A program made the translations under genes and the position numbers. Below, piece after piece: positions 1 to 50,666 of a stretch of DNA of 50,666 nt. The DNA is taken from contig JAAEOI010000386.1 of the NCBI GenBank assembly GCA_024244665.1, positions 1 through 50,666 of the forward strand. Reading direction: 5' to 3'. The first letter of the stretch is position 1. Each line of letters starts with the position of its first letter. Source of the DNA: Bacteroidota bacterium. GTDB lineage: Bacteria > Bacteroidota > Bacteroidia > Bacteroidales > GCA-2748055. Under the pieces are notes generated by a model. It was not told the DNA's origin, ran no database searches, and worked only from the letters and a program-made list of their open reading frames with translations.

Positions 1-411
1 CCCCTGCCTGTTTTCATCCCATCTTTGATAGATGCCGCCGCAATCGCCGGAAACCATCTTATCTCTACCCAAGCGGCCAATAACCTGGATCTCATATTTC
101 CCCGTTAAACAGACCCCGAAATTGGAACCCCTGGGTACCATAAACTCCAATTTCAATTTTAAATCTCCATGTGCCTCATTAGTAATAAGATGCACCGTCC
201 TGCCTTTTTCACCGTTATGAAGAACTCCCTCTCCAACAAGTGCATTCAGTTTTGTTGAATCGCCGCTATCCAGTTTCACATCACCGGCTTCAATCCAATC
301 GCCCAGTGGCTCTTGAAAATCCTTAATACCCAAAAGGTTTTTCTGGGAAAAAGCATCGTTCATAAACAGGCCGGCAATCATCAACATTAGAAATAATAAT
401 CTATGGGTCAT
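1..411 (-). CDS. DUF1080 (3-keto-disaccharide hydrolase-like) protein, 3' part outside window
   Basis: The minus-strand frame is open from an ATG at 411 to the window edge (137 codons), so the N-terminus is present and the C-terminus is missing. It begins with a signal peptide (MTHRLLFLMLMIAGLFMNDAFS) and continues into the beta-sandwich typical of DUF1080 (PF06439): an E-F-M-V-P-R-G-S-N-F-G-V run, then Y-E-I-Q-V-I, then C-G-G-I-Y, matching the family pattern SNSGIY...YEVQI...CGAIY. The family includes enzymes that cleave 3-keto-glycosides made by partner dehydrogenases. It lies 17 bp downstream of the oxidoreductase stop-to-start neighbour at 429 and is co-oriented with it, so a role as hydrolase for the oxidised sugar is inferred. 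It is a second DUF1080 gene besides 3294-4130. Confidence 0.85.
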   Translation of the reverse strand, partial: MTHRLLFLMLMIAGLFMNDAFSQKNLLGIKDFQEPLGDWIEAGDVKLDSGDSTKLNALVGEGVLHNGEKGRTVHLITNEAHGDLKLKLEFMVPRGSNFGVCLTGKYEIQVIGRLGRDKMVSGDCGGIYQRWDENRQG

Positions 412-428
412 ACCTGAAATTTTTCTGG

Positions 429-1808
429 TTATAATTCGGCTACTAAATCCTTATATATTTTATCCCACGGAGCCCGCATCGGCCTGTCCAGCAATGCGTT
501 TGCAAGGGTATTGTTTACAAACCGTTCTGCTTTAGGATCCCATTCCAGCTCCTGGTTGAGCATCATGGAGATATTCCCAAGATGAGCGATGGTAATGGAA
601 CGGTGAGCTGTTTCTGCCGGAGCAATCGCTTCCTCCTTTGAGATTACACAATCGATAAAATTCCGGAAATGATTTTCACTTTTGTATAAGCGGATATCCC
701 CATCGTCCAATTTCACATCCGTCAGATTTTCAGATAGCTGTTGAGACCGCCGGTCTACCATTGCCCAGCGACCGTCTTCCCCTTCAAATCGGACACCTCC
801 GTGACCGGCGTTTGAAGAGAGGATCATCTTAAATCCTTCCTGGAATTCTGTTTCGATATGGTACTGGGTGGCGGTATTCCATACCGGATGCTCAGCCCAC
901 TCTGTATTGGAGTTCTTGATCTTCACAGGGCCGGTATGTTCCGTTCCCATTCCCCATTGTGCAATGTCGGGATGGTGACCTCCCCAATCGGTAATTTGTC
1001 CGCCGGAATAATCGAGGTTCCATCTGAAATTCACGCCGGTCCGGGCCGGGCAATAGGGTGCTTCCGGTGCAGGTCCCAGCCAGAAGTCGTAATCAAATCC
1101 TTCAGGGGGAGGAACAGGGTCGGTCAGATCTTTATTTTTGCCAAAGTCGGGGACTCCGGATGGCATACCGCAGGAAACCGTATGGATCTTCCCCAGCTTT
1201 CCGTTTCTTACCAGTTCACACACGTAACGGAAATTTTCTGCAGAACGCTGCTGGCTGCCGGTCTGGAAAACCACATTGTATTTCTTTACAGCATTGCTCA
1301 TGGCCCTTCCCTCCGGAATCGTCAGGGCCAGGGGCTTCTGACAGTAAATGGCTTTCCCGGCCTTCGCGGCCATCAGGGAGGGGATGGAGTGCCAATGATC
1401 GGGAACAGCAATTTCAACGGCATCTACATCGGCCATGTCAATCACCTCTCTGAAATCCTCTTTCAATCGCAGTCCACTAAGGGTTTTTCCCTTTTTTTCA
1501 GAATAAAAATGCTTTAGCTTGGCTTCAACAAAATCAAGTCCGCCCTGGCCACCAGACCAGTATCCATCGCTTAATTTGTTCACATCGCATATGGCAACCA
1601 CCTCAACCCTGTCGTCATTTGCAAATCTTATGATATCATTACTCCCCTGGTTACCACAACCTATCAATGCAACCCGCACTTTATCAGATGGAGCCACTTT
1701 TCCGTTCCCTCCCCTTACACAGGATGGAATAATTGTGGGAACTGCTATAATTCCGGAGCCTGCTATTGCAGCATTTCTTAAGAAATTTCGTCTGTTGGTG
1801 TTTTTCAT
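429..1808 (-). CDS. Gfo/Idh/MocA family oxidoreductase, exported
   Basis: 459 residues. The N-terminus has a twin-arginine-type signal (NRRNFLRNAAIAG) and a Cys at residue 30 that could be lipidated. A Rossmann NAD(P)-binding motif G-C-G-N-Q-G lies at residues 50-55, and the substrate-domain motif that is usually EKP reads C-Q-K-P at 156-159. The length and the C-terminal part (GQITDWGGHHPDIAQW, then FRNFIDCV) fit the secreted Gfo/Idh/MocA proteins common in Bacteroidota and Planctomycetota. Family members oxidise sugar hydroxyls with a tightly bound nicotinamide cofactor. Between two DUF1080 genes and next to a second oxidoreductase, 3-oxidation of glycosides before hydrolysis is the most likely job. 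The substrate is not readable from the sequence; a GH109-like glycosidase activity is an alternative. Confidence 0.9.
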   Translation of the reverse strand: MKNTNRRNFLRNAAIAGSGIIAVPTIIPSCVRGGNGKVAPSDKVRVALIGCGNQGSNDIIRFANDDRVEVVAICDVNKLSDGYWSGGQGGLDFVEAKLKHFYSEKKGKTLSGLRLKEDFREVIDMADVDAVEIAVPDHWHSIPSLMAAKAGKAIYCQKPLALTIPEGRAMSNAVKKYNVVFQTGSQQRSAENFRYVCELVRNGKLGKIHTVSCGMPSGVPDFGKNKDLTDPVPPPEGFDYDFWLGPAPEAPYCPARTGVNFRWNLDYSGGQITDWGGHHPDIAQWGMGTEHTGPVKIKNSNTEWAEHPVWNTATQYHIETEFQEGFKMILSSNAGHGGVRFEGEDGRWAMVDRRSQQLSENLTDVKLDDGDIRLYKSENHFRNFIDCVISKEEAIAPAETAHRSITIAHLGNISMMLNQELEWDPKAERFVNNTLANALLDRPMRAPWDKIYKDLVAEL

Positions 1809-1865
1809 TTTATAGATTTGGATTGAAGTTTCGTTCGTGTAAAATAATCAAATTCATGCAATCAT

Positions 1866-3266
1866 CTAAATTTTCCACCCTTTACGGTAGGGCGGATCCA
1901 CAAGGGTATTCACATCCTCTCCACAGTTGGTGACCTGCATGGTTTCGACATTCCATTCCAGCAGTTGATGGGTGCGAAGTGTCAACGCTCCCAGTAAAGC
2001 CAGCTCAGTCATTTCGCAGCCCAATACAATGGGGCAGTCGGTCTCAGAGCCGGTTTTACATGCTGTAATCCAGTTCCCGTAGTGGTCCTCAGTTCTTGGT
2101 AAGGTTTCCTTTGGTTCCTCAAAGTCCAGGAACTTATCTTCAGGAAGCAGTAGTCCGCCTTCAAGTGTCCGACCGTTTTCTTTGAAGGGATTACCCCCAC
2201 TATAGCCAGAAATAATCTTTCCGGATTCTCCTACAAATAGTAATCCGCTGGAGGGTAAATCCAGGCTATGATCCAACTCCTCAGGACGATGCGGTTTCAA
2301 GCCTCCGTCATACCAGTGGACATTCATTGGAGGAAGATCTCCCCTGGAAGGATATTTCCAGGTTATGATATTAGACTGAGACTGGCATTCCGGCGTAGGT
2401 AAATGCGTAAACCATCCATTATACCGTGTGGAACCATTTCCGTATATAACAGAAGGTTTTCCAAGCTGAAGTTCCTTAAAATATACGTGTAGTGTATGGC
2501 AAGCCATATCCCCGACAGTTCCGGATCCGAAATCCCACCATGGTCTCCAAAGCACGGGGTGGAGGCCTGGATGATACTCCCGATAAGGAGCAGGACCTAT
2601 CCATTTATCCCAATCCATCCCACGGGGAGGTTTTTGAGATTTTTCCGGTCTGACCAGTGAACATGGATAAGCGGGATGATCACACCAGATGTGCAGCTCA
2701 CGTACAGGGCCAATAGCTCCGGAATTCAACAGTTCAGTAGTGCTCCTGGAATCCTTACTACCCGAGGACTGTACACTTGATTGGGTGGCCAGATGCGGGT
2801 TTTCAAGCAGTGCCTGCTTCACCCTTCTTGCCTCTCCAATATTATGTGTGATCGGCTTTGCACAGTAAATGTGTTTTCCCAGCTCAATAGCTGCCATAAG
2901 GATCATCGTGTGTGTATGGTCGGGTGTGGCAATGATGATTGCATCGATGTTCTTTGCTTCCTGGTCGAACATGACCCTGTAATCATGATAGCGTCTGGCA
3001 TTAGGATACTTTTCAAATACTTTAGCCCTCAAATTGTGATCGAGATCACATAGAGCAACTACCTGTTCGCTTCTGCAACCATGCAGATATCCCTGGCCCA
3101 TGCCAAGACCAACCGCTGCAATTCTGAGTTTATCGCTGGGTGCCTGGTGTTCAGGCCCTCCCAGGACACAGCTGGAAACGATCATAGGTGCGACCAGTGT
3201 AGCAGCTCCTACTGTAAGGAAATCACGACGTGACATGGCAGTAGCTGGGTCTTTCTCTTTTGACAT
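1866..3266 (-). CDS. Gfo/Idh/MocA family oxidoreductase, exported (second copy)
   Basis: 466 residues with a Tat-type signal (SRRDFLTVGAATLVAP) followed by a Cys at 33 in a lipobox-like context, suggesting a folded, cofactor-loaded periplasmic protein. The Rossmann motif G-L-G-M-G-Q-G is at about 53-59; ATPDHTH follows at about 114-120; the EKP position reads C-A-K-P at 135-138. It is only distantly similar to its neighbour 429-1808, so the two probably act on different positions, anomers or reaction steps rather than being a recent duplication. The DUF1080 gene upstream ends 27 bp before this start. An internal Met at residue 11 directly before SRRDFL is an alternative start. Bacteroides 3-keto-glycoside loci also carry two such dehydrogenases with a DUF1080 hydrolase. 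Confidence 0.9.
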   Translation of the reverse strand: MSKEKDPATAMSRRDFLTVGAATLVAPMIVSSCVLGGPEHQAPSDKLRIAAVGLGMGQGYLHGCRSEQVVALCDLDHNLRAKVFEKYPNARRYHDYRVMFDQEAKNIDAIIIATPDHTHTMILMAAIELGKHIYCAKPITHNIGEARRVKQALLENPHLATQSSVQSSGSKDSRSTTELLNSGAIGPVRELHIWCDHPAYPCSLVRPEKSQKPPRGMDWDKWIGPAPYREYHPGLHPVLWRPWWDFGSGTVGDMACHTLHVYFKELQLGKPSVIYGNGSTRYNGWFTHLPTPECQSQSNIITWKYPSRGDLPPMNVHWYDGGLKPHRPEELDHSLDLPSSGLLFVGESGKIISGYSGGNPFKENGRTLEGGLLLPEDKFLDFEEPKETLPRTEDHYGNWITACKTGSETDCPIVLGCEMTELALLGALTLRTHQLLEWNVETMQVTNCGEDVNTLVDPPYRKGWKI

Positions 3267-3293
3267 AATTTTTCAGCTATTTAACTGATAGAA

Positions 3294-4130
3294 CTAATCA
3301 ATTGAAACCGGACGGATAAAAATATTCCGGTATGCAATGGTCCCATGGTTTCCCTGGAGCATAAGGGGATTTTCAGCCGCCTCCTTAATCTTCATTGATG
3401 CACGGGTAGGTGCTTTTCTCTCCACGTTTTCGTGAATTACAACCCCGTTCTGGAGCACACGGACAAATTTTGCATTGGAGATTTTTTTACCCTCATTGTC
3501 AAACCGGGGTGCCCTGAACAGGATGTGGTAGGACTGCCACTGCCCGGCAGGGCGTTCCGCACGTACCAGGGGTGAAACACCCCCTACCCATTCATCATTT
3601 ACTTTCTGTTCGAAATCATAGACTGATCCGCAGGTAGTGGTTGGATTTAATGAGTCCTTTCCATAGCTGTTCACGATCTGTATTTCATAAAGACCGTGAA
3701 CGTACACCCCGGAATTGGATCTGCCTGCTACTAAAAACTCAAGGTAAATTTCAACATCACCAAACTTCCGGGTGGTAAAAATGTCAGAGGCCACTTTTTC
3801 CGATTCTTCAATCGAATTCACGATCCGGTCCCCCGATATATACACCTCCTTCAACCTGGCTGATCCGTCACTCTCGTCCCATATTACTCCCGGAGTGGCT
3901 GTCCATCCGCCCTGCCCGGTATTGGGTACATATTCCCATCCATCCATATTCACACCATTCAGAAGAGGCATCCAGCCGCTTTCCAGGAGATAGGGCGGAT
4001 CTCCCCTGTGGGTGATCCCCTGGCAGGATATTTCGTCATTAACCTGGCCGAGGCCCGGAAGCAGTCCCACTGCAAACAAAAGTACAGCAACAATGAAGTT
4101 GAATCTAACTTTCATATTTCTAATTATCAT
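3294..4130 (-). CDS. DUF1080 (3-keto-disaccharide hydrolase-like) secreted protein
   Basis: 278 residues with a signal peptide (about 1-29, ending LLPGLGQ). The full DUF1080 (PF06439) pattern is present: LLNGVNMDGWEY, a D-V-E-I-Y-L-E-F strand, SNSGVYVHGLYEIQI, CGSVYDF, GQWQSYHILFRAPRF, then a V-L-Q-N-G-V-V-I-H strand and an end strand IAYRNIFIRP. The family is a concanavalin-like beta-sandwich that includes hydrolases of 3-keto-glycosides. The start ATG overlaps the stop of the upstream rhamnosidase by 4 bases (ATGA), implying translational coupling; a Met six codons further in (4115) is an alternative start. Co-transcription with two sugar dehydrogenases supports a role in removing oxidised sugar units after or alongside the GH78 enzyme. 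Confidence 0.92.
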   Translation of the reverse strand: MIIRNMKVRFNFIVAVLLFAVGLLPGLGQVNDEISCQGITHRGDPPYLLESGWMPLLNGVNMDGWEYVPNTGQGGWTATPGVIWDESDGSARLKEVYISGDRIVNSIEESEKVASDIFTTRKFGDVEIYLEFLVAGRSNSGVYVHGLYEIQIVNSYGKDSLNPTTTCGSVYDFEQKVNDEWVGGVSPLVRAERPAGQWQSYHILFRAPRFDNEGKKISNAKFVRVLQNGVVIHENVERKAPTRASMKIKEAAENPLMLQGNHGTIAYRNIFIRPVSID

Positions 4131-6928
4131 TTAACCAGCGACTTAAACTCATATTTTCCTGATCCTAATTCAAATGCCGCTCTATTCTTTTCCATGCGAA
4201 GGAAGGTAACACCCTCTGCCTGCTTAGCAGGTTTTCCGCTCTCAGTGACTTGTTCGCCGTCAACGTATACAGTGGCTGTGGTATTAACAGGAACCGTCAC
4301 ATTCATTGTTAGAACGCCGTCCTTCTTGCTCCAGTTACTGACAATTGAACCATAGGGACTTTTATATACGCATTTGACCCAGTCAAGAGTTTTTGTATAG
4401 GGCTCAATAATAAAGGTCTTAAAGCCGGGGGTTTCCGGTCGAATGCCGCCCAGACTGCGATAGAACCAGGCACCGATGGGAGCCGCCAGAGAAGGCATCT
4501 GCACATGACCTCCATCCCAGGCCTCCATAAAGGCGCTGTTTTCGCGGGAAAAGACCATGTCGAACCAGCCCGGGTAGGTCTCCCGGGTGGCGATTCGCCA
4601 GGCCAGGTCACCAAGCCCTGTTTCGGTAAGTTCAGGCAGGAGGAAGGGCAAGCCTACAAAACCTGAGCTCAGGTGGTAGTCATCTTCGACGATCTGATTC
4701 CTAAGCAGTTCGATGACACGTCCCCGCTCTTCCTCCGGTCCAATACCCAGTCTCAATGCCAGGATCAGGGCGGTTTGCGACCCCGTGTCATATATGCCGG
4801 TGGCGGAATCAAAAAACCTTGCATGAATCGCCTTCCGGATCGTTTCCATCTTATCCTTGTAATATGCAGCCTCATCCGCTCTACCCACTAGCAGTGCAGT
4901 CTGCCGAAGAATGTCGGCATAATGAAAATAGGCGCAGGTGGAGGTGTAGGGCACGCTGGTCAACATGGGCTTGCCGTAGCCCTCTAGCTGGGCGAGTGCA
5001 TCCTGCCAGTCACCCAGGCCCCAGGAAATTATATGATCCTCCGAAATGGAATCCAGGTAGGTGTAGTAATGCTTCATTGCCGGGTAGCTCTTCGCTAACA
5101 CCTCCTTATCCCCATAGAATCGATACAGCTGCCAGGGGTTGTAGATAATCATCCCGCCCCACCAGGGGCCATTGATCCAGTGCCCCGCAAAGCAACTGGG
5201 CACAATCGCCGGAACATATCCATTGGGCAAAACATGGTCCAGATAATCCTGCTGCCATTTACCAAACAAGCCCTGCAGATCGTAGTTGTAGCCCACCGAT
5301 TCAAGATGGGTCTGCACGTCCTGCGTCCAGACGGCCTTCTCGCGAACCGGATCCGAAGGCATCTGGACATAATAGTTTCGTATTGTGCGCAGGTGAACGT
5401 CCTGAAGCTTGTTCAGGCGCTCGTCCGAGCATGAGAAGTGCCCCCTCTCCACCAGGTCGGAGGCCACTCTCAGTCCAACGCAATCCTGGAGATTCGGCTC
5501 GGTCTCAAGTCCGTACACCTCAACGTATTGATACCCGTTATATGAAAAACGTGGTTCAAAGGTCTCCTCGCCTCCACCTTTGCAGATGTAGGTGCAGGTT
5601 TGATAAGGCCCCATGGTGTGATTGCTTTCCCCGGGATACTTGATGGTAATTCTCTGTCCGGGTCTGCCGCGGAATGTCAATCGTGCCCAACCCGCGTTCT
5701 GGACCCCAATATCAAATCGCCAGCCACCATCCACCGGAACAACCGTAACCGCCGGGATTTCCTTAATCACTCGCACCGGCGGAATAGACTGGATTCGGGG
5801 CCGCCCCGCCGGACCGCTGGTGAAGATGGCCTGCTTCCATCCTTTGTCGTCGTATCCACTGGCACTCCAATTTCCCAATTCCTGACGTGCGTCATAGGTC
5901 TCCCCCGAACGCAGGGAGTTGAAGCGGATTGGACCGTCTGTTGTGAAACGCCAACTCCCATCCGACCCGATCACCTCGCTGCTTCCGTCTTCATACTCCA
6001 GGACCAACTCACAACGCAGGCGGGGGGTCTCAATAAAATCACTGGCATACTCCCGGTGAAGGAAAGGCACGACCGGATTGAAGTGCCCGTTGCCCAGGAT
6101 CGTGCCAATCGTGTTGATTCCCTCAACCACCTTGTCAGTCACATCATGGGCAAGATAGGGAACGCTCTTGCTGTAATCGGCTATGGCCGTGTTGAAATAG
6201 TTGCCATCAAGCTTCTCGCCATTGAGATAAAGCTCGTAAAACCCGAGCCCGGAGACAAAGGCCGTCGCCCGTCTCAGCTCCTTCTTCGCTGGAAACTCCT
6301 TCCGTAACCATACCGCCGGAGCCTCCCTGGCTGCGTGGGTGGATTCCATGATAAAGGAGTGCCGCTTCCTCTTCCCCTCGAAGTCAATCATAACAAACTT
6401 GGGCAAAAGCTTAAGCTCCTTCTGAAAATCAAACAACTCAAGGTCAGATCGTATCCATTGGCCCGACCACTCATCCGGGTTCAGAATTCCCATCATAAAG
6501 GATCCTGTTTCTGACCAGTTCGCAGGCCGTCCATCTTTGCCCCACACCCTCACCTTCCAGAAATACTGCCTGCGGGAGACCAGGGCTTCTCCTCCGAAAA
6601 CAAGGTTCAGTGATTGTCCCGATTTCACCTTGCCGCTGTCCCACAGATCGCCGATATTCTCATCAAGTTTTTCACGGGTACTTGCCACAAGAATGTGATA
6701 GGCGGTCTGTTTCTGACCACGCTGACCGGACTGACACATCCAGCTGAACCGGGGATTGTCCAAGTCAATCCCCAATGGATCTGTTTTGTATTCGCAGGAT
6801 AAATTGGAAATGCCTATTTCGGATTCTTTGCAGCCAACAAATACAGTCAGGGCCAGCAAGACCAGTATTACAAAACTTAATATTCGCCTGCTACTTGGTG
6901 TGATGAATTGTATTTTGAATTTTTTCAT
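4127..6928 (-). CDS. GH78 alpha-L-rhamnosidase, lipoprotein
   Basis: 933 residues, with a lipoprotein signal (Cys33 after LALTVFVG). The N-terminus NLSCEYKTDPLGIDLDNPRF is the standard opening of the bacterial rhamnosidase N-domain; a rhamnose-binding beta-sandwich follows (about 150-400). The (alpha/alpha)6 catalytic barrel carries the GH78 acidic cluster in DPVREKAVWTQD (Asp and Glu near 526-530, second Asp near 537) and the downstream Glu in FMEAWDGG near residue 801. The enzyme releases terminal alpha-L-rhamnose by inversion. It is the first gene of the left operon, facing the divergent gene at 7123, and its stop overlaps the DUF1080 start. Its DNA is clearly richer in G+C than the right-hand rhamnosidases, which suggests a separate origin. 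Long opposite-strand open frames inside it are a by-product of that composition. Confidence 0.95.
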   Translation of the reverse strand: MKKFKIQFITPSSRRILSFVILVLLALTVFVGCKESEIGISNLSCEYKTDPLGIDLDNPRFSWMCQSGQRGQKQTAYHILVASTREKLDENIGDLWDSGKVKSGQSLNLVFGGEALVSRRQYFWKVRVWGKDGRPANWSETGSFMMGILNPDEWSGQWIRSDLELFDFQKELKLLPKFVMIDFEGKRKRHSFIMESTHAAREAPAVWLRKEFPAKKELRRATAFVSGLGFYELYLNGEKLDGNYFNTAIADYSKSVPYLAHDVTDKVVEGINTIGTILGNGHFNPVVPFLHREYASDFIETPRLRCELVLEYEDGSSEVIGSDGSWRFTTDGPIRFNSLRSGETYDARQELGNWSASGYDDKGWKQAIFTSGPAGRPRIQSIPPVRVIKEIPAVTVVPVDGGWRFDIGVQNAGWARLTFRGRPGQRITIKYPGESNHTMGPYQTCTYICKGGGEETFEPRFSYNGYQYVEVYGLETEPNLQDCVGLRVASDLVERGHFSCSDERLNKLQDVHLRTIRNYYVQMPSDPVREKAVWTQDVQTHLESVGYNYDLQGLFGKWQQDYLDHVLPNGYVPAIVPSCFAGHWINGPWWGGMIIYNPWQLYRFYGDKEVLAKSYPAMKHYYTYLDSISEDHIISWGLGDWQDALAQLEGYGKPMLTSVPYTSTCAYFHYADILRQTALLVGRADEAAYYKDKMETIRKAIHARFFDSATGIYDTGSQTALILALRLGIGPEEERGRVIELLRNQIVEDDYHLSSGFVGLPFLLPELTETGLGDLAWRIATRETYPGWFDMVFSRENSAFMEAWDGGHVQMPSLAAPIGAWFYRSLGGIRPETPGFKTFIIEPYTKTLDWVKCVYKSPYGSIVSNWSKKDGVLTMNVTVPVNTTATVYVDGEQVTESGKPAKQAEGVTFLRMEKNRAAFELGSGKYEFKSLVK

Positions 6929-7122
6929 ATTTGATCCTCACTTCCAAATAATTAGTCATGTTACGGTGAATATACGAAATAATCCCTGCTGTCCTTTTAT
7001 TGAAATAAATAATAAATTTCAGTTCTCAAATATCGATTCTCCTTGGAGATTCGATATATTTAGATCAAGGTTCGTAAGCGAATGACATTTATGTTCTGGA
7101 ACCTTTTGAAAAAAATCGCACC
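6929..7122. promoter_or_regulatory. divergent promoter region between the two transcription units
   Basis: This 194-bp gap is the only place where transcription diverges in the window and must hold the promoters of both the left operon (minus) and the 7123 gene (plus). Bacteroidota promoters often carry TAnnTTTG at -7. A 7-of-8 match on the minus strand covers 7027-7034 and one on the plus strand covers 7055-7062, each touching an arm of the palindrome at 7030-7057. No convincing -33 TTG partner was identified for either, so the promoter assignment is tentative. Confidence 0.45.
7030..7057. promoter_or_regulatory. 28-bp near-perfect palindrome, candidate operator
   Basis: ATATCGA (7030-7036) and TCGATAT (7051-7057) are perfect inverted 7-mers. 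Inside them TCTCC (7038-7042) and GGAGA (7045-7049) form a second perfect pair. Only the T/T pair at 7037/7050 and the central TT break the symmetry. The site sits in the divergent gap and abuts weak -7-like elements on both sides, as expected for an operator of a dimeric regulator. It could also form an RNA hairpin in either leader. Confidence 0.5.
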
Positions 7123-10100
7123 ATGACTCAATCCTCAAAAGTTTGCCTTATCCTCGCCTGCCTGTTCGTTTCAGGAACAGTGTTGAGTAAGGCGCAACTG
7201 CCCACCAAGAATGATCCGGGAAATCAAATACGGTTTCAAAAAAGGTGGGAAGCTGAGAAAAGGAGAGACACTCTGATAAGGTTTTTTTGGGACGACGGAC
7301 TTCCAACCGGAATCTTGCCTGATGTGACCCCGGATGTGACCGGCCAGGCCCTGTCAACTCATTTGAAGCTCATCGATGAGAAATTGGTTGCCCGGGTCGA
7401 CCAGCTGGAAGTAGAATCACTGGGACTCACTTCACTGATCTATCTGATACACCCCGTTAAAAAGGCAGATGGACCGGAGCTGGTCATTGTGCAGGCCGGG
7501 CATTCTCCATCGGGCACAGATCTGAACACATCATACCAGTCCACCATCGATCTTTTTCTGGCAAGCGGCTATTCTGTAATGATGGTACATATGCCCATGC
7601 ATGACAGGAATATGGATACCAGTCTTGAACCTATTATTGCCTCAATTAATTACTGGGAATATCTAAACGGAGGAGATCCCCAGGTTAGCATGATCGGCGT
7701 TTCCGGGGGCGGATGGATAACACATATGGCTGCTGCCCTTGATACCCGGATCAAGCTCAGTATCCCGGTGGCGGGATCCTGTCCTCTCCACCTTCGGAAC
7801 AGCAGCGGGAATTCTGAAGAAATTACAGAGGATGGAACCGGGGGTGGGATTGCAACCTGGCTGGAGATCTATGCACTGGGAGCTATCGGGAATGAACGTA
7901 AACAGATCATGGTGACTGCTCAAGATGACAATAAGAGTATTGTCTCAGATGCAGTAACAAAAACGAGCAGCGGGGAGTGGAAACACATGCTGGATACGAC
8001 CCACCATAAACATCAAATTTCACCCTGGGTAGTGGAGAATGTGATACAAGCGACACTCAGCTCTTATCCCATGAATAATGTGGTATTTTCTGAATGGAAG
8101 CAGCATGCTCAGCCCCTGGAGCTAAGTGAATGGATTCTCTATCATTCCGAACGAATGCTCCTGTCAGAAACAATGGCCCATGAGGCAGGAAAATTGCTCT
8201 CCTCGGATGATCTGTTTGTACAGGCGGCCGCAGAATGGGCACTCTCTCTCAAGGTAGGAAATGAAAATATGCCCGATGTGGCTAAATGGCCAGGTGAGAA
8301 TAATCCCGAATGGTTCAATGCATGGCAAAAGATCCCATTGGAAAAGCGCGTAGAGATGGATTGGTGCCGGCAGGCCCTTGCGGCAGGCCTCAGTCATGAT
8401 CCGGCGGCATTGACTGCACAGATTGAAGAGATGGGACAGCGGGTGGGCCGGCAGTTAAAAAATGGTGCATTTCGGCCCGAAACTGAAAATCTGGCCAATT
8501 CAGTGGCTCAAGAACTTGATGAATTGGCAGGGAGAGCCAAATCATTTCATAAACCGGAGAGTAAAAACAGAGAGGTGAGGGATTGTTGGCTGGATGCCAG
8601 GAGATTGCTCCGCCCACTGGTATTCAGCAATAAAGATATAGATTTCGATTCGCTGGTTCTATATACCCGCTTTGCCCCGCATCATAAGTCCAATGTGTGT
8701 GGTAACCTGCACAACGCCATTTACAAACCTGGCGGGGATATCACCATTCTACAAGGGATGGAGAAGGTTAGAGAGGTAAGGAGTGTGATTGGAGACAAGC
8801 TTGAACGTGGTCATGTCCACGGAATGGACCTCCATTTTGATGGAGAGAAGGTGGTATTTGCTTATGGAGAACAACTGGTCTGGCCACCCAAAAAGGAAGC
8901 ACACTTTCCACAGCCTCACAATTCCAACTGGGCACTGCACCTGCGCCAATCCCTGGAACCTGTCAGCCTCTATGAGATTAATCTTGATGGCAGCGATCTG
9001 AAACGTCTCACCAGTCATCCCCTCTGGTCGGATACCTATCCGGTTTATTGTCCCAATGATGATGTGGCATTTAGTTCAGAACGTTCATCTCATTCACCAT
9101 CGTGTGATTCAGAGAATAATGACATTGCGGATGTCAATCTCTACCTGTATCGCCGGAATAGCAGTACCATCAGGCGACTGACCAACCACAGGGATGTGGA
9201 TATGACTCCCCGCCTTCTTGACAATGGCCTTCTGGCTTACCTGCGGTGGGAATACCAGGAACGCTATTTCACAGATACACACTCTATCTGGTCGGTCCGG
9301 CCCGACGGAACCAATGCAGATGCGCTTTTTAAACAACATATTCCCTCACCCTGGGCCTTACGCGAAGCCAGGTCCATTCCCAATTCAGGTAAGCTGGTTG
9401 CCATTGCTGCAGGACATCATTGTTACTCCCGGGGGCCCATCATTGTTGTGAATCCGGGTAAGGGGGGCAACAATCAGGAGATGATGGAGAATATGACGCC
9501 GGGTGTGCTCCCCCAGGAAGGTGAGCTGAATGAGCTGACCCGGGCGGTAACATTTGGAGGGGTGCAAGAGAGCCGGGGCTATTATCGCAATCCATATCCG
9601 CTCTCGGAGACTGTTATGCTCGCATCATACAGCTATGCATCTCCCTATTGTGTCCGTCATACCGTGAGTGAAATGCCGGGAGGCGCTGTTGAGGCCAATG
9701 GATATGGGATTTACCTGATCGACTCCTATGGCAACAAGGAGTTAATCTACCGGGATCCCCTCTATTGTTCGGTGGATGTGGCACCCTTGAAAAAGCGTAT
9801 ACGGCCAACGGTTCTTCCGGATATGGTTTCACAAGAGAAGAATTATGCAACCTGCATCATCCCGGACATCTACGAAGGTATGGCCAGAGAGATCACACCC
9901 GGCTCCATCAAATATATCCGGATTTCCCAACACTTGCCCACCCCCATTGATGAAAACGGCCGGGCACGGAAGTTTGCCTTTGGAGATAAATGGGGAAATA
10001 TTCCCAGTGTAACCCGCTGGACATCTGTGAGGGAGATTGGGGTTGTACCCGTTGAAGCTGACGGCTCGGCGCATTTTAAGGTTCCCACAGCCGGTGCGGC

Positions 10101-12354
10101 CTCAGTCTATTTTCAGGCACTTGACGAGAATTATATGGAAGTTGTCCGCATGCGTTCCAGCGTTTCCTTTCAACCCGGAGAAGTGCGTAGTTGTACAGGG
10201 TGTCACGAGACTCAAAATTCCAGGGCCCCGGCACAATCATATGGATTTGCCAATAGCAGACCGCCGGTGATGCCACTGAATTCCTTCAAGGGGTATGCTC
10301 CCTTTGATTATGAAACGATGGTCCAGCCGATACTTGACAGAAATTGTATTGAATGCCATTCCGCGGGGAATGAAAAAACCGCACTGGATTTTACTGATAA
10401 AAAGAACACGGTTGGAATTCAAAGGGAGTTCAATCAATCTTACATCACAATTCTGGGACCAGATTTATTGGGGACCGGAGAGGAGTCTCTGGTGGCGCTA
10501 AATGACCGTATGAGTGATGGGAGTGTCACCAAACCCAGACAGTTTGGCTCTTCTCAAAGTCAACTTACTCAAACCTTACTAAAGGGTCACTACGATGTTC
10601 AATTGTCAAAAGAGGATTGGTATACGCTTGTGACCTGGGTGGATTATAATGCCCCTTATCATGGCAGACTGATAAACAAATACCCTGCTGATGGATCCAA
10701 TGCCCGCCGGGAAGCCTATAGCTGGCCTGATCCGTGGCAAAATCAAATTCATGAAGTTCCGGCCTATTCCGGACAAAGCGTATTACCGGAGCCCTCCGTT
10801 GACAGGACCCTGATTGTGGCTGATCCTGAGCAGGGAAAAATATTCAGATATGACAAGTCCGGCAGAATAACCTGGTCCTGTGATGCAGGCGTATGCTATG
10901 ATATGCAATTGCTGGAGAGCGGGAATATTTTGTTCACAGATGGCCGTGAAGTAAAAGAGCTTAACCGCAAGGGAGAAGTGATCTATGCCTATGACAATGG
11001 AGGTGAGACCTATTCATGTCAACGTTTACCTGACGGAAATACCCTGGTGAGTGATTGCAGCGGAAGCCGCCTGCTTGTTCTGAACCGTTCCCTGAAGCCT
11101 GAAAAGAGCATTGAACTGCAAGTGGAAAACAGGGGCCATCATGGTCTCCGCTGGGTGCGAAGGGGACCTGAAGGGACTTACTTTGTGGCACAGGAGGCCG
11201 ATCACATGGTTTGTGAATATGACCAGGAGGGTCGCCTGTTACGACGCATTGAATTCCCCGATGACGTTTTCAGTGTTGTGCCTGTGAATAATGGCAATGT
11301 CATCATGGGCGGGGTAGGCGGTATCCGAATAGTTGATCCGGAAGACCAGGTGGTGTGGAGCCTGAAACCAGGGGATATTCCTGAGGTCGATCTGCAATTT
11401 GTCCTGGGCATTGAACTGCTTCCAAATGGCAATCTACTGGTTGCCAACTGGATAAAGAAACCCGGTGAAAAGAGAGGGATTAAACTGTTTGAAGTTGACC
11501 GTGACAGGAAGTTGGTTCGCACCTTCCCATGGACAGAAGAGTTGGAGCGCCCCTCCTGTATGGCATTGTCAGGGTTGAATTACGATATGGCCTCAACAGG
11601 AGAATATCTTGTCTCTGATCCACTTCAGAAGAAAATATCTACCTTCTCAGAAAGCGGGGAATTGCGTCAGGAATATGCTGTTAGCTCCTGCATTGATTTG
11701 CAGTGGCTGGATCATGGGAACCTGCTTTATGTGGATGGTAAGATTGTAAAGGAGATAAGGCCGGATGGGAAACTAATTGGAAAATATGTGCACAGGTACC
11801 CGCTTAGCTCATGTCATCGCATGGAAAATGGTCAGACGGTCCTGCTGGATGCAGCAGCCAACAATCTACTTTTTCTTGATGCCGGTTTCAGGAAAATCAA
11901 CACCCTTCCCCTGGCAACACGAAAAACGGCACCAACTTCCGGCCTGGTAAGGCAAACCGGAAATGGAACCTTCCTGGTGGCTCTGGGAGATGATCACCTT
12001 GTGAGGGAATATGATATTAATGCTGAAGTAATCCGTGTCATTGATACCAGAGTTGCAGTGACTGCATTAACCACAAATTTTGCAGGAGATGTAATTGTGG
12101 GTAGTTCAGAGGGGATTCGCATTGTTGCACCCGACAACCAGTTAATCTGGAGCCTGACCCGCGAAGAGGTACCGGAGGTGAATCTACAACAAATCAGTAG
12201 CCTTGAAGTACGTGATAATGGAAATCTTGTGGTTGCCAATCATATCGGTCAGTCCGGCCAGGGGATTGCCTTATTTGAAATCACACCAAAAAAGAAGATT
12301 GTCCGCACCTTCAAAGGAGCTGAAACAGCAAGCATACTAAGCATACTTAACTAA
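7123..12354 (+). CDS. multidomain secreted protein: alpha/beta-hydrolase, two CXXCH motifs, tandem propellers
   Basis: 1743 residues and the only plus-strand gene. After a signal peptide (about 1-25) comes an alpha/beta-hydrolase-like domain (about 50-380) with strand LVIVQAGH and nucleophile elbow G-V-S-G-G at 192-196 (Ser194). A central region (about 500-1200) contains TolB-like strands (SLYEINLDGSDLKRLTSHP) and resembles the middle domain of hydrazine-synthase alpha-type proteins. It has two heme-binding motifs: C-T-G-C-H at 1024-1028 and C-I-E-C-H at 1075-1079. The C-terminus is two tandem copies of an about 260-residue propeller-like unit (1229-1480, 1494-1743). The family is known mainly from Planctomycetota-like proteins of undefined function. 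It may hydrolyse an ester and pass electrons; neither is shown. It converges on the sulfatase at 12362 with only 7 bp between the stops and no evident terminator. Confidence 0.8.
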   Translation: MTQSSKVCLILACLFVSGTVLSKAQLPTKNDPGNQIRFQKRWEAEKRRDTLIRFFWDDGLPTGILPDVTPDVTGQALSTHLKLIDEKLVARVDQLEVESLGLTSLIYLIHPVKKADGPELVIVQAGHSPSGTDLNTSYQSTIDLFLASGYSVMMVHMPMHDRNMDTSLEPIIASINYWEYLNGGDPQVSMIGVSGGGWITHMAAALDTRIKLSIPVAGSCPLHLRNSSGNSEEITEDGTGGGIATWLEIYALGAIGNERKQIMVTAQDDNKSIVSDAVTKTSSGEWKHMLDTTHHKHQISPWVVENVIQATLSSYPMNNVVFSEWKQHAQPLELSEWILYHSERMLLSETMAHEAGKLLSSDDLFVQAAAEWALSLKVGNENMPDVAKWPGENNPEWFNAWQKIPLEKRVEMDWCRQALAAGLSHDPAALTAQIEEMGQRVGRQLKNGAFRPETENLANSVAQELDELAGRAKSFHKPESKNREVRDCWLDARRLLRPLVFSNKDIDFDSLVLYTRFAPHHKSNVCGNLHNAIYKPGGDITILQGMEKVREVRSVIGDKLERGHVHGMDLHFDGEKVVFAYGEQLVWPPKKEAHFPQPHNSNWALHLRQSLEPVSLYEINLDGSDLKRLTSHPLWSDTYPVYCPNDDVAFSSERSSHSPSCDSENNDIADVNLYLYRRNSSTIRRLTNHRDVDMTPRLLDNGLLAYLRWEYQERYFTDTHSIWSVRPDGTNADALFKQHIPSPWALREARSIPNSGKLVAIAAGHHCYSRGPIIVVNPGKGGNNQEMMENMTPGVLPQEGELNELTRAVTFGGVQESRGYYRNPYPLSETVMLASYSYASPYCVRHTVSEMPGGAVEANGYGIYLIDSYGNKELIYRDPLYCSVDVAPLKKRIRPTVLPDMVSQEKNYATCIIPDIYEGMAREITPGSIKYIRISQHLPTPIDENGRARKFAFGDKWGNIPSVTRWTSVREIGVVPVEADGSAHFKVPTAGAASVYFQALDENYMEVVRMRSSVSFQPGEVRSCTGCHETQNSRAPAQSYGFANSRPPVMPLNSFKGYAPFDYETMVQPILDRNCIECHSAGNEKTALDFTDKKNTVGIQREFNQSYITILGPDLLGTGEESLVALNDRMSDGSVTKPRQFGSSQSQLTQTLLKGHYDVQLSKEDWYTLVTWVDYNAPYHGRLINKYPADGSNARREAYSWPDPWQNQIHEVPAYSGQSVLPEPSVDRTLIVADPEQGKIFRYDKSGRITWSCDAGVCYDMQLLESGNILFTDGREVKELNRKGEVIYAYDNGGETYSCQRLPDGNTLVSDCSGSRLLVLNRSLKPEKSIELQVENRGHHGLRWVRRGPEGTYFVAQEADHMVCEYDQEGRLLRRIEFPDDVFSVVPVNNGNVIMGGVGGIRIVDPEDQVVWSLKPGDIPEVDLQFVLGIELLPNGNLLVANWIKKPGEKRGIKLFEVDRDRKLVRTFPWTEELERPSCMALSGLNYDMASTGEYLVSDPLQKKISTFSESGELRQEYAVSSCIDLQWLDHGNLLYVDGKIVKEIRPDGKLIGKYVHRYPLSSCHRMENGQTVLLDAAANNLLFLDAGFRKINTLPLATRKTAPTSGLVRQTGNGTFLVALGDDHLVREYDINAEVIRVIDTRVAVTALTTNFAGDVIVGSSEGIRIVAPDNQLIWSLTREEVPEVNLQQISSLEVRDNGNLVVANHIGQSGQGIALFEITPKKKIVRTFKGAETASILSILN
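10807..12340 (+). repeat. tandem duplicated about 780-bp propeller unit within the 7123 gene
   Basis: The protein copies start near 10807 (LIVADPEQGKIFRYDKSGRI) and near 11602 (YLVSDPLQKKISTFSESGEL). They share in order: a dipeptide-rich D-M-Q-L/D-L-Q-W strand, EGT/NGT-F-V-A, HMVCEYD/HLVREYD, a G-G-I-R-I-V/E-G-I-R-I-V strand, VWSL/IWSL followed by PEVDLQ/PEVNLQ, then NGNLLVAN/NGNLVVAN and an end strand RTF. The copies are diverged, so the duplication is old. Confidence 0.85.
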
Positions 12355-12361
12355 TATTGTG

Positions 12362-13801
12362 TCACTTCCTGAAAACCTCATACTCAGGATTCACACATTT
12401 TTGCGGGGCACCATTGAAAACCTTCTCCAACTCCTCTCGACTGGCAGGGTACCTTCCTTTGTCATCGGTCCTTTCCTCCCACTCTTTCAAGATTTTTCTA
12501 TGATTCTCTAATGTGAAGGTATACTTTGGATCTCCAGCCAGATTATTCAATTGGTTGGTATCCTTTTTTACATCGTACAATTCCTCATCCGGCCTTTGCG
12601 ATGCTTTGTGGTAAGAAGCCTGGAGGGGAGTCAGTTTGTTCTCCTCATACAATTTTCTGAGTGTGATAAAAGTAGCATACCCATCCCGGTATGCGGGTTG
12701 ATACAGGGGACGGTCAGTCAGGTAATTCTTTACATACAAATAATCATTTGTACGAACTGCACGCACATGATCAATGGCATTGCCCATCCTGTCTTTAGCT
12801 GAAATCACATATTCCTGACCCTTATACTTCCTGGCAAACAGATCATTGCCTTCCATATATTCAGGAATTTCAAAACCGGCCAGGGCAAGAGAGCTTGAAG
12901 TAATATCAATTCCGCTTACGAGATCATCTCGCTCTGTACCATTCTTTTCTATTTCTGAATATCCTGCAGGCCAATGCACAATCAAGGGCACCTTTGTCCC
13001 TTCTTCATAGACGTGCTGCTTTGCCCTTGGCATCTGACAACCGTGGTCTGTAAAGAAAAATACTGCTGTATTGTCATAAAGATCATATTCCTTTAAAGCC
13101 TGCAGGATCGCTCCTACCTGGCTGTCGCAATAGGCGATCTGCTCATAGTGACGGGCAATGGCATTGCGCATAACGGGAGTATCCGGGTACTGCTTCGGTA
13201 CCGTAACCTCATTTTCATTTATGCGACTTGGAGCAGGATACTTACTACCAGCCTCACCCTGGTATTTTCCACCGGACAACTGAATTTGTCCAAAGAATTT
13301 TTTGCCCTTGAGTTGCTCCAGCCATGAAAGATCGTTTCCTACCAGGTGACTTTTCACGACAGCCCGGGAAGGACGTTCAAACTCAGATGAATAAAGATCA
13401 TCATAATTGTAGGAGAAATTGTAATCAGTTTTCTGCTCACAAAATGTAATATATCCTGCATCTCGAAATATCTCCGGTACTGCAAATACACTGTCAGGAA
13501 GCGGTTTCTTGATCATGGTCCGGTGCTGGTGCAGCCCGTATGTAGTCTGCATGGTTCCGGTTATCAATGCAGACCGTGTAGAAGAACAAACCGGAGCAGG
13601 CATATAGGCACGGTTGAATAATACACCGTTTTCAGCCAGCATATCAATATTAGGAGTGGCTACTGTTGTATCTCCGTAGCACCCCAACCAATCACTCATG
13701 TCATCCACATAAATCCACAGGATATTAGGCCTGGTTTGTTCCTCCTCGCAGGAGCAAAAAACAATCAAAACAAATGCCAGTATGGCGTAAAGTTTTCTCA
13801 T
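12362..13801 (-). CDS. sulfatase (S1 family), lipoprotein
   Basis: 479 residues with a lipoprotein-type signal (Cys16/Cys18 in VFCSCEEE). The alkaline-phosphatase-like fold opens with RPNILWIYVDD (metal-binding Asp33, Asp34). The formylglycine site is C-S-S-T-R at 72-76, followed by SALITG; the usual Pro of the C-X-P-X-R signature is replaced by Ser. The later metal motif reads FFFTDHGCQMPRAKQHVYEEG, and GLHQHR plus KTDYNF recall the heparan-N-sulfatase-like S1 branch, a weak assignment. It removes sulfate esters from the carbohydrate and needs maturation by an FGE or anSME enzyme, neither of which is encoded here. It is the last gene of the right operon, 16 bp downstream of the GH78 gene. 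Confidence 0.92.
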   Translation of the reverse strand: MRKLYAILAFVLIVFCSCEEEQTRPNILWIYVDDMSDWLGCYGDTTVATPNIDMLAENGVLFNRAYMPAPVCSSTRSALITGTMQTTYGLHQHRTMIKKPLPDSVFAVPEIFRDAGYITFCEQKTDYNFSYNYDDLYSSEFERPSRAVVKSHLVGNDLSWLEQLKGKKFFGQIQLSGGKYQGEAGSKYPAPSRINENEVTVPKQYPDTPVMRNAIARHYEQIAYCDSQVGAILQALKEYDLYDNTAVFFFTDHGCQMPRAKQHVYEEGTKVPLIVHWPAGYSEIEKNGTERDDLVSGIDITSSSLALAGFEIPEYMEGNDLFARKYKGQEYVISAKDRMGNAIDHVRAVRTNDYLYVKNYLTDRPLYQPAYRDGYATFITLRKLYEENKLTPLQASYHKASQRPDEELYDVKKDTNQLNNLAGDPKYTFTLENHRKILKEWEERTDDKGRYPASREELEKVFNGAPQKCVNPEYEVFRK

Positions 13802-13817
13802 TTTAAGGCTTCTGTAA

Positions 13818-16139
13818 CTATTTTGCCTGTATTACAAATTCTCCACCCCTGAGGGTATACAAGTTAAAAGAGCCATCTTTCTTATCTGAACGAATTGTTT
13901 CACCATTAACAATCACTTTGTTTTCTTTGGCTGGAATATAAACCACCGCTTCACTTCCTTCAGGCACGGTTATTTTCATATCTATACCTGATTTTGTTTT
14001 AGAGACCCTCACTGCCACTCTCCCTGCCAATGTTTCATTGCTGGTTTCTGCGAAATCCAATCCGGCCAGATCAGGTTTTACCCTAAAGCTTTCCCAGGCA
14101 GGTTCCAGGGGATACAATCCGCAAACGTATTGCGCCAGTATGGTCAATCCTCCCCCGCTCCATGCATGATTGGTGGAACCACCGCCATAGCCATCCTTAC
14201 CAATGCCCCACCCTTCGAAAAGGGTTGAATGGTCCTTGTTATCCACCATAGGCTGAAAGCGATTTTTCAAGCGCTCCAAACCGTATTCTGATTGGCCCAT
14301 TAAGAACAGGGCCTCACACACATACTTTTCCATATATGGACTGGCATACTCTTGTGTTTGCAGTATTTTGAAGATGGTTTTATATTTATCCTCATCAGCC
14401 AATCCGGCTACGACAGCAAGGGCCTGTCCGCGATCATCTATATCATCCTTGTAATTATAGGATCTATATTCATCACCCTTCCAAAAGGTCTGATTAAAGG
14501 CTACTTTAAAGCTCTTCATTTGCCTTTCGGCCCAGGCTGCCTGGTCTTGTTTTTCAAACAAAACAGACATATTTTTATACCCTTTTAATGCGAGGTAATA
14601 CCACTCATTCATCAATAAATCCTTATCCACGTTGGTACCCCAGTCACCCCAGTACCACCCCCTGTCTGAATGCCCTGAGCCTGAATCTCCTGTCAGTCGC
14701 TTGACCAGTACGCCATTCTCGTCTAATTCCCAGATGTCAAGATAGCGTTTCACGCCCTCATAGACTTTGGCAATTGTTGCTCGATCGCCTGTATTCATAT
14801 AGTAATTCCAAAAGCCAAAGTAACCGATACTTGCCAGCATCTGCCCGGGCAATTCTTTGATCCAGTTCCCCGCAGGAATGGGTGAAAAAATAGTGCTGTC
14901 TTCCCGTTGCCAGTTGATGAGCTCCAGCATTCCTTTTTGGGTTAGAAAACGACTATCAGGATCCAGGGCATAGAATGCCTCACCACTTTCATTCACCATA
15001 TCTCCCCACCATTGTGAACGTTCCCGGTCAGGACAATCCATATAAGTATCGCGCATCGTGATATAAAGTGTGCGTTCTGCTTTTTTCCAGAGTCTTTTAT
15101 AGAAGTCATCACTGCAATCGAAACGACCTGTGAATTCGGTATTATAGCCGGTTTCCCTGTATTTCAGATCCAGCACTTTTACGCCCTTGGGAATGAAGTA
15201 ATAGACCTTCTGCCCATTCATCCATCCCAGACTCTCATACTCTTGTACTCCTTTCCGGGTAATGTATTCACCCCTGACATTCGGATGCCCACCTCCATAA
15301 TAATGATCGGTCAGTAGCGTAATCTCCTCACCCCCCTGGGCCTCTATTTTAAACCACGGTGTGATCTGGGCATTGTAAGGAAGTACACCCACGATCGTAT
15401 CCCCGGTACTTACAAAAGGGAAGTTCATTTTATTCTCATAGTCCTTCATCCCAAAATCTTTCCATTGGGGGACAGGACGTTTGATCAACTTATTCCATGG
15501 CGCCACCGGAGGAACTCCAATAGTAGCCGTTCCACGCCAGCCTTTTGCTTTATATCCGGCTTTTGTAAAATCAAAATTCCCTATGCGTGCATTGTAACGA
15601 ATACTGGATTCAGGGAGCCTGAAATTCGGCAAAGGCAGGCCTGCCGTTCCAAACTCGCGCCGTATAGAAGCTTTCCATGAAGCATCTGTAAGCAATTCGA
15701 ATCCTGGTGCCTGGCAATCGAAGATAAGAGCTGCCTTGCCACTGCTATTGTGGGAGAAACCATCCTTACCAAAATACCAAACCAAAATGGCAATGGTATT
15801 ATCTCCTTTTTGCAGGTGTGGCGCAATATCCACCTCATCATAATAAGTATCTTCAGGCGAAGGTCCTCTCTTCAGCTGTCCTTCAAAAACTGCCAGCTCC
15901 CCATTGATCCACATCCAGTACTTTGAATCACAAGCAATTTTAGCCAGGGCTTCATCAGGTATTTCATCAAGCTGAAACTGTTTGTGATAAGCTGTCCAGT
16001 TATTGGTTTCATTTTGTTGCTCAAACGCCCTGATCCATTGCGCTTTCCAATTGAATGGAGATGTATTCAGGCTTTGTTGCGCACTTACCAGGTTCGAAAA
16101 ACACAATAAAACAAGAAAAGAAAATACGATTTTTTTCAT
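13818..16139 (-). CDS. GH78 alpha-L-rhamnosidase, secreted
   Basis: 773 residues with a cleavable signal peptide (MKKIVFSFLVLLCFSNLVSA). It has a two-domain beta-sandwich N-terminus (about 25-330) and an (alpha/alpha)6 barrel containing the GH78 motif DCPDRERSQWWGD: Asp near 366, Glu near 371, Asp near 378. The second catalytic Glu lies in LFEGW near residue 640, and a C-terminal beta-sandwich starts around GLYPLEPAWESFRVKP. It is shorter than the 933-aa GH78 at 4127-6928 and lacks the canonical N-domain opening, so it belongs to a different subgroup. It should release alpha-L-rhamnose in the periplasm. Immediate neighbours are a GH106 gene (62 bp upstream) and a sulfatase (16 bp downstream), consistent with stepwise desulfation and rhamnose removal. 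Confidence 0.93.
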   Translation of the reverse strand: MKKIVFSFLVLLCFSNLVSAQQSLNTSPFNWKAQWIRAFEQQNETNNWTAYHKQFQLDEIPDEALAKIACDSKYWMWINGELAVFEGQLKRGPSPEDTYYDEVDIAPHLQKGDNTIAILVWYFGKDGFSHNSSGKAALIFDCQAPGFELLTDASWKASIRREFGTAGLPLPNFRLPESSIRYNARIGNFDFTKAGYKAKGWRGTATIGVPPVAPWNKLIKRPVPQWKDFGMKDYENKMNFPFVSTGDTIVGVLPYNAQITPWFKIEAQGGEEITLLTDHYYGGGHPNVRGEYITRKGVQEYESLGWMNGQKVYYFIPKGVKVLDLKYRETGYNTEFTGRFDCSDDFYKRLWKKAERTLYITMRDTYMDCPDRERSQWWGDMVNESGEAFYALDPDSRFLTQKGMLELINWQREDSTIFSPIPAGNWIKELPGQMLASIGYFGFWNYYMNTGDRATIAKVYEGVKRYLDIWELDENGVLVKRLTGDSGSGHSDRGWYWGDWGTNVDKDLLMNEWYYLALKGYKNMSVLFEKQDQAAWAERQMKSFKVAFNQTFWKGDEYRSYNYKDDIDDRGQALAVVAGLADEDKYKTIFKILQTQEYASPYMEKYVCEALFLMGQSEYGLERLKNRFQPMVDNKDHSTLFEGWGIGKDGYGGGSTNHAWSGGGLTILAQYVCGLYPLEPAWESFRVKPDLAGLDFAETSNETLAGRVAVRVSKTKSGIDMKITVPEGSEAVVYIPAKENKVIVNGETIRSDKKDGSFNLYTLRGGEFVIQAK

Positions 16140-16201
16140 TCGTTTAAAATTTGTAATTATCTGAATATAAAATAATTATTAAATATCATGTTCGTTTCAT
16201 C

Positions 16202-19200
16202 TTATTTATTTACTGATATAGTTACCGGACCGATTAAGCCGGAAGGTTTTAGTTCTTTTCCTTTCATATGTTCCCACTTCCACCCTACAAAAGCCCTGCG
16301 ACCTGTTGGACTGTCTTTTCCTTCCAGCACCCATTCAGGAACTTTTGCAAGGCCCATACCTTTGGCCGTTGAACCTGTGTTGGTGGTCCACTCACAATCA
16401 TCCGGCAGCTCCTGATCACCTACAATACGATTGACCCACAGGTTCGCTACATTCACTTTGAGCTTGTTCTCTCCTTCCACTAAGGCCTCTGTAATATCCA
16501 GCTTATAAGGACGCTTCCATAAGACGCCAGCTGATTTACCATTCACAATTACCTCAGCACTTACATGCACTTCTCCCAGATTCAGTATTCTCTCTACTCC
16601 ATCCTGCTTCTCATCAATATGGATGTTATTTTCATAGGAGATCATACCTGCAAAATACCTGACATCAGCCAGCTCGTGCTTTGAGATGTCTGTTAACTCA
16701 TTCATGACGATCGCTTCAGGAGCTCCATTGCCTGTAAAGGAAACATTCCACGGCTCAGCGAAATCCAGTTCAGCTAAGGTTTCCGGAGCTACATATGCAT
16801 CTGAACTATCTTGTGTAAGCGACTTGCGGAATACCACAAATACTGATCCGGCCTCTTCCATTCTTAAAGTTACTTCCATGCGTCCATCTGCTAATTTCTT
16901 ATATTCAGGAGCATCCATAATCTCTCCAGTTTCGGGATTCCACAGTTCAGGCAGCTTACCTGTTATTCTGAATTTTGCCCTAATTGTTTTAGCCTGGTCA
17001 TGCTGATTACTCACAAAATATACATCAGTCGCATCCGTTTGCCGATGGATAAATTCCATCCCATTGCCATGGAACAAGGTTTCTCCATAGTTCATCTTAG
17101 TCAAGTTTACAAACTCAAAATCTGGGGCAATATCTTTCTCCTTAAAAATATCTTCAATCGGTTTCCCCCAATATACCATGCCTTTACCTAGCTTGTTTTG
17201 CATTATGTTTTTCCCATCGGCATCTCCCCATAACTGTTTGCTTAACTCTAAGAATGTTGCATTTCCTTCATCATACTTTTCTAAAGTAGGAATCTTTATT
17301 GGTTTGGATGCCACCAAAGTTGCTCCGCTTTTTACCAACTTGGCGATGGTTTGTAAAGTGCCCGGCCTTATCTGATCATTATCCTGAACCACTAGCAGTG
17401 CATATTCCAATCCATTAGGAAGAACAATCTTACCATCAACAACCTTTGCCTTCTCCAGTATGTCACGATTACAAAAGTCATAGTCATAACCAAAAGGAAT
17501 CTCCGGACGGATTTTTTCAAGCAGAGATGGATCTACTGATGCATCTTCACCCGGGAACAAGAGTATATCGTTATGCGGATTCCCTTGTTGCAGCATGTAC
17601 TGACAACGATTCAGGTAGCTAACCCATGCATGTGCATGTGGCCACCAGGTATTTCTCCTGTGAAAGTGGGAACCGTATGTGCCCAAACCCAAACCCGGGG
17701 TTTGTTTATAAGGAGAATGTGTAAAGCCATGCAACCAAAACTGATTAATTCCTTTGGCATACATCCAGTCACCCTGCGCTTTAATATCTCGTGGATTTGT
17801 TTCAAAAATGCGTGCCGGATTACCTGTAAATGCTTCAGAACCGACCAGCTTTCTTCCATACACATGAGCAATAGAAGAAGACAACTTAGTAATCCCTGCA
17901 TGGTGATTCCCCTGGTTCGCCCAAAATTCATTCGCAGATACATCGACGTAAGTACCACTCTCGAAATCGTCGGTATTTCCAAAATTACCATAATGTTCGG
18001 CCTGGAAGGTTAATCCATTCTGATGCGCTAATGTCTGAAAGTGTTTATAATAATTCTCCACCATCAAATCACTTATTACTTTACGAAAATCCCATAAAAA
18101 ATCTTCGGTTTCATCGGTGCTTATGACAACACGCCCTGCGATGGCTGGTAAATACTTAGTGATATCATAACCCATACTTTTAGTGAACTTCTTCTCAAAA
18201 CCTTTGGTCCAATTTTGATGACCGGCTTCATAGCTATCAAAAAGTACATTCTTAATCACATCATTTAAGCCTTCTCCACCTGCATTTACTAGCTTCATTA
18301 CTGACTCTTGAAAATGGATATCCATGGCTTTTGCCGACATTCTATCTATTTCAAGACCTTTTCCTCCTTTTGGAGCTGGATGAGTTGAACGACCAGTAGG
18401 CTGGTAACCTACTCTTAATATTGTCCAGTTGCCTTCAGGAACATCCCACTGCAAGTTGCCATCTTCGTCTAGTTTATCGGTAATATCAATGATTTCATCC
18501 AGATTTACAATCTCACTTTGAGGAGCCTGACGTGTATCGCGTACATAGTTATGCTTTAATTTTTTATACCCTGCTTTATACCACCATCTAGAAATTTGAT
18601 AAGGTTTTTCTCCATTCAACTCTTTTTTTGGAGTAGGAAAAGCCAGTACGGCGATATCATTATAGTACCCTTCACAATGTTTCTTTGGCATGTAGTACCT
18701 TTTATTGATAAAAGTATCACGCTTCATATCACGTTCCAGCCCAAGCACGGGTTCAGGAATGCTTAATATAGCAGAAAATTCTGATGGACCTGCAAGCTGC
18801 TGTTCTGTCCACACCACTTCCTGCATAGCATTGTCAGGAGTATTCCATGGACCACCTGAGGTTGCCCATCCCGGGCAATTCATGAGTCCCATTTCCAAAC
18901 CTAAACGTTTCGCTTCTTTTTTAGCATGAATGAAGATATCCCACCACTCCTCACTTTCGTAGGGTGCATTGCCTGGAGGTGTTCCCTCACCCACATTAAA
19001 ATTAGTAAATCCACCTATACCCATCTCTTTCATGGATTCCATGTCTTTGGTAATCTCTTCTTTGGAAAGGTGTCCGTTTATCCAGTGGTACCAGACCTGA
19101 ATATTTGATTCATCGAGAGGTGTTTGAAAACCGGCTTCTGACCATTCGCAGTCTGCTGCTATAAGATTACATAAATCTGCATCCTCAGATTCAGTTTGAT

Positions 19201-19273
19201 TACACCCCAAAAATGCCAGAAGAACCAACAGAAAAGTTAATTGCTTCATTGTTGTTGTTTTAATTGTTTTCAT
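16202..19273 (-). CDS. GH106 alpha-L-rhamnosidase, lipoprotein (copy 1)
   Basis: About 1023 residues from the chosen start. The GH106 hallmark QVWYHWINGHLSKEEITKDM lies near the N-terminus, followed by MGIGGFTNF, EEWWDIFIHAKKEAKRLGLE and MNCPGWATSGGPW. A conserved acidic patch FDSYEAGHQNWT lies near residue 345 and AEHYGNFGNTDDF further on; a C-terminal galactose-binding-like beta-sandwich (ILNLGEVHVSAEVIVNGKSAG) closes it. The open frame extends to 19333, but the Met at 19273 (or 19249) places the lipoprotein signal QLTFLLVLLAFLGC at the start and is preferred. GH106 enzymes remove alpha-L-rhamnose. By eye about two thirds of residues match the adjacent gene 19340-22390, so this is a tandem duplication. 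Confidence 0.93.
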   Translation of the reverse strand: MKTIKTTTMKQLTFLLVLLAFLGCNQTESEDADLCNLIAADCEWSEAGFQTPLDESNIQVWYHWINGHLSKEEITKDMESMKEMGIGGFTNFNVGEGTPPGNAPYESEEWWDIFIHAKKEAKRLGLEMGLMNCPGWATSGGPWNTPDNAMQEVVWTEQQLAGPSEFSAILSIPEPVLGLERDMKRDTFINKRYYMPKKHCEGYYNDIAVLAFPTPKKELNGEKPYQISRWWYKAGYKKLKHNYVRDTRQAPQSEIVNLDEIIDITDKLDEDGNLQWDVPEGNWTILRVGYQPTGRSTHPAPKGGKGLEIDRMSAKAMDIHFQESVMKLVNAGGEGLNDVIKNVLFDSYEAGHQNWTKGFEKKFTKSMGYDITKYLPAIAGRVVISTDETEDFLWDFRKVISDLMVENYYKHFQTLAHQNGLTFQAEHYGNFGNTDDFESGTYVDVSANEFWANQGNHHAGITKLSSSIAHVYGRKLVGSEAFTGNPARIFETNPRDIKAQGDWMYAKGINQFWLHGFTHSPYKQTPGLGLGTYGSHFHRRNTWWPHAHAWVSYLNRCQYMLQQGNPHNDILLFPGEDASVDPSLLEKIRPEIPFGYDYDFCNRDILEKAKVVDGKIVLPNGLEYALLVVQDNDQIRPGTLQTIAKLVKSGATLVASKPIKIPTLEKYDEGNATFLELSKQLWGDADGKNIMQNKLGKGMVYWGKPIEDIFKEKDIAPDFEFVNLTKMNYGETLFHGNGMEFIHRQTDATDVYFVSNQHDQAKTIRAKFRITGKLPELWNPETGEIMDAPEYKKLADGRMEVTLRMEEAGSVFVVFRKSLTQDSSDAYVAPETLAELDFAEPWNVSFTGNGAPEAIVMNELTDISKHELADVRYFAGMISYENNIHIDEKQDGVERILNLGEVHVSAEVIVNGKSAGVLWKRPYKLDITEALVEGENKLKVNVANLWVNRIVGDQELPDDCEWTTNTGSTAKGMGLAKVPEWVLEGKDSPTGRRAFVGWKWEHMKGKELKPSGLIGPVTISVNK

Positions 19274-19339
19274 AAATTCATTTTTGTTGTTAATCGTTAT
19301 TTCTCTCTTTTTTACACCTTTCATTCCGTTCATAGGAAA

Positions 19340-22300
19340 CTATCTTTCTTCAACATTAATACTAACAGGACCTATCAGACCCGAAGGAAGCAGTTCCTTA
19401 CCCTTGATATGCTCCCATTTCCAACCGACAAAGGCTTTACGGCCAGTTGGACTCTCTTTACCTTCGATTACCCAATCAGGGATTTTTGCAAGCCCCAGTC
19501 CTTTGGCAGTTGAGCCGGTATTGGTGGTCCATTCGCAATCCTCAGGTAATTCCTGATCTCCAACTACCCGGTTTATCCAGAGGTTGGCAACGTTTACTTT
19601 TATGTCGTTCTTCCCTATTTTTAGCGCATCAGTAATGTCTATCGAAAACGGACGTTTCCATAACAATCCGGCTGATTTTCCATTTACAAATATTTCTGCT
19701 GCCACATTGACTTCACCCAAATCCAAAATCATTTTTGTCCCCTCTTTCATTTCATCAACATTAATTTGATTCTCATAAAAGATCGTCCCCGAAAAATATT
19801 TTACATCATCAGCATCATGTTTTGAAATATCTGTCAACTCCGGCATCACCATAGGTTCAGGAGCGCCGGCTCCATCGAATGAAACATTCCAGGGATTGGT
19901 AAATGTTAATGTACCAGTCATTTTAGCTTCCTTATAACCTGACAACGAATCGGCAGTTAATGCTTTGCGGAACACGACAAAAACAGAACCAGCCTCTTCC
20001 ATTCTTAGGGTTACTTCTATACGTCCGTCATCGAGTTTTTTGTATTCTGGTGCAATAACTGTTTCGCCTGTTTCAGCATCCCATAACTCGGGTAGTTTAT
20101 CTGCTATCCTGAATTTAGCCTTGATGGTTTTGGCTTTGTAATGCTGGTTGCTCACAAAATAGATATCCGCTTTTGCTGTTTTCCTGTGAATAAACTCCAT
20201 GCCATTACCAGGAAAAAAGGTTGGCCCATATTCTTCAGCATTTTCTAATGTATAATCAAAATCAGGTAAGATATTATAATCCTTACAGGCTTCCAAAATA
20301 CTTTCTGTTGAATAAATCGCTCCTTTGCCATACTTATTTTTAAATACCTTCTTTCCATCAATCTTTCCCCATAATTCGGCTGTGAGCTTTTGAAGTTCGG
20401 CATTGGCTGCATCTGTATCGTACAAACTAGGTACACGTGTAGGTTTAGATGCTACCACAACGGCTCCTTGTTTAATCAACTTTCGTAAAACCCTCAACAC
20501 TTCAGGTCTAATGTGTTCTGACTTTAATACTGTAAGAACAGCATATTCCAGACCATTGGGCAATACCAGCTTTCCATCCACAACACTTAGCGATTCAAGG
20601 ATATCCCTGTTACAAAAGTCGTAATCGTAATTTAAAGGAATAGCGGGATGCAATTTATCATGCCCCTCAGGATCTACCGGCGCATCTTCGCCAACATAAT
20701 ACAGAACATCATTTGCTGGATTCCCTTCTTGCAACATATATTGACAACGCGCCATATAGTCGAACCAACCCTTAGAATACTCCCACCATGTATTGTGTCT
20801 ATTAAAATGCGAGCCATAAGATCCCAAAACTAAGCCAGGTTTTTGTTTGAATGGGCTATTGGTATAACCATGTAACCAATACTGGTTAATCCCTTTACAA
20901 TAATACCAGTCGCCCTGTGCCTTAATATCACGCGGACTGGTTTCAAATATCTTTTCAGGAGCACCAGTAAAAGCCTCTGCTCCAACTAATTTTCGACCAT
21001 AGATATGTGCCATGGAAGATGATAATTTTGAAATACCCCCGTGATTATTGGGCTTATATGCCCAAAATTCGGAAGTTGGAACATCCACGTATTTTCCCGT
21101 TGAAAAATCATCGGTATTGCCAAAATTACCATAACCTTCGCAAGCAAATCTCACCCAGTTTTCGTGAGCCAGGGTTTGAAAACGTTTGTAATAGTTCTCT
21201 ACGATTAAGTCGCTTACTGTTTTTCTAAAATCCCAAAGGAAATCTTCGCTTACCTCTGTGCTCTCGACCACTCTGCCAGCAATTGCGGGCAAATAATATC
21301 GAATATCGTATCCACTCATCTTCTCAAACTGCTTTTCAAACCCCTGAGTCCAATTCTGATGTCCGGCCTCATAACTGTCAATGGTTATCGAAGTCAAGGG
21401 GCTTTTACCGCCACCTTCACCAGCCTGCAACATCTTCATCACTGACTCATTCCAGTGAATATCTACAGCCTTCACCGACATTCTGTCCACCTCAAGTCCT
21501 TTACCCCCTTTGGGTGCAGGATGGTTGGAGCGTCCTGTAGGTTGATAACCTACCCGCAGTATGGTCCAATTTCCTTGGGGCACATTCCATTGCAAATTTC
21601 CATTCTCATCCAACTTATCAGTGAGATCAATGATTTCATTCAATCGTATTACTTCTTCTTCAGGAGCCTTACGTTTATCCCTAACATATCTGGCCATTTT
21701 TTTATATCCTGCCTTGTACCACCACATATTAATGCGATAAGGTTTTCCCTCAAGTTCACCTTTGGGTGTGGGAAATGCCAGCAAAGCAATATCGTGGTAA
21801 TGCCCTTTTACATGATCACGTGGCATATAGTAGCGTTGGTTGATTACCGTATCGCGTTTCATATCGCGCTCCAGTCCAAGTACAGGTTTTGGGATGCTAA
21901 GCCTTCCTTGAAATTCAGAGGGTCCTGTAAGCTGCTCCTCTGTGCATACAACTTCCTGCATTGCATTTTCAGGCTTATTCCAGGGGCCTCCTGATGTAGC
22001 CCAACCGGGACAATTCATCACACACATTTCCAGCCCCAGTCTCTTCGCCTCTTTCTTTGTATGAATAAAGGTCTCCCACCATTCTTCACCAAAAAAAGTA
22101 GCCGAACCGGGAGGCGTTCCTTCTGCAGCATTAAATACCCTGAAACCACCTATGCCCATAGCAGCCATAGCCTCTAAATCTTTTGTGATAAATTCTTTAG
22201 AGAAGTGACCGTTCATCCAATGATACCACACTTGTGTCTTAGCAGAATGAGGAGGTGTTTTAAAATCTTCTTCTGACCATTCGCAGTCAGTTGTAATAAG

Positions 22301-22390
22301 ATTACTGACAGTAGCATCAATCGATGAATCCTTTTTACAACCAATAACGATTAGCAAAGCTAACAAGAGGGTTAGTTGTTTGATATTCAT
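19340..22390 (-). CDS. GH106 alpha-L-rhamnosidase, lipoprotein (copy 2)
   Basis: 1016 residues from the Met at 22390; the open frame runs to 22495 but would overlap the upstream isomerase fragment and bury the signal peptide MNIKQLTLLLALLIVIGC (lipid Cys18). GH106 motifs parallel copy 1: QVWYHWMNGHFSKEFITKDL, MGIGGFRVF, EAKRLGLE, MNCPGWATSGGPW, IDSYEAGHQNWTQGFEKQFE, CEGYGNFGNTDDF. The C-terminal beta-sandwich ends in TSGLIGPVSINV-like strands (here PSGLIGPVSINVEER). Its DNA is AT-richer than the left-block genes. It releases alpha-L-rhamnose, probably from a different linkage or side chain than copy 1, since the regions around the active-site pocket differ most. The gap to copy 1 is short. 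Confidence 0.93.
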   Translation of the reverse strand: MNIKQLTLLLALLIVIGCKKDSSIDATVSNLITTDCEWSEEDFKTPPHSAKTQVWYHWMNGHFSKEFITKDLEAMAAMGIGGFRVFNAAEGTPPGSATFFGEEWWETFIHTKKEAKRLGLEMCVMNCPGWATSGGPWNKPENAMQEVVCTEEQLTGPSEFQGRLSIPKPVLGLERDMKRDTVINQRYYMPRDHVKGHYHDIALLAFPTPKGELEGKPYRINMWWYKAGYKKMARYVRDKRKAPEEEVIRLNEIIDLTDKLDENGNLQWNVPQGNWTILRVGYQPTGRSNHPAPKGGKGLEVDRMSVKAVDIHWNESVMKMLQAGEGGGKSPLTSITIDSYEAGHQNWTQGFEKQFEKMSGYDIRYYLPAIAGRVVESTEVSEDFLWDFRKTVSDLIVENYYKRFQTLAHENWVRFACEGYGNFGNTDDFSTGKYVDVPTSEFWAYKPNNHGGISKLSSSMAHIYGRKLVGAEAFTGAPEKIFETSPRDIKAQGDWYYCKGINQYWLHGYTNSPFKQKPGLVLGSYGSHFNRHNTWWEYSKGWFDYMARCQYMLQEGNPANDVLYYVGEDAPVDPEGHDKLHPAIPLNYDYDFCNRDILESLSVVDGKLVLPNGLEYAVLTVLKSEHIRPEVLRVLRKLIKQGAVVVASKPTRVPSLYDTDAANAELQKLTAELWGKIDGKKVFKNKYGKGAIYSTESILEACKDYNILPDFDYTLENAEEYGPTFFPGNGMEFIHRKTAKADIYFVSNQHYKAKTIKAKFRIADKLPELWDAETGETVIAPEYKKLDDGRIEVTLRMEEAGSVFVVFRKALTADSLSGYKEAKMTGTLTFTNPWNVSFDGAGAPEPMVMPELTDISKHDADDVKYFSGTIFYENQINVDEMKEGTKMILDLGEVNVAAEIFVNGKSAGLLWKRPFSIDITDALKIGKNDIKVNVANLWINRVVGDQELPEDCEWTTNTGSTAKGLGLAKIPDWVIEGKESPTGRKAFVGWKWEHIKGKELLPSGLIGPVSINVEER

Positions 22391-22410
22391 TGATTTTGTT
22401 TTACGGATGA

Positions 22411-23421
22411 CTAACATACTTTTACAATTTCTATATCTAAAAGAGCGGCTAATTTTTCCAGCTTTGCTCCCACATGACCTATACCTACGGCACAATGGTG
22501 AGCCGGACCATTACTGTTCCATGTTTCCACAAATTTTCTAGCCCCAATGCTGAATTTGTAGCGACTGTTTGTATTTCCTATTTCAAGTATAGGCCCAGGC
22601 ACAGATTCAGCATGTGCATATACCAATTTCATTTTACCATTCTTGCTTTCAGCAACCGATAATAATGTTACATCTCCATGTTTTACCGACATTTCAACAG
22701 ATAGTCCCTCACCAAATTTACCATGATACACCTTTAAGGGCTTTACTTTAACTTTTCCCTGGGCAATTCCTAAATGTCCGGGACCGTCGTGCCCCATTAA
22801 AACTACATCGTCCTTAAAGTCGATCGCATAATATTCGGTGAACGAACCGCCAACACCAAAGCTGTCCATGATTTTCATGGCCATTACATTCTTTATTTCA
22901 TATTCTCCGGCAACAGGCACACCTTTGGCAGTAAGCAATGAATTTCCAACAATAATTGTACTCAAGGTATTTTTGTTTTCAGGAATACCCTCGCCCATAT
23001 AATAATATGCAATGGCTCCCAGTTTATGCTTATCAACCAAGCCTTGCAGGGCTAGTGCTGTTATTGCAGCTTTTTGCACCTCATCCTTTGCACAATCTTC
23101 CTGGACTTCAAACTCATCGTAAATAAGTTTTACCATTCGGTCTGTATCCTCAGATGACACCTCTTTACGCAGAGCTGAAAGCTCATCTACTTCAATGGTT
23201 TCATAATGTCCGCCAAAATGAGCCACCATATTGGTCAGGTCTGTTTGAATATCCAACATTCCATTATAGTAATACCCCATACAAGCAGTGCGATTATGGT
23301 ATAGTATATCTGCAACTTTTGCAGCCTCGACCCATTCTGTAACTTCCTCCCATAGTTTATCATCTTCTAAATGTCCGGTAATCTGATAGAAGCTGATTCC
23401 AACCAGGCTATTTAATTTCCT
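22411..23421 (-). pseudogene. 5'-truncated L-fucose/L-arabinose isomerase-type gene
   Basis: From the ATG at 23280 the frame encodes 289 residues, but similarity continues upstream without a Met: LVGISFYQITGHLEDDKLWE and TEWVEAAKVADILYHNRTAC precede MGYYYNG. The frame is open only back to a TAG at 23424-23422, inside the last codons of the preceding gene, whose stop is at 23408-23410. What remains matches the middle and C-terminal domains of COG2160-type sugar isomerases, including FGVGGSFTEYYAIDFKDDV, GHDGPGHLGIAQGK and the end AHHCAVGIGH...LEKLAALLDIEIV. The N-terminal Rossmann-like domain (about 150 residues) is absent. Such isomerases convert aldoses to ketoses in the cytoplasm. It is most likely a decayed gene; translation from a non-ATG start or use as a shorter domain is possible. 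Confidence 0.7.
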
Positions 23422-25447
23422 CTATTTCAGAGCTCTTATCACTTTTAACCGACTCTATTAATTCAGCAGCCGAACCGTTAAGCGTATTTCCTTCACTTAG
23501 AAAGATGGCGGAACCTTTTTTGGCTATAATACTCAATTGTTTTTCATCACTTCCGATCCATTTGTTACCCTCCAGCAGTATATTTTCTGATCCAGTAAAA
23601 TTCAAGGTCACCCCTTCAAATTCATTGTCTCTTAAAATGCAATTCAATGCATTGTCAAAATTGGCCTTGTCTAAATTATCACTGATGCGATTGTTCTCCA
23701 TAATAATATCACGTGGGCGCGGCCCATTCTGTCCTCCTATCCAATGGGGATGAAACCAGAAATGAAAATCTTCGAAATCATTGTTCTCAAGGGTAAGCCC
23801 CACACAACGGAAGCGTGTACTTGAATATTCCGTTCCAATGTCGGTAGTTTTGCAGTTACGAATAAGCGTACCCCTGTTCATACTTTCTTCATGTAAAACA
23901 ATATCATCGGGAGATGCACCCTTGGGCAAGGACTCCAATGTGACCTTGAAATTCTTCCCTTCTACATCTTCAACACGAAGCACACGAGCCATTCCTTTTA
24001 GGCGTTCCTGCTTTGGGGTCCAGATACTGGCCCAATCGCCTTCCCGCCATAAAAAAGGCTCCTTGCCCATAAAATTTGGAGTAATGCTTATGGTATTGTC
24101 CGACTGGTCAACAATTTTCAAGGCCCGGGAGTAGATGGCAAAGGTGTCATCGTACATACCCGCGCCATCCCAGTCACCATCTTCTATCAGTGTACCCCAA
24201 CGCCCGTTCTTGATATGCATGCCATCACGCCAGGAGACCAAAAGTTCTGTCTCAGGATTTGGGTTCTGAAGATCGACATTAGACAAGGTGACCGGCCCAG
24301 TATTGTGCTGAATTGTCAACCAGAAAAACGGCACACAATAATAGCGCAGGTTACTGAACTTAATTCGTGAACTGTGCATGATCTTGGTAAAACCACCCCT
24401 GTGACCATATTTTATATGAGGAACCACAAACTCAGTGGCTCCCTCATCATATGCTCTCTTCACACGACCTTGCATTGCTGCATCCGGAGTATGGCTTCCA
24501 TCGGCATTTTTCTTGAAATGTACACGCAATTGCCGTTCATTCCCTCTCTGAGTCACCACCTCCACGTAAATGTTGTTCCCGTCACCTGAACGGGCACCTG
24601 GAAAATCGGGAATAAAGGACCTTCCAAAAAAAGGTGCCTGGTATTGGTTTTTCCCTATTTCAGGCACAGGATAACGCTCCGGGACGTCAATATCCATAGT
24701 CATATTATCGACATCAATCTTCTTAATTTCCCCTTGATAGTAGGGACGTGGGAGATAATCGATAACGAAACCATCGATCTGAATATTCTCAGATTGTTCC
24801 ACCATAGCTAAGCCATCAGGAGGATGCAACAGCATCTTCGCACCGTTTCCTTCAATCTTAATTTTCCTGGCACCCCTAAGATCAAACACATATTCCTGCG
24901 TCATGTCTTTGAGGCCAATAACACGATAAGTTTTCCCTGCCTTAAAGCGAACAATTCCGACACCTGATTTTTTAGCGGCATCAACGGCTGCATGAATCGC
25001 CGCCATATCATCTGTTTCACCATCTCCATTTGCCCCAAAATCAGAAACCTCAAAAACCCTTGCCCCCGGAAATGTCGGCGTCGCAAATGCAATCATATAA
25101 CCGATCCTGTATTTTGTACCTGAAGAAGGCTTCACACTCACCTGAATATTTTCACCTGCGCCAAGTTCATCAATCCGGCATTCAAAACGGTGCACGGCTG
25201 TATTCCGAACCACATGATCTTTACGTATAACTTTTCCGCCTGCTGTTACTAATAACTCAACAGAACCTTCCGAAAGCACTTCAAGCCAGGCCTGCCCTAC
25301 CTGGTAATGTCCAGCTTCTTTGGCAACATAAGACCAATCCCGGGATTTATCTGAAACGGGTTCATCAATAGTAAAAACGGTAGTAGCTAGCACGCCTTTA
25401 GCTGTAATAGCCCAAAGGAACAGGATAATTATGGTCTTTAATTTCAT
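23408..25447 (-). CDS. secreted right-handed beta-helix protein (pair A, bare copy)
   Basis: 679 residues with a signal peptide (MKLKTIIILFLWAITAKGVLA) and no T9SS tail, so probably periplasmic. A small beta-sandwich (about 25-125) precedes FEVSDFGANGDGETDDMAAI, the standard start of the pectate-lyase-3/GH28-type beta-helix, which fills the rest. A candidate active site is W-R-D-G-M-H-I (Asp408) with E-D-G-D-W-D and Y-D-D-T-F-A-I (Asp433/434) about 25 residues later, recalling the NTDG...DD spacing of GH28. It shares both domains and these motifs with 37191-40898. It may be a glycan hydrolase or lyase; no CAZy family could be assigned. The sugar-isomerase fragment starts directly at its stop codon. 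Confidence 0.8.
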   Translation of the reverse strand: MKLKTIIILFLWAITAKGVLATTVFTIDEPVSDKSRDWSYVAKEAGHYQVGQAWLEVLSEGSVELLVTAGGKVIRKDHVVRNTAVHRFECRIDELGAGENIQVSVKPSSGTKYRIGYMIAFATPTFPGARVFEVSDFGANGDGETDDMAAIHAAVDAAKKSGVGIVRFKAGKTYRVIGLKDMTQEYVFDLRGARKIKIEGNGAKMLLHPPDGLAMVEQSENIQIDGFVIDYLPRPYYQGEIKKIDVDNMTMDIDVPERYPVPEIGKNQYQAPFFGRSFIPDFPGARSGDGNNIYVEVVTQRGNERQLRVHFKKNADGSHTPDAAMQGRVKRAYDEGATEFVVPHIKYGHRGGFTKIMHSSRIKFSNLRYYCVPFFWLTIQHNTGPVTLSNVDLQNPNPETELLVSWRDGMHIKNGRWGTLIEDGDWDGAGMYDDTFAIYSRALKIVDQSDNTISITPNFMGKEPFLWREGDWASIWTPKQERLKGMARVLRVEDVEGKNFKVTLESLPKGASPDDIVLHEESMNRGTLIRNCKTTDIGTEYSSTRFRCVGLTLENNDFEDFHFWFHPHWIGGQNGPRPRDIIMENNRISDNLDKANFDNALNCILRDNEFEGVTLNFTGSENILLEGNKWIGSDEKQLSIIAKKGSAIFLSEGNTLNGSAAELIESVKSDKSSEIEEIK

Positions 25448-25480
25448 TTTTTTAATTTGAGAGACTGTTCGATTCTTATA

Positions 25481-27487
25481 TTACTCCTGCACTACTCCTT
25501 TCGACCTCACAGCCTTGTATTGAACAGCTTCATACTGCCCTGAATCCAATTGCTTTCTATTATTTCGAATGACTACATCGCTTGTTGCTTCAAGCCCTAT
25601 GGCCGGGGAAGGACAATCAATGATGGTGTTTCCTTCAATGAGTAAGTTACGCGCACCTATGCTTTGTACAATTCCACCACCACGACGCTCAAATTTAAAG
25701 GATATCACTGGCTGGGTTGCATTTCCGTCAAACCCACAATCGTCGATGACATTGTTTCTGATAATGATCTCTGATGCATACAGTCCGTTGGGCCATGCTG
25801 TTTCATTCCTGAAATTGATAGCCATTGATGATGCTGATTTATACAAATTGTTTTCGATGAGACCTCTTTTTGCCCTGAAAACACTTCCATAACGACGTAT
25901 ATTGGTAAATTTTGAATTTCTGATGACAAACTCACCACAGGATTTTGAACGGTTCCATATCTGGGTACGATCCTGCAATTTGCTGGAGTTGGCATTTGCA
26001 TCCCAGCCTCCGTTCTTCTTCGGCTCATTGGCTTTTACCCTGGCAAGTTCTTCACCGGTAATCATATTGTTCGGCAGTTCATCACGAAACTCAACCAAAT
26101 ACCTCCCATCCTCTTGCTTTTGAACGTTTATCACTTCTGTTTCCAGCAAAATCTTTCCTTCCGTAGGTTCAAAAAATGAGACCTCATCACTCCTTGAAAA
26201 ATTAAAAAATACGGTGTCGCATAAAGCCACATTGGCATGGCCATTCGTTTTAGCCGAAGCTATAGCCACTGGGCGTGCATACAATGCCAGTCCATCATCT
26301 CCCAGTCCCTGTATATGTGTTCCTTCTATCCAGGGGCCCACTACATGCTCCCGGATATGCACACCATCAGCATTTCCCATCATCCATTTCCCTTCCTGCA
26401 TAATCGTATTGCAATGCAAAATATTGAAGTTTGAACCTTTCTTTGAAACAAAGCCCATTCCACCCCAACCATCAGTAGTCAGGTTGTATGCGGTTACATG
26501 TTTACTTTCCGGAAAATCAACATACATAGTTGAACCACTTCTAAAGTGATACACAAAACGTCCACCCTCTTCCCAGTCAGTAATATCGCCACCTTTATTG
26601 AGTTGAATCGTATAGCTTCCATCCTTAGTTTGCTCATAGCTATCCATTCGATAGAAGGTAGAACTTTTGTCCTTCAACCGACCATCCACATATGGATCTA
26701 AAAGGATAAATACATCCTGGGCAATGCTACCTGAAGCAGAAAAATCAGGTGATCCTTCCTCTAGTGCCACTGTAATTATCCGATTCTCCTCATCTACTTT
26801 GTTAATGTATCCCTGTACCCTGAAAATACCTTTGGCATAAGTAACTTCAAAACCACTAATAGAGATATTTTCACACTTTTCTGCATAAATCAGTCCTTGC
26901 TTACGATTTGAGAAATGAAGTGTAGCTCCGTTTCCTTCAATCTCTATATTTTTTACATTGTTGAGTTTGATAAGAGCGCTCTGGAGCTCTTCTCCAAAAT
27001 AATAGTCGCCTGCCGGGAATACCAATTTTACAGATCTACCCGCTGCAGCTAAATCTTCAGCTTGTTTTACAGCGGACTGTACAGCATCTGTGCAATCTTC
27101 CTTTCCTTCAGGGAGTGACACTGTAATAATTTCCTGTGCTTCTTTAATCGTAAAAGCTGTTGTTTCACTCCAGCCTGATATTTCTCCGTCGGAGGTAATG
27201 CTCCTTACCCGCCAGAAATATGTTCCTGCATCAAAAGGTCGATCGTGTACATAACGTGATAGCGCAATCGTATCCTGGTCGATAATACTGGAAAATGATT
27301 TGTCAGATGCAATCTGAATTTTATAAGACACCGGCATAGCCACATCGGCAAATTGTGCAGGATGATCTTCCCAATCAAAATTGTGGAATTTATATGAACT
27401 TGTTGGTCCTATATTTAAACCTTGCTCACATCCGGAAATACAAGTTATAAGCAGGCTCAACAAAACGATTGGTACAATGTTTTTCAT
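25481..27487 (-). CDS. beta-helix lipoprotein, GH28-like motifs (pair B, bare copy)
   Basis: 668 residues from the Met at 27487, chosen over the 5' end of the open frame (27595) because it places the lipoprotein signal MKNIVPIVLLSLLITCISGC (Cys20) at the N-terminus and avoids overlap with the upstream gene. A Fn3-like domain (about 25-135) precedes a right-handed beta-helix starting at ITVSLPEGKEDCTDAVQ. GNADGVHI (Asp374) and GLGDDGLALYAR (Asp397, Asp398) mirror the NTDG and G-D-D motifs of GH28 polygalacturonases with nearly the same spacing (23 versus about 21 residues); no clear G-H-G motif was seen. It is a tandem paralogue of 27555-31472 without that protein's LamG-like, DNRLRE and T9SS parts, implying a cell-bound version. 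Confidence 0.82.
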   Translation of the reverse strand: MKNIVPIVLLSLLITCISGCEQGLNIGPTSSYKFHNFDWEDHPAQFADVAMPVSYKIQIASDKSFSSIIDQDTIALSRYVHDRPFDAGTYFWRVRSITSDGEISGWSETTAFTIKEAQEIITVSLPEGKEDCTDAVQSAVKQAEDLAAAGRSVKLVFPAGDYYFGEELQSALIKLNNVKNIEIEGNGATLHFSNRKQGLIYAEKCENISISGFEVTYAKGIFRVQGYINKVDEENRIITVALEEGSPDFSASGSIAQDVFILLDPYVDGRLKDKSSTFYRMDSYEQTKDGSYTIQLNKGGDITDWEEGGRFVYHFRSGSTMYVDFPESKHVTAYNLTTDGWGGMGFVSKKGSNFNILHCNTIMQEGKWMMGNADGVHIREHVVGPWIEGTHIQGLGDDGLALYARPVAIASAKTNGHANVALCDTVFFNFSRSDEVSFFEPTEGKILLETEVINVQKQEDGRYLVEFRDELPNNMITGEELARVKANEPKKNGGWDANANSSKLQDRTQIWNRSKSCGEFVIRNSKFTNIRRYGSVFRAKRGLIENNLYKSASSMAINFRNETAWPNGLYASEIIIRNNVIDDCGFDGNATQPVISFKFERRGGGIVQSIGARNLLIEGNTIIDCPSPAIGLEATSDVVIRNNRKQLDSGQYEAVQYKAVRSKGVVQE

Positions 27488-27554
27488 GGACTTAAGTGTA
27501 TTACTAATGCTTTGCTTTTTCAAATTGTGTTTTCTCCTGTATATCTCACAAGTA

Positions 27555-30500
27555 TTAATGAACGATAATCTTCTCCAGGTACAATGCTGAATCATCTCTG
27601 ACTTTCAGAATATACAGACCTTTTCCCAGTGTATTTACCGGGATAGTCAGCTGATCACTTACATCCTTTCTGAACATCATGAGCTTGCCTGTCAGATCAA
27701 AGAGACTAAGATCTGCCTGTGAAATATTTATTAATTCTACGGTAAACTCCGAAGTTGCCGGATTGGGATACACCTTAATTTTACTTGTAGCAACCCGGAC
27801 TTCATCCTGAATGGACGTTATTACCCTGAATGAAACATGGATGGTACTATTGACCTTTACATCTGTAAATTCATAGCTATCTAGTGCCCCAAGTGAGACA
27901 CCATTTGCCAATACGTTCTCCACTTCATACCCGGGATCAGCGGTAAAGGTATAGGCTTGTGATCCGCCTTCCAGCACACTAATCTCCCCTGATGGAGAAA
28001 TGCTTCCGCCATTTCCGGCTGAGGCAGTTATTGTATAATAAACCGGATCCGGGGCCTTAATGATCAGGCTTGGGCTATTCATCCCTGATTCTTTCGAATA
28101 ATAGGTTGACATCACTTCATCGTTGCCTGCATCACTCAGCATTATTGATATTTTGCCGTCCCCACTACGCTCCATCTCTGCCTGGGCCGTAATATCAAAC
28201 TCGATCCAACTACCCACTGCAGGAGTGGTCCGGGTGCTCAACACAACTCCTTCCGATGGTTTATTTACCCAGGTAATACTTGTTTCTCCCCAGCTGTCAT
28301 CTGCAACAAACATTGCTTTGTGGGGCGTAGAATTTCCATTTATAGCCGCTAACCTTAGCTGCAGTTTTGCCGAAGTGATTGGATTCTCAATAGATGATAT
28401 ATCAAACCTTAAATAACTCTGTCGCTTATAGTCAGGAGTATCTGAAGTTTTAACCACCAGGCTTTCTGAAGCACCAAAATTAGTATTCTCATACTGGCCA
28501 GCATGCACATATGCATCTGCTTCCGGACTTATATCTTCAGCACCCGGTATTTTACTGAAAGTCACAGATATGCTTTGGTCAGATGCTACATTATTCAGGG
28601 TATAAACATCCAATGCTCCTTTTGAAATCCCATTCACAAGCACATCCTCAACCTTATAACCTGCGTTTGCACTGAAAGTGAATGTTTCACTATCTCCACT
28701 GAATAGCGTGACAGCTCCACTAGGTGCGATCGAACCATTGCTTCCCGCTGATGCAGAGATAATATGAATATCAGGACCTGGTACATACACGTTTTTCTCA
28801 GGGTTCACTTGCGTGCTGAAGTCAATATCTCTTGTACGCGTGGCAGAGAACTCTACATCATCCAACACATCACCCGAGAGAATCACAACATTATTTCGGA
28901 TCACCACATTTTCAGCTCCAATTAGCAAGATCTCCGGAGATGGACAGTCTTTAATAGCCTGACCTTCAATCAGGATGTTACGCGGACCAATACTATGTAC
29001 AACACTCCCTCTCCCTTCGAATACAAATGCAATAGGAGCCTGCGTTCCGGGTCCATCAAAGGAACAATCTTCAATGCTGTTATTGCGTACAATAATCTCC
29101 GAGGCATATAATCCATTGGGCCAGGCTGTTTCATTGCGAAAATGAATGGCTCGTGAAGAAGCACCGCGATATTCGTTGTTTTCTACAACACCACGTTTTG
29201 ACCTGAATACGTTGGCATAACGACGGTTATTGGTAAACTTACAATTTCGTATTATAAACTCGCCACACGATTTTGATCGGTTCCAAATCTGCGTGACATC
29301 TGTAAGCGGACTGCCCAAAATGATCCCCCCAGGTATGGTGTCGGCAAAGGTGGCCTTGTATGAACCTCCCAGGTCCATCACTTTTGTTACGCTTGTTTCC
29401 AGTAATATTCTTCCTTCACTTGGTTGAAAAAATGCAACCTCATCTCCTTCTTCCAAATTAAAATACTCACTTACACAAACAGCAGACTTTGGATCGCCTC
29501 CGGGATTCACTGCAGTCATTGCAATGCAGCGAGCATAAAATGCCAGTCCATCATCACCCGTTGCCTGTATTTCTGTGCCTTCTATCCAGGGTCCTACAAC
29601 ATGTTCACGTATATGCACACCATCAGCGTTCCCCATCATCCATTTCCCCTCCTGCATCACTGTTTTACAATTCAGAATATTGAAGTTTGAGCCTTTCTTG
29701 GAAACAAATCCCATAGCTCCCCAGCCATCAGTGCTGACATTATGCACTGTCATATTCTTTGATTCCCCGAAATCCACATGATGCGTTGAACCGCTTCTGA
29801 AATGATATACAAAACGATCTCCCACTTCCCAATCAGAAAAATCACCTCCCGCATTCACTTGTATTGTATAGGTTCCGTCCTGGTGATTCACATAACTGTC
29901 CTTCCTGTAGAAATTTGAAGATTGATCTTTTATGCGCCCATCAATATCCGGATCTAATAATATAAAAATGTCGTGGTCAGGGGCACTTGATGCTTCAAAA
30001 CCGGGAGATCCCTCCTCAACAGATACCTTAACGGTTCTGGTACTTTCATCAACTGTCAACACATGCCCCTGTACCCTGAATATCCCTTTAGCATAAGTAA
30101 CATTTATTCCACTGACAGAGATATTCTCACATGCCGTGGCTTCAATAAGTCCCTGGTTTCTTTTGGAGAGATGAAAAATTGCTCCGCTACCTTCAATCTC
30201 AATATCTTTAACGCCATTTAAACTGATCACTTCACCCACCAGGCTTTCTCCAAAATAATAGTCCCCTGCAGGAAAAAGCAGTTTCACTGAATTCCCGACA
30301 GATGCAGATGCCTCAGCCTGGGCAACTGAAGCCTGAATGCTTGCAGTACAATCTTCCTGTCCGCCGGGCAGCGATACAGTAATTACTTCCTGGGGCTCCT
30401 CAATGGTAAATGATACCGTATCCTGCCATTCTGAAATATTTCCGGCGTATGTTATGCTCCTGGTTCTCCAATAGTAGCTTCCCGGATTGAAAGGCTGGTC

Positions 30501-31472
30501 ATGCACATAGCGGGACAATAGTACCGTATCGTTGTCAATAATTGAGGAAAACTGTTCATCTTCAGCGATCTGAATTTCGTAACTGATCGGACTGGCCACA
30601 TCTGCAAATTGATCCGGATGATCCTCCCAGTCAAAATTTGGAAAACGATAAGTGCCGAAAGCAAGCTCCGGTTCTGAAATATCCAGGCTTACAACACTGG
30701 CCCAGGTAGATCCCAGTCTGAATTCATCGATACGCCCCAAACCTTTTGAAAATGCCAACCTGAAGGAATTAACACTTGTTGTCAGGCTTCCTCCTGTTGC
30801 TTCATAGTCCCAAATGAATGTATCATCGTTTGCAGGAACTGCATCTCCCTCTTTAAAAGCAGAAACCTTCACACTTACCTGTGCATTATCATACTGGTAT
30901 TGGGCAACGATGAAATAGTCAACATCATTTTCAATGATACCCGGATCACTCTGCGTGGTAACCGCTCCCCAGCCGGCAGTATTCCCGACATTCACCTTTA
31001 ATCTTCCATCGGGAGTTATGCCCACAGCAAAACCAGCTGCTGCACCGCTTGAAGTTAGACCGTCGATCCTGTAGTTCCCGTTAGCGTCTTTTTTTGTCAG
31101 AAAAGAGATATAAAAAGTTGTCGTTTCCTCCCCCAATTTCACCGGGTTAAGTAATTGACGGCTCACTCCCTGCCCGAAAGGTGATGAAGAGTAAGCGTGA
31201 CCTCCTGTAGCAGGCAGCTCTACAGATGAAGGGTAATCCAGACTTGAAGGAGAAATGCTTACCGTACCATTTGCAACAGGCACTTGCCAGCTTTCGCTCC
31301 ACCCCATGCCTGAAATGCCATTAACTGCACTTATTGGTGAACCAAAAATATCAAAGTCATCATATACATAGACACTATCATAGGAGGAATTAATTACAAT
31401 CTCTCCAGCTTCTGCAATATGGTAACTTGCAGCAAAAATGACAATGCTCAGAAATAATCGCAGATATCTCAT
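27555..31472 (-). CDS. modular T9SS-exported beta-helix protein (pair B, long copy)
   Basis: 1305 residues. Order: signal peptide 1-22; LamG-like module about 28-270; Fn3-like about 275-360; right-handed beta-helix about 365-880 with GNADGVHI (Asp617) and ATGDDGLAFYAR (Asp640/641); InlB B-repeat-like domain about 904-975 (ISASAGSNGSIAPSGAVTLF); DNRLRE/CBM96-like carbohydrate-binding domain about 978-1137 (EADAYVHAGQYENTNFGASE); second InlB-like repeat about 1140-1215; T9SS type A sorting tail from VYPNPATSEF (about 1231) to the end. The catalytic module is paralogous to 25481-27487. The tail predicts surface or extracellular placement, so it likely makes the first cuts in the polymer. The start follows directly after the stop of the sulfatase gene, with no gap. 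Confidence 0.85.
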   Translation of the reverse strand: MRYLRLFLSIVIFAASYHIAEAGEIVINSSYDSVYVYDDFDIFGSPISAVNGISGMGWSESWQVPVANGTVSISPSSLDYPSSVELPATGGHAYSSSPFGQGVSRQLLNPVKLGEETTTFYISFLTKKDANGNYRIDGLTSSGAAAGFAVGITPDGRLKVNVGNTAGWGAVTTQSDPGIIENDVDYFIVAQYQYDNAQVSVKVSAFKEGDAVPANDDTFIWDYEATGGSLTTSVNSFRLAFSKGLGRIDEFRLGSTWASVVSLDISEPELAFGTYRFPNFDWEDHPDQFADVASPISYEIQIAEDEQFSSIIDNDTVLLSRYVHDQPFNPGSYYWRTRSITYAGNISEWQDTVSFTIEEPQEVITVSLPGGQEDCTASIQASVAQAEASASVGNSVKLLFPAGDYYFGESLVGEVISLNGVKDIEIEGSGAIFHLSKRNQGLIEATACENISVSGINVTYAKGIFRVQGHVLTVDESTRTVKVSVEEGSPGFEASSAPDHDIFILLDPDIDGRIKDQSSNFYRKDSYVNHQDGTYTIQVNAGGDFSDWEVGDRFVYHFRSGSTHHVDFGESKNMTVHNVSTDGWGAMGFVSKKGSNFNILNCKTVMQEGKWMMGNADGVHIREHVVGPWIEGTEIQATGDDGLAFYARCIAMTAVNPGGDPKSAVCVSEYFNLEEGDEVAFFQPSEGRILLETSVTKVMDLGGSYKATFADTIPGGIILGSPLTDVTQIWNRSKSCGEFIIRNCKFTNNRRYANVFRSKRGVVENNEYRGASSRAIHFRNETAWPNGLYASEIIVRNNSIEDCSFDGPGTQAPIAFVFEGRGSVVHSIGPRNILIEGQAIKDCPSPEILLIGAENVVIRNNVVILSGDVLDDVEFSATRTRDIDFSTQVNPEKNVYVPGPDIHIISASAGSNGSIAPSGAVTLFSGDSETFTFSANAGYKVEDVLVNGISKGALDVYTLNNVASDQSISVTFSKIPGAEDISPEADAYVHAGQYENTNFGASESLVVKTSDTPDYKRQSYLRFDISSIENPITSAKLQLRLAAINGNSTPHKAMFVADDSWGETSITWVNKPSEGVVLSTRTTPAVGSWIEFDITAQAEMERSGDGKISIMLSDAGNDEVMSTYYSKESGMNSPSLIIKAPDPVYYTITASAGNGGSISPSGEISVLEGGSQAYTFTADPGYEVENVLANGVSLGALDSYEFTDVKVNSTIHVSFRVITSIQDEVRVATSKIKVYPNPATSEFTVELINISQADLSLFDLTGKLMMFRKDVSDQLTIPVNTLGKGLYILKVRDDSALYLEKIIVH

Positions 31473-33020
31473 TTAGTACCAGTATCCTGCATTCCTGCAG
31501 ATTTCAAAACGCACTTCCCAATTGCTCATGGCCTCTTCCCAGCTAACTCCCAATCTGTCAACCTCAGCCTTTATCTTTTCATATTGTTTGGGTCTGAATT
31601 CTCTGAATTTCTCCCAATCCATTTCCTTTACTCCTGACTGAGCGTATTTCTGATAGGGCCTGTAGTCAATTTCAGCGGGGTATTTTTCCCTCCAGGCATC
31701 AAATAAAGCACGGGCTTCTTCAACCTGTCTAACATATGCGCTATCGGAAATCAGATTATTGGATTCCATCGGATCCTTTCTCAAATCGTAGAATTCCTCA
31801 ACAACCGGATCCAGATCTATCCACCGGGCATACTTGGTAGTTTTTGTTCGTACCCCATCATTGCGGGGAATATATATGGGTGCTGTTGGTGAAACAAAAT
31901 GTTCAAAAAAGAAATGCTCTCTCCCTGTGGTCTCAGCTCCATTAATTATGGACTTTAAACTTTGACCATCCATGGTTTCCGGAGCCGGTACACCTGCCAG
32001 GTCGAGCAATGTTGGCGCTACATCAATATTTAATACCAAAGCTTCAGAAACGCTCCCTTTTGCTTTTGAACGTGGATCATAAACAATAAAAGGGATCCTC
32101 AGACTTTGATCATAGGGTGACCATTTCGCACCCAGCTGCTTCTCCCCAAAATGCGTCCCATGATCAGACAAATAGATAATCACCGTATTATCTGCCACTC
32201 CTTTTTCTTCCAGCATCTTAGTAATCTCACCAATGGAACGCTCCACGCTCATGATCTTTTCATAATAATGACTCACATAAGTCTGCATCTTTTCATCTGT
32301 ACCAAACATGGTATTATAACTCCGGTTACCATAACCCGTCTGAACAAATTCCGGCAATTTTGCATGCTCCTCAGGAGTATCGGTTGATACCCTGGTAAAA
32401 GGAAATTCAGCCAATTTTCCTTCATCTTCAGGAGCTGGCACTGAAGTAGGGTGAGGCTCTTTGTAGTTGAGCTGTATGCAAAAAGGTTGTTCCCCAGGTA
32501 CACTATCTAAAAAATCGTTGGCCATTTGAGTTAACCATGCTGCATCATGCAAAGTATCTCCCTTATATACCCTGAAAGCAGGTCCCTGAGAAGTGGTAGC
32601 ATCATAAAAATCAAAGCTGGCTATTTGCTCTTTCGTTATCCCAAAACCGTGTTTACCAAACAATCCCAGGTAATATCCTGCATTACTTAACTGTGCCGGG
32701 TAGCTTTGGGCAAATGATTCCTCAGGAAGGGGTTTTTGAAATCTTTTTACCTGGTGATGGGACATATATTGTCCGGAAAGCAAACAGGCTCTCGACACAC
32801 CACAAATGGGAGACACGACAAATCCCTGATTAAAACGAATACCCTCTGTTGCCAATCGGTCTATATTTGGGGTTTCAATCGGACAGGCTTCGTCATAACA
32901 CGACAATGTTTGTGTGCGCTGGTCATCGGTGTAAACAATGATAAAATTGGGTCGTTCAGGTGTTTTTGCACATGCACCACACATGAGAACTACTGCCAGA
33001 ATTATATAAATATGTTTCAT
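31473..33020 (-). CDS. sulfatase (S1 family), lipoprotein
   Basis: 515 residues, lipoprotein signal with Cys17 (VLMCGACAK). The fold starts RPNFIIVYTDDQRTQTLSCY (metal Asp32, Asp33). The site that is converted to formylglycine is C-G-V-S-R at 73-77 followed by ACLLSGQY: the third position is Val, not the canonical Pro or Ala. Later motifs are FGKHGFG, TVIIYLSDHGTHFGEKQLGAKWS (metal/acid residues) and the C-terminal FYDLRKDPMESNNL typical of sulfatases. It should remove a sulfate ester early in degradation, between two beta-helix genes. It is clearly divergent from the sulfatase at 12362, so a different regiospecificity is expected. Neighbour spacing (0 bp and 35 bp) supports one operon. Confidence 0.92.
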   Translation of the reverse strand: MKHIYIILAVVLMCGACAKTPERPNFIIVYTDDQRTQTLSCYDEACPIETPNIDRLATEGIRFNQGFVVSPICGVSRACLLSGQYMSHHQVKRFQKPLPEESFAQSYPAQLSNAGYYLGLFGKHGFGITKEQIASFDFYDATTSQGPAFRVYKGDTLHDAAWLTQMANDFLDSVPGEQPFCIQLNYKEPHPTSVPAPEDEGKLAEFPFTRVSTDTPEEHAKLPEFVQTGYGNRSYNTMFGTDEKMQTYVSHYYEKIMSVERSIGEITKMLEEKGVADNTVIIYLSDHGTHFGEKQLGAKWSPYDQSLRIPFIVYDPRSKAKGSVSEALVLNIDVAPTLLDLAGVPAPETMDGQSLKSIINGAETTGREHFFFEHFVSPTAPIYIPRNDGVRTKTTKYARWIDLDPVVEEFYDLRKDPMESNNLISDSAYVRQVEEARALFDAWREKYPAEIDYRPYQKYAQSGVKEMDWEKFREFRPKQYEKIKAEVDRLGVSWEEAMSNWEVRFEICRNAGYWY

Positions 33021-33055
33021 GTAAATAGATTTTTTACCATTACTTAATTATCAAA

Positions 33056-36000
33056 CTAATTGGATTTTACTAGTTTATACCTGGCTCCATTTCTCTCATC
33101 AAAAAGGATGTATATACCTGAACTCCAATCAGACAGATCGATATAATTTGTATTTATGCACTTCTTTATCATACTTCCGGTTTGTGTAAACACGTTAAAA
33201 TCTGAATACCTGGAAAAAGTAAACATGCCATTTACACTCGGATTTGGATATACCTTCATGTCATTATCAATAGCAGCTTGAGGCACTGATTGTACCGTCG
33301 TATCAGGGACATTTTGCAACTCAAATTGAACATTGACACAATTGTCGTCAACAATCAACAATTGATCTTTGGAAAGCCTGTTATCCAAAACCTGGTTGCC
33401 TGTCCCGCTAACATTTTCCGAGTTGCTGACGTGTATTCCTATTTCAAAATCCTCATCTGAATAAACAGACCATTCATCAATGGTGTTGGTGATTAAGTTA
33501 TTTTCCAGGATCACATTTTTGGCATAATCGATCTGGATGGCTTCATCCCTGAAATTATCAATGATATGATTGTTCCTGATCAGAATATTCTCATTGTAAA
33601 TACTCCCGGTTTCCCAGTCAGGTCTGTTCACGTTGGTATTTAGTCGTATTCCTCTCCAGTTGGGGCGCCTGATAATGTTCCCCTCAACCAGCACCACATC
33701 GGGCATGGTACCCGGATCACTGGGTGCATACCCAATATGTATCCCGGATTGACCAGCATATTCAACAACATTATCAGCCACCCAGGTACGGTCAGCCTGC
33801 ACCCAGACGCTGTTTCGGTATGCACCTATCAGGCTGTTTTTTCGGAATACAGATCCCTTTCCTGCATTGCTGCCATTATGAAACATATCGTCGCGTGAAT
33901 ACTCATAGCGGTTTCCTTCGTACCACACATTGTCTCCCCGATCCACGCCAACCCCACCTGAAGAACTACCCATGATACGGCCCTGTGTACGCAGATAGTT
34001 GTTATTCAAACACCGGCTATTGCTACAACCCGCATCTATTGCAAAATAACGTCCACGAGAAGCATGTGTTGTCATATTATTCAGAACAAAATTATCTACC
34101 CCCGAACTCAGAAAAACAACATCTCCTCCCCGGTGTGACAGCACAAAATAGTCTCCATCTTCCAGTTCATCCTTGTAGCGACCGTACTCGGAGCTCCCGC
34201 AGGTAAACTTGAAAGTTGTATCGTTCACACGTGCCTGCTCCCAGGTTTCCTCCATTTCAAAATCCACCCCTTTCAATCCTATTTTCTGGCTATGCTCGCT
34301 GCTCAGAAAATAACCTTCTGTATAGTGTTTCAGCACATCATAGGTTTTATATACTGAGGTATCCACAATCACTTCAAAGGTCCGAGCTTCCTTATTGAAA
34401 TTTTTAACGACACCACCTATCTGGTACAGGGAATTCGGATGGTAATCAATAATGATATCCTTCACCTGCATACCTCTGCTGTTATTCACCTCCATAAAGC
34501 CACAGAGCCATTCTCCATGTGTAGCTTCAATGGTGATTTTGGAACCGCGTCCGTTTACCAGTACATGATCGTATCCATCCACATACAATAAAAAGCCATT
34601 ACTTCTTGATCCCTCATCACTGACCGGATCCTGGCGTACATTGAATTCACCGTCTATTGGAAATCTTAATTCAACGGCACCCGGGGTCGTTTCGGAAAGG
34701 CTTAATACCGTTTGCCATTTGCTGCGTATCTCATCCCAGCCATCTCCCGGAAGAACATCCACAATAGCTTCGGGCTGGTTGATCCGGAAAGAGTTAATCC
34801 TGGACCAACCACCTTCAGAAACAGATTCATTGTTTACAAAGCGCAGTCTCCAGTAATAGATCGTATTGTACTCCAACTCAAAGTCAGGACAATAATAATT
34901 GATAAATACAGGTACGGTATCCGCATCAAGCGGGGAGCTAAAATCGCTGTGATCATCAATCTCTATTTCATAATACCCGGAAAAAGGGCCCGTATGTTGA
35001 TGAGTCCATGAGAAAAACGGAATAGTCTGGTACAATGTCGCCCCGTTTCCCGGCACTTCAGCATATATACCTGAGGGATTCAGCACAGTTAACACTGCCG
35101 TATTACTTTTCATGGATACCCCATCATCGTTGTATGCTGCAACATTGAAATAGTATGCCGGGTTTCTATATTCTGCTGTTACCTCATGACTTGTAATATC
35201 AGCAGCAGTTCGTGCAAGCTCAGAACCATCTTTGTAAATTATATATCCTTTTTCATTGTCTGAGTTATCTGTCCAATTCAGCTGAACAGGGGACTCCGGC
35301 ATTTGATTGCTGACTGTATCCGGATCAATTGCAAGATTCGTTGCAGCACTTATCGATCCCAGCCAGGCAGTGCCACTTGTAACACTCTGCAGGGTTGAAC
35401 CCAGACGAAGTTCATCTATCTTCACATTCCCCTGTGAAAATATAAGCTGAAACCTATCCATCTCAACACCACTCTTTCCTGATTCAGATACGATCCAGTT
35501 CACAGCAGCAGGATCAGCAGGAATAGCATCACCCTCTTCAAACAATGCTATTTTATTTACCTGGCCCTCTTTTGCCAGTACAAGCAAGTAGGTAAGATCA
35601 TTAGCAAATGAGCCATCCTCCGAAGGATCGCTCCAATTGGCTGAAGCCCTCACCTCCATGCTACCTGGTTCATTGATACGTAGGCCATATCGGGCATAAC
35701 CGCCTCCAAAGCCCAGTAAAGTGAAAGATCCGGAGGCATCTTTCTGAACAAGTAAAGACAGGTAAAAAGTGGAATTCAATAATCCGTAGGTATTGGCAAA
35801 AGAACGTTCAATGCTGCTTTGTCCGTTTGAAGTATGTTCGATGTATCCCCCGGATCCACTGGCACCTGTACCTGAAGGGTATGAAAGACTTTCGGTTTCC
35901 GTAACACTGATGGCAATAGAAGCATCCGAAGTATATGCCCACCTGCCTGACCATCCTGCTCCCGAGATACCATTATCATTGTCATGCAACAGGCTGCCGG

Positions 36001-36127
36001 TAATATCAAAATCATCGTATACATACAGGGTGTCCTTATCGGTATTGATGATAATATTTTCAGCATGCACCTGCGATACAATTGCCACAAGCATTAAAAC
36101 GATGGTATGGAAATAATTATATTTCAT
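33056..36127 (-). CDS. modular T9SS-exported beta-helix protein (type C)
   Basis: 1023 residues: signal peptide 1-22 (to QVHA); LamG-like module about 28-250 (DDFDITGS...GISGAGW); a Fn3 domain about 258-350; a second beta-sandwich about 352-448; a right-handed beta-helix about 455-920; T9SS type A tail from VYPNPSVNGMFTF to the end. The helix has parallel-beta-helix turns NNYLRTQGRI, GNRYEYSRDDMF and NVVEYAGQSGIHIGYAP. A D-D pair in SRDDMFHNGS is the only acidic feature resembling the other helices. It is not obviously a paralogue of the A or B pair beyond the LamG-like module and tail. It may be a lyase or hydrolase on the polysaccharide surface. The gap to the upstream gene is 5 bp. Confidence 0.8.
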   Translation of the reverse strand: MKYNYFHTIVLMLVAIVSQVHAENIIINTDKDTLYVYDDFDITGSLLHDNDNGISGAGWSGRWAYTSDASIAISVTETESLSYPSGTGASGSGGYIEHTSNGQSSIERSFANTYGLLNSTFYLSLLVQKDASGSFTLLGFGGGYARYGLRINEPGSMEVRASANWSDPSEDGSFANDLTYLLVLAKEGQVNKIALFEEGDAIPADPAAVNWIVSESGKSGVEMDRFQLIFSQGNVKIDELRLGSTLQSVTSGTAWLGSISAATNLAIDPDTVSNQMPESPVQLNWTDNSDNEKGYIIYKDGSELARTAADITSHEVTAEYRNPAYYFNVAAYNDDGVSMKSNTAVLTVLNPSGIYAEVPGNGATLYQTIPFFSWTHQHTGPFSGYYEIEIDDHSDFSSPLDADTVPVFINYYCPDFELEYNTIYYWRLRFVNNESVSEGGWSRINSFRINQPEAIVDVLPGDGWDEIRSKWQTVLSLSETTPGAVELRFPIDGEFNVRQDPVSDEGSRSNGFLLYVDGYDHVLVNGRGSKITIEATHGEWLCGFMEVNNSRGMQVKDIIIDYHPNSLYQIGGVVKNFNKEARTFEVIVDTSVYKTYDVLKHYTEGYFLSSEHSQKIGLKGVDFEMEETWEQARVNDTTFKFTCGSSEYGRYKDELEDGDYFVLSHRGGDVVFLSSGVDNFVLNNMTTHASRGRYFAIDAGCSNSRCLNNNYLRTQGRIMGSSSGGVGVDRGDNVWYEGNRYEYSRDDMFHNGSNAGKGSVFRKNSLIGAYRNSVWVQADRTWVADNVVEYAGQSGIHIGYAPSDPGTMPDVVLVEGNIIRRPNWRGIRLNTNVNRPDWETGSIYNENILIRNNHIIDNFRDEAIQIDYAKNVILENNLITNTIDEWSVYSDEDFEIGIHVSNSENVSGTGNQVLDNRLSKDQLLIVDDNCVNVQFELQNVPDTTVQSVPQAAIDNDMKVYPNPSVNGMFTFSRYSDFNVFTQTGSMIKKCINTNYIDLSDWSSGIYILFDERNGARYKLVKSN

Positions 36128-36132
36128 TCAAT

Positions 36133-37194
36133 TCATTTTTTTGTTCTACTCAACTCTAAGTATGATTTTGCCATACGCTTCCCAATTTCCTCCTGGGAGG
36201 CAGTATTGTAATGAATCCTTTTTCTTTGATCGATCTCAATATCAAGAAGCTCATTTTTTTCAAGGAATATATTTTGAGTATTGAATATGATACCAGGAGC
36301 CTGTAAAGAGGTCACATTCACAAACCGATCTCCTTGAATTAGTCCCTTTAGTTCATATTCCCCGGCACAATTGCTTACATCAAAATGCGTGCATACTTCC
36401 TTGTAATCCACACCCTGAAGTCCTGATTCAACTACAAGTCCCGAAAGGGGTTTCCCTCGCACATTACGCACAATGCCCGAGATGGAATATGTTCCAGGTT
36501 TATCCCTGATCACTTCTTTATACCATTCAACTACAAAATCAGCTTCATCACTCTCATAGTTCATCCATTTGTCTGTGTAGGTAATTTTTTGCCCATTCAC
36601 GGGATTGGTAAACAGTTCATCCTGTGGTATAATCCGGGGAATGGGTACTGAAAGCATGGTAATTTTTCCCGAAGTATCTACACCGCTTGTTGAAATATAT
36701 CCAGCCACACTATCCATATGCTGTCCGCCCACCAGCGCAGCACGACCCTTAAAACGTGTCGCACGCTCTATGGCTGAAACCCTGTATGCATTGTAATCGC
36801 AGTTGTGGGCCCAATTGGTACACCATGCCCTGTGACCATCATAATGATCGTGCGAATGAAAACCCAGCCAGATATCCGCTGCCCTGTCATCATTTAAACC
36901 AAGTCGGTTCACAGCTATTGCACCCCTTGAGAAACCTGTAATAAAAACCGAAGATGGATCACCTCCATAGTTCAGACAAATATCCTTTACTTGCCTGGCA
37001 CAATAGTCAATCGTTTTTGTTTCGCTGCCCCACCAGGTGAGCTCACTCCTCATTCCATCTGCAATCACTCTTACTCTTTTACCAGCTGCAGCATGCCCTA
37101 CAAGCATCTCAGGAGTTTCAAAAGACTTTTGAGCGTAAAGCGATTCACATGAAATAAGAGAAATTAAGCATAATATATGCAACCAGGTATTCAT
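36133..37194 (-). CDS. esterase-like alpha/beta-hydrolase with C-terminal CarboxypepD_reg-like domain
   Basis: 353 residues with a signal peptide (about 1-21, possibly a lipobox at LISC). The middle carries the nucleophile elbow G-F-S-R-G in SSVFITGFSRGAIAVNRLG, DHYDGHRAW, and a late His region, matching a Planctomycetota/Bacteroidota esterase-like family. The C-terminal about 90 residues (ISGIVRNVRGKPLSGLVV) form a carboxypeptidase-regulatory-like beta-sandwich. Compared with my memory of family members, the segment between AGKRVRVIADGM and WWG is very short: the strand and loop with the oxyanion hole seem missing, as if by in-frame deletion. It may remove acyl groups from the glycan or may be inactive. 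Its ATG overlaps the upstream stop (ATGA). Confidence 0.7.
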   Translation of the reverse strand: MNTWLHILCLISLISCESLYAQKSFETPEMLVGHAAAGKRVRVIADGMRSELTWWGSETKTIDYCARQVKDICLNYGGDPSSVFITGFSRGAIAVNRLGLNDDRAADIWLGFHSHDHYDGHRAWCTNWAHNCDYNAYRVSAIERATRFKGRAALVGGQHMDSVAGYISTSGVDTSGKITMLSVPIPRIIPQDELFTNPVNGQKITYTDKWMNYESDEADFVVEWYKEVIRDKPGTYSISGIVRNVRGKPLSGLVVESGLQGVDYKEVCTHFDVSNCAGEYELKGLIQGDRFVNVTSLQAPGIIFNTQNIFLEKNELLDIEIDQRKRIHYNTASQEEIGKRMAKSYLELSRTKK

Positions 37195-40100
37195 CTGATC
37201 ACTTTTGCTGAATACAACTTATTATCGTATTGATATCGAATAATCTTAACTCCTGTACTCATATTTATTCTGGAGTCTGCAATGAAATAGGGAAAGGCCT
37301 CAACAGAGTCCAGATAAATACATCTTCCCAATATATCGGTAATGGTAACAATCCCTCCATATCCCGGACCCAGTAATTTAATTCCATCAGGTAAATATTG
37401 TACCTGTAGTTCCCCTGAGTCAATAGATTTCTGGTTGACACCTGTTGGATCATAGTCTTCGTCGAAGGTTACCGACTTATATGAAGTGCCGATGAGGATC
37501 TCATCCAATTTCACAGTGCCATCTTCAATGGTAATAATCAGTCTGTCCTGATCCACACCGGTAGCCATTGGATCACTTTCTACATCCCAGGCAATATTTG
37601 AATCGTCAGCAGGAAGTTGATCTCCAGTATTGAATACTTTCACACTTGTAACAGCCGAATTTCCACCGCTGTTTGTAAATTTTACAAGCACAAATTGTGT
37701 GGTGTCATTTTGAAACACTTCACTAACACTGCTCTTTTCCCCTGTACTGCTTTGAGCAATCACCGACCCATTCGCCGTCACTTCAATACTGAAGCGACTA
37801 TAATTACTGCTGTTATTCGTTGCGATTTTAAATGCCCCGCCGGCACTTTTTTGAGCCAGGAAGGACATGTAATAGGTGCCACCTGCTAAACTAAAAGGTG
37901 ATTCCAACATACGCTCATTGCTTGCAAAACCCTGTGTTTGCATAATACGCCCACCTGCAGTATTCATTTCAATACCTTCAGGATACGCAAGACTTTTTTG
38001 CTCATCAAAACCTATACCAGCGCCACTTGCATTCCAATTACCTCCCCATCCATTGCCAGACCCATTATTGGTGATTGACATTCCTGTGAAATCAAAAGGC
38101 TCATCAGCATATACCAGATCCTGGGGCTGAGCCATTTCCGGCAAAAATGGAGGAGCATAAGATGGATATACTTCCGGTTGAGAGAAGTTGATCGTGGAGC
38201 TTATATCCTTATTGTACTTCTCTTCCAGGGCAGAAGCATCTCCATTATAGGCATATTCTCCGAACACATAGGCATTTGAAGCAGAACGAAGCTTAATGGC
38301 ATCACCAGTAATATTTGTAAAATAGATGCTATCCATGACAATACGCGGACAATTATTCACATCCACCTGCCCAACATTGATGGTGCAATTCTTTATATTC
38401 AGGTTCCATGTATCATCCACATTGAATGTACTTCTCTCGTTGATATAGCAGTTGTCAAATTTCACATGGCGTGGACGTGTGCGCCATGGTTCCCCGCAAT
38501 AGGTCCAGAAATGTATACTCTGAAAGTCACAGTCCTTATACAAAACAGGCGTACGTTGACGCACGGCAGTGCTTCGTCCCTTTGGAGTAGTGGTGCATCT
38601 GCGGATCACCATATCCCTGTTGATGATCTCTTCGTTTATCGCGTACATCCCTGCTTGCACCTGGGAAAGAGTACTGTCCAGCGTAATATCCAGAAACCTG
38701 GGATTATCAGTTTCGGCAACTACTGTAACTCGTGCCATACCATAATACTCCATCTGACTTTCATCCCAGAAACTAACCAGATCACCCACCTGCCATACCA
38801 TCTTATCTGTATATTTTTGAGGGGACTCTCCAGTTTTGCTTTGCAGGTGAATTATATTTCCTGAAGTACTTTCCACTACAGGCACATTACTATGCGGACT
38901 AAAAATATCGTCATAAGTATATCCTGCATCAAAATCCCCATCTTCAATCATTATACCGTAACGGTTTGCCCATACATGCCAGCCATCACGCCAATTCACG
39001 TGCATATCTTCAGGATGTGGGGCAAGCATATCTGTATTTGAAAAAGTGATCGGACCATAGTTGCTTCCGATGGTATATCCAAAATGGCATACCGAATGTG
39101 TAAGGATATTACTGATCTTTACCCTGCTGCTTCGTTTGATCCCACAATAAGGCGAATCCCTGTATCCGTTTGTGTGTCCGTAATCTCTGTCTGGGATAAT
39201 ATAATCTGTGGCATTCTGGTTTTTCGAGTGCTGCAAGTCAGCTGTTTCATGGTCCTGTAAAAACACCCTGATCGCATGATCATCCTCACCAATCCGGGCT
39301 GTACTATCCACGGATAAATGTCTGCCATCTCCCATTTTTGTTCCCGGTAGGGTAATCCAGAAGCTTCGCCCAAAAATATCTTGAATTTGCCTGTATTTCC
39401 CGGTAACAGGGGCATCATATCTTGCATCCACCTGCATATCAAGGTAAAGATCCCCGACATTCATCGCCGTAATGTCGCCCTGAAAATAAGGCAGGGGATC
39501 ATAGGTTGTAGTGAATCCGTCAATGTGTATATTCTCAGAATTATCCATCCTGATAAAATTTCCTTTAGGGTGCAGGATGATTTTAGCACCGTTCCCCTCA
39601 ACCTTGATGTTTGAAGCATTTAAAAAATCAAACATGGCATAGTTTTCAGGACCTTCAATAAAGTATGTTTTTGATCCGTCGAAACTGACAATTCCGCCTC
39701 CTGCATCCTCTGCAGCAGCACATGCATCCTTCACAGCCTGGAAATCATTTGTAGCCCCATCTCCTACTGCGCCAAAAGACGCAACATTATATTCTGGCAA
39801 ATCAGCAAAGGTTGGTGTCGCAAAAGCTAAACGGTAACTCAGCTTGTAGGCGGCCCCGTTTTTTGGTGTTGCAGAAACACTTAGCTGCTCTCCTATAGCA
39901 AGATCCTCCATGCGGGTCTCAAAACGGTAGGGTGCCGTGGTCGACTCAGCCGTGAATGATTTGATGGTTTTGCTTCCCCGCTTTACCTCCAGGTCCACTT
40001 CTCCATCCGTGCCATCTACCCATATCCATGCATATCCAAGCTGGTAATTACCTGCTTCGGCAACTTCATAGGTCCATGCCTCTTCTTCAGTTGTTGATTC

Positions 40101-40898
40101 CTGGTATACCGCCTGTACATCACTGTTAGCTTGTTCAACCTCCTCTATTTCAGGAAAAGCTGAAGCAATATCCGTGGTACTTACACTTTTCCAGGTATCC
40201 CCTACTTTTAGCTCATCAAGACAAATTGTTTTGTTAGTGAAGGCCAGGCGAAAATAATCAATGGCCACCATCCCTGTGGCTGCACCTTCTGCTTCCAGAT
40301 CCCAGCTGGCAGGCTCCTCTACAGGAACAACATCATCTACACTATATACCGAAATATTCATATTTGGTTTAGTAGTGTAATAATACTTGGCTACCACAAG
40401 GTAGGTTTGATCATTTTGAACAAAACTTTCAGAGGACAATACGGTACCATTGTAGTCGGTACCTGCCTGTGCACCCAATTTCCCATCCTCCCTGATATGT
40501 ATTCCGAAGCGATCAACGCCATCTTCACGAGTACCACTGATTCTGAATATGCCGGAGCTGTTTTTCTTGAACAAGAAAGAAACATAATAGGTGGATCCAA
40601 CAAATTTGATTGGATTCAGGAGGTAACGGCTTATACCAAAAGCGCCTTTGGTGGTATAGATATACTCATCCCCGAGAGCAACACCATCCGAATGACCGGT
40701 TTGGTAGGTCCAGTTATCACTCCATCCTGAACCTGTCGATCCGTTATTATTAGTCAGTACAAAACCATCAATTGCAAAATTATCTTCTACATATAAGGAA
40801 TCCTTTGATGTATTAATTGAGATATTATCGGCATATGCTTTTTGTGCAAGCAGGCTAAATAACACGATCCCACAAATATATATATTATTGATTTTCAT
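37191..40898 (-). CDS. modular T9SS-exported beta-helix protein (pair A, long copy)
   Basis: 1235 residues: signal peptide 1-24; LamG-like module 1 about 30-245; beta-sandwich about 260-365 (VYQESTTEEEAWTYEVAEAG); right-handed beta-helix about 370-900 starting at YNVASFGAVGDGATNDF; LamG-like module 2 about 929-1140; T9SS-type tail about 1155-1235 (ITDILGRCIYLDS...GVKIIRYQYDN), an atypical version without a VYPNP motif. W-R-D-G-W-H-V (Asp638) and Y-D-D-I-F (Asp663/664) align with Asp408 and Asp433/434 of the bare paralogue at 23408-25447. The presence of two LamG-like modules suggests it binds the insoluble or polymeric substrate outside the cell. The upstream gene ends 12 bp before its start. 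Confidence 0.82.
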   Translation of the reverse strand: MKINNIYICGIVLFSLLAQKAYADNISINTSKDSLYVEDNFAIDGFVLTNNNGSTGSGWSDNWTYQTGHSDGVALGDEYIYTTKGAFGISRYLLNPIKFVGSTYYVSFLFKKNSSGIFRISGTREDGVDRFGIHIREDGKLGAQAGTDYNGTVLSSESFVQNDQTYLVVAKYYYTTKPNMNISVYSVDDVVPVEEPASWDLEAEGAATGMVAIDYFRLAFTNKTICLDELKVGDTWKSVSTTDIASAFPEIEEVEQANSDVQAVYQESTTEEEAWTYEVAEAGNYQLGYAWIWVDGTDGEVDLEVKRGSKTIKSFTAESTTAPYRFETRMEDLAIGEQLSVSATPKNGAAYKLSYRLAFATPTFADLPEYNVASFGAVGDGATNDFQAVKDACAAAEDAGGGIVSFDGSKTYFIEGPENYAMFDFLNASNIKVEGNGAKIILHPKGNFIRMDNSENIHIDGFTTTYDPLPYFQGDITAMNVGDLYLDMQVDARYDAPVTGKYRQIQDIFGRSFWITLPGTKMGDGRHLSVDSTARIGEDDHAIRVFLQDHETADLQHSKNQNATDYIIPDRDYGHTNGYRDSPYCGIKRSSRVKISNILTHSVCHFGYTIGSNYGPITFSNTDMLAPHPEDMHVNWRDGWHVWANRYGIMIEDGDFDAGYTYDDIFSPHSNVPVVESTSGNIIHLQSKTGESPQKYTDKMVWQVGDLVSFWDESQMEYYGMARVTVVAETDNPRFLDITLDSTLSQVQAGMYAINEEIINRDMVIRRCTTTPKGRSTAVRQRTPVLYKDCDFQSIHFWTYCGEPWRTRPRHVKFDNCYINERSTFNVDDTWNLNIKNCTINVGQVDVNNCPRIVMDSIYFTNITGDAIKLRSASNAYVFGEYAYNGDASALEEKYNKDISSTINFSQPEVYPSYAPPFLPEMAQPQDLVYADEPFDFTGMSITNNGSGNGWGGNWNASGAGIGFDEQKSLAYPEGIEMNTAGGRIMQTQGFASNERMLESPFSLAGGTYYMSFLAQKSAGGAFKIATNNSSNYSRFSIEVTANGSVIAQSSTGEKSSVSEVFQNDTTQFVLVKFTNSGGNSAVTSVKVFNTGDQLPADDSNIAWDVESDPMATGVDQDRLIITIEDGTVKLDEILIGTSYKSVTFDEDYDPTGVNQKSIDSGELQVQYLPDGIKLLGPGYGGIVTITDILGRCIYLDSVEAFPYFIADSRINMSTGVKIIRYQYDNKLYSAKVIR

Positions 40899-40910
40899 AT
40901 CCTTGTCTGA

Positions 40911-43835
40911 TTATTGTACCACTCCAATTGTACTTTGTTTTGTTTCAATTATCCGGCCATCCTTTCTCAGCGCCTCCACAGAAAAACTAAATGTACGCTC
41001 ACCTTCTTTCACCGGAATTGAAAACTCATAAGGGTAATCCGTATCCACTACTGTTCCCTGCTCATTCTCGGTTTCCCAATGCAAGGAAATTTTTTTTAGC
41101 GTTTTTGATTCTGCAGTAGAATACACGTATGCTTGCCACGGACCGGGCAGCATCTGCAGGGAGGTGGCTCTGACCTGGGTGCTGTCAGCACAGTCTATCT
41201 CAACAAAATAGGGCAGATCCGGTAATTCCGGAGCTTCATATTGCCTGTGCGTTTCTACATCAATATCCAGTTCACTCAATTCAAGTACTACACATCCCCT
41301 GGAATCTATCTCCAGTGCACCACTGTTTTCAGTTAAGGCAAGATGATCATGGTTTTCTGTTAGAATCTTCGCATATTGAACCTGCCTGTCTCCTTTTGAG
41401 ATATACCCGGTATTGAACCGAACATTCACCTTTTGTGCTTCACTGGATTCATTCATCATGATCAGGAAAAATTTGTCCTTAGTGTGTGCTGTTAAATAGT
41501 TAATCTGTGGATTATCAATATCCACCAGGCTTTTATCGAACCACAGCCAAACATCTTCTTGTCCGAATACCTCACCTGGAGCATGTCCATATACCGAATT
41601 ATCGAAATATGCATAACCAAACTGTCTTAAGCCTGGGAAGCTAACTTCACCTTTCGAAGCCAATTTTACCTCACTGACCAGGTAATCGATGGTCCATGAC
41701 AAGTGTACGGGTATGTGGTGATAGTACACAAACCCAATGTCAGGTCCTTCATATGGATATTGTGGATTTTGCATCAGATCGGTGAAGGTTGTGTAGTAGT
41801 ATCCGGCATAATTGCCCATGCGCGCCAAAGCAGCATTCCGGGCATAGGTTTCAAATTGTTTGTCGCCCGTATAATGTGCCAATCGCAGAAATCCTCCTGT
41901 CCAGTTAGCCTGCAGGATCATTCGTCCTCCATTGTCTTTATATGTATAAGTAGAAGGCTGCTCATAGCCCAGTCCGGCATTGGACACCAACCACGCCGGG
42001 ACTTGTTTCTCTTTTACATCGCCTTCCTTGCGCGGGTATCCAAGACGAAATTCTTCTTCTCCCTTATGCAGCCACCTGTCCATTTTATCACCATGCACAT
42101 AATCGTTGGGGTGAATGGAGATCATTTCATCTTTTGGCATGGGCTGGGTCCACATGCCAGTCATTGTTAACCTGGCGCCTTTCTCAGCTGCATCAAGAAA
42201 ACGTCTTTCACCTGTCACTTCATAAAGGGCCAGTAAGCCTTCCCAATCGGGCGTATAGGCCATCAAGAAAAACTCCCTGAGACTAATGAAATTTTCCTGC
42301 GGAATATTTACAATACGATTAATATAGGCATCTGCTTCTTTGATGGCACTATCCAGAGCTGCCTCGTCATTTGTAAACAGGTATTTACCCAGCCATTCGT
42401 CAAATGGCTGAACATGTGGTTCAAAACCCTGTTGCCGGGTTGAGAGATTCAATAGACCATTTGGAAAGGCAATATCTTTAAATACCGGACTCCGGTAATT
42501 CATCATCTGCCAGATCCCGGCATAGACCGTTGAGCCAAAAATATCCACCGGACCATTCATGTGACCACGGTTATATCCACCTGTATTTTCAGGCTCGGGA
42601 GAAAAGTGAGGATTGTCGCGTGACAATACATATTCCAGGGTTGGAAGCGTTCTTCTCCTGAATAGTGCAGTATCTCCTGTTAGACGGTAGAGTGATGCGA
42701 TGGTAAGGGGTGATGATTGTGTGGATCCATTTTTTGACTCAATCTGGTAGTTTGCTTTGGCCCGTTTCCACCATCCGCCAAAATCATCATCCATATAGAG
42801 ATCAATCATGTTATAAATGGATTGTGACATGGAAACCTGTCCATTTTTCCTGTAATCGTACCAGCCGAAAACATTGTCAGCAATATCCCGGTATGTGGCA
42901 TACCAGTCGTCACTTTCCACGAATACACGGAAGGAGAATTTTAGTGTTTTTCCTGCCTCAGTAATGGCAGCATCTGTTCCTAAAAGAGGACCATAAATAG
43001 AAGGTTGCACTTTCCCTTCCGGATTCTTTATGTGCAAGCCATAATGTGATTTTATTGGAATAGGAAATTCATATGGGACCTGGGTGGGTTCGCCGGAGAT
43101 GCCCCAGGAAAGGGTTTGATCATCTTCTGAAACCTGCATTAATGAGAGTGGTGTTGGGGCCGCAGCCTGCATCTGGGTATAGTTATCTTTAGGAAATCGT
43201 TTTTGTTGCACCAACATCGGCATCAATAATTCGTCGACTTCCTCAATGGGTTTACTCTTGAATAAAAAGTATCCTAAAGAGTATTGAGCCGTTTTAGTGG
43301 GAGTAAACTCCAATTCTACTTTTGCTGTTTTATCGCCCGGTGCAAGCTCCCATACAGCATTCAATTTGCCTGTCTCCAGTGGGTAAAATTCCAGCACAAC
43401 ACGATTTGCACCATCTTGCTTTGCTTTTCTCACAATGGCTTCACGATTCTTTCCTGCATTCCAGATCAGTGGTGTAAAGCCATCTTTTTGATTGGCTTCC
43501 TTCGTAGATTTCCATTTAGGGTGCATCAACCTGTATAGCTCCATTTGCAATGAAGTATCTGCACTTAGTACCTGGTAGGATTCTGCAGATGCATCATTTG
43601 GCACTTTATACCATCCACTATTCGTTTTAACTTCAATCAGGGGTGTCACACTTTTTTCCTTATTGCGCGTGCATTTCACAAATGATATTCTCACCGTTTC
43701 GTTCTCCAGGCGTGCTGTAACTTTGTCAGTCTGCTTTGTGACCGATGAGAATGGCACAACGCTCTGGGCGAGCATGGAGCCAGAAAACAGCGTACAAAAC
43801 AAGAGTACCAGTGGGACAATTCTCCTAATTTTCAT
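40911..43835 (-). CDS. secreted 974-aa protein, alpha-toroid-like, unknown family
   Basis: A signal peptide (MKIRRIVPLVLLFCTLFSGS) precedes a beta-rich N-terminal region (about 25-320), an alpha-helical region (about 330-780) with repeated helical hairpins such as SQSIYNMIDLYMDD, LTIASLYRLTGDTALFRRRT and DWEGLLALYEVTGERRFLDA, and a beta-rich C-terminus (about 790-974). This layout is that of (alpha/alpha)6-barrel carbohydrate enzymes, but I do not recognise the family and cannot name catalytic residues with confidence. Conserved-looking blocks are HYGLHIKNPEGKVQPSIYGP, GGYNRGHMNGPVDIFGSTVY and YHHIPVHLSWTIDYLVSEV. It has no T9SS tail. Its position directly after the substrate-binding proteins suggests an early or central role. 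A hairpin at 43851-43897 sits in its leader. Confidence 0.55.
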   Translation of the reverse strand: MKIRRIVPLVLLFCTLFSGSMLAQSVVPFSSVTKQTDKVTARLENETVRISFVKCTRNKEKSVTPLIEVKTNSGWYKVPNDASAESYQVLSADTSLQMELYRLMHPKWKSTKEANQKDGFTPLIWNAGKNREAIVRKAKQDGANRVVLEFYPLETGKLNAVWELAPGDKTAKVELEFTPTKTAQYSLGYFLFKSKPIEEVDELLMPMLVQQKRFPKDNYTQMQAAAPTPLSLMQVSEDDQTLSWGISGEPTQVPYEFPIPIKSHYGLHIKNPEGKVQPSIYGPLLGTDAAITEAGKTLKFSFRVFVESDDWYATYRDIADNVFGWYDYRKNGQVSMSQSIYNMIDLYMDDDFGGWWKRAKANYQIESKNGSTQSSPLTIASLYRLTGDTALFRRRTLPTLEYVLSRDNPHFSPEPENTGGYNRGHMNGPVDIFGSTVYAGIWQMMNYRSPVFKDIAFPNGLLNLSTRQQGFEPHVQPFDEWLGKYLFTNDEAALDSAIKEADAYINRIVNIPQENFISLREFFLMAYTPDWEGLLALYEVTGERRFLDAAEKGARLTMTGMWTQPMPKDEMISIHPNDYVHGDKMDRWLHKGEEEFRLGYPRKEGDVKEKQVPAWLVSNAGLGYEQPSTYTYKDNGGRMILQANWTGGFLRLAHYTGDKQFETYARNAALARMGNYAGYYYTTFTDLMQNPQYPYEGPDIGFVYYHHIPVHLSWTIDYLVSEVKLASKGEVSFPGLRQFGYAYFDNSVYGHAPGEVFGQEDVWLWFDKSLVDIDNPQINYLTAHTKDKFFLIMMNESSEAQKVNVRFNTGYISKGDRQVQYAKILTENHDHLALTENSGALEIDSRGCVVLELSELDIDVETHRQYEAPELPDLPYFVEIDCADSTQVRATSLQMLPGPWQAYVYSTAESKTLKKISLHWETENEQGTVVDTDYPYEFSIPVKEGERTFSFSVEALRKDGRIIETKQSTIGVVQ

Positions 43836-43850
43836 TCTAATTTATTTTGT

Positions 43851-43897
43851 AAAGAGGCTGCAAGAGAAGTGATTTTCACTACTCGGGCAGCCTCTTT
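43851..43897 (-). terminator. 11-bp perfect stem with nested hairpin, attenuator or intra-operon terminator
   Basis: AAAGAGGCTGC (43851-43861) and GCAGCCTCTTT (43887-43897) are perfect inverted copies 25 bp apart. The loop contains a further AGTGA-TTT-TCACT hairpin. It lies in the 118-bp gap between the stop of the 43954 gene and the start of the 43835 gene. The strong G+C stem would fold in RNA of either strand; on the minus (coding) strand the U-run after the stem is short, so partial termination or RNA stabilisation is as likely as full termination. Confidence 0.55.
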
Positions 43898-43953
43898 CAT
43901 TTTTCAATTACATATCTGATGCAAATCTAAGACATGTAATACCTCAGTTGTTT

Positions 43954-46900
43954 TTACTTCACAAATTTAACAGCCCCAGCCTCAGTTTTGACAATATAGA
44001 TACCCTGAGTCAGGTGTCCAATATTCACAGCTTCTGCAGTGTTCTCAACTCTCAGAATTTTTCTGCCAGAAACGGAGTAGATATCAGCCATTCCTTCATA
44101 GTTCAATATGTTCAATAAAGAACCGTTCTCACTGACATACACACTCATAACTCTTGCATTAATCTCCTCAATGCCAACTTCATTTCCTGAGCTAAAGCTA
44201 AAGGAAAACTCTTCTGCCAGTCCATTACCATTCGCATCTTTTGCTGTTGTTGCAACAGTAACGGTATATGCGGTGGAAACAGTAAGATCATCTGCAGCAA
44301 TAGTAACTTCCGTATCTCCATCCCAGGTATATGTAGCATTTGTGAGAGTGGGAACGACTGAAATCGCAGCCTCAACACTTGCCTTATCCATCGCTTCAGA
44401 GAAGGTAATGGTAATGTCAGAATCCAGGGCAATCCCTGTAGCATCATCTGCAGGTGTAGTTCCTGTTACTGTTGGTGCATCATTATCAATAACTCCTACA
44501 AGGGTAACAGATCCCAGGGAATTGGCATTATCCCAGCTCCAGCCATCTTTATTCTTATCGGTCCAGGTATACTGTCCGTCACGATCAGCCTCAGTATCAT
44601 CGTCGTTATAACGAACATCGATTCTAAACTGGGTGCCCTCAGGGAATAAGCCAATATTTTCGTCATAATCGCGCAGCACAACGGATAGCTCAATGGTATA
44701 GCCATTTTCAGTGAATTTATATGCTTTCTCAGCACCTTTTATCGCTGCCATACCTTCGTGGATATAAAGTGTAGTATCGCTACCTGCAGGAGCAACCAGG
44801 TTAAGACGGTTCATTGTCCATTCTCCGTTTTCACCTACTGCCATAGGCATATCAAAACCATCGTCCTGACCAATATCAGTACCACTTCCGTCGTTAAATA
44901 CGAGTTTCTCATCTGCTACCTCAAAAAGGAAGTACAGGTTGTCATTATCCCACATGGCGCTCCATGTACATTGGTAATCGGCAGCGTCAACAGGGGCTAG
45001 CTCCCCCTCATCAGATACTCTCTTAACAGGATTTTTAAATGCATTTGCCCATGCATCATCAACAGCACCATCTATAACAGGTGCAACATCTGTTTTAGCA
45101 ATTTCAATCTTGGTATCCACGTAGTTCTCTGCATCAAATTTGAATGTAACAGAAATCGTATCGCTAAATCTTTCTGTATCTCCATCATAGGAACTGACCT
45201 TTATGATATAAGTTTGGTCTTCGGTCAGACCAGTCAGTTTAAAATAATTTTCATTTTCGCCTACAGTTCCCACTTCTGTTTCATCAAGATAGATTTTAAA
45301 ACCCTCCTCTACGATACAGTTATCTGACCAGTACAGATCTGCTGTGCTGGTAGAGCTTCCTTCAAGATCAAGACGACTGGGAGCAATAAGTGGAAATTCA
45401 CTTATATCAGTGATGGTGGTGCCTGATACCTCGTCCCATGAAGACCCAACTTTCACCTCATCGATATTCGCTGCACTGGACCTGTACAGTAAACCAATGA
45501 TTTCCATCTTTACTCCGGTAGAACCCATTTCTGTTTCAAAATCCCATTCGCCATCTGCTGGTTCTGCAGTTGCATCACCCGACTTGAAAATCTTCACTTT
45601 GGCAGATTCATTGCCTGTATATTTAGATACAACAAGATATGTGGTGCCGGCTTCAAATTGATTGGTAGTTGTACTGGTTTCAACTTTTCCGGTTGTCTTC
45701 CTGAAACGCAAAGCACCTTCTGGGCTCACTCCTACACCAGCACGGTAACGCGCATTACTAGGATTGTCTCCACCTAAAACATCGAAAGAACCATCAGCAG
45801 TTCTATATGCAAGAAATGACATATAAAAGTCTGTGGATGGAATTGAAAATTTGTGATTCATCCAACGGGTAATATGTCCAACACCGCTACCACTGAGTGG
45901 TATCGGTCCGCTACCACTCATGTATTCATTTATTGCATACACGGGGCCTCCGATATAACCAGTCGTTTCGTAAACCCATGGTCCATCCCAACCAGTTCCT
46001 GTTGAGCCGTTGCTGCTGGTAAGAACGCCATCGCTTATTTTAAAATCATCGTAAACCATATCCGTTGAACCGGTAGTAAAGGCCACAACTTCCTCTGCCG
46101 CAAGAGCATTTGCCTTAAGATCCATAGCAGCAGTACCAATGGTAAGCGTGTATGCAGTGTTAATTGCAAGCTTATCTCCTAAAATAGTAACCATGGTATC
46201 ACCATTCCAACGATATGCTGCGTTTGCAATCTCTGGAGCAAGGGTGATCGCTCCTTCAACACTTGCCTTATCCATTCCTTCTGAGAATGTAATAGCAATG
46301 CTTGAAGTTATCAGAACATCTGTTGCATTGTTTGCAGGTGTTGTTTCTATTATGGTTGGAGGTATAACATCTTTAAGAATAACCGTAAAAGCAGTTACAT
46401 ACTCTGTTAGTGCATTTCCACTTAGATCCGTCGCAGCAGCACCAACAGTCACTGTATATTGGGTAGCACTTGCCAAATCGTCCGCTGAAATTGTTAATTT
46501 GGTTTCACTTTCCCATGTGTACACGGGGTTTGCGAGTACTGGAGCAACTGTAAGAGCACCTAGCACACTTGCCTGGTTCATAGCTTCAGAAAAGGTAATG
46601 GAAATGTCAGAAGTCTCATCAACATTTACTGCATTGTTTTCAGGACTTACTTCTACAACTGTTGGAGGAGTTTCATCCTGCTCGAAAGTGAAAGTTAATT
46701 CAGTAGCAGCAGTTTCAGTAGCACCATCGTATGCAGAAACACCAACTGTATATTCAGTTTGATTTGTTAAACCTGTAAGTTCATATTGTTCAAGGTCTGG
46801 CCCTACAGTTCCAACTTCATTTCCACCCATGTAGATTTTAGATCCTACTTCATTATATGCATTATTCATCCATTTAAGATTGGCTGTTGTGGCAGACGTT

Positions 46901-47646
46901 GCCAATACTTCAAGACCAGATGGAGCCACAAGAACAGTAGCATCGGTAGCACCTGCCCATGAATCGCTAATTTTGAAATCATACAGATTTACATTTGCAG
47001 CATCAAAAGCAAGCCGGACTATATCGAGGTTAACTCCTGTCGCACCTCCAGCTGCTTCCAAATCCCAACTACCTGCAGCAGGTTCATCAGTTGGAATGGC
47101 ATCTCCACCTGCGTAGGAGACAATATTCATAAATCCTGTACCGGAATACCAATACTTTGCAACTACAAGATAAGCTTTATCATTTTCAATGACACCTGCA
47201 GCACTGGATCCTGAAACTGAGCCGGAAGCTGCATAAGCATCTATTGTTCCATCAGCCTTTATTCCTATTGCATAACGAAAAAGATCATCAGAAGCTCTTC
47301 GTCCTTGCAAAACAAATTCGCCTGTGGCGTCCTTTTTTACAATAAATGACATGTAAAAAGTAGAGGAACCCAATGGTATACCAGCACTTAAAGTCCGGGC
47401 TATACCAAAACCTCCATCTGTAGCATCAAATGCTCCATTGTTAACAGTAACACCACTTGTTGCTGGAGCAACATAGGTCCATGCATCGGCCCATCCGGAA
47501 CCAGATATGCCATTGACATCCGTCAAAGGGCCATCATCGATATCAAAATCGTCCCAGACAGTTACCTGTGCCTGAGTGACCGTGAAATTCGCAAATAATG
47601 CGAAAAGGAATAATACTATTCCAATAGTAAATTTCTTTGTTTTCAT
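43954..47646 (-). CDS. large non-catalytic T9SS surface protein (LamG-like, Ig-like, CBM9-like)
   Basis: 1230 residues: signal peptide (about 1-26, ending VTQAQ); LamG-like module 1 about 28-240; Fn3 about 243-325; Big_5/SbsA-type Ig-like repeats about 328-425 and 428-525 (PPTVVEVSPENNAVNVDETS pattern); LamG-like module 2 about 532-760; Fn3 about 765-845; CBM9-like domain about 845-1050 (VIDGAVDDAWANAF); third Big_5 repeat about 1053-1155; T9SS-type tail about 1157-1230 (LTQGIYIVKTEAG). No enzyme domain was seen. It appears to be an adhesin or glycan-tethering protein displayed at the surface that brings the substrate to the SusCD complex. The gap to the DUF1735 protein is 38 bp. Confidence 0.8.
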   Translation of the reverse strand: MKTKKFTIGIVLFLFALFANFTVTQAQVTVWDDFDIDDGPLTDVNGISGSGWADAWTYVAPATSGVTVNNGAFDATDGGFGIARTLSAGIPLGSSTFYMSFIVKKDATGEFVLQGRRASDDLFRYAIGIKADGTIDAYAASGSVSGSSAAGVIENDKAYLVVAKYWYSGTGFMNIVSYAGGDAIPTDEPAAGSWDLEAAGGATGVNLDIVRLAFDAANVNLYDFKISDSWAGATDATVLVAPSGLEVLATSATTANLKWMNNAYNEVGSKIYMGGNEVGTVGPDLEQYELTGLTNQTEYTVGVSAYDGATETAATELTFTFEQDETPPTVVEVSPENNAVNVDETSDISITFSEAMNQASVLGALTVAPVLANPVYTWESETKLTISADDLASATQYTVTVGAAATDLSGNALTEYVTAFTVILKDVIPPTIIETTPANNATDVLITSSIAITFSEGMDKASVEGAITLAPEIANAAYRWNGDTMVTILGDKLAINTAYTLTIGTAAMDLKANALAAEEVVAFTTGSTDMVYDDFKISDGVLTSSNGSTGTGWDGPWVYETTGYIGGPVYAINEYMSGSGPIPLSGSGVGHITRWMNHKFSIPSTDFYMSFLAYRTADGSFDVLGGDNPSNARYRAGVGVSPEGALRFRKTTGKVETSTTTNQFEAGTTYLVVSKYTGNESAKVKIFKSGDATAEPADGEWDFETEMGSTGVKMEIIGLLYRSSAANIDEVKVGSSWDEVSGTTITDISEFPLIAPSRLDLEGSSTSTADLYWSDNCIVEEGFKIYLDETEVGTVGENENYFKLTGLTEDQTYIIKVSSYDGDTERFSDTISVTFKFDAENYVDTKIEIAKTDVAPVIDGAVDDAWANAFKNPVKRVSDEGELAPVDAADYQCTWSAMWDNDNLYFLFEVADEKLVFNDGSGTDIGQDDGFDMPMAVGENGEWTMNRLNLVAPAGSDTTLYIHEGMAAIKGAEKAYKFTENGYTIELSVVLRDYDENIGLFPEGTQFRIDVRYNDDDTEADRDGQYTWTDKNKDGWSWDNANSLGSVTLVGVIDNDAPTVTGTTPADDATGIALDSDITITFSEAMDKASVEAAISVVPTLTNATYTWDGDTEVTIAADDLTVSTAYTVTVATTAKDANGNGLAEEFSFSFSSGNEVGIEEINARVMSVYVSENGSLLNILNYEGMADIYSVSGRKILRVENTAEAVNIGHLTQGIYIVKTEAGAVKFVK

Positions 47647-47662
47647 AGTAGATAGTTTTAAT

Positions 47663-47680
47663 TAAAAATTTGAATTTTTA
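47663..47680. other. AT-only 8-bp perfect inverted repeat in the leader of the 47646 gene
   Basis: TAAAAATT (47663-47670), TG, then AATTTTTA (47673-47680). It fills most of the 38-bp gap between two operon genes and so lies just before the start codon at 47646. With only A/T pairs it is a weak structure and may be a chance product of an AT-rich leader. Confidence 0.25.
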
Positions 47681-47684
47681 TTAT

Positions 47685-48572
47685 TTATTGCCATTGATTC
47701 AATCCGTCCAAAACTCTGTTACGGAAAATAAGAGTGTCACTAACGGTATAGCTATTACCATCAGCATCCTGGTATTTGTAGTTAAGATAAAACTCACGTC
47801 TTTCTGGTTCATAGCTTGATACACTATTTGGCGCTACCTGCCATAATGAAGCGTTGTTTGCCAGAATCCCAACAGTATTATCTTCATTTACAGATAATTT
47901 GAAACTATAATTTGTGCCGGCAGACTTCTGATCAGCGATCCCATTGCTTATGAGAGTATCATGGGTAAGAGTTGTTAACTCCCAATTATTTACAGCGTTT
48001 GTTACCGGTTCTTCCTGGTGGTAGCGGATCACACTATCTGCTCCACTTACAGAATCAATTCGAAGTACTCCATTGTGATAATAGTGCCCAAATTTTGCAG
48101 CCTCGACCTTTAGTGTTAATATCATTGTGGTCTTTGCTTCAAGAATGGTGTCAAGAGAAGTTGCTGTTAAGCTGAAGGGGATATAGTAATTGATCGTGTC
48201 GGCAGTATTGAAAAAATCTTCAGTAACAGTAAGGCTTATTTCACCCCCCAGATCACCGGGAAGTATTTCAAATTGCTGATCGTTGCTTAAGGTGTAGTAT
48301 GACTCGGGTAGAAGTGTAAGAGTGCTGTCTGCTTGAATGGTATTATCAATCTCGTAACTTACCCATTCGCTGCTTGTATTTTCCCGTCTGCCTCCCATTT
48401 GAACTGCCAATTGTATATGATCAAATTCACCATAAACAAAAGTGCGTTCCAATGTCTGATGAGGAAAATATACTGCGGTATATTCAAAATCTTTCGTATA
48501 ATCATCATAGAAATAATCCTTGCATGATGTCAGCGTCAGCATTGCAATAATAATATATAATAGCTTTCTCAT
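47685..48572 (-). CDS. DUF1735/DUF4361 surface glycan-binding lipoprotein
   Basis: 295 residues with a lipoprotein signal MRKLLYIIIAMLTLTSC (Cys17). The N-terminal half (YTAVYFPHQTLERTFVYGEF) is a DUF1735 (BT_3987-like) domain and the C-terminal half (YHNGVLRIDSVSGADSVIRY to RNRVLDGLNQWQ) is a DUF4361-type domain. This pair is the standard third gene after susD in many Bacteroidota loci, where it acts as a surface carbohydrate-binding accessory, analogous to SusE/F. Placed 20 bp downstream of susD, it should bind the polysaccharide or large oligosaccharides at the outer membrane. The specific ligand cannot be read from the sequence. Confidence 0.88.
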   Translation of the reverse strand: MRKLLYIIIAMLTLTSCKDYFYDDYTKDFEYTAVYFPHQTLERTFVYGEFDHIQLAVQMGGRRENTSSEWVSYEIDNTIQADSTLTLLPESYYTLSNDQQFEILPGDLGGEISLTVTEDFFNTADTINYYIPFSLTATSLDTILEAKTTMILTLKVEAAKFGHYYHNGVLRIDSVSGADSVIRYHQEEPVTNAVNNWELTTLTHDTLISNGIADQKSAGTNYSFKLSVNEDNTVGILANNASLWQVAPNSVSSYEPERREFYLNYKYQDADGNSYTVSDTLIFRNRVLDGLNQWQ

Positions 48573-48591
48573 TTTTCTTGATTCTTAATTA

Positions 48592-50382
48592 TTATTCCCA
48601 GCCTTCATTCTGGACAAGGTTTGGCATCAGATTTATTTCACTATATGGAATCGGTAAACTTTCAGAGGCAAAAGCACGTACTTCCACCTCAAATTCTTCA
48701 TAATGTTTTCCATTGGGAGAGTCTTCGTCCAGGGTGATTCTTATCCCGTGTACCGGAGTGTTCACCTCCAAGCCCCAGCGTCTCAGGTCCCAGAAACGGG
48801 TATCTTCAAAACATAGTTCAATTCTACGTTCATTGCGGATGAAATCCCTGAATGCTTCTTGTCCCTGGGCTGCAACCTCGTCCAGATAGTAATCTTTTGT
48901 ATCACCTGGATCTACCAGGCTTTTAAAACCTACCCGGCCCCTGATCTTCCCCAGAATATCTTTGGCGGATACTCCATAATCCGATACAGTAGTCGGATCA
49001 GCCATAATTTCATTCAGTGCTTCGGCAAAAAACAGGTAGAGGTTGGTCTGACTGATGGCCGTATAAAAGACCAATGAGCCGTTTTTTCGTGAAGGATATA
49101 ATTCAGTATTGTTTCCATTGTAAAATTTATTCAGGTAATAGCCGGTTTTTGTTCCGGTAATTGGGAAAGCTTCACGTGACTCTTCTCCTCCAACGTAGGT
49201 GTCAACAGTGTAATTCTCCAATCCAAGATCCACGTGTCCGTTTAATACAGTTCCATCATAAATAATTGAAGACTTTAATCGCGGATCACTAAATTGATAG
49301 GGAGAGTATGTTTCAAGAAGATCCAAAACCTCCTGAGAATGCATTTCATATGGATATCCATCAGACAGGGGGAAGCATTTCACCAGGTCGCGTGAGGGAT
49401 TGGTCTCTCCATCGCCCCTGTATGAGGGTGGATAATTTTGTAGTTCGTTACCAAAGTAGTTACTTGAAAAATGACTTCGCCAAATTGCATCCCTATTACT
49501 GGTGTTTAAAAAATCTCTTGGCTGCAGTGAATTTCCATTCAGCGAACCATCATATTCTTCCAGTGCCACTGCCAGATGGAAGGCTGCAGAATCCATGGTA
49601 ATCGTCCCGTCAGTGTAGGCCGGACTTGCTGCAAAAACATATGCCATGGCCTTTAAGGAACGGGCGGCGTGGGTAGTTGGTGCACCATAATGCGTCTCTC
49701 CTGTTACAATGTCATTCCCGGAATAATCATTTTGGAGATAGATCACTGCAGAATCACAATCGGCAGCTATGGCCAAAACAGTTTCAACATAAGTGCTACG
49801 GCTCAATTCAAATGCTTCCTCTTCAGACAGGATGGTCTTCACTACCGGAATTCCCAATGATTCTCCTCCGACTTCAGCACCATAAAGTTTCAATAAACTC
49901 CAGTGATACCATGCTCTCAGGAAATATGCTTCGCCTCTATACTGAATAAAGGCTTTTGCATTTTCCGTTGAATCGGTATAATACATTACATCATGCTCTT
50001 CATCATCATCACCTATCGGGCTTAGACCGTTCTCCATAAATAGATTAAGGCTTCTGATATATCGGTAATATTCATTCCATTTGTCCATGGTATTATTGGA
50101 TGCTGACAAAAGTCCCATTCCAAAGTTTCGCATGTTTCCAGAAACATTGTTGCTTACAGCATTATCCGTAGCGATATCTGTATAATTGTACTCTACTGTT
50201 CTGAAAGTCGTTGGAATACCTCCGTATGCATAGTATAGCGGCCCGCGGGCAAAAGATGGGTTATCCCACACGAATTCTTCGTCATAGGTTCCCTTGCCTT
50301 CCAGCTCTGGTTCAAGAAAGTCTTCGCAGGAAACCATTGCTGCTGCTATTATGAGGAACAATATGAAGCTTACATATTTCAT
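48592..50382 (-). CDS. susD: SusD/RagB-family outer-membrane glycan-binding lipoprotein
   Basis: 596 residues from the Met at 50382, preferred over 50409 because an AGGAAAA ribosome-binding-like stretch precedes it and the lipoprotein signal MKYVSFILFLIIAAAMVSC (Cys19) follows. The SusD helical (TPR-like) scaffold opens with CEDFLEPELEGKGTYDEE and closes with the family block FRDFIRNERRIELCFEDTRFWDLRRWG. SusD sits on the SusC TonB-dependent transporter as a lid that captures oligosaccharides for import. It is encoded 12 bp after the partial susC. The susC-susD pair defines the locus as a PUL and marks the upstream end of the operon for this window. The name is by family, not by proven starch specificity. 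Confidence 0.95.
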   Translation of the reverse strand: MKYVSFILFLIIAAAMVSCEDFLEPELEGKGTYDEEFVWDNPSFARGPLYYAYGGIPTTFRTVEYNYTDIATDNAVSNNVSGNMRNFGMGLLSASNNTMDKWNEYYRYIRSLNLFMENGLSPIGDDDEEHDVMYYTDSTENAKAFIQYRGEAYFLRAWYHWSLLKLYGAEVGGESLGIPVVKTILSEEEAFELSRSTYVETVLAIAADCDSAVIYLQNDYSGNDIVTGETHYGAPTTHAARSLKAMAYVFAASPAYTDGTITMDSAAFHLAVALEEYDGSLNGNSLQPRDFLNTSNRDAIWRSHFSSNYFGNELQNYPPSYRGDGETNPSRDLVKCFPLSDGYPYEMHSQEVLDLLETYSPYQFSDPRLKSSIIYDGTVLNGHVDLGLENYTVDTYVGGEESREAFPITGTKTGYYLNKFYNGNNTELYPSRKNGSLVFYTAISQTNLYLFFAEALNEIMADPTTVSDYGVSAKDILGKIRGRVGFKSLVDPGDTKDYYLDEVAAQGQEAFRDFIRNERRIELCFEDTRFWDLRRWGLEVNTPVHGIRITLDEDSPNGKHYEEFEVEVRAFASESLPIPYSEINLMPNLVQNEGWE

Positions 50383-50421
50383 TTTTCCTGTTTTAAACGT
50401 TGTTATCAATATAATTTATCA

Positions 50422-50666
50422 CTAAAAATTAACACTTAGACCACCCGTAAATGTTCTGGCAGAAGGGTAGGTGCTAACTCCCAGGTTCAGGTATTCAGGA
50501 TCAAGATCCTTGATTTCTGAAAATGTAAGGAGGTTGGTGCCTCTTAGAAACAATCTAATATTCGATATATTCAACTTATCAATAAGGCTTTCCGGAAGGT
50601 CATATGACAATTCTACATTTTTAATCTTAAAGAACGCAGCATTTCTTAACCAGTAGGTTGAAGTGA
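50422..50666 (-). CDS. susC: SusC-type TonB-dependent receptor, C-terminus only
   Basis: The frame runs from the window edge to a stop at 50422 and encodes about 81 residues: TSTYWLRNAAFFKIKNVELS, then YDLPESLIDKLNISNIRLFL, RGTNLLTFSEIKDLDPEYLN and YPSARTFTGGLSVNF. The pattern WLRNASFxxxKNVELxY...RxxxxGxNLxxxS...DPE...YPxxRTxxxGLxxxF is the standard last beta-strands of SusC barrels. The N-terminal plug and carboxypeptidase-regulatory extension lie beyond the right edge. It forms the import pore partnered with SusD, energised by TonB. Confidence 0.93.
   Translation of the reverse strand, partial: TSTYWLRNAAFFKIKNVELSYDLPESLIDKLNISNIRLFLRGTNLLTFSEIKDLDPEYLNLGVSTYPSARTFTGGLSVNF

Follow-up and report, generated by a model that had tools for sequence, protein, structure and literature searches.

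GH110-related beta-helix proteins in long and bare forms in a rhamnosidase-rich locus of a Bacteroidota bacterium

The five beta-helix proteins encoded in the window (the whole stretch of 50,666 nucleotides that was analysed) are related to the GH110 glycoside hydrolases. With a probability of roughly 0.6, their modules would be inverting alpha-glycoside hydrolases for a sulfated rhamnose polymer, the long form working outside the cell and the bare form in the envelope. The fold of the modules is not new. To our knowledge, few enzymes that open sulfated polysaccharides rich in rhamnose have been described. With a SusD gene at 48592-50409, the window represents a polysaccharide utilisation locus of the Bacteroidota type; no SusC was found among the window proteins scanned. 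Open frames are present at all coordinates to which a sequence-only reading of this DNA had assigned its beta-helix enzymes. The five proteins are the following:

37191..40898, minus strand: T37, two 'DDF' modules flanking a GH110-like beta-helix (residues ~275-903), preceded by a signal peptide (by eye) and followed by a C-terminal tail
33056..36127, minus strand: T33, 'DDF' module, FN3, Ig (Rha78A_N-like), GH110-like beta-helix, weak T9SS tail
27555..31472, minus strand: T27 (long), 'DDF' module, weak Ig, GH110-like beta-helix, InlB-like repeats, CBM96/DNRLRE, T9SS type A tail
25481..27487, minus strand: L25 (bare), putative lipoprotein, Ig, GH110-like beta-helix
23408..25447, minus strand: B23 (bare), GH110-like beta-helix behind a signal peptide (by eye) and an N-terminal beta domain, no extra module

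The sequence-only reading had paired 27555 with 25481 and 37191 with 23408, and supposed that each type of enzyme exists in a long T9SS form and in a bare form. The first pair was confirmed, since residues 274-883 of T27 are 61% identical to L25 over 635 aa. In case of the second pair the homology is clear (T37 residues 275-903 and B23, 34% over ~654 aa, E <= 1e-106), but the two are deep paralogues; going by the tree, the description 'same module twice' would fit well only T27/L25. The pairing does not extend to each type: T33, which had been missed, is a third such beta-helix protein, with a weak T9SS tail; it is a relative of L25 (hhalign 99.8%), and the window encodes no bare counterpart of it. 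The domains described for T27 were found in part with confidence (CBM96/DNRLRE, 3e-41; T9SS tail PF18962, 7e-13, the type A sorting domain scoring 49.1 bits against a cut-off of 27), whereas the InlB-like match (PF18998) is weak and below the cut-off (E 7e-4). The T9SS tail of T33 scored 24.7 bits in the whole protein and 28.3 bits when the tail alone was used (cut-off 27). The T9SS tail ascribed to T37 was not recovered, either with the whole protein (Pfam, NCBIfam) or with its last 122 aa (Pfam, E<=10), and resembles such a tail by eye only.

The assignment of L25 as a lipoprotein was upheld, as a lipobox (ISGC, by eye) is present if translation starts at the 37th codon of the longer frame (25481..27595, 704 aa). 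In window coordinates this start lies at 27487 rather than 27595; the window's own database record of this protein (P0121, 668 aa) matches it, and it is probably the correct one. A crude scan detected a lipobox in 12 of 71 L25 relatives. The database record of B23 (P0002) has only 562 aa; the long start is favoured since relatives of 672-707 aa, such as P0001 and P0003, align over 99-100% of B23.

The earlier statement that no known lyase could be recognised was correct; the modules are nonetheless recognisable as GH110 relatives. The L25 family matched the GH110 profile at 8.4e-24, with a best stretch of 515 profile positions, and the B23 family at 3.5e-12, in two stretches. T33 showed no significant direct match to GH110 (no hit in one search, 85.6% over 127 columns in another) and is connected only through the L25 family. 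The closest solved structures of L25 and B23 are GH110 enzymes, and the confident AlphaFold model of B23 adjoins GH110; the structural alignments had a length of 429-516 for GH110 versus ~260-333 for epimerases and lyases. The folds of B23 and T33 are right-handed beta-helices as in 7jw4 and 8pvs. The GLAA-B barrel domain II was matched in 3 of 35 L25-family rows at E<=0.01 (best 0.0013) and in L25 itself not at all (Pfam). None of the 50 B23-family rows matched the GLAA-B barrel domains, yet the structural match of the B23 helix is near full length. Both domains, I and II, were matched in the two references from genome G488, which were the two scanned.

In PdGH110B the acid is probably D344, water being activated by D321 and/or D345, and the galactose contacts of the -1 subsite include N348, R453 and E488 (PMC7939477, in excerpt). 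All three aspartates are aligned in L25, T27, B23 and T37, corresponding to D410/D433/D434 of L25 (numbering of the 704-aa frame) and D408/D433/D434 of B23. The triad is invariant in 35/35 L25-family rows. In the B23 family the D344/D345 pair is kept in 38/38 rows, and the D321 position is Asp in 33 of 38 and Gly in 5. The T33 family has Gly in place of the first Asp and retains the Asp-Asp pair (D746/D747 in T33) in 18/18 rows; T33 lacks an insert after this pair, and many other polar residues of its family are also invariant. The position of N348 is Ala in L25, T27 and B23 and Ser in T37, that of E488 is Asn in L25/T27 and that of R453 is Tyr in L25/T27, the four references having Asn, Glu and Arg, respectively (4/4 each). 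R451 and W486 are kept in L25/T27, while in B23/T37 the stretch with R451, R453 and W486 is unconserved or unreliably aligned. Read from the alignments, the galactose-binding positions of the -1 subsite are in part changed in L25, T27, B23 and T37. As far as the fold and the Asp positions tell, the modules would act like GH110, and their reaction would presumably be the GH110 one, but with a sugar that is not galactose. Because the modules are related to GH110 glycoside hydrolases, hydrolysis appears likelier than lyase chemistry. Backbone cutting, the role suggested earlier, stays conjectural; the described GH110 enzymes take off terminal galactose (PMC7939477, PMC12549532, both in excerpt).

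A careful tree built from 28 rows united the GH110-type references in one clade (100/100) and separated the B23/T37 (100/100), L25/T27 (98/97) and T33 (100/100) clades as well; the tree is unrooted and its references are only four, none of them characterised. The modules were not placed inside GH110 in this unrooted tree with four uncharacterised references. They were kept out of GH110 because they deviate from it in both subsite residues and tree placement. The idea of new CAZyme families is partly retained: three clades stand beside GH110 with changed galactose-contact positions, but they are related to this known family.

The relatives were collected as follows. For B23, the best 120 of 126 were considered, including its own record P0002, and of the other 119 the alignments took 37 (A1) and 49 (A4). 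For L25 there were 83, including its own record P0121; alignment A2 took 34/72 (P0122-P0193), and ten weak ones (P0194-P0203) were dropped. Of the 23 for T33, 17 entered A3, the record of T33 itself and five weak ones being left out. Three relatives of 33056 carry an organism name, all of them Cyclobacteriaceae bins. The quick tree of the L25 family comprised 35 of the 71 relatives P0122-P0192, with long-branch and composition warnings that included the G488 pair described below, and that of the B23 family 50 of 119 relatives, with warnings of the same two kinds. Among the genomes sampled, L25-type modules are infrequent: they were detected in 1/395 genomes of one phylum sample (E<=1e-20) and in 7/396 of one order sample (E<=1e-15), with at most three candidates per genome scored among the rows shown. 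The scan of genome contigs for L25 found only two remote loci. The B23-family profiles gave only partial matches in G255 and in six of the sampled genomes, the best (1.1e-23, 127/697 positions) being in the bare form of G488.

T27 groups with P0139 (1232 aa, with CBM96 and a T9SS tail; SH-aLRT 100), to which it corresponds with 72% over 1134 residues, and in the L25-family tree these two adjoin 15 rows of 666-730 aa including L25. A recent duplication of T27/L25 was ruled out, since P0139 groups with T27, apart from the shorter forms. The two instead go back to an old duplication, both copies of which persist as separately inherited lineages. The longest contigs of P0139, the L25-type P0126 and the T33-type P0206 are equally sized (21214), and this equal size alone suggests that the three lie on one contig. 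T37 lies far from B23 and clusters with P0119, with which it has the N-terminal module in common.

A further pair is present in G488, apparently a Bacteroidota genome by its search group. At locus L020, a long form (891 aa; Laminin_G_3, 33.6 bits; T9SS tail, 21.8 bits, cut-off 27) lies 3 bases ahead of a bare form of 586 aa, and a sulfatase-like gene (by eye) comes next. The two forms are 42% identical, are mutual nearest rows and stand together at 100/99 in the careful tree. Since they are nearest to each other, a similar pairing has arisen independently, and among the compared sequences the long/bare doubling took place on at least two separate occasions. Within 27 kb, L020 and L021 (contig C72 of G488) hold two GH110-type genes, the long/bare pair and the sulfatase-like gene; both GH110-type genes carry both GLAA-B barrel domains. 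The proposal that each catalytic module is encoded once for the exterior and once for the envelope is supported for T27/L25 by architecture and tree lineages and is weaker for T37/B23; the localisation itself is predicted.

The extra modules previously labelled LamG-like gave no significant Pfam or PDB sequence match in any of their six copies, which occur in four proteins, and at the sequence level this label is unsupported. The copies lie as follows:

30687-31403, minus strand: 'DDF' copy of T27
35375-36058, minus strand: 'DDF' copy of T33
40176-40829 and 37467-38123, minus strand: 'DDF' copies of T37
46951-47565 and 45406-46098, minus strand: 'DDF' copies of G43

The module has ~205-240 aa with conserved F, N, GxGW and W, its copies are 27-38% identical to the first one, and its hosts are four exported-type proteins. 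'DDF' is a real common module without a matched family, perhaps a new carbohydrate-binding module.

The neighbouring genes of the locus are listed below:

43954..47646, minus strand: G43, two 'DDF' modules, Big_5, FN3, CBM9, weak T9SS tail
40911..43835, minus strand: G40, 974 aa, without clear Pfam, NCBIfam or PDB sequence match
36133..37194, minus strand: E36, alpha/beta-hydrolase-like (weak PHA-depolymerase-type match, E 3e-4)
31473..33020, minus strand: sulfatase (PF00884, E 2e-47)
22411..23280, minus strand: C-terminal part of an arabinose/fucose-isomerase-type protein, 289 aa, without the N-terminal domain
19340..22495, minus strand: GH106 alpha-L-rhamnosidase (E 3.5e-203)
16202..19333, minus strand: second GH106 alpha-L-rhamnosidase (Pfam)

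From 43954 down to 23408 all genes share a strand and the gaps between them measure -4 to 118 bases, which is consistent with one operon. The gap between the isomerase-type gene (22411-23280) and 23408 is only 127 bases. A second sulfatase is found at 12362, and GH78 is represented by one clear (4127) and one divergent (13818) member. A 3-keto-sugar route is suggested by the genes with which the locus ends (1-4130, minus strand), namely two 3-keto-disaccharide-hydrolase-type domains (1-411, 3294-4130) and two GFO/IDH oxidoreductases (429 and 1866). On the opposite strand, 7123-12354 (plus) encodes a 1743-aa protein with HZS_alpha and Mala_s_1-like matches, with sugar-degradation genes on both sides.

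Among 226 database proteins, fusions link the beta-helix modules to products of these neighbours. In P0009, which begins without Met on a 2742-base contig and so lacks its start, a B23-type module is preceded by the last part of a GH106, 97 residues with 59% identity to 19340. In P0050 a 40911-type region (C-terminal half, 28% over 482 aa) precedes a B23-type module, the two alignments overlapping by 77 residues. A 36133-type domain lies C-terminal to the B23-type module of P0035 and to the L25-type module of P0150. Judged by longest contigs of equal size, from which contig sharing was deduced, members of the L25 and B23 families co-occurred in five cases besides the window (mean 0.09 and maximum 1 in 100 shifted controls); only clusters with a longest contig >10 kb were used, and the T33 list held three contigs of weak non-members, without match. 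The fusions, the co-occurrence and the rhamnosidases and sulfatases of the locus together point to a sulfated rhamnose-containing polymer as the probable substrate. G40 is a candidate for a further, novel enzyme in the pathway of the GH110-like modules. By title and abstract start, no paper on GH110-like enzymes in a rhamnose locus was found in a partial set of literature with few subscription papers; a Reichenbachiella paper names both GH110 and ulvan (PMC10752948).

The relationship, the B23/T33 fold, the triad alignment, the architecture, the T27/L25 pairing and the fusions were computed; from these we infer chemistry, substrate, cell location and division of labour. The five modules would be inverting alpha-glycoside hydrolases in three clades outside the GH110-type references, or in the case of 33056 a descendant with an altered active site, and their target would be a rhamnose-containing sulfated polysaccharide. 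The T9SS-exported long forms (two types) would attack the polymer first, at the cell surface, with their extra modules holding it. The bare lipoprotein or periplasmic forms would then trim the imported oligosaccharides in the envelope, together with the GH106 and GH78 rhamnosidases and the sulfatases.

The modules could instead be ordinary GH110 alpha-galactosidases acting on galactose side groups or on a galactan part, the active-site differences being tolerated. The nearest solved structures of L25 and B23 and the kept Asp triad agree with this, and GH110 enzymes do act beside sulfatases on lambda-carrageenan, with E480, a position of the -1 subsite, differing between GH110A and GH110B (PMC12549532, in excerpt). 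However, the changes of N348 (Ala in B23, Ser in T37) and of N348, E488 and R453 in L25/T27 (Ala, Asn and Tyr) concern galactose contacts. The four references also keep to their own clade (100/100), and the Pfam scan of 22 window proteins found no agarase, carrageenase or complete galactosidase family, the rhamnosidases prevailing. We consider ordinary alpha-galactosidases unlikely.

Beta-helix lyases or epimerases cutting a uronic-acid-containing rhamnan or an ulvan-like backbone seem more improbable still. Alginate epimerases and polysaccharide lyases do rank high among the structural matches, mannuronan epimerases are the best match to the first ~70 residues of the B23 helix, and none of the genes scanned matched a known enzyme for backbone cutting; but the shorter aligned lengths given above, the GH110 Asp triad at the same alignment positions in 4/5 modules and the lack of a GH88/GH105 match among the 22 Pfam-scanned proteins speak against it. 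The lyase reading was set aside, as structural coverage and Asp positions favour GH110. The least probable alternative is that the long T9SS proteins, at least 33056, are binding or scaffold proteins with an inactive beta-helix and only the bare forms are enzymes. The T9SS proteins are indeed rich in extra modules, and the first Asp is Gly throughout the T33 family (18/18), without an insert after the Asp-Asp pair. The triad is complete in T27 and T37, though, and the Asp-Asp pair of the T33 family (18/18) with its many invariant polar residues would be odd for a dead enzyme.

Returning to the GH110-related inverting hydrolases, the three clades stand beside GH110 without a known characterised member and are tied by fusions to the GH106, 40911 and 36133 proteins, and they provide a short list of candidates with named, predicted catalytic residues. 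Given this repeated origin of the doubling, the long/bare pairs are suited to testing why bacteria maintain a catalytic module both at the surface and in the envelope. It is a tentative and rather doubtful extension that the clades are three unnamed glycoside hydrolase families opening alpha-linkages of a sulfated polysaccharide rich in rhamnose, two of them doubled for surface and envelope by repeated parallel duplication, and that the 33056 type works with Gly.

The modules share with GH110 (PdGH110A/B, AgaBb, Akkermansia 8pvs, PpaGal) the beta-helix, with >500 aligned residues for B23, the Asp triad by alignment and, in the case of the L25 and B23 families, a significant profile match. They differ from it in being only 12-18% identical, in forming their own clades against the four references, in their changed galactose contacts, and in the T9SS-type multi-domain forms and rhamnosidase-rich setting of the locus. 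In Zobellia, AlyA1 and AlyA5 reportedly represent one CAZyme family in modular secreted and membrane-bound forms within one bacterium. Unlike the pairs of the window, these are PL7 jelly-roll lyases, one endolytic and one exolytic, and both are entered as intracellular in the excerpt of PMC9181867. Hydrolases of the clan GH-N type (GH28, GH49, GH87) have an Asp-based inverting machinery in common with GH110 (PMC7939477, in excerpt), but their structural matches to the modules are weaker and less complete than those of GH110. The pair of G488 resembles the window in its adjacent long (with a weak T9SS tail) and bare GH110-like forms and its sulfatase-like gene; in contrast to the window, it derives from an independent duplication, its N348 and E488 positions are still Asn and Glu, and two GH110-type genes are near.
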